Source: a virus. Taken from it: a stretch of 24,016 bases of DNA. The DNA lies in IMG/VR virus record IMGVR_UViG_3300031951_001184, positions 1 to 24,016 of that record; one strand, written 5' to 3'. This document shows, piece by piece, positions 1 through 24,016 of the stretch (within the stretch, counting starts at the first letter, position 1; each line of letters opens with the position of its first letter). The position numbers and the translations under genes were made by a program. The notes under the pieces are model-generated. The model saw only the letters and a program-made list of their open reading frames with translations. It did no database searches and was not told the DNA's origin.

Positions 1-1451
1 GGTGCTGGCGGCTCCGCTGCTTGGGCAGCAATTTGCATGGCGCCCTGCATGGTCGTTGCATCTGGCGGTCCTTCTGGGGCGGCGTCAGTTGGCGGCATTC
101 CTGGCATTCCTGGCATTCCTGGAGCACCTGGGGCACCTGGCATCCCTGGCATCCCTGGCATCCCTGGCATTCCTGGAGCACCTGGCATCTGTGCCTGCGG
201 ACCCTCTTCCATCTTCTTCTTGGTATTGGCGATGGGGGTGAGATTCGGGTTCATGAGAAGCGAGTCAGCAAGGTCGCTCTGAACATCCTTGCGTCCAGAA
301 TTAATTCTGTACTCGTTGGTACTGATGAGTCCATTCTGGAACTCATCCATGAGGTAGCGCTGGCGCTCCTGCTCGTACAGAATCAGGACTGGAACATCCG
401 ATGTATCAAAGTCAATGTAATTGTTTTCATCAAGTTCGTCAAGGGCGCGACCGAGAATTTCCAGATGCGGAAGCATTGTTTCGTTCCAGAAGACTCTGTG
501 CTCCTCTGCGGCGTTGCTGAATGTCCTGCCCGCAGCGTTGCCAATGACCGACTCTGGCACTCCGAATGAAGCAAGAATCTCCTCTTTTGTGATTTGCCGC
601 ATCTGCATGTAGGCCGCATCACGGGGAGACGCAGATGTGTCAACATAATCAACACCTTCGTCCGAAGAAATAACCGTTGTCTGACCCGTTCTGCTCAGGT
701 TTCCACGGAAACGATTCTTGATTTCCTCTTTGTCGTCCTCGTCAATTTCCCCCCTGAGGACGATTAGTCCACCAGGACGACCGTCATTCAGCAAGTAGTT
801 TCTGTTATAGACCTTTGCAAGATTCTCAATCTCTACGGCGACACCAGCGGACTCAAGAGGCGTCATTGAGAGGTACGGGTCAAGCGGGTGTGGCTTGCGA
901 ATCCAGACCACATCATCTGGCTTCATGATGATTGTTCTGCCGTCTGGCATGATGACCTCATAGCCAGCGACAAAGTTCTTTGGGTCTGGAATTGGCGCGG
1001 TGGACTGCGGTGGCAAAAGGTTCAGGGCGATAACGGTTCCGTCTCTGGAACGAATCTTCTCAATGAACGCACCTCTGGTGCTCATGAGAATCTGTGAGGA
1101 AAGCCTGTATCGGAAGATGAAGGAGTTCTCTCCTATGTTCGCTTTGGTATTGAAGATTTTCAACAGGGGGCTGTCCTTAGCCGCCTTGCCGCCAAGAATC
1201 TGCCCGTCAGGTGAGTTATCCTTGCGAAGAATGACTGGAAGCCTTGCCTGGTTTCCAGCGATGGCATCAATGCATCGCGACACCCAAGTGACCTTCTGCA
1301 TGCCCTCGCGATAAACGCGCTCAATGTCCCATGAGTCCTTGTAGCCACGGCCTGCATAGGCGGGGTTCATTGCGATGGGGGCGCCAGGACCTATTGCCGC
1401 CTTGGAAGAACCTGAGTTCAGTGACTTATTTTGATAACTATTCCAGGCCAT
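1..1451 (-). CDS. Portal protein, 3' end beyond the left edge
   Basis: The reading frame opens at ATG 1451 on the minus strand and stays open to base 1, giving more than 480 residues without a stop, so the gene is cut by the window edge. It resembles HK97-family portals, the dodecameric ring at the capsid vertex through which terminase pumps DNA. Visible family signatures are WVSRCIDAIA near residue 50, LLPPQSTAPIPD near 150, DDVVWIRKPHPLDPY near 180, and FGVPESVIGNA followed by SNAAEEHRVFWNETMLPHLE near residues 300-330. The C-terminus is unusual: after EEGPQAQ come ten X-Pro-Gly triplets, then an Ala/Pro-rich stretch. The start lies 4 bases after the stop of the upstream membrane-protein gene, so the two are probably cotranscribed leftward. 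Portal identity is by motif recognition; confidence is high. Capsid genes presumably follow to the left, outside the window. Confidence 0.9.
   Translation of the reverse strand, partial: MAWNSYQNKSLNSGSSKAAIGPGAPIAMNPAYAGRGYKDSWDIERVYREGMQKVTWVSRCIDAIAGNQARLPVILRKDNSPDGQILGGKAAKDSPLLKIFNTKANIGENSFIFRYRLSSQILMSTRGAFIEKIRSRDGTVIALNLLPPQSTAPIPDPKNFVAGYEVIMPDGRTIIMKPDDVVWIRKPHPLDPYLSMTPLESAGVAVEIENLAKVYNRNYLLNDGRPGGLIVLRGEIDEDDKEEIKNRFRGNLSRTGQTTVISSDEGVDYVDTSASPRDAAYMQMRQITKEEILASFGVPESVIGNAAGRTFSNAAEEHRVFWNETMLPHLEILGRALDELDENNYIDFDTSDVPVLILYEQERQRYLMDEFQNGLISTNEYRINSGRKDVQSDLADSLLMNPNLTPIANTKKKMEEGPQAQMPGAPGMPGMPGMPGMPGAPGAPGMPGMPGMPPTDAAPEGPPDATTMQGAMQIAAQAAEPPA
99..188 (-). repeat. Collagen-like triplet repeat (MPG/APG) in the portal tail
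   Basis: Ninety bases form ten 9-base units, each encoding Met-Pro-Gly or Ala-Pro-Gly on the minus strand, in the order M-A-M-M-M-M-A-A-M-M, followed by MPP. Units differ only at wobble positions and by the Met/Ala swap, consistent with expansion by slippage or recombination and some drift. The plus strand of the same DNA reads as Ile-Pro-Gly/Ala-Pro-Gly, because CCTGGC-type units reverse-complement to Pro-Gly codons as well. The minus reading is taken as the real one because it lies in frame inside the portal. Confidence 0.9.
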
Positions 1452-1454
1452 TTT

Positions 1455-1694
1455 TTACTCAAGCCCTAAAAGGAATCCGAATATTCCGCATGCCACACCA
1501 GCCACAATAAAACCAAGGGCAGGGTTGAATAATCCCGCGCCAATACTGGTCAACAGTATAAACGACAGCATAAAGAGGTTGGCGAATGTCTGCCTAGTAA
1601 GTATCGCTTTGATGTAGCGTTGAATGGAGACCCAAAACACGCGAAGGCGGGCTTTGGCTCTTTGCTGTAGTGATGGTTTTGGCTGCCTTGGCAT
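1455..1694 (-). CDS. Small two-helix membrane protein
   Basis: This is a 79-residue protein. Its first ~35 residues are strongly basic (MPRQPKPSLQQRAKARLRVF and beyond). Two hydrophobic segments follow: LFMLSFILLTSIGAGLF around residues 41-57, and PALGFIVAGVACGIFGFLLG around residues 58-77, ending in LE. A positive N-terminus with two helices fits a class II-like holin topology or a generic inner-membrane phage protein; sequence alone does not decide. It is the first gene of the leftward unit and stops 3 bases before the portal start. Its start codon abuts the alternative upstream start of the terminase frame (CATATG, 1692-1697). An AAGGT sequence 13 bases upstream is a weak ribosome binding site. 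Confidence 0.75.
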   Translation of the reverse strand: MPRQPKPSLQQRAKARLRVFWVSIQRYIKAILTRQTFANLFMLSFILLTSIGAGLFNPALGFIVAGVACGIFGFLLGLE

Positions 1695-1716
1695 ATGAAC
1701 AACATTACCTTATACG
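1688..1716 (+). promoter_or_regulatory. Candidate sigma70-type promoter for terminase
   Basis: TTGGCA (1688-1693) and TATACG (1711-1716) are separated by 17 bases. Transcription would begin near 1723, just upstream of the GGAGGG ribosome binding site (1730-1735) of the terminase gene. The -35 matches consensus at five of six positions and the -10 at four of six. The -35 lies inside the first codons of the divergent membrane-protein gene. No equally good minus-strand partner was found: a TTGACA (1744-1749, minus) and a TATAAG exist but are spaced too far apart. Confidence 0.4.
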
Positions 1717-1742
1717 ACGAACGGCTGTCGGAGGGCATATTT

Positions 1743-3050
1743 ATGTCAACAGATTGGAACAAAGTTTTAGAGTATCTTCAGCCGAAGATGCCTGGGTTTT
1801 GTCCAGAACAGCCATCCATAACCCAGAAGGTATTTCTAAGAACCTATGCCATTGAGGCGCTGTTCGGGGGAGCGGCTGGTGGAGGCAAGTCATCCGCTCT
1901 TCTGATGTCAGCATTGCAGTATGTGGATATTCCTGGCTATTCAGCCATTCTTTTCCGCCGCACCTTCGCTGACTTGTCGCTCCCAGGAGCACTCATGGAC
2001 CGCTTCAAGTCATGGATTGACAATTACGACGACGTTCATTGGAACGCCAACTCCTATGTTGCGACTTTCCCATCTGGGGCCAGAATCTCCTTCGGATACC
2101 TGAACAACACGAACGACTACCTCCGATACAAGGGTTCTGAGTTCCAGTTCATCGGCATGGATGAGGTCACTGAAATTCGTGAATCTGACTATAGGTACCT
2201 GTTCTCCCGACTGCGTCGCCCTGCTACTGGACCACTTTCCAAGGTTCCCCTCCGAATGAGGGCCGCATCCAACCCAGCACCCAACTGGGTGAGACAAAGA
2301 TTTATTGTTGAGGGCATTGATAATGGCAGAATTTTCGTGCCCTCCAAACTGACCGACAACCCTGGAATTGATGCCACCTCGTACCGTCAAGCCCTTTCTG
2401 CCCTTGACCCTATTGAGAGAAGAAGGCTGGAGGAGGGCGACTGGTTTGCCACCACCCTAGGGACGCTCTTTGACAGAACATCGGCAATCATCATTGACCA
2501 CTCAGAAATACCTCAGGTCCAGTCATCGGCTCGTGTTGTCCGTTTCTGGGACTTGGCGGCTACAGAGCCAAGTTATTCAAACCCCAATCCAGACTGGACT
2601 GTCGGTACATTGATGATGTTTGACCAAGGAATCGCCTACGTTTTGGATGTCAAGAAAGCCAGAGTGCGCGGCGAGAAGGTTGAGCAGTTGATTGCCCAAA
2701 CCGCCTATGAGGACGGACATGCTGTCCCCATCAGAATGGAGCAAGAACCTGGTTCTTCTGGAAAAGCCCTAGTTGACCAATACGCAAGATATGTGCTTCC
2801 TGGATACGATTTTCAGGGCATTCGCTCTACTGGGGACAAGGTCACAAGGGCTAGACCATTTTCTGCCGCGTTTGCTAATGGCAATGTCAGGGTCGCAAGG
2901 GGGGCATGGCTGACTGATTGGCTTGATGAATTTTCGTCATTTCCTGAGGCCTGTGACCACGACGACCAAGTGGACTCCGCCGTAGGAGCATTCACATATT
3001 TGGCTGGACTTGGGTTGCCACAGAGACGAGCAATCAGTATCATCGTCTAG
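1743..3050 (+). CDS. terL: Terminase large subunit (ATPase/nuclease packaging motor)
   Basis: This 435-residue protein is the phage DNA-packaging motor. The N-terminal ATPase carries Walker A FGGAAGGGKSS (residues 41-51, Lys49) and Walker B QFIGMDEVTE with Asp140 and Glu141. The C-terminal RNase H-fold nuclease shows VRFWDLAAT with Asp270 and the late acidic cluster DHDDQVD (residues 405-411). Length is normal for the family. I chose ATG 1743 because GGAGGG at 1730-1735 sits 7 bases upstream; an in-frame ATG at 1695 would add 16 residues, has no such site and overlaps the candidate promoter. No terminase small subunit was recognised nearby. The portal, usually the next gene downstream on the same strand, is instead on the opposite strand behind it. 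Confidence 0.95.
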   Translation: MSTDWNKVLEYLQPKMPGFCPEQPSITQKVFLRTYAIEALFGGAAGGGKSSALLMSALQYVDIPGYSAILFRRTFADLSLPGALMDRFKSWIDNYDDVHWNANSYVATFPSGARISFGYLNNTNDYLRYKGSEFQFIGMDEVTEIRESDYRYLFSRLRRPATGPLSKVPLRMRAASNPAPNWVRQRFIVEGIDNGRIFVPSKLTDNPGIDATSYRQALSALDPIERRRLEEGDWFATTLGTLFDRTSAIIIDHSEIPQVQSSARVVRFWDLAATEPSYSNPNPDWTVGTLMMFDQGIAYVLDVKKARVRGEKVEQLIAQTAYEDGHAVPIRMEQEPGSSGKALVDQYARYVLPGYDFQGIRSTGDKVTRARPFSAAFANGNVRVARGAWLTDWLDEFSSFPEACDHDDQVDSAVGAFTYLAGLGLPQRRAISIIV

Positions 3051-3075
3051 CAAACCCGACTTACTAGGAGAATAA

Positions 3076-3591
3076 GTGGTCCCAGACGACCTCAGAGTTG
3101 CCATTGGCGCACTCAGACAAACAATCCTTGACCTTGATGCCATGGTCTTGGAATATTCATATGCCGAGCCGACGATGGAGCATGCCTCTGAGGCACTTCT
3201 TCAACTCAATCTCGCAAAAAGGGACGTTGCCTCCGTCTACGACGGTCTTGCCGCCTTCGTGTCTCACTTGATGGAAAACTTGTCCACCAAAGACCTTGCG
3301 CTTTCCAATGGTGCCCAAATTGAGCGCAAAGTTGCTTTTGACAGAAAAGGCTGGCGTCACGCTGACCTTGCCAGGGATGTGGCGCACAGGCTTATTGAGT
3401 CTTCCGTGGATATGGACACTGGTGAGGTGTTGTTGACAAATGAAGAACTTGTCGCTAAACTCCTTGACTACGTTCAGCCCTCCTATTGGCGGGTTGGCGA
3501 ACTAAATAAAATCGGCATCAACGCCGATAATTACTGCGAAACTGGCGAAGCAAAAGCCAGCCTTGTTGTTAGAAAAGGAGAAAACCAATGA
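3076..3591 (+). CDS. Unknown protein of the recombination block
   Basis: I do not recognise this 171-residue protein. It starts at GTG 3076, supported by AGGAG (3066-3070) 5 bases upstream. The N-terminal half looks alpha-helical with many Leu and Ala residues (for instance ALLQLNLAKRDVASVYDGL). The C-terminal half contains DRKGWRHADLARDVAHRLIE and a conserved-looking end, YWRVGELNKIGINADNYCE. It overlaps the Rad52-like gene by 4 bases (ATGA), so translation is probably coupled and a role in the same DNA annealing process is plausible. That role is inferred from position only. Confidence 0.75.
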   Translation: MVPDDLRVAIGALRQTILDLDAMVLEYSYAEPTMEHASEALLQLNLAKRDVASVYDGLAAFVSHLMENLSTKDLALSNGAQIERKVAFDRKGWRHADLARDVAHRLIESSVDMDTGEVLLTNEELVAKLLDYVQPSYWRVGELNKIGINADNYCETGEAKASLVVRKGENQ

Positions 3592-4256
3592 GTGATATTT
3601 ACAAGCAGTTTGCCGAACCCTTCCCCAAGGAAGTTGAGCGTCAACTCAAGAAAGGTGGGGCGTACCTCACCTACATTCCCGTCAGCGAGGTCATCACCAG
3701 ACTCAACAAGGTTGTTGGCGTTGGTCGCTGGAACTTCCAAATCAACAAGTGCGAGCGTGACGCTCTTGACCCTGATTTCATCGTCGCCCATGTGACCCTT
3801 GAGGCAATCATTGAGAATCCCGCTGGTCAGAACGTCCTCGTCAAGCGAGACGGTATCGGTGGGCAGAAAATCAAGCGCACTAAGCAGGACGACATTGTTG
3901 ACCTCGGTGACGAGATGAAGGGCGCCGTGTCCGACGCACTCAAGAAAGCAGCACAGACTCTTGGCATTGGCCTCTACCTCGCTCGCACCGAAGAGGCGAT
4001 GGAATACGATGTGGTTGAGGAGGCTCCTCAGGTTGCTCCGAAGATTTCCCAGTTGTGGGAACAGTTTGTTTCCCTCAGCAAGTCTCTCAGCGCAGACCAG
4101 CGCAATGAGTTGAACTCTTTCTGGACCAACTGGTCTGGTGGTGCCCCCAAGCCCACGAAGACCACGGCAACGGAAGAACAACTTGATGCTCTCATCACAC
4201 AGTGCGTCGCTCTTTCGCTAAACGCCACTGTTGTGGATGAAGATGCCGATTCATAA
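3588..4256 (+). CDS. Rad52/Rad22-like single-strand annealing protein
   Basis: This 222-residue protein resembles the Rad52_Rad22 group of phage recombinases, which anneal complementary single strands. The N-terminus (YKQFAEPFPKEVERQLKKGG then TYIPVSEVITRLNKVVG, residues ~4-46) and the segment GDEMKGAVSDALKKAAQTLGIG with LYLAR around residues 105-132 match the family pattern of a beta-sheet core followed by a helix ending in a Leu-Gly turn. The last ~80 residues are variable and likely mediate partner binding. AAGGAG (3575-3580) lies 7 bases before the ATG. The gene overlaps the next one, a Cas4/RecB-type nuclease, which could supply the resected strands. Confidence 0.85.
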   Translation: MSDIYKQFAEPFPKEVERQLKKGGAYLTYIPVSEVITRLNKVVGVGRWNFQINKCERDALDPDFIVAHVTLEAIIENPAGQNVLVKRDGIGGQKIKRTKQDDIVDLGDEMKGAVSDALKKAAQTLGIGLYLARTEEAMEYDVVEEAPQVAPKISQLWEQFVSLSKSLSADQRNELNSFWTNWSGGAPKPTKTTATEEQLDALITQCVALSLNATVVDEDADS

Positions 4257-5007
4257 TCCGCCTCCTCATCTCTCTGCATCATCCATAGGCACTTTCAACC
4301 AGTGTCCGCTGAAATTCAAGTTCAGCAAAATTGATGGGATAACTGACGACCCAACAGAGGCAACCCTGATGGGAAACTTCGTCCATGACATCATGGAGGA
4401 GTTCTATCGTCACGACCCAGAACTGAGGGATATTGCCCTTGCTCGCACTCTTGCTTCCAAGATTTGGGAAGAAAAGTGGCGAGATGAGGTAACCCCATGG
4501 GTGAAGGGCGACAAGCAACTGCACATGTTCCGATGGAACTCGTGGTGGTGCGTGGAGAACCTGTGGAAACTTGAAGACCCCATGAGTATCTCACCGACTG
4601 GACTTGAGCGAGAAGTGAATGGTCTGGTTGGCGGAGTAAAAATCAAGGGGTTCATAGACAGGTTTGTCGTCAATAATGGGAAGATAACCATCTCCGACTA
4701 CAAGACTGGCAAGGTGCCCAAGCCTCAGTATGCAGGCGAGAAGTTCTTCCAGTTGAACCTGTATGCCCATCTCTTGCGCTCGGAAGGCGTTGGTGAACCC
4801 GAAGAAGTTGAACTCCTGTTCCTGAAAGAGGGCAAGCGGCTTAGGGACAAGGTCACCGAAAAAAGCCTCACCAGTGCCGAGCAACTTGTTGTGTCAACAA
4901 AAGAACAGATTGACGTTTGCTGTGAAACTGGCGAGTTTGAGCCAATAAAGTCAATTCTGTGTAACTGGTGCTCTTATCAATCAATCTGTCCAGCGTGGAG
5001 AAAGTGA
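4237..5007 (+). CDS. Cas4/RecB-type PD-(D/E)XK exonuclease with Fe-S cysteines
   Basis: From ATG 4237 this 256-residue protein shows the full PD-(D/E)XK order: MGNFVHDIMEEFY with His50, GFIDRF with Asp141, SDYKTGK with Asp154 and Lys156, and QLNLYAH with Gln172 and Tyr176. Four cysteines, one N-terminal (Cys23, FNQCPLKF) and three C-terminal (Cys242, Cys245, Cys251 in CNWCSYQSIC), match the iron-sulphur arrangement of Cas4 and AddB-type nucleases. The expected activity is 5'- or 3'-end resection of DNA. Adjacent Rad52-like and RuvC-like genes support a recombination role; no cas1 or cas2 is present, so this is not a CRISPR adaptation gene here. The start lies inside the Rad52-like gene; TTG 4231 and ATG 4243 are in-frame alternatives and none has a clear ribosome binding site. 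Confidence 0.88.
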   Translation: MKMPIHNPPPHLSASSIGTFNQCPLKFKFSKIDGITDDPTEATLMGNFVHDIMEEFYRHDPELRDIALARTLASKIWEEKWRDEVTPWVKGDKQLHMFRWNSWWCVENLWKLEDPMSISPTGLEREVNGLVGGVKIKGFIDRFVVNNGKITISDYKTGKVPKPQYAGEKFFQLNLYAHLLRSEGVGEPEEVELLFLKEGKRLRDKVTEKSLTSAEQLVVSTKEQIDVCCETGEFEPIKSILCNWCSYQSICPAWRK

Positions 5008-5513
5008 TGATTACCGACGACGTTTTTGCTCGGATGGTCGCAGAAGAGGTGAAAAATCGCCTCTCGCCCAACCAAAAAATAATCCTGATGGAGCCAGAAA
5101 ACTGGGGCAGGTGGAAGACCGCCCTTACCTATTTGGTAGAAAACCTGGAAGAGCAGATTGACAACATCAAGGCCGACGCAATCAACGATGCCGAGCGTTA
5201 TCAGAAAATGGGCCATCACGGCAAGAAGTTGCTTGTTGAGTCAGAAAAGGCTTACAAACTCAAAATCACCAAGGTGGAGCGCTTTCTATTTCATGTCCAG
5301 CGTCGTCTTGATGATGTCGTTTCAATGATTGAGACTGGCGAAGTGGCCAAGTCAGACGGCTGGCAGGAAGTCTCGTTTCTCAAGAGGGCAATAACAAAAC
5401 ACCGCGCCATGCTTAGGGACTACGACCTTGAGGAAACGGCTATTGATAGGTCTCTCTGGGATGCCCTTGACAACAGGTGGACTTTTGACGACATTGACCC
5501 TGGGAGCATCTAA
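5007..5513 (+). CDS. Unknown helical protein
   Basis: This is a 168-residue protein of unrecognised family. ATG 5007 overlaps the nuclease stop codon by one base and has GGAG (4997-5000) 6 bases upstream, which decides the start over an in-frame upstream TTG/ATG. The sequence is rich in charged helical stretches, such as WKTALTYLVENLEEQIDNIK and LLVESEKAYKLKITKVERFL, suggesting coiled coils. There is no signal peptide, cysteine cluster or nucleotide-binding motif. It lies between the Cas4-like nuclease and the HNH gene in one tightly packed unit, so an accessory role in DNA processing is inferred only from location. Confidence 0.75.
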   Translation: MITDDVFARMVAEEVKNRLSPNQKIILMEPENWGRWKTALTYLVENLEEQIDNIKADAINDAERYQKMGHHGKKLLVESEKAYKLKITKVERFLFHVQRRLDDVVSMIETGEVAKSDGWQEVSFLKRAITKHRAMLRDYDLEETAIDRSLWDALDNRWTFDDIDPGSI

Positions 5514-5514
5514 A

Positions 5515-5814
5515 TTGCGCCACAGGTCAAAGAAGAAGGAAGCGGAGTACAGGCTACGCCGACCGCTGGTTGAGAGGCTTCTCAGCGAAAACCCAATGTG
5601 CCAAGCCTGTCCAGTGTTCGCTGAACATGATGGTGTGGCCACCTACACGCGCAAGCGTTCAGTAGATGTTCACGAGATAGTGAGACGCTCTCAGGGTGGC
5701 TCTATCCTTGATGAGAACAATCTCATGTGCGTCTGTCGTGACTGCCATAGGCGGATTGGAAACTATCCGCAACTGGCTTTTGAACTAGGCCTAGCGAAGC
5801 ATAACTGGCAATAA
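5515..5814 (+). CDS. Small HNH endonuclease
   Basis: I place the start at TTG 5515, one base after the previous stop, because GGGAG (5502-5506) sits 8 bases upstream; this gives 99 residues beginning MRHRSKKK. The zinc and catalytic residues are all visible: Cys29 and Cys32 (MCQAC), HE at 53-54 (VDVHEIV), NN at 68-69, then Cys74, Cys77 and His78 (CRDCHRR). Short free-standing HNH proteins of phages either nick DNA at the packaging step with terminase or act as homing nucleases. Here the gene is the last of the terminase-led operon, about 2.5 kb from terL, which permits but does not prove a packaging role. Confidence 0.85.
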   Translation: MRHRSKKKEAEYRLRRPLVERLLSENPMCQACPVFAEHDGVATYTRKRSVDVHEIVRRSQGGSILDENNLMCVCRDCHRRIGNYPQLAFELGLAKHNWQ

Positions 5815-5824
5815 TTTGGGCAAC

Positions 5825-5850
5825 AAAAAAGCGCCCCCGAAGGGACGCTT
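5825..5850 (-). terminator. Rho-independent terminator with UUCG loop (minus strand)
   Basis: Read on the minus strand, AAGCGTCCC and GGGGCGCTT pair with one mismatch around a TTCG loop closed by C-G, and six T residues follow at once (5825-5830). This is a textbook intrinsic terminator for the minus-strand gene ending at 5872. On the plus strand the same hairpin follows the HNH stop by 14 bases but lacks an adjacent T-run, so any termination of the rightward unit would be weaker. Confidence 0.85.
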
Positions 5851-5855
5851 CTCTG

Positions 5856-5870
5856 CAGTTTTGAAAACTG
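5856..5870. repeat. Perfect inverted repeat next to the terminator
   Basis: CAGTTTT and AAAACTG form 7-base arms around a single G. It lies between the stop codon of the minus-strand gene (5872) and the main terminator hairpin. With a one-base spacer it is more likely a protein-binding palindrome, or part of an extended terminator region, than a stable RNA hairpin. Confidence 0.5.
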
Positions 5871-5871
5871 A

Positions 5872-6222
5872 TTACTTGTTGTAGACGGTGAAGGCGCACA
5901 CGATGTTGGCACCAGCAGTGCCCGAGCCGATACCCGAGATGTCCAGGGTCACGATGTCGCCAGCGGCGAAATCGCAGTTGGCAGCAGTGAGGGTGCCGTC
6001 ATCAGATGTGCCAGCAGCCGCGATTGAGAAGGCGGCAGCAACATCCGAACCAACCTTGAGGTCGGCGGTGAGGGCGGAACCTACTGGGGCGGTGGTAACT
6101 GCTACCGTGGCCGACGTGATAACGCCAGCGAAAGGCATACGAACCTTGACCTCGCTCGTGGTTGCCAGGGTGCCTGGAATACCAAGCGTCATGGTAATTG
6201 GGGCTGAAATTCCTGTTGACAT
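5872..6222 (-). CDS. Lone minus-strand beta-rich protein, possible virion decoration protein
   Basis: This 116-residue protein is rich in Ala, Thr, Gly and Val and almost free of charged helices. It reads as alternating beta strands: GVITSATVAVTTAPVGSALTAD, AAFSIAAAG, AGDIVTLDISGIGSGTAGAN and AFTVYNK. The pattern of a strand pair followed by GSxLTADLKVG and FAAGDIVTLDISGIG resembles small jelly-roll or immunoglobulin-like modules in phage fibres and decoration proteins. No signal peptide is seen. GGAG (6230-6233 on the plus map) precedes the ATG, an extended -10 lies just upstream and a strong terminator follows, so it is an independent monocistronic unit inside a plus-strand genome. These features suggest high, separately timed expression. 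Function is inferred, not shown. Confidence 0.75.
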   Translation of the reverse strand: MSTGISAPITMTLGIPGTLATTSEVKVRMPFAGVITSATVAVTTAPVGSALTADLKVGSDVAAAFSIAAAGTSDDGTLTAANCDFAAGDIVTLDISGIGSGTAGANIVCAFTVYNK

Positions 6223-6235
6223 TAATGTTCTCCAT

Positions 6236-6264
6236 TTGACTCAGGGGGACGCATTCAATATACC
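6236..6264 (+). promoter_or_regulatory. Candidate sigma70-type promoter for the resolvase operon
   Basis: TTGACT (6236-6241) and TATACC (6259-6264) are separated by 17 bases, giving a start near 6271 and a leader of about 38 bases before ATG 6309. The -10 resembles TATACG of the terminase promoter candidate, with the same spacing. It overlaps the minus-strand -10, so the two could exclude each other. Confidence 0.45.
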
Positions 6265-6265
6265 A
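6257..6265 (-). promoter_or_regulatory. Candidate extended -10 promoter for the minus-strand gene
   Basis: On the minus strand TGGTATATT (TG at 6264-6265, TATATT at 6257-6262) matches an extended -10 element. Transcription would begin near 6250, about 28 bases before the ATG at 6222. No good -35 is present, which extended -10 promoters tolerate. It overlaps the -10 of the plus-strand candidate. Confidence 0.4.
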
Positions 6266-6308
6266 TCTCAACCTTGTGCCGATTGTTAAGTAAGATGATT
6301 TTTACATT

Positions 6309-6854
6309 ATGAGCAACATCAACATCATCGCCCTGGACCTATCCCTGACCTCAAGTGGGGTTAGTTTCGGTTCACAACTCAACCTCATTACGACCAACAA
6401 ACGTGGTGCAGAAAGACTGTTTCATATCTCCTCAGAGATTATGAAACTTGTTGTTGCCCAAAACATCACCCACGCTGTTATTGAGGGCTACTCATTTGCC
6501 TCTCGCAATAGTCAAGCCCACAGTATTGGGGAACTTGGTGGTTGCGTCAGAATGAGGCTCTGGGAAAACGGCATCCCATATGTGGAGGTACCGCCAACAT
6601 CAAGGGCAAAGTTTGCAACTGGCAAGGGGAACGCCTCTAAGGGAGAAGTTATTTCTGCCATATCTGCCAAAACTGGAATTGTCTTTGCTGGCTCTGGGGG
6701 GAACGACATGTGCGATGCATGGGTTCTGATGGAAATGGCCCAAGCCAGGCTCGGACTGTCCGAATGGTCATGGTCAAAAACCCAACTGGAAGCACTGGAC
6801 AAAGTTGACTGGTCCCCGCTAGAATCGGGGACCACTACAACAAACGGAGAATAA
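6309..6854 (+). CDS. RuvC-like Holliday junction resolvase
   Basis: This 181-residue protein has an RNase H-like fold of the RuvC group. Catalytic acids are visible in the expected order: Asp10 in IIALDLSLTSSG, Glu59 in AVIEGYSF, and Asp133 and Asp136 in GGNDMCDAWVL. The segment SRAKFATGKGNASK (residues 99-111) is the basic DNA-contacting region typical of phage members. It would cut branched DNA from recombination or replication before packaging. It leads a new operon starting after the divergent promoter region. A clear ribosome binding site is missing. The C-terminal ~30 residues are low in conserved features. Confidence 0.88.
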   Translation: MSNINIIALDLSLTSSGVSFGSQLNLITTNKRGAERLFHISSEIMKLVVAQNITHAVIEGYSFASRNSQAHSIGELGGCVRMRLWENGIPYVEVPPTSRAKFATGKGNASKGEVISAISAKTGIVFAGSGGNDMCDAWVLMEMAQARLGLSEWSWSKTQLEALDKVDWSPLESGTTTTNGE

Positions 6855-6855
6855 A

Positions 6856-7203
6856 TTGATTTCCAGGAATGCTCCAATTAGTCAAGTTGACATTGAGCAC
6901 GAATTGCTCCGACTGATTGACGAACTTGAGGAAGAGACTGAGGCTTTTGAGAAGTTGGCTGAAGATGCCTCCAAGAAAGAGTCTCTCTACAAGTCCAACT
7001 GGGCAAAGGAGTACCTGTCAGCCAAGGGTTCAATCAAAGAGCGCGAGGCATGGGCCGACTACAAGATGGCTGACGAGAACTTTGACTACAAAATTTCAGA
7101 AGCACTTGTCAAGGCAAAACGCGAGAAACTGCTTTCTCTGCGAACTGCCATTGATGCCATGCGAACACTGAACGCCAATGTGAGAGTACAGGTGAATAAT
7201 TGA
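6856..7203 (+). CDS. Small coiled-coil protein
   Basis: A TTG start at 6856, one base past the resolvase stop, is supported by GGAG (6846-6849) 6 bases upstream. The 115-residue product is highly charged and helical throughout: HELLRLIDELEEETEAFEKL, then a middle with YLSAKGSIKEREAWADY, then AKREKLLSLRTAIDAMRTLN and ANVRVQ at the end. Similar small helical proteins ending in a Leu-Arg-x-x-Ile/Leu-x-x-Leu pattern often sit beside phage recombinases, but I cannot assign a function. It overlaps the ParB-like gene by 4 bases. Confidence 0.75.
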   Translation: MISRNAPISQVDIEHELLRLIDELEEETEAFEKLAEDASKKESLYKSNWAKEYLSAKGSIKEREAWADYKMADENFDYKISEALVKAKREKLLSLRTAIDAMRTLNANVRVQVNN

Positions 7204-8003
7204 AACACAATGTTGCGCAGGCACTTGAGGGATTGCTGGTTCCAATTGAAACCCTTATCCCACTTGAGAACAATCCTCGTCGTGGCGACATAGGCGCGAT
7301 TATGGCCTCCTATGCAGAGTTTGGTCAGGTGAAGCCGATTGTCGTGCGCCCCAATGAAGACGGCACATCAACTGTTATTGCTGGTAACCACCAACTAGAG
7401 GCAGCCAGGCGTCTTGGGTGGAGCCACATTGCCGCCGTCGGCTATGAAGTGGACGACAGCAGGGCTATTGCTTTTGCTCTTGCTGACAACCGCACGATGG
7501 AACTTGGACACACTGAGGCATCAGCACTCAATGAGATGTTGGTTGAGGTGGCGGATATTTATCCAGAGTTGTTTGAAGGTCTTGGCTGGGATGAATTTGA
7601 AATTGCCGAGATGGAAGAGCAGGTTGAGCGAAAGACCTGGAACGACGAGCAGACATCGTCCTACACGACCCCAGTGATTCAACCCATCATCAATGCTGCC
7701 GCAGAAATGGCTGGTAGGGCAATATCCGCCCTGGTTAGCGAAGATGAGGATGGTGAACTGCGCATCAATGCCCCTAAGGATGCTGACCATCGGGAAATCG
7801 CCACACAGGGCAGCACTGTCACTCAGGGCGGTGCGGCAACTGCTCCACAGGCGGTTGTTCAATACACAATCGTGTTTGACAACCCTCAACAGCAGCGTCG
7901 TTGGTATGAATTCATCAAGTGGCTTCGTAACGACCCAGCGGTTGCTGGGAACACGGTTGCGGAGAAATTGATTGACTTCATTGACCAACACATAGAGGTC
8001 TAG
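7200..8003 (+). CDS. ParB/sulfiredoxin-fold protein, IbrB-like
   Basis: This 267-residue protein starts at TTG 7200, overlapping the previous stop (TTGA) with AGGTGA just upstream. Residues ~10-100 form a ParB N-terminal domain: VPIETLIPLENNPRRGD, GQVKPIVVRP, and the signature GNHQLEAARRLGW with Gly62, Asn63 and His64. This fold binds nucleotide (CTP in true ParB) and in some relatives acts as a nuclease or sulfiredoxin. A flexible middle follows, then a C-terminal domain with VQYTIVFDNPQQQRRWYEF, possibly for dimer formation. No ParA partner exists, so plasmid partition is unlikely. The direct neighbour is a PAPS-reductase-like gene, the same pairing as bacterial IbrB/IbrA. Confidence 0.85.
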   Translation: MKHNVAQALEGLLVPIETLIPLENNPRRGDIGAIMASYAEFGQVKPIVVRPNEDGTSTVIAGNHQLEAARRLGWSHIAAVGYEVDDSRAIAFALADNRTMELGHTEASALNEMLVEVADIYPELFEGLGWDEFEIAEMEEQVERKTWNDEQTSSYTTPVIQPIINAAAEMAGRAISALVSEDEDGELRINAPKDADHREIATQGSTVTQGGAATAPQAVVQYTIVFDNPQQQRRWYEFIKWLRNDPAVAGNTVAEKLIDFIDQHIEV

Positions 8004-8005
8004 TA

Positions 8006-9160
8006 ATGACGCGACAGCGGATGTTTCTTGACATAGATGTGGTTGAGGCCGCGAGACAGAGGATTAGACATGTCTATGATACTTTTGATACTGTTTGCGT
8101 TCAGTTTTCTGGAGGAAAAGACAGCACAGCGGTTCTTTACCTTGCTAAAGAAATTCATGAGGAGAGGGGACTCGGACCTGTAAAGGTCATCTTCCGTGAC
8201 GAAGAGATGGTCAGCCCGCTTGTTGCCAACTACGCGATGAAGATTCGCGAATACGACTGGGTTGACATGGAGTGGTACTGCCTAACATCTGGCAGCGAGG
8301 TGTGGACTCTTGGCACTAGAGACCCAGTTGTGCTCTGGGGTCATGAGAGGCGAGATACTGGTCGTTGGGTGCGTCCAATGCCACCTTTCGCAATCACTCC
8401 AGCGCACTTCGGAATCCCAGATGGGCAAGCCCTGACGGAAGCAATTGATTACTACACAATGCAGGGCAAAAAGGGCAAAGTGGCCTTCATTACTGGCGTT
8501 AGGGCTGCTGAGTCAATGGTTCGCTATCGCTCTTGTGTGCAAAAATTGCACGAAAACTACATAGTTACCCCATACAGGCTCAAAAAGTCAATTCCGTTGA
8601 AATTTGCCAAAATTATCTACGACTGGCAAATTGACGATGTATTCAAATTCATCACGGAAGAGCACAATGCCGAATATTGCGAGTATTACGACCTTGCGGC
8701 ACTTACTGGCTCAAACACCAGAGTTGGCATTCCGCTCCACTCGGTCGCTATTCGCCGTATTGGTGACCTGATTGCTACCGAGCCAGAATTCTATGACAGG
8801 CTCGTGGAGATTTGGCCCAATATTGATGCCCAGAGGCGTTGGTGGCCAGAATTTGACATTGAGAAACTCATTGAGTACTACGCTAGCCAAGGCATTGACG
8901 GAGCGAAGGAGTGCATAGAGACGCACTACTTGTCTGAGGATGATAAGCGACGGGCAAAGGCATATGTAGCCGACTTTAGACGCAAGCACGCCGCCGACCC
9001 TTATTCGTACCCCATGAACTGGCTCATCAGGAACATTTTGCATAACGAAATCTCCGTACATGCCGCCGCCCCAGTTGGGCCGAAGACAAAGGCACATACA
9101 CTCAGAGTGAAGGCTGCACAAAAAGCCGCAGAAGAGGAAATAAATGAATATGAAGATTGA
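8006..9160 (+). CDS. PAPS reductase-like PP-loop protein, IbrA-like
   Basis: This 384-residue protein has an adenine-nucleotide alpha-hydrolase PP-loop, FSGGKDSTAV, with Ser35 to Thr41. That motif is shared by PAPS reductases, tRNA thiolation enzymes and DndC. Further features include VIFRDEEMVSPLV, a GVRAAESMVRYRS segment similar to the ATP-contact loop of the IbrA/DUF3440-type branch, and IIYDWQIDDVFKFI. These fit the IbrA type better than true PAPS reductase, whose C-terminal Cys motif is absent. It probably adenylates or sulphur-modifies an unknown target. AGAGGTC precedes ATG 8006, 2 bases after the ParB-like stop. It overlaps the second ParB-like gene by 17 bases, so all three are likely made together. 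Confidence 0.88.
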   Translation: MTRQRMFLDIDVVEAARQRIRHVYDTFDTVCVQFSGGKDSTAVLYLAKEIHEERGLGPVKVIFRDEEMVSPLVANYAMKIREYDWVDMEWYCLTSGSEVWTLGTRDPVVLWGHERRDTGRWVRPMPPFAITPAHFGIPDGQALTEAIDYYTMQGKKGKVAFITGVRAAESMVRYRSCVQKLHENYIVTPYRLKKSIPLKFAKIIYDWQIDDVFKFITEEHNAEYCEYYDLAALTGSNTRVGIPLHSVAIRRIGDLIATEPEFYDRLVEIWPNIDAQRRWWPEFDIEKLIEYYASQGIDGAKECIETHYLSEDDKRRAKAYVADFRRKHAADPYSYPMNWLIRNILHNEISVHAAAPVGPKTKAHTLRVKAAQKAAEEEINEYED

Positions 9161-9701
9161 TTACATCAATGTTGATGAACTGGTTATTGCGCCATACAAG
9201 TCAACCTATATTCTCAGGCCAGACCTGTTGACTCTTTCTTCTTCCTTGATGGACCTCGGTTTCATCGCGCCAGTCACAGTCCATGCCTCCACGATGGAAG
9301 TTATTGACGGCAATGAGCGCGTACTCCTCGCAAAGAATGTCAAGAATATTAGAGAAAAGTGCGATGGGCTGGTTCCTTGCGTCCTGATTGATTGTGGAAA
9401 GTACGACGCCATGCTCATGCATCTTCGCCTCAATCGCGGGCGAGGCGCTCTCGTTGCCAAGCCCATGTCTGCGATTGTGCGTAAACTTGTTGCATCAGGT
9501 CACAGCGACAGACCATCGCTGGATAGGACTCTTTGCATGAAAAAGATGGAATTTGACCTAATGATGGACAACACCATCATCAAGCAACGCAAAACCTCGG
9601 AACACAAGTATTCGCGCGCATGGGTGCCAGTTGAGGCTCCGCCTGGAGCGGTAGAGAAGGGTGGCATCTCCATTGAAACGCCACCAAACCCAGACAGATA
9701 A
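9144..9701 (+). CDS. Second, divergent ParB-like protein
   Basis: This is a 185-residue protein. Residues ~5-125 follow the ParB N-terminal layout: INVDELVIAPYKSTYILRPD, a helix LLTLSSSLMDLGFIAPVTVH, the signature-like VIDGNERVLLAK in place of the usual GHxRxxAA, then VPCVLIDCGKYDAMLMHLRL followed by NRGRG and a helical region. The tail (residues ~150-185) is Pro/Gly-rich and looks disordered. GAGGA (9134-9138) sits 5 bases before ATG 9144, inside the end of the PAPS-reductase-like gene. A second ParB-fold gene on the other side of the same enzyme suggests the two act as paired or asymmetric partners of it. The His of the canonical signature is replaced by Glu here. Confidence 0.7.
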   Translation: MNMKIDYINVDELVIAPYKSTYILRPDLLTLSSSLMDLGFIAPVTVHASTMEVIDGNERVLLAKNVKNIREKCDGLVPCVLIDCGKYDAMLMHLRLNRGRGALVAKPMSAIVRKLVASGHSDRPSLDRTLCMKKMEFDLMMDNTIIKQRKTSEHKYSRAWVPVEAPPGAVEKGGISIETPPNPDR

Positions 9702-9702
9702 A

Positions 9703-9711
9703 TGCTACACT
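9703..9711 (+). promoter_or_regulatory. Candidate extended -10 promoter for the Arg-rich gene
   Basis: TG-C-TACACT (TG 9703-9704, hexamer 9706-9711) lies in the short gap after the ParB-like gene. Transcription would start near 9718, ahead of AAGGAG (9728-9733). No convincing -35 is visible at 17 bases. Confidence 0.35.
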
Positions 9712-9738
9712 TGCCGTAAACAACCCTAAGGAGTGTTT

Positions 9739-9918
9739 ATGCCAGGAGCAAGACTTACAGCGAGAGAGCGTACTGCCCGTTCATTGGGCCTGCTGCGTCG
9801 CCTTGGCCGCTCAGTCACGCAGAATGTCCGTCGTCGCGTCGGTGGTGGTGAGGTTGAGGCGGAGCGTCCAGTAGACGTAATCCGCGAGGGCGCCCGCAGA
9901 CTTCGCCGTCGTCGCTGA
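9739..9918 (+). CDS. Arginine-rich 59-residue basic protein
   Basis: Start ATG 9739 is fixed by a perfect AAGGAG (9728-9733) 5 bases upstream. Of 59 residues, 18 are Arg and none is Lys, with 6 acidic residues, so the net charge is about +12. The sequence reads as amphipathic basic helices: ARLTARERTARSLGLLRRLG, then a VGGGEVEAERPVD linker, then REGARRLRRRR. Such proteins usually bind nucleic acid or an acidic partner; a packaged DNA-condensing protein or an early host-takeover peptide are both possible. It is flanked by a candidate promoter and a small hairpin, so it may be its own unit between the modification cassette and the neck genes. Family not recognised. Confidence 0.7.
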   Translation: MPGARLTARERTARSLGLLRRLGRSVTQNVRRRVGGGEVEAERPVDVIREGARRLRRRR

Positions 9919-9922
9919 ATCT

Positions 9923-9945
9923 ACGTGTCTATTCGGACACGTTTT
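9923..9945 (+). terminator. Short hairpin with four T residues
   Basis: ACGTGTC (9923-9929) pairs perfectly with GACACGT (9936-9942) around a 6-base loop, and the last stem T is followed by three more T residues. The stem is 7 base pairs and the T-tract short, so termination would be partial. It lies 4 bases after the stop of the Arg-rich gene and just before the AGGAG of the connector gene, so it could also modulate translation of the neck operon. Confidence 0.45.
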
Positions 9946-9959
9946 CATAGGAGAAGATG

Positions 9960-10610
9960 ATGCTTGTTTCAGTGTCTGAATTAGTCACGTACATGGACAT
10001 CTCTTTCTCGCTGCGCCAGCAAGATGCGGCAGAAATCGTTCTTGAAGGACTGCAGAGCGAACTTGAGGCTTACCTGAATAGACCCATTGAGTTACAAGAG
10101 TTTACGGAGACCTATGTTGTTCCTGGGGTCAACGACCCGATGCCGATGACATCGTTCTTCTACAACACCAGCACCGAGAGTTCTTTTTACACATATCCAG
10201 GCAATACAGCAAACTCAATCGTCAACTACTCAATGCCTCCAGAAACCATCTATTTGAGAAACAGTCCTGTAGTTGAGGTTGAGGAAGTCAAACTTACCCC
10301 ATTTAACGGGGTAGAGAGAACTTTGGAGACAACCGAGTACATCGTCAGAAGATTTGGCATTGACATTGCTAATCTCATTGGAAACGACACGGTAGAGGTC
10401 ACGTACACCGCTGGTCTTGATGGAACGCAAATTCCTATGTTCAGAAGTCTTATTCTCAGAGCAGCAACCCGTGAGATGCAAAACATGCATGATGACGTTG
10501 TGGGTGTCAAAGACCTAAATACAAGAAATGTCGCTCCATTGGAGACTGGGTTTTCCGAGCGCGAACTCATGTCGGTCAGGAAATACAGAAGACGCAAGGT
10601 CGTTGGCTGA
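9960..10610 (+). CDS. Head-tail connector (adaptor) protein
   Basis: This 216-residue protein resembles gp6-like/gp15-like adaptors that form a ring under the portal. It has an N-terminal helical part (SVSELVTYMDISFSLRQQDA, then EAYLNRPIELQEFTE), the central strand pattern IYLRNSPVVEVEEVKLTPFN, then NDTVEVTYTAGLDG, and a C-terminal helical stretch with RAATREMQNMHDDVVGV. AGGAG (9949-9953) lies 6 bases before ATG 9960; ATG 9957 is an in-frame alternative with only 3 bases of spacing. It begins the neck gene series and overlaps the next gene by one base. Confidence 0.8.
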   Translation: MLVSVSELVTYMDISFSLRQQDAAEIVLEGLQSELEAYLNRPIELQEFTETYVVPGVNDPMPMTSFFYNTSTESSFYTYPGNTANSIVNYSMPPETIYLRNSPVVEVEEVKLTPFNGVERTLETTEYIVRRFGIDIANLIGNDTVEVTYTAGLDGTQIPMFRSLILRAATREMQNMHDDVVGVKDLNTRNVAPLETGFSERELMSVRKYRRRKVVG

Positions 10611-11104
10611 TGGCTAGAAACAATAGAGATGTCTACGTCATAATGATTGGCGAAGATGATGTCTACGACCTGATGGACGACATGCAGGAAAGAGCCAAAA
10701 ATCTCAAGCCAGTTTTCAATTGGGCTAAGAGAAAACTTGAACTCGCTAACGCCGAGAACTTCGCCCAGGCTGGCCTACCGTCTGGCGGATGGAAGCCATT
10801 GTCCCCACGCTATGGGGCATGGAAATCAAGAAACTTTCCTGGGGCACCCATTCTTTTTAGAAGCGGCAAACTGTTCAGGTCGGTCACTTCTTTTGCAGCA
10901 GCAGACACTACAATAAATGACACAAGTGCTTCATTTAGCACTTCGGTTGAGTTCGCCAAATTTCATCAGTACGGCACCTCTCGTATGCCAGCGAGAAAAG
11001 TCATTTTTGAGCCACCTAGATTCGCCAGAGAACTGGGAGAAGAGGTCGCTCAGTATGTCGTTGGTGGCGAGAAGGAAATCGGCGCACTGGGTGGTGGCTC
11101 ATGA
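10610..11104 (+). CDS. Phage virion morphogenesis / tail completion protein (gpG-like)
   Basis: This 164-residue protein starts at ATG 10610, overlapping the connector stop by one base. The pattern of the virion morphogenesis family is clear: GGWKPLSPRYGAWK (residues ~59-72), PILFRSGKLFRSVTS (~80-94), then VEFAKFHQYGTSRMPARKVI (~112-132). Members, including Mu gpG-like and HK97 gp10-like proteins, act at the head-tail junction to complete the tail or neck. Its position between connector and probable tail terminator fits. The Gly-rich C-terminus (GALGGGS) is a short tail. Confidence 0.85.
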   Translation: MARNNRDVYVIMIGEDDVYDLMDDMQERAKNLKPVFNWAKRKLELANAENFAQAGLPSGGWKPLSPRYGAWKSRNFPGAPILFRSGKLFRSVTSFAAADTTINDTSASFSTSVEFAKFHQYGTSRMPARKVIFEPPRFARELGEEVAQYVVGGEKEIGALGGGS

Positions 11105-11685
11105 CAACTCCATACCTAATGCATGGTCCACAGTTTGCCAAGCAATATGTCAACGACTACCTTCAACGAGACATCCCAACACGACTCGTTGATTACCGCA
11201 ATGGCTGGAATGTGGACGACATCACTCTTCCTACTCCAGTTTCGTTTTTTACCTATGAGCCGCTGGCTCTGGACAGTTGGCCCACCATTATCACCGTGGC
11301 CATATCAACCAATGGCATGGAGAGAATTGACTTCTCTGGTTCTGACCCCCTCTACAACGTGACTTATTCAATGAGAACTTATGTTTGGGTAAGGACAGAG
11401 GGGTCGTATGAGTCAACGCTCATGAGGGACAGGTTGACAACAGTGCTTCGCTCAGCCCTGCTTGACTATCCATGCCTTCAGGCCCAGGACCCAAGAAACA
11501 CATTCAAGGCCGTAATTGACGAGTCGTCACTCAGAGAAGAATTCTCTGACCTCACGCTGCTCAAGGGCGACAGGGTTCTCGCTGGTTCCTACCTCTCATA
11601 CACTCTTTCAATCCATGAAATTGTCTCAAGAAGAACTCTTGGGCAAATTCAAGAGATTGATGTAACTTATGGGATGATTACCTGA
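11101..11685 (+). CDS. Probable tail terminator / neck protein
   Basis: This 194-residue protein starts at ATG 11101 with a 4-base ATGA overlap. No diagnostic motif is visible. It has mixed alpha/beta character: an N-terminal helix (FAKQYVNDYLQRDIPTRLVD), strands around TIITVAISTNGMERID and YNVTYSMRTYVWVRTEG, then a helix DRLTTVLRSALLDYP and a C-terminal strand pair SYLSYTLSIHEIVSR. This layout, and a place directly before the sheath-tube pair, match tail terminator or tail-head joining proteins of contractile phages. The assignment is mostly positional. Confidence 0.6.
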   Translation: MTTPYLMHGPQFAKQYVNDYLQRDIPTRLVDYRNGWNVDDITLPTPVSFFTYEPLALDSWPTIITVAISTNGMERIDFSGSDPLYNVTYSMRTYVWVRTEGSYESTLMRDRLTTVLRSALLDYPCLQAQDPRNTFKAVIDESSLREEFSDLTLLKGDRVLAGSYLSYTLSIHEIVSRRTLGQIQEIDVTYGMIT

Positions 11686-11713
11686 ATTGGGCACACGAAA
11701 CCTTTGCGTGTTG

Positions 11714-11719
11714 TACAAT
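11714..11719 (+). promoter_or_regulatory. Candidate -10 for the tail operon
   Basis: TACAAT matches the -10 consensus at five of six positions, in the 61-base gap after the neck genes. Transcription would begin near 11726, with GGAG (11737-11740) serving ATG 11747. A -35 at proper spacing is not evident; TTGGGC at 11687-11692 is 21 bases away. Confidence 0.3.
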
Positions 11720-11746
11720 CTAGACATTCGGAGCATGGAGTAGTCA

Positions 11747-12142
11747 ATGCAGAATAAAGTCGTCAACGTCAAGGTCAAGAAGGGTGATTCCCTATCGGGG
11801 TTCCCTGCTGGTTCTGTCGTAGTTAAAAACGTCGCTGGAAGAACTATTGAGGTTGGTGAGCCAAGACTTGCTCTCTTCCCAGGGGAAATTGCTGTTTTCG
11901 CTGGCTCCGCCAGGGGCGTTGCCGAGGGGCTTGCCAACAAGACGCTCAAGTCTGTTCAGGTCGTTGATGCCTATGAAGAGCCTAAGTCGTATATCTCTAG
12001 CAAGAAAAAGAAGAATGATGTTCCAGCGCCAGATGAGGAAACTGTTTCTGAAACAGTTGCATCGGAGGAGCCAGAGTCATCTGTACAATTGGGGCTTGTA
12101 GACACCGAGTCTTCCCCCTCTGACCAGCAGGAAGGTAACTAA
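11747..12142 (+). CDS. Unknown protein with acidic tail, upstream of the sheath gene
   Basis: I do not recognise this 131-residue protein. Residues 1-75 look like a compact beta domain (VVNVKVKKGDSLSGFPAGSV, then EVGEPRLALFPGEIAVFAGS). After a Lys-rich hinge (SSKKKKND, ~84-91), the last 40 residues are acidic, Ser/Glu-rich and probably disordered. It sits immediately before the tail sheath gene with a one-base overlap, so it is presumably expressed with the tail. A role as a tail assembly factor or small head-tail protein is possible but not shown. Confidence 0.7.
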   Translation: MQNKVVNVKVKKGDSLSGFPAGSVVVKNVAGRTIEVGEPRLALFPGEIAVFAGSARGVAEGLANKTLKSVQVVDAYEEPKSYISSKKKKNDVPAPDEETVSETVASEEPESSVQLGLVDTESSPSDQQEGN

Positions 12143-13605
12143 TGCCAGGCATTGTAATTGAAACAGCAGTAAGAACTGGTCCCTCAACCGCGACTGTTCG
12201 TGCGTCTTCACAGTTCTTTGTTGTTGGTCTCGCTGAGCGCGGCACCACCACTGCTCCAGTCAAGGTTGAGAGCCTTGAGCAGTTTGAGACCTACTTCGGC
12301 GGTTATCAGTCCTACTCATACCTCCACCCGACAGTCCAGACCTTCTTTGAGGAGGGCGGTACTCGCGCCTATGTCGCAAGAGTGGTTGGTTCGGCTGCTG
12401 ACTCTGGTTCGTTGACTCTTGATGACGGCGACGACGATAACACCATCACTATCACTGCTGTTGGCGAGGGCAACTGGTCAACCAGAATCAAGGTTCAGGT
12501 TGTTGATGCCTCTGGTGACAGAAACGTCAAGATTCTTCTTGACGATGTGGAGATTTTCGCAACTGGCGCCCAGTCAACCGTGACTGGCATTATCAACGCC
12601 ATCAACACCAGCGTTGAGGCTTCTCCGTATGTGGTTGCGAGCAACGATAACTCAACCAACAACAACCCACTCCCAGCGGTTCTCGCTGCTACGGCGCTTT
12701 CTGCTGGTGACGATGATAGGGCTGCAGTTGTTGCTGCTGACTATGTCAATGCTCTTGAACTGTTCAATGACTCATACGGCGATGGCGCCGTGGCGGTTGT
12801 GGAGAATACCTCCGACACGGTAAAAGAGGGTCTGGTTGAGCACGCCAACACTCACAGCAGAATCGCCCTTCTCCACTCAGCCTCTGGCACTTCTGTGTCA
12901 ACGGTAATTGCTGATGCTGAGGAAATCACCGACCTTGAGCATGCCGAGCACGCGGCCTACTACTTCCCGTGGGTGTATGTGCCGACTAGCGTGAATGGCG
13001 TGAATCGCCTGATTCCTCCGACTGGCTATGTGGCTGCCAAGCGTGCGCAGGCTCACAACCAGACTGGACCTCACGCTCCTGCTGCTGGCCTGATGTCACG
13101 CTCGCGCTTCGTCAATGGAGTTGAGACAGATATTGACCGCACCAACGGCGACCTTCTTGACAACGGCAAGGTCAACGCTATCCGCGTTCTGAGCAACACC
13201 ATCCGTATCTACGGTGCACGCTCATGCTCGTCTGATGTCGCCAACTTCCGCTTCTACACTGCTCAGGATGTTCTGAACTCAGTGGTGACGCAAGCCTTCA
13301 CCTCGCTTGAGGACCTGGTGTTCTCTGTCATTGACGGCAGAAACATCGTCCTGGCTTCGGTGGAGTCGCGCCTTGTGAGTCTCCTTGAGGGTCTCAAGAA
13401 CCTCGGCGCCCTGTACCCATCGTTTGATGCCTTTGGTGTTCAGGTTGACCCTGGCTACACGGTCAAGTGCAACCCATCCATCAACCCACTCACCCAACTA
13501 GCCGATGGCACCATCAAGGCCGAGGTTGGAATCAGGGTGTCCAGCATTGGCGACAAGATTAACGTCACAATCGTCAAGTCCAACCTGACTACATCTATTG
13601 TCTAG
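12142..13605 (+). CDS. Contractile tail sheath protein
   Basis: This 487-residue protein forms the outer contractile cylinder. The N-terminus (MPGIVIETAVRTGPSTATV, then QFFVVGLAERGTTTAP, QFETYFGGY and VQTFFEEGGTRAYVARVVG) is the conserved sheath opening. PPTGYVAAKRAQAHNQTGPH with PAAG (residues ~291-316) matches the family's second signature. The C-terminal domain has YTVKCNPSINPLTQLADGTI and EVGIRVSSIGDKINVTIV, the strand that links neighbouring subunits. A variable insert at ~90-200 (with DDGDDDNTITI and a Ser/Asn-rich stretch) probably lies on the outer surface. GGAAGG at 12130-12135 is the ribosome binding site. This gene fixes the phage as a myovirus type. Confidence 0.95.
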   Translation: MPGIVIETAVRTGPSTATVRASSQFFVVGLAERGTTTAPVKVESLEQFETYFGGYQSYSYLHPTVQTFFEEGGTRAYVARVVGSAADSGSLTLDDGDDDNTITITAVGEGNWSTRIKVQVVDASGDRNVKILLDDVEIFATGAQSTVTGIINAINTSVEASPYVVASNDNSTNNNPLPAVLAATALSAGDDDRAAVVAADYVNALELFNDSYGDGAVAVVENTSDTVKEGLVEHANTHSRIALLHSASGTSVSTVIADAEEITDLEHAEHAAYYFPWVYVPTSVNGVNRLIPPTGYVAAKRAQAHNQTGPHAPAAGLMSRSRFVNGVETDIDRTNGDLLDNGKVNAIRVLSNTIRIYGARSCSSDVANFRFYTAQDVLNSVVTQAFTSLEDLVFSVIDGRNIVLASVESRLVSLLEGLKNLGALYPSFDAFGVQVDPGYTVKCNPSINPLTQLADGTIKAEVGIRVSSIGDKINVTIVKSNLTTSIV

Positions 13606-13618
13606 GAGTAGATAAACA

Positions 13619-14092
13619 ATGGCAAAAGTATCCCAGAGACAGGTCCTTGCGACAATTGACCCAGTGACCACTGGGGCCCCAAAGTGGAATGAGTTCCGCT
13701 TTGCCCAGGTGTCAGGTGGAGAAATCACCGCGTCTGTGGAGAAAATCTACGAGGGTGGTGCTCAGTTCCCGACGGTGCTGTGCGCCCCATACGAGATTGG
13801 CGACATCACGCTAACCGCCCACTTTGACGATGACGTAACTCCGTCTGATGACTACAATGGTATTGCCTACAAACTGCGTCTACTCCGCGACAGAGTTGGC
13901 AAGGCCTACTACAACATCACGGTTGCTACATACGACTGTGACCTCAAGGTGAACGGCAACGACCGCATCTACAGCAACTGCCTCCTGGTTGGCCTGACCG
14001 AGCCAGACGGCGACTCTTCATCGGGTGCCCCAGCGACGTTTGCTCTGACCTTCTCGGTCCAGAACGTCACTGGTCCTAGCACCAACGCCTGA
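13619..14092 (+). CDS. Tail tube protein
   Basis: This 157-residue protein lies directly after the sheath, the usual place of the inner tube subunit. It is beta-rich: WNEFRFAQVSGGEITASVEK, then LCAPYEIGDITLTAHFD, YNITVATYDCDLKVNGN and TFALTFSVQNVTGP. That is the tube fold that stacks as hexameric rings. Length matches contractile tail tubes. AGGAG (13604-13608) overlaps the sheath stop and sits 10 bases before ATG 13619. No frameshift or truncation is seen. Confidence 0.9.
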   Translation: MAKVSQRQVLATIDPVTTGAPKWNEFRFAQVSGGEITASVEKIYEGGAQFPTVLCAPYEIGDITLTAHFDDDVTPSDDYNGIAYKLRLLRDRVGKAYYNITVATYDCDLKVNGNDRIYSNCLLVGLTEPDGDSSSGAPATFALTFSVQNVTGPSTNA

Positions 14093-14139
14093 TTAGTTAA
14101 TCTCTTTACAGGGTAGTTTCCCACGGGGTGGGTGCTGTG

Positions 14140-14148
14140 TGCTAGGTT
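14140..14148 (+). promoter_or_regulatory. Possible extended -10 abutting the chaperone start
   Basis: TG-C-TAGGTT (TG 14140-14141, hexamer 14143-14148) ends 6 bases before ATG 14155. A transcript starting at the normal distance from this -10 would begin at the A of the start codon, that is, it would be leaderless. The gene has no good ribosome binding site (only AGG at 14144-14146). The upstream gap also holds a small CCCAC/GTGGG hairpin (14120-14132). Confidence 0.3.
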
Positions 14149-14154
14149 TCTGGC

Positions 14155-14670
14155 ATGAGCGAAAACTCCCTTTACCTAGAAGAAACCCCCGAGCCAAAGA
14201 AGGGCGCCAAGTCGGCCCCTGCGCAGCCAACTGTCCTTGACCGCCTGAAGGAGACAATCTCCAAGAAGGTTGAGCGCCAGACTGTTCACCTTGAGGTTCC
14301 AGAGCGTCCGAATGTGACCCTCATCATCTCCCCTAACATCAGTCAGCATGATATGCGTCGTTGGCGCAAGGCTGCTGGCGAGGACAGCAAGAACGGCATG
14401 GATGCCACCCGCTTTGCTTGTTCGGTAATCGGACACACCACCGTCGGAATCGCCTTTGACGGCGAAGAGGTCATGGACGAAGAGGGCTATCCGCTGAACT
14501 TTGCCTCTCCAGTAATCATGGAGATGACGGATACTAGCCGTCCAATCCCAGAGGCAGTTCGTGCATTCTTCGGAATTGACCCACATATTGAGGCTGCTGC
14601 CCTCGCGATTCTTGATGCGGCTGGCTACGGGGAGACCGTAGATACCGTGGACCCTACGAAGGGGTCATAG
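14155..14670 (+). CDS. Tail assembly chaperone, short form (gpG-like)
   Basis: This 171-residue protein lies between tail tube and tape measure, where tailed phages encode the G and GT chaperones that keep the tape measure soluble while the tube assembles around it. It has a Pro/Lys-rich, probably flexible N-terminus (residues 1-30), a middle with TVHLEVPERPNVTLIISPNI, a helical part HDMRRWRKAAGEDSKNGMD and a C-terminal helix EAAALAILDAAGYGE. It ends at TAG 14668. An overlapping minus-one frame continues for 58 more codons (see the fusion entry). Assignment rests on gene order plus that overlap. Confidence 0.8.
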   Translation: MSENSLYLEETPEPKKGAKSAPAQPTVLDRLKETISKKVERQTVHLEVPERPNVTLIISPNISQHDMRRWRKAAGEDSKNGMDATRFACSVIGHTTVGIAFDGEEVMDEEGYPLNFASPVIMEMTDTSRPIPEAVRAFFGIDPHIEAAALAILDAAGYGETVDTVDPTKGS

Positions 14671-14840
14671 AAGACTTAGCCGATGAGGCTGTAATTATCT
14701 CAGCCGCGAGGCTGGGAGAAGTCTTCGGAACTGACCCAGTCAGGATTCTTGACTCAACTGATGACGAATGGGTCATTAGGCTTGCTTGTGCTAAAGTGGT
14801 TGCCAGAGACCGCGAAGAACAGGCCAAGAAAAACAAGTAG
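14155..14840 (+). CDS. Tail assembly chaperone, predicted -1 frameshift fusion (GT-like)
   Basis: After the short form, the -1 frame is open from 14592 to TAG 14838-14840 and encodes VIEDLADEAVIISAARLGEV, a WVIRLACAKVVARDREEQAK helix and a KNK end, a typical T-domain look. It has no start codon or ribosome binding site of its own, so translation must come by frameshift. A slip on the GGGG run at 14661-14664 would join PTKG to VIEDL: 170 residues from frame 0 plus 58 from frame -1, 228 in all. The T part would bind the tape measure, encoded 36 bases downstream. The slip base is the least certain element. Confidence 0.75.
14661..14667 (+). other. Candidate -1 slip site, with downstream hairpins
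   Basis: GGGGTCA spans the last Gly codon, and a Gly-tRNA on GGG (14662-14664) re-pairs perfectly one base back. It is not a canonical X-XXY-YYZ heptamer. The frame-0 stop follows one codon later. Downstream, AGCC-GATGA-GGCT (14678-14690) and CAGCC-GCGA-GGCTG (14701-14714) can fold into hairpins; the second has a GNRA-type loop. Their shared stem sequence also allows alternative pairing between them. Confidence 0.5.
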
Positions 14841-14876
14841 TTTCTTGGTCTTCGCGTCGTTGCGCACGGAGATGGC

Positions 14877-17800
14877 ATGGCTGACGAAAAAGTCACAATC
14901 AAGATTGAAGTCAACTCTGACGTTCGTGGCGCAAAAAGAGTCAATCGGGAACTCAAAGAAATTGCCCGCACTGCCGACCGCATCAATGCCCATTCTGGCA
15001 TGCGGAGCAGTACAAAAAACCTCACTGGAATGCTCAATGGGCAGCAAGTGGTCTGGAAGAAGCACTTTGATGAACTTGACAAGTTGACCAAGATGTTCGG
15101 CAAGGGCATGCAAATGGGCATGAAACTTGCCACCAAAGCCGTTATTGCCGAACTAGCGATTCTCAGCGTCTCGCTCGTTGGTATCCATGGACTGTTTGCC
15201 GCTGGTCAGGGGATAATGAAAGCCTACCGATGGGCCCTTGATGCCACTGGCGCTGCGGCTACTGGACTTGTTTTTGCCTTGTCAACAGTTGCTGCTGCAT
15301 TGAGAGAACAACAGGCGGCAATGTACGCCTACAAGACCAATACTCTTCCGCAGTTCGGCTCTGGGCTGAACCAGACGAGAGTTCTGATGAGGGCTCTTAG
15401 TTCCGACAGTGAGATGGCTTTCATCGGTGTTGAGAATCTCAACAAGGCATTTGCTGCAGTATCCAAGAACTCAACATGGACCGCAAATAGTCAGCAACTC
15501 CTTAGAGGACTCATGGACTTTGCGGCTGCTGGTCAGCCACTTGAGCAAGGTGTTGAGAAGGCTGGAGAACTCATCGGCTTGCTCCAGGACACCAAGTCAT
15601 CCTGGGGTTCTATCAAGAAAGCAGCCGAAGCATCAAGCCCTGCAATGAAAAAGGCTCTTGAAGAAGCCAAGAAGCAGGGAATCAATACAAGAGAAGAACT
15701 CATCAATGCCATCAATAGCGGCCAGTTGTCTTCGCTAGGTGGAGTGAGTGGTCAGTTTGACGCCGTGAGCGGAACCCTCATTAACCAACTCAAGGGGTAC
15801 TTCAACATTGTTCGCGGAAGATTTGCTGACCTTGGACAGCAGTTTCTTGCGCCAGTCAAAGAGGCCATGAGCGAGTTGATGAACATCTTCAATAGAATGT
15901 TCATCAGAACAATCCCAGCCCTCTCCAAGAGGGGAATCAACTCGTTCACTGATGGAATTGTCAATGTTGCAGAAAAGATAGAAAGACTCTATTCAAAAAT
16001 TATCTACCAATACACTGAAAGAACTGAGGGAGTTTTTGAGGGCATTTCCAAATGGTGGGCAAAGTTCAGACAGGGATGGGAAGACACAAAAGAAGCCCTA
16101 AGACCGTTTATTGAGGGTGCTCGCGTCATTGAGGACGCCCTAAAGGCGGCGTTCCAGCCCATCAAGGAGACTGTCTCTGGAAAGTTTGGCGACTTCAATG
16201 AATGGCTTCAGGAGAACAGGGGGGAAGTCGTTGAGTTTGGCGACAAGATGGGCAAACTTGTTTCTGCGATATTGAAACTTTTTGGGGAAATTGGCAAACT
16301 TTATAGAACCCTTCTGCCGTTCATTAACAGACTCGTTGACGGACTTACACAGGTAGTTAACCTGACATCCAGCATGTTTGGCATGTTTAGTGGCATGGGG
16401 CAATTTGGCGGTCTATTTGCCCTACTTGGAATGCGTCAACTTGGAGGAAAGTTGGCTGGCACCAGAGGTGGATTTATAGGTGTGGGTGCTGGCGCTGCTG
16501 GTTCTGCACCTGCTGGAAGTTATGGACCATATGGTTCAAACTTCGCCACAATGCAGCAACAGGCAGCACAAAGACAAGGCATGGGGGTAAGAAGCGGTGG
16601 CCTGAGGAGCAGCACTGGCGCTGCCGCTGCCGCTGGCACTGCTGGTCGTGGTGGTTTTAGAGGATTCATGTCAAATGTCGGTACAAGATTCGGCAACTAT
16701 GCATCACAGCAGTTCGGCCCCATGGACATGGCTGAGTACAGGAGAATAGAGAAAGGGGCGCAACAGCCGACTGCATTTCAAAGAAGCAGCACCATGCAGG
16801 CCCTAAGAAGGGCAAGATACAGAAACCAGGGGCTTCAAAAATTCCAGCAAAGCGGTGGAGCAAAACTGGGAGTCGGCATGGGACTTGGAATGCTGAGTGC
16901 CGTCGCTCCAGCCGAGATGCAGGGTGCCCTTGCGCTCGGCGGCATGGCTGCCCAAATCAATCCGATGCTTGGTTTGGCAGTCGGCGGCCTTGGTGCCGCC
17001 ATGAATGCCCAGGGTGGCTTGAGTGGAGCGCTGGCTGGCGCTGGCGGTGGAGCCGCACTCGGTGCCATGGTTGGAGGACCAGTTGGGGCAATGGTCGGAG
17101 CCGCTCTTGGTGGCATTGCTGGAGCAATTAGGGGCTGGACCAATAAGAGCAAAACACAAGCAAAAATGGCCAGGAAAGCAGTTACTGATACCCTAACAAG
17201 CATTACTACTGGTGCTGCAGAGTTTGCTATTGCCGAACTGATGGCTGGCCCAGGGAGGGGTGCTAACCCAATCAGGGAAGCACTGCAAAAACAAAAGTCG
17301 CAAGCACAGTCATTCGGAGATGTTGTTCGTTCTGGAATGGGAAACAGGGCGCAAAACAAAGAACTATTGCAGGACCTTTTTGACAATCAACTAACGCTTG
17401 GCATCAAAATCACTGAGAGCCAATTGAAAGACATGATGGAAAAGCCAGATACCGCAGTATCTGAGTACATCAAGCAGACCAATGCCCAGATGGGTGCAAG
17501 CGAAATTGTCATGGACTCTTTCAATACCAAAATGCAGTTCTTGCAGAATTACACTGGTCAAACAGAAGACCAAATTCTTGCGCTAGCAAAGACCATGGGA
17601 GTAAATCTCCTTGACGGAACCCAGACAGCGATGGAAGCCCTTGAGGAAATGGGCAAATTGCAAGTCAAGACAGCGGAACAAATGAAAAACGTCTTCACAG
17701 AGGCATACGCATCTGCTGAAGGCGTGTTTGACAAAATCATCAAGCAAAAAGAAGCACCTAAAATTCTTGATGAAATGGCGAAAGCATTGTCTGGCAAACT

Positions 17801-18872
17801 TCAGCGTGGTGGTGGAGAGAAACAAATTCTAGATTTCTTCAAAGAGTCAATGCCAGCATTGATAGCCCAATTTGGTAGTGGCGACCTTGCCATGGCTCAA
17901 CTAGTTACGAGTTTTTTTGGTCCAAATGCAACCGCATTCCAGAAGGGCGGACCATTTGAGGGAATGCAAGGGCAATTTGCTTCTGTTCAAGATGAACTTA
18001 TGCTTGTTATAAAAGAATTTGCTGGCGGAGCAGTTCCAGGCATCATTGACCAGATACAAAATACCCTTCCAGAAGGAAGGCAGTTGGGTGATGTTGGCGG
18101 CCTAACGACTGCACTAACTAGTCTTCTGTCAACCAATCCAGAGTTGTTTGCACAAATTACAACTGGTTCCGTTAACCAATTTGGTGGCGACCCACTAAAG
18201 TTCTTTCAAAATTTTGGCGTTGGACTCACAACAGTGGCCACAGAAGATACTACCCGTGACAATTTAGATGAACTTCCAACTGAACTCAAGACACAATATG
18301 AAGCGCTGGTCAAAGAGTTTGACAAAGTATTTGCAAAATATACAGAAAAACCAGACTGGATGACTGATAAGTTTATTAAATTTGTTGATGAAAACAACGA
18401 TACGGCAACCCCTCGCGGCGCTGGCATTGGGGACACAACATCCTCGCGCCTAGCAGTAACAATGAACCGTCACTCAGTAATGGACGACATGTTGACTGGC
18501 AAGAGAAATGTTACTTCTGCATGGAGAAACTGGGGACTCGGCTCCATGAACTCTGACCATGTGACGGGAAGGGCCTATGACCTAACTGGGCAGAACCTTG
18601 GGGGATATCAGCAACTTGTTCAGAGCACTGGTGGATTTGCGGAGTTCCATGGGACTAACGCCAGTAGGCATCTCCACGTCGTTCCAGGCCCAGTTGGTGA
18701 CACAGCCGTTCCAGCCATGACAACTCCAGGACCAATGATGGCCACTGGCGGGTCAACCTACAATAACTACAATTTTACTGTGTCCAGCAATTCATCCGAC
18801 CCAGAAGTGGTTGCTAATGTCGTGATGCGAAAGATTGAAGAAACACAAAGGGACAAGAGGGAACGCAAGTGA
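14877..18872 (+). CDS. Tape measure protein with C-terminal M15 DD-peptidase motif
   Basis: At 1331 residues it is the longest gene, as expected of the tail-length ruler. ATG 14877 has GGAG (14868-14871) 5 bases upstream. Regions in order: a charged N-terminal helical part (1-80), hydrophobic segments (~88-145), long amphipathic helices (~150-500), Gly-rich low-complexity stretches (~510-560), a Gly/Ala-rich hydrophobic zone (~660-755) that could cross a membrane, helical repeats (~770-1180), and a C-terminal domain at ~1195-1275. That domain has SDHVTGRAYDL (1226-1236), Glu1256 in FAEFHG and HLHV (1265-1268), the SxHxxGxAxD...HxH zinc set of M15 D-Ala-D-Ala peptidases. At about 0.15 nm per residue the tail would be near 200 nm. 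The end overlaps the next gene by 4 bases. Confidence 0.93.
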   Translation: MADEKVTIKIEVNSDVRGAKRVNRELKEIARTADRINAHSGMRSSTKNLTGMLNGQQVVWKKHFDELDKLTKMFGKGMQMGMKLATKAVIAELAILSVSLVGIHGLFAAGQGIMKAYRWALDATGAAATGLVFALSTVAAALREQQAAMYAYKTNTLPQFGSGLNQTRVLMRALSSDSEMAFIGVENLNKAFAAVSKNSTWTANSQQLLRGLMDFAAAGQPLEQGVEKAGELIGLLQDTKSSWGSIKKAAEASSPAMKKALEEAKKQGINTREELINAINSGQLSSLGGVSGQFDAVSGTLINQLKGYFNIVRGRFADLGQQFLAPVKEAMSELMNIFNRMFIRTIPALSKRGINSFTDGIVNVAEKIERLYSKIIYQYTERTEGVFEGISKWWAKFRQGWEDTKEALRPFIEGARVIEDALKAAFQPIKETVSGKFGDFNEWLQENRGEVVEFGDKMGKLVSAILKLFGEIGKLYRTLLPFINRLVDGLTQVVNLTSSMFGMFSGMGQFGGLFALLGMRQLGGKLAGTRGGFIGVGAGAAGSAPAGSYGPYGSNFATMQQQAAQRQGMGVRSGGLRSSTGAAAAAGTAGRGGFRGFMSNVGTRFGNYASQQFGPMDMAEYRRIEKGAQQPTAFQRSSTMQALRRARYRNQGLQKFQQSGGAKLGVGMGLGMLSAVAPAEMQGALALGGMAAQINPMLGLAVGGLGAAMNAQGGLSGALAGAGGGAALGAMVGGPVGAMVGAALGGIAGAIRGWTNKSKTQAKMARKAVTDTLTSITTGAAEFAIAELMAGPGRGANPIREALQKQKSQAQSFGDVVRSGMGNRAQNKELLQDLFDNQLTLGIKITESQLKDMMEKPDTAVSEYIKQTNAQMGASEIVMDSFNTKMQFLQNYTGQTEDQILALAKTMGVNLLDGTQTAMEALEEMGKLQVKTAEQMKNVFTEAYASAEGVFDKIIKQKEAPKILDEMAKALSGKLQRGGGEKQILDFFKESMPALIAQFGSGDLAMAQLVTSFFGPNATAFQKGGPFEGMQGQFASVQDELMLVIKEFAGGAVPGIIDQIQNTLPEGRQLGDVGGLTTALTSLLSTNPELFAQITTGSVNQFGGDPLKFFQNFGVGLTTVATEDTTRDNLDELPTELKTQYEALVKEFDKVFAKYTEKPDWMTDKFIKFVDENNDTATPRGAGIGDTTSSRLAVTMNRHSVMDDMLTGKRNVTSAWRNWGLGSMNSDHVTGRAYDLTGQNLGGYQQLVQSTGGFAEFHGTNASRHLHVVPGPVGDTAVPAMTTPGPMMATGGSTYNNYNFTVSSNSSDPEVVANVVMRKIEETQRDKRERK

Positions 18873-20296
18873 CAACTCAAATAACTATTCCTGATTCAGT
18901 TTATGATGGCACTCTTCCGACAATGCAGACACGTGTTACAGGTAGGGCGGTTTTTGAGAATCTCGGTGGAGCAGGAAGATGGATTGCCGTTAATTACAAA
19001 GGACAAAAAAAATATTTCAGAGGCACTGGCGAAACAATTCTCAGAGACTTTCTGATAACTGACGGTAATAGTAATGGTTCCAATTTAGCGGGATACGACA
19101 TACGCTTTCCAATATTCAGGCAACTAATTCAAAACAATGGAACATGGGCGATGTCAGTCACGAGGTTTATACCATCATTTGCTGGTGGAAGCACTGAAAA
19201 AAATAATACAAAATTGGTCAGCGCTGGCCCCAATCCAAGAATAACAATGCTAATTCTTGATAGCGCACCTTTGTCTAGAAGTTACAGTTTTGTGTACAGG
19301 GGAAGGACAATAACTGGAAATACAAACAGCCTGAGTGCGGTTACAACTAACTATCAATTTAGGGCTCCGACAGTTTCAGTACCTTCTTCTGCAGCGAATG
19401 CGCGGATGTTTGAGATGGGCGACCTGCAAAGACTCGCACAAGCCGCGCGAGCAGCAGAAGCGGCTAACTCAAACGGTCGTTCCTCCTCTTCATCAAGAAC
19501 GTCTAGGCGACCAGGTGCGCCAGCAGTAGCACCTCCTGCGAGATTCACTCCAAGACCACAGCCAGCACCTATTACTGTTGACTTTGGTCCAGGACTGCAG
19601 TTTGGACCGTCTCCGTCGGAATTGGCGAATAAGCCATACCTTATGCAGAGATTTGTCATTACTGGTGCTGACGGCAATCCTCAACAGGTTACTCGCAGAT
19701 TTCTCCTCAAAATTATTCCCAACTCCTTCCAGTACAGCAATGTCAATGCTGCGTGGAACGAAGTTGATAGGCCAGGAAACTTTGCTATTACTGACTGGGC
19801 AAAATACAATCTATTAAAAGTTTCTTTCAAGTTCCTTATTGCCGCCGATGTATCACCAGACAGGTTGATAGACGATTCCCCTTCAAGTATTCCTCGTGAT
19901 GGATTGCTCTCAAGCATTGAACCAGAACTAAGAGAAATCAGGGCAATTGCTGGAGCGCCGCATCCAGTTTCACTGATTAATTTTCAGTCGTATCTTACCA
20001 ATACAATGCGGTTTCCATTCATTGAGGATAAGTCTGGAGCAAAGTTTGTTATCGCAGACATGAGCGTAACAACATCAAGATTCTTGCCAAGCGGCATAAT
20101 GGATGCAAGCGCTGCTGAAGTATCAATGACGCTAACTGAGTTTGTTGAGCCAGTCACTCAATTGGCAAAACTGCCACCCATTCAGTCACAACAGAGACCA
20201 CCGAGTACTTCAACAAACAGACCACCAGCAGCCAATAATCGCGGTCTATATAGCGATTCGTGGACAATACCTATCCCCAGGACACAGCAGCCGTAA
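18869..20296 (+). CDS. Baseplate/tail-tip protein (gp53/LysM-type tail protein)
   Basis: This 475-residue protein starts at GTG 18869, overlapping the tape measure stop (GTGA). It seems to have two structured halves joined by a low-complexity linker (~200-235, with SSSSRTSRRPGAPAVAPPAR). The second half contains RFLLKIIPNSFQYSNVNAAW, NEVDRPGNFAITDWAKYNLL and KVSFKFLIA. This resembles the strand pattern of XkdP/gp53-like proteins that follow tape measures and link tail tube to baseplate hub. The C-terminus is again Pro/Gln/Ser-rich (PPIQSQQRPPSTSTNRPP). No clear LysM repeat is seen. The call rests on order and fold-like pattern. Confidence 0.6.
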   Translation: MTTQITIPDSVYDGTLPTMQTRVTGRAVFENLGGAGRWIAVNYKGQKKYFRGTGETILRDFLITDGNSNGSNLAGYDIRFPIFRQLIQNNGTWAMSVTRFIPSFAGGSTEKNNTKLVSAGPNPRITMLILDSAPLSRSYSFVYRGRTITGNTNSLSAVTTNYQFRAPTVSVPSSAANARMFEMGDLQRLAQAARAAEAANSNGRSSSSSRTSRRPGAPAVAPPARFTPRPQPAPITVDFGPGLQFGPSPSELANKPYLMQRFVITGADGNPQQVTRRFLLKIIPNSFQYSNVNAAWNEVDRPGNFAITDWAKYNLLKVSFKFLIAADVSPDRLIDDSPSSIPRDGLLSSIEPELREIRAIAGAPHPVSLINFQSYLTNTMRFPFIEDKSGAKFVIADMSVTTSRFLPSGIMDASAAEVSMTLTEFVEPVTQLAKLPPIQSQQRPPSTSTNRPPAANNRGLYSDSWTIPIPRTQQP

Positions 20297-20302
20297 TCAG
20301 CC

Positions 20303-21850
20303 ATGCTTGATAAGAACTCAATTCAAATTGCCTCTCTATCAACACGGCAAGTTCAGGAAATAGCAGAGGCAATTACATCTCTTGATGTCAATTACTCCAT
20401 TGATGAGGCCAGTCAAATCTCTTTTCAGGTCATTGACCCCCAGTTCAAGATGGCGGAAAACGGTTACTTCACCGTTGGTAGAGAAGTCATTTTTACAGCA
20501 TCAACCGTCTCGCCGTTTCTCGTGAATAGTTTTGGCAAATTTATTAGCAACTATGCAGATGGTGGAGAATTCGCAAGAGCAAGCCTTTTTTACGAAATGG
20601 CATCTGTGACTGTTGGCCAGAATGGAAGCAATTCACCGACTTGGACCATCAAGGCTCGTCCCAAGGCTGTTCAGCAGATGAAGAGAGACAGAGAACCAAA
20701 AAATATCAAAGGTTCTGGAAGTGAATTTGTTCAGAATGCTGCCAGAAGGTACGGGCTTTTTCCAGTTACACAAAACACCAACAAGAGTTACAAAATCAAT
20801 AGCGCCAATGGCTCACAGCAGGCAACCTCTACATGGGACGCAATGAAGAGCATTGCTGACGAAGCAGAATTTGTGCTCTTTGAGGCAGATGGAGTTCTTT
20901 ATTTTGGGCAGGAAAAATGGCTTTTGAACAAATGGGGCACACACGCCAGTGGAGGAAATCAAATTTTTGACGCGAGGGGAAGGGCGGTTCTGGATAAAAA
21001 CGGTAATCCTAAATTCAGGCCATACAAGCGCTTTATCCCAATGTCTTGGCCGCCTGGCTCATCCACTATGACCGAAGATTTCAGACTTATTGAAATACCC
21101 AGCATCACTCAGTCAGACAATGACGCCTATATTGCTGATGGTTCTTTCAACTGCGAAAGGATGAATGGCACGAGAATGCGTCCTGGCATGACAGTGAAAT
21201 TCATTAACATTCCGAACTTTGCTGGAGAATATCTTGTCACACAGGTTTCCTATCGCGAGCAGTCCACGGACCCAGTATCGGTGTCTTTTAGAACTCCAAC
21301 AAAACTTAAAGATGAAAAAATAAAAGACATTGCTATCGGCACGGTTGTAGACAACATATATAAAATCTATAGAGGAACTGAGAGAGATAGGGCAGTTCCT
21401 GTTGCTGCCGCCAACGTAGGAACAGTAAGACCTGTTTACAGGCAGTCACCGACGCCGACCGCCGCCCGACCAATGGTTTACCCAGCGCCCAACTTTGATG
21501 AATCGTTCATCATTGAGGCTGGAAACATCTCTCTATGGGATAGACCTATCTATGTTGAAAATAGAAGAGCCGTTACAACGCGACCATTTATCCATGTAGA
21601 TTCTGGAGATTATGTTGTTCTGGAGAGGGTTTGGTGCCAGAGTGGCTCACCAGCACTTCTTTCAGAAGCAGCAGCAATCACCAAATACGGGATTGATGAC
21701 CAGCACCTAGGCAAATTTTCCGACGAAAGCGCAGCAAGGTCATGGGTTGAGCAACTTCTTCAGTTGGCCCCCATCGTGATACAGAAGAAGTTTCCCACCT
21801 CATATCGGAGCATTCTTGCTGGGGTTGTCCCAGTGGGATACGGTTGCTGA
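20303..21850 (+). CDS. Baseplate hub protein (gp27/gpD/XkdQ-like)
   Basis: This 515-residue protein has the hub layout: an N-terminal half with SIDEASQISFQVIDPQFKMA and YFTVGREVIFTA; a central FVQNAARRYGLFPV and STWDAMKSIADEAEFVLFEA, followed by DGVLYFG, which is the hallmark of XkdQ/gpD-like hubs; and a C-terminal part FNCERMNGTRMRPGMTVKFI then GEYLVTQVSYREQSTDPVSV. Three copies would form the ring on which the spike sits. A Pro-rich linker (~370-395) leads to an extra ~120-residue domain rich in aromatic residues (ISLWDRPIYVENRR, RVWCQSGSPALL), which may contact another baseplate component. ATG 20303 follows the previous stop by 6 bases. Confidence 0.8.
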   Translation: MLDKNSIQIASLSTRQVQEIAEAITSLDVNYSIDEASQISFQVIDPQFKMAENGYFTVGREVIFTASTVSPFLVNSFGKFISNYADGGEFARASLFYEMASVTVGQNGSNSPTWTIKARPKAVQQMKRDREPKNIKGSGSEFVQNAARRYGLFPVTQNTNKSYKINSANGSQQATSTWDAMKSIADEAEFVLFEADGVLYFGQEKWLLNKWGTHASGGNQIFDARGRAVLDKNGNPKFRPYKRFIPMSWPPGSSTMTEDFRLIEIPSITQSDNDAYIADGSFNCERMNGTRMRPGMTVKFINIPNFAGEYLVTQVSYREQSTDPVSVSFRTPTKLKDEKIKDIAIGTVVDNIYKIYRGTERDRAVPVAAANVGTVRPVYRQSPTPTAARPMVYPAPNFDESFIIEAGNISLWDRPIYVENRRAVTTRPFIHVDSGDYVVLERVWCQSGSPALLSEAAAITKYGIDDQHLGKFSDESAARSWVEQLLQLAPIVIQKKFPTSYRSILAGVVPVGYGC

Positions 21851-21851
21851 C

Positions 21852-22439
21852 ATGACCAAGTTTGTTAACAGGGAAAAGGCCTCATCTCACCCGCTTGCTC
21901 CAGGGGGTCTCTACGTTGGCGTTGTCAAGTCCATGCTCTCGGATGGAAGGGTCAATGTCTTTGTCCCACGACTCAACTCTCATTATGGTCCACTGAGAAT
22001 TGCTGGACAATCAGCAATAACCCGTATTGAACCAGAGCAGCAGGTGGTGTTGGCATTTATGAACTCTGGAACATCAGAGATAATTGTCATTGCAGACTTG
22101 GACATAAATCCAAAAATCATAAAATCAACACTTGACGAAGATGATACGCCTGTTGAGATTTATCGCCATCCGATTCAGGGCAACTCGGCAACCAAGTTGT
22201 GCTTATTGCTAGAGAATGAAACTATAGGCAAGTTGTACGAAGAACTGGTCATTCTGATTGTCGGCGGAACGCCATACGTCAAGCGAATGCAATATGATGA
22301 AGAAACTACAATATCAGTTCACGGTAGATTGACTTTTGATGCCGTGCTAAGTGATGGTCATGTCGTTGTTTCCTGCGAGGCAAACAATGCGGGTACTTAC
22401 CCATATTCCCTAACTACCACAAGGCTTATCTCGCTGTAG
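21852..22439 (+). CDS. Baseplate spike/OB-fold protein (gp5/gpV-like)
   Basis: From ATG 21852, one base after the hub stop, the protein has 195 residues; in-frame TTG 21816 would overlap the hub by 35 bases. Residues ~17-80 form the OB-fold seen in gpV/gp5 N-termini: GGLYVGVVKSMLSDGRVNVF, VPRLNSHYGPLRIAG, then EQQVVLAFMNSGTSEIIVIA. The rest (~95-195) is a separate beta domain (VEIYRHPIQGNSATKLCLLL, ELVILIVGGTPYVKRMQYDE). There is no lysozyme insert and no glycine-rich needle repeat, so the spike is short. Hub-spike-gp25 order supports the call. The ribosome binding site is weak, so translation is probably coupled to the hub. Confidence 0.7.
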   Translation: MTKFVNREKASSHPLAPGGLYVGVVKSMLSDGRVNVFVPRLNSHYGPLRIAGQSAITRIEPEQQVVLAFMNSGTSEIIVIADLDINPKIIKSTLDEDDTPVEIYRHPIQGNSATKLCLLLENETIGKLYEELVILIVGGTPYVKRMQYDEETTISVHGRLTFDAVLSDGHVVVSCEANNAGTYPYSLTTTRLISL

Positions 22440-22464
22440 GTCAATGATGTGGGAGAATGTTTAG

Positions 22465-22782
22465 ATGGACACCATAAAGTTTCCGATTTCTTTTGATTCC
22501 ACTGGTTTCAATAAACTTGAAGAAGGAACATACGATTATTACAGACAACTATTGACAATTGCCCTGCTCACTGAGCCTGGGGACAATCCTTTGACCCCAG
22601 ACTTTGGTGTTGCCGACCCTGCATTCAATGGCCTTGACGGCGGGTTGTTTATCTACAATGCTGCAAGATTTGTTCCAGAAGTCAATGTTAGGGACGTATC
22701 CTCAAGTGTTAACGAAAAGACTGGCAAATACTCTGTAAAATTCACTTTTGACATACGAGAGGTCGCAGACGATGCCAATTGA
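22465..22782 (+). CDS. Baseplate wedge protein, gp25/gpW-like
   Basis: This 105-residue protein has GGGAG (22451-22455) 9 bases before ATG 22465. It matches the size and layout of gp25-like wedge proteins, which resemble sheath C-termini and start sheath polymerisation at the baseplate: a helix EEGTYDYYRQLLTIALLTEP, then the characteristic GDNPLTPDFGVADPAF, and a C-terminal strand pair NEKTGKYSVKFTFDI. The usual EPR-like motif is here represented by TEPGDN. It overlaps the gpJ-like gene by 11 bases. Confidence 0.82.
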   Translation: MDTIKFPISFDSTGFNKLEEGTYDYYRQLLTIALLTEPGDNPLTPDFGVADPAFNGLDGGLFIYNAARFVPEVNVRDVSSSVNEKTGKYSVKFTFDIREVADDAN

Positions 22783-23971
22783 TTATTCTGACTACATTGA
22801 CCTCACGGTCTTTAATGAGGCTCCATCGGATATTTATCTAGAATCCCTTGAGTATGCCCGTCTGTTGATGCCAGAACTGACTATTCGTCAGGGCACGCCA
22901 GAGGATGCAATTCTTCAGGCATGTGCATATATTGGCTCTGCGAACCTGAGTGCCATCAATTCATTGCCCAACAGACTGATGAGTGGTGTTCTCAATCTTC
23001 TTGGCGTACCAAGAAATGAAGGGGAATTCCCACTCATTGAGGTTGAATTCACTGCCGCCACTCACGATGGAGCAGTTATTGAGGCTGGAACTCTCTTGAG
23101 ATACGACTTTAACCTTTTGGAGCCGCCAATAACCGTATATTTTGAGACTACGGAAGAGTTGCAGATTGCAGCAATAACAAATACTGGCAATACCCCCCTT
23201 CCGACTGGAATAGTTGAGGCAAGGGGTACAGAGGCTCTTGTTCTTCTTCCAGTAGATAACGGTTCTCTTCTTGCCATTGAATCTACTAATGCTGACATTT
23301 ATACGGCCACTATTGACTCAACAACAGAACAGGGAATTGAGCCAGAATCTGATGACGAGTATCTGAACCGTGCATCAACGTACATAGGCTCTTTGTCTTC
23401 ATCGTTTGGTAAGGCTTCACAGATTGAGGCGTTTATTCTGTCCACGTTTCCAGCAGTCAGTAGGGTAAAGGTTTATGACCTGACAGACCATACTGGTGGC
23501 CTTGACTTTGCCGACGCTGCCGAACCTGGACATATCACCATCTTCGTTTATGGCCGTGGAGCAACTTTGTCTTCCGCAGTCAAGTACGAGATTCTTACAG
23601 AAGTTGCCGATAGGGCAATCGCTGGCTTAACTATTGGTGTTCTTGATGTCGTGCTAGCAGATTTGGACGCCACCATTGATGCCGTCTATGACCCAGCATT
23701 TGACCCGCTCATTGTTGAAGAAAATATCAAGGAAGCGGTTGATGTTGCAGTTAATGCTTCTTCATATTCCTTCACTGACAAACTGCGCAGAAACTCCCTC
23801 ATTCCAGTAATTAGTGACGTACCTGGAGTGCTATTTGTCTCGTCAATTACGCTGAGTAATAACGATGCTAACTCCACAATAGTCAGCGGTGAAGCGGAGT
23901 TTGCACAGAAAGGCACTCTTCCAGAAATTGCATCTGTAAACATAACGGTCAACCTAACTGTCAATCAGTAG
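22772..23971 (+). CDS. Baseplate J-like wedge protein (gp47/gpJ family)
   Basis: ATG 22772 gives 399 residues and has GAGAGG about 9 bases upstream; an in-frame TTG at 22748 is less likely. Family features are the N-terminal helix region with RQGTPEDAILQACAYIGSAN, the strand-rich ring domain PLIEVEFTAATHDGAVIEAG with TLLRYDF, a central GIEPESDDEYLNRASTYIGS with SLSSSFGKASQIEAFILSTF, and DVVLADLDATIDAVYDPAFD near the end. These proteins pair with gp6/gp53-like partners to make the wedge that triggers sheath contraction. The gene is complete, ending at TAG 23969-23971. Confidence 0.88.
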   Translation: MPIDYSDYIDLTVFNEAPSDIYLESLEYARLLMPELTIRQGTPEDAILQACAYIGSANLSAINSLPNRLMSGVLNLLGVPRNEGEFPLIEVEFTAATHDGAVIEAGTLLRYDFNLLEPPITVYFETTEELQIAAITNTGNTPLPTGIVEARGTEALVLLPVDNGSLLAIESTNADIYTATIDSTTEQGIEPESDDEYLNRASTYIGSLSSSFGKASQIEAFILSTFPAVSRVKVYDLTDHTGGLDFADAAEPGHITIFVYGRGATLSSAVKYEILTEVADRAIAGLTIGVLDVVLADLDATIDAVYDPAFDPLIVEENIKEAVDVAVNASSYSFTDKLRRNSLIPVISDVPGVLFVSSITLSNNDANSTIVSGEAEFAQKGTLPEIASVNITVNLTVNQ

Positions 23972-23973
23972 CC

Positions 23974-24016
23974 ATGGCCAGGACGCTCCAGAGACTCACA
24001 GAGCGACAGGCTCTCT
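23974..24016 (+). CDS. Start of the next gene, cut by the right edge
   Basis: An ATG two bases after the gpJ-like stop opens a frame reading MARTLQRLTERQAL to the window end. Tight spacing and unchanged strand suggest a further baseplate or tail fibre gene in the same operon. Only 14 residues are visible, so neither family nor start is certain. Confidence 0.45.
   Translation, partial: MARTLQRLTERQAL

What the first reader, a model, noticed from the sequence alone, without database searches (positions are those of the whole stretch)
1..24016. Apparent complete absence of GATC, AGCT, TCGA and CCGG
Reading all 24 kb by eye I found no copy of these four palindromes, although about 94 of each would be expected at equal base frequencies. 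Other four-base palindromes (GGCC, GCGC, CGCG, CATG, GTAC, ACGT, TGCA, CTAG, TTAA, AATT) are present. Codon choice shows the effect. Glu or Lys before a CTN Leu codon ends in A (GAA-CTT, AAA-CTC), or Leu becomes TTG. Codons before GAN end in T (GTT-GAG, ATT-GAC, TTT-GAC). Gly after Thr or Ala follows ACT or GCT, never ACC or GCC. Asp before C-starting codons is GAC. This affects all gene types and both strands. It suggests long selection by several four-base restriction systems, and such a signature could help identify the host.
Basis: partly seen in the sequence, partly recalled or inferred. Interest (0 to 1): 0.75.

Follow-up and report, generated by a model that had tools for sequence, protein, structure and literature searches.

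The report
Phage purged of four DNA words
A virus that probably infects actinobacteria has lost every copy of four short DNA words that bacterial restriction enzymes can cut, and its relatives have lost different sets of such words, as if each recorded the defences of its own hosts.

Summary
An 84,372-base contig that contains the window's sequence with one mismatch also has none of the four, against about 1,315 expected. Codon shuffling gives z of -9.5 to -12.3.

Among 186 sequences of the family, six palindromes (these four, ACGT, GGCC) are lost in 19 different sets, counting 'none lost'. Exact zeros: GATC 101/182, AGCT 110/183, TCGA 36/183, CCGG 16/155, ACGT 13/169, GGCC 3/172. The other ten four-base palindromes never reach zero, nor do non-palindromic tetramers (0 of 42,467 tests). 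One relative lacks five words over 70 kb; another lacks CCWGG and 21 six-base palindromes.

Best explanation: selection by host Type II restriction enzymes, escaped mostly by synonymous site loss. Mutation bias, artefact and a phage-encoded enzyme fit poorly. WhiB genes suggest actinobacterial hosts, but no host strain or cognate enzyme was found, and seven published actinobacterial drafts had none. Site avoidance is known; this is an extreme, combinatorial variant.

The parts
1..24016 (.). Region free of GATC, AGCT, TCGA and CCGG; matches bases 38,752-62,767 of an 84,372-base contig with one mismatch, and that contig is also free of all four
1695..3050 (+). terminase large subunit, used as family marker
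   Evidence: PHROG 979 E 1.8e-107; Pfam Terminase_6C
3588..4256 (+). Rad52/Erf-like single-strand annealing protein
   Evidence: Pfam PF04098 E 3e-11
4231..5007 (+). PD-(D/E)XK exonuclease, Cas4-like; present in avoiding and non-avoiding relatives (18 of 20 records)
5428..5814 (+). HNH endonuclease; 15 of 20 records, including the non-avoider G005
6309..6854 (+). RuvC-like resolvase
   Evidence: PHROG 159 E 6.5e-37
7200..8003 (+). ParB-N domain protein, neighbour of the PAPS-reductase-like gene; it also matches the ParB part of some methyltransferase profiles (PHROG 498, residues 13-148; PADLOC MTase_II, residues 15-111)
8006..9160 (+). PAPS-reductase-like protein with a weak, partial DndC match; in 15 of 20 records, including the non-avoider G005
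11747..12142 (+). small protein just upstream of the tail sheath; its family is in the 3 TCGA-free and none of 17 other records, and the similar G018_2 family is in 8 of 8 AGCT-free and 0 of 12 other records
   Evidence: no PHROG match
12142..13605 (+). contractile tail sheath
   Evidence: PHROG 23 E 4.7e-39
13619..14092 (+). tail tube
   Evidence: PHROG 5102 E 7.5e-21
14877..18872 (+). tail tape measure
   Evidence: PHROG 4070 E 5.5e-7
22748..23971 (+). baseplate wedge subunit
   Evidence: PHROG 6 E 7.5e-23

Best explanation
The window belongs to a contractile-tailed phage that probably infects actinobacteria. Its host populations carry, or long carried, several Type II restriction systems that cut GATC, AGCT, TCGA and CCGG. 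The phage seems to have no methyltransferase of its own to protect these sites, and survives by having none of them. A mutation that creates a site would be cut in a restricting host, so the count stays at exactly zero while proteins are kept by choosing other codons. Sister lineages meet hosts with other enzyme sets, so each word is lost or kept separately. SHOWN: exact zeros, complete loss confined to palindromes among tetramers, word-by-word differences on the family tree, mostly synonymous loss, no methyltransferase of three Pfam families in the phage records searched. INFERRED: that host restriction enzymes (or a methylation-dependent variant) are the selecting agent, and the host group.
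For: Zero of ~1,315 expected sites over 84 kb. Codon-shuffle z -9.5 to -12.3. Across 186 sequences six palindromes reach exact zero and ten never do; non-palindromic tetramers reach zero in 0 of 42,467 locus-words. State changes on a 175-row terminase tree: at least 11 (GATC), 6, 6, 5, 4 and 2, against means of 48.2, 48.9, 27.3, 16.0, 13.5 and 3.0 with shuffled labels, so the trait is inherited yet changes repeatedly (for GGCC, with 3 absent rows, this says little). At homologous sites of a relative G001 keeps 0 of 34-144 per word and comparison, while palindromes it does not avoid are kept in 4-35%; single-base losses are mostly synonymous third-position changes (three comparisons). No PF00145 or PF02086 methyltransferase in 32 of 32 records and no PF01555 in 25 of 25. 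WhiB in 16 of 41 phage records. AGCT loss goes with a variant of a small gene in the tail module, 8/8 vs 0/12, as expected if it tracks host type. Restriction-site elimination is an established phage strategy (PMC6286503, Discussion part 1 and passages).
Against: No host strain or cognate restriction gene was found. Of 296 genomes sampled from the phylum of an Acidimicrobiia bin, 6 have a DpnII-type enzyme, at loci of 28-43% G+C with no tie to these phages. PMC6329791 reports zero methylated motifs and zero methyltransferases for its seven Lake Biwa actinobacterial drafts (incomplete drafts; table passage). The one relative in a bin labelled actinobacterial (L125) avoids nothing. Intermediate counts exist (rows left out: TCGA 42, GGCC 48, ACGT 28, CCGG 23 of at most 175), so all-or-none is clean mainly for GATC (7) and AGCT (3). 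The phage records may be fragments, so a missing methyltransferase may lie outside them. The tail-gene association may be common descent rather than host type.
Confidence: 0.8

Rival explanations
1. The phage avoids host methylation rather than cutting: resident methyltransferases mark these palindromes and a methylation-dependent nuclease or other sensor acts on marked DNA.
For: It would leave the same signature. PMC6286503 reports the Type IIM site GATC under-represented in all 46 phages whose hosts encode such enzymes.
Against: The same paper finds avoidance mostly for orthodox Type II sites and attributes the weak methylation-dependent signal to them. It would need separate methyltransferases for each word.
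Confidence: 0.1
2. The phage carries its own enzyme that destroys host DNA at these words and avoids them in its own genome.
For: Nuclease-like genes (HNH, PD-(D/E)XK) are in the window.
Against: Those two occur in the non-avoider G005 as well as in avoiders. Among the top genes printed for each word (at most 8 distinct presence patterns; recognised by eye, not all annotated) I saw no nuclease or methyltransferase; the best AGCT and TCGA associations are small tail-module genes. That test used 20 records, some of them fragments, with only one CCGG-free and only two GATC-containing ones, so it is weak for those words.
Confidence: 0.03
3. Mutation bias, such as deamination of methylated cytosines, erased the words without selection.
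For: Transition products are enriched: TTGA/TCAA 453 vs 291, CTGG/CCAG 370 vs 228, AACT/AGTT 294 vs 199.
Against: GATC deamination products are not enriched (201 vs 218). The commonest single-base loss of GATC is T-to-C (28 of 70 against G002, 7 of 23 against G005), and Asp before C is GAC 250 / GAT 0. Mutation alone would not be expected to keep exact zeros over 84 kb.
Confidence: 0.02
4. Artefact of libraries made with restriction enzymes, or of assembly.
For: The sequences are metagenome contigs.
Against: Contigs of five other datasets (L002, L003, L278, L279, L282) repeat parts of the window at 99.96-100% identity. Of ten metagenomes that I picked because they hold several relatives, all ten hold relatives with different patterns, and in nine the sets of exactly absent words differ. 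Codon choice and homologous comparison show real evolution.
Confidence: 0.01
5. GATC loss serves escape from methyl-directed mismatch repair, as discussed for phiX174.
For: phiX174 is devoid of GATC (PMC5014478, passages seen).
Against: It cannot explain AGCT, TCGA, CCGG and ACGT. From recalled general knowledge, Dam/MutH repair is not an actinobacterial trait.
Confidence: 0.02

Closest known systems
Restriction-site (palindrome) avoidance in lytic dsDNA phages (Rusinov et al. 2018, PMC6286503; Discussion part 1 and passages read)
   Same: Loss of Type II recognition palindromes, near-complete in some genomes, interpreted as anti-restriction.
   Different: There, eliminated sites (ratio <0.1) are 3.9% of the experimental dataset and hosts are known. 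Here four, and in G791 five, words reach exact zero together over 84 and 70 kb, and the set differs from relative to relative. The hosts are unknown.
GATC-free phiX174 (PMC5014478, abstract and passages seen)
   Same: No GATC at all.
   Different: A 5.4-kb genome and one word, discussed with mismatch repair in E. coli; not applicable to the other words.
Isolated actinophages of freshwater 'Ca. Planktophila' (PMC10202952, part 1 of 2 of the text read)
   Same: Phages with a whiB-like gene; one carries an ArdA-like anti-restriction gene, and restriction enzymes are said to be present in the host genome.
   Different: 39-kb phages; site avoidance is not discussed in the part read. I did not obtain those genomes for counting.

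Membership tests
Restriction-site avoidance by lytic phage | Recognition words depleted beyond composition and codon usage | tested here: met
Restriction-site avoidance by lytic phage | Complete loss specific to palindromes | tested here: met
   tetramers: 0 of 42,467 non-palindromic locus-words at zero; six palindromes at zero. Hexamers in G805: 21 of 52 palindromes against 40 of 3,786 others
Restriction-site avoidance by lytic phage | Loss by changes that keep the proteins | tested here: met
   mostly synonymous third-position losses
Restriction-site avoidance by lytic phage | Host encodes enzymes with these specificities | tested here: inconclusive
   host not identified; DpnII-type enzyme in 6 of 296 phylum genomes, not linked; seven published actinobacterial drafts without methyltransferases
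Restriction-site avoidance by lytic phage | No phage methyltransferase that would make avoidance needless | tested here: met
   0 of 32 (PF00145), 0 of 32 (PF02086), 0 of 25 (PF01555) records, some perhaps fragments; a motif scan of 29 records left four ORFs not followed up; modification of virion DNA itself not testable here
Restriction-site avoidance by lytic phage | Strictly lytic life style | not tested
   no search for integrases or lysogeny genes was made
Self-avoidance of a phage-encoded nuclease | Nuclease gene present exactly in avoiders | tested here: not met
   HNH and exonuclease genes also in the non-avoider G005 (20 records; weak for GATC and CCGG)
Actinophage | Actinobacteria-specific gene (WhiB) | tested here: met
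   16 of 41 phage records; among 14 control genomes WhiB rang only in Corynebacterium; G001 match E 1.3e-14

The most novel reading that the evidence does not exclude
One widespread actinophage family carries a readable on/off record of host palindrome-targeting defences. Its lineages switch up to six four-base words; the lineage of G805 has almost eliminated AGCT (1 of 208), all CCWGG (0 of 124) and 21 six-base palindromes, while other hexamers with the same cores stay at full number. So many precise specificities could mean that the hosts use an unrecognised, readily re-programmed palindrome-recognising defence rather than dozens of ordinary restriction-modification systems.
Probability: 0.1. 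Interest if true: 0.85.

Novelty: new variant of a known kind. Interest (0 to 1): 0.62.

Why it matters
If right, the genomes of uncultured phages list the restriction specificities that their uncultured hosts use over evolutionary time. The 19 sets of lost words offer a natural experiment on how phages lose and regain hundreds of sites, and a testable key for linking phages to hosts by methylation motifs. The G805 lineage suggests far more restriction pressure on actinobacterial phages than the few methyltransferases reported from host drafts would predict.

Tried and rejected
Phage methyltransferases: none found with PF01555 (25 records), PF00145 or PF02086 (32 records each). A motif scan of 29 records left four NPPY/DPPY/NPPF-containing ORFs, notably an 877-residue one in G792, not followed up. 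The ParB-like gene matches methyltransferase profiles only over its ParB part.

Phosphorothioate idea (ParB plus a PAPS-reductase-like gene with a weak DndC match): rejected as cause, because the pair is in avoiders and in the non-avoider G005.

Host search: terminase relatives in species genomes gave 5 loci, in bins labelled Phycisphaerae, Gammaproteobacteria (two contigs of one bin), Acidimicrobiia and 'bacterium', so bin labels are unreliable. Searches at E<=1e-60 gave 3 of 397 genomes in the order of the Acidimicrobiia bin and 4 of 396 in its phylum, the bin itself counted in both, so no enrichment. DpnII and C5-methylase searches of 296 genomes say little about specificity.

Sample types: no call states where the IMG/VR contigs were sampled. 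In my notes I called the L122/G805 clade 'marine', and I thought of most of the family as freshwater; the first rests on the ETNP label of L122's bin, the second is recalled from dataset numbers. The report does not rely on either.

Literature: nothing on multi-word elimination in this family in nine searches (open-licence PMC only; listings and abstract starts seen). Absence there is not proof.

One search counts 186 sequences including the window; it dropped L001 and the duplicate contigs L235, L236, L237, L240 and L277, and did not include L125 and L126 (counted: L125 avoids none; L126 has GATC 3 of 12, others ordinary). Near-identical contigs (e.g. L190/L191, L245/L246, L059/L060, L075/L077, L259/L263) were kept as separate rows, so counts of loci are not counts of independent events; one search gives the changes on the tree. 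One search left out 11 sequences without a long enough terminase, and the intermediate rows. The association test used 20 of the 29 records fetched in full. The header line lists all palindromes but its first columns are GATC, AGCT, TCGA, CCGG.
Full report
WHAT WAS CLAIMED AND WHAT IS THERE. Exact counting confirms zero for all four; the 12 other four-base palindromes are present 22-122 times. Dinucleotide-based expectations are 103, 104, 82 and 63. Shuffling synonymous codons in 25 ORFs gives 74, 99, 102 and 63 for GATC, AGCT, TCGA and CCGG, z -9.5 to -12.3. TTAA, TATA, ACGT and GGCC are lowered but present in the same test.

CONTEXT. The window is a virus record of 24,016 bases. It matches bases 38,752-62,767 of an 84,372-base IMG/VR contig, G001, with one mismatch. 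G001 has 0 of 384, 355, 321 and 255 expected GATC, AGCT, TCGA and CCGG. Genes in the window are those of a contractile-tailed phage: terminase, recombination genes, ParB-like and PAPS-reductase-like genes, sheath, tube, tape measure and baseplate. G001 also encodes a WhiB protein, a weakly proteasome-like protein, a B12-type ribonucleotide reductase and a LexA-type DNA-binding domain. WhiB is found in 6 of 16 and 10 of 25 phage records of the family. Among 14 control genomes it rang only in Corynebacterium, so the hosts are most likely actinobacteria. The best-ranked GenBank phages by terminase are Gordonia phages at 41% identity, but 1,550 records of many hosts match at under 60%.

THE FAMILY PATTERN. 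Four capped scans of viral contigs and one of species genomes gave 186 sequences, the window included, after removing duplicates. Where at least 15 sites are expected, exact zeros are: GATC 101 of 182, AGCT 110 of 183, TCGA 36 of 183, CCGG 16 of 155, ACGT 13 of 169, GGCC 3 of 172. The other ten four-base palindromes never reach zero. Non-palindromic tetramers reach zero in 0 of 42,467 locus-words. Nineteen different sets of lost words occur, the empty set included, 14 of 186 sequences having that one. Whole records confirm it: G002 lacks AGCT and TCGA but keeps 238 GATC and 274 CCGG; G010 (160 kb) lacks only GATC, 0 of 585; G005 lacks none. G791 (69,936 bases) lacks five words: GATC 0/234, AGCT 0/275, TCGA 0/240, CCGG 0/143, ACGT 0/213. 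On a tree of 175 terminases the minimum number of changes is 11, 6, 6, 5, 4 and 2 for GATC, AGCT, TCGA, CCGG, ACGT and GGCC, against means of 48.2, 48.9, 27.3, 16.0, 13.5 and 3.0 with shuffled labels. The trait is inherited in clades yet gained or lost repeatedly; GGCC, with three absent rows, says little. Terminases differing cleanly in a word are at most 76-78% identical at the DNA level (first 84 loci). Intermediate values exist, chiefly for TCGA and GGCC. In G017 the 26 remaining TCGA sites are scattered along the record; CTCGA is 0 of 49 and TCGAG 1 of 46.

HOW THE SITES WERE LOST. At homologous codons where a relative has a site, G001 keeps 0 of 51 and 136 (GATC), 0 of 98 (AGCT), 0 of 49 and 79 (TCGA), and 0 of 68, 144 and 34 (CCGG), while the palindromes it does not avoid are kept in 4-35%. 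Single-base losses are mostly synonymous, at third codon positions. The commonest single-base loss of GATC is T-to-C, 28 of 70 against G002. Before C, Asp is GAC 250 times and GAT never. Transition products of TCGA, CCGG and AGCT are enriched but the deamination products of GATC are not. Deamination alone is therefore an unlikely cause for GATC, and selection with transition-biased mutation fits all four.

ARTEFACT. Contigs of five other datasets repeat parts of the window at 99.96-100% identity. Ten metagenomes that I picked each contain relatives with different patterns; in nine of them the sets of exactly absent words differ. A library or assembly effect would not do this.

MECHANISM. No methyltransferase of Pfam families PF00145 or PF02086 is in 32 of 32 records searched, nor PF01555 in 25 of 25. 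Among 20 records I saw no nuclease or methyltransferase among the genes best associated with avoidance, judged by eye; the HNH and exonuclease genes of the window also occur in the non-avoider G005. The best AGCT association is a small gene of the tail module, 8 of 8 versus 0 of 12. This is what host-driven selection predicts, although shared descent could also cause it. The most likely mechanism is cutting by host Type II restriction enzymes. Methylation-dependent restriction would leave the same mark and cannot be separated here.

AGAINST. The hosts are not identified. Relatives found in genome bins lie in bins with conflicting labels, and the one labelled actinobacterial avoids nothing. Searches of the order and phylum of that bin show no enrichment of terminase relatives. 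A Lake Biwa methylome study lists zero methylated motifs and zero methyltransferases for its seven actinobacterial drafts; the same study reports GATC and AGCT methylation in a thaumarchaeon (PMC6329791, passages and tables seen). Those drafts are incomplete, but this is a real tension with the explanation. The phage records may also be fragments.

THE G805 CLADE. G805 (67,432 bases; its clade includes L122 from a bin of the ETNP series) has AGCT 1 of 208 expected and CCWGG 0 of 124, while CCSGG is 129 of 129. It lacks 21 of 52 testable six-base palindromes (8 or more expected each), against 40 of 3,786 non-palindromic hexamers; of the 12 of those 40 that were printed, eight contain CCAGG or CCTGG. 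Hexamers such as GGATCC, AGATCT, TCCGGA and AACGTT are at or above expectation. Pooled over 358,405 bases of other members of the clade, CACGTG is 0 of 70, GACGTC 0 of 92 and CGTACG 0 of 39. G808 also has CCWGG 0 of 127. The pressure there seems wider still.

KNOWN OR NEW. Restriction-site avoidance is long known. In a survey of almost 4,000 viruses, eliminated sites are 3.9% of the experimental dataset (PMC6286503). New here are the number of words at exact zero in one genome, the switching by word within one family, and the hexamer set of G805. My literature searches (listed under Tried and rejected) found no report of this, within open-licence PMC papers only.

Noticed in passing
L190 / G805 and relatives L122-L124, L182-L208: Besides AGCT (1 of 208), CCWGG (0 of 124) and 21 of 52 testable six-base palindromes are missing in G805, while other hexamers with the same core are at full number.
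   Followed up: partly
G001 whole record: Five further hexamers are at zero in the 84-kb record that contains the window's sequence: AACGTT, CCGCGG, CGGCCG, GACGTC, TTTAAA.
   Followed up: partly
G002: GATC is at 238 of 331 but TGATCA is 0 of 30 and CGATCG 0 of 14, suggesting six-base specificities in place of the four-base one.
   Followed up: no
G017, G015, G016: TCGA is partly lost; the remaining sites are scattered and almost never flanked as CTCGA/TCGAG, perhaps a word caught during purging or relaxation.
   Followed up: partly
window 7200-9160: ParB-domain gene next to a PAPS-reductase-like gene with a weak DndC match; the pair is in 15 of 20 records. Function unknown.
   Followed up: partly
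G792: An 877-residue ORF with an ENPPY motif could be a methyltransferase in a phage lacking four words; no match to PF00145 or PF02086 was found in that record.
   Followed up: no
window 1-1694: No clear + strand gene at the left end; in G001 a large minus-strand ORF (38106-40202) overlaps the matching stretch.
   Followed up: no
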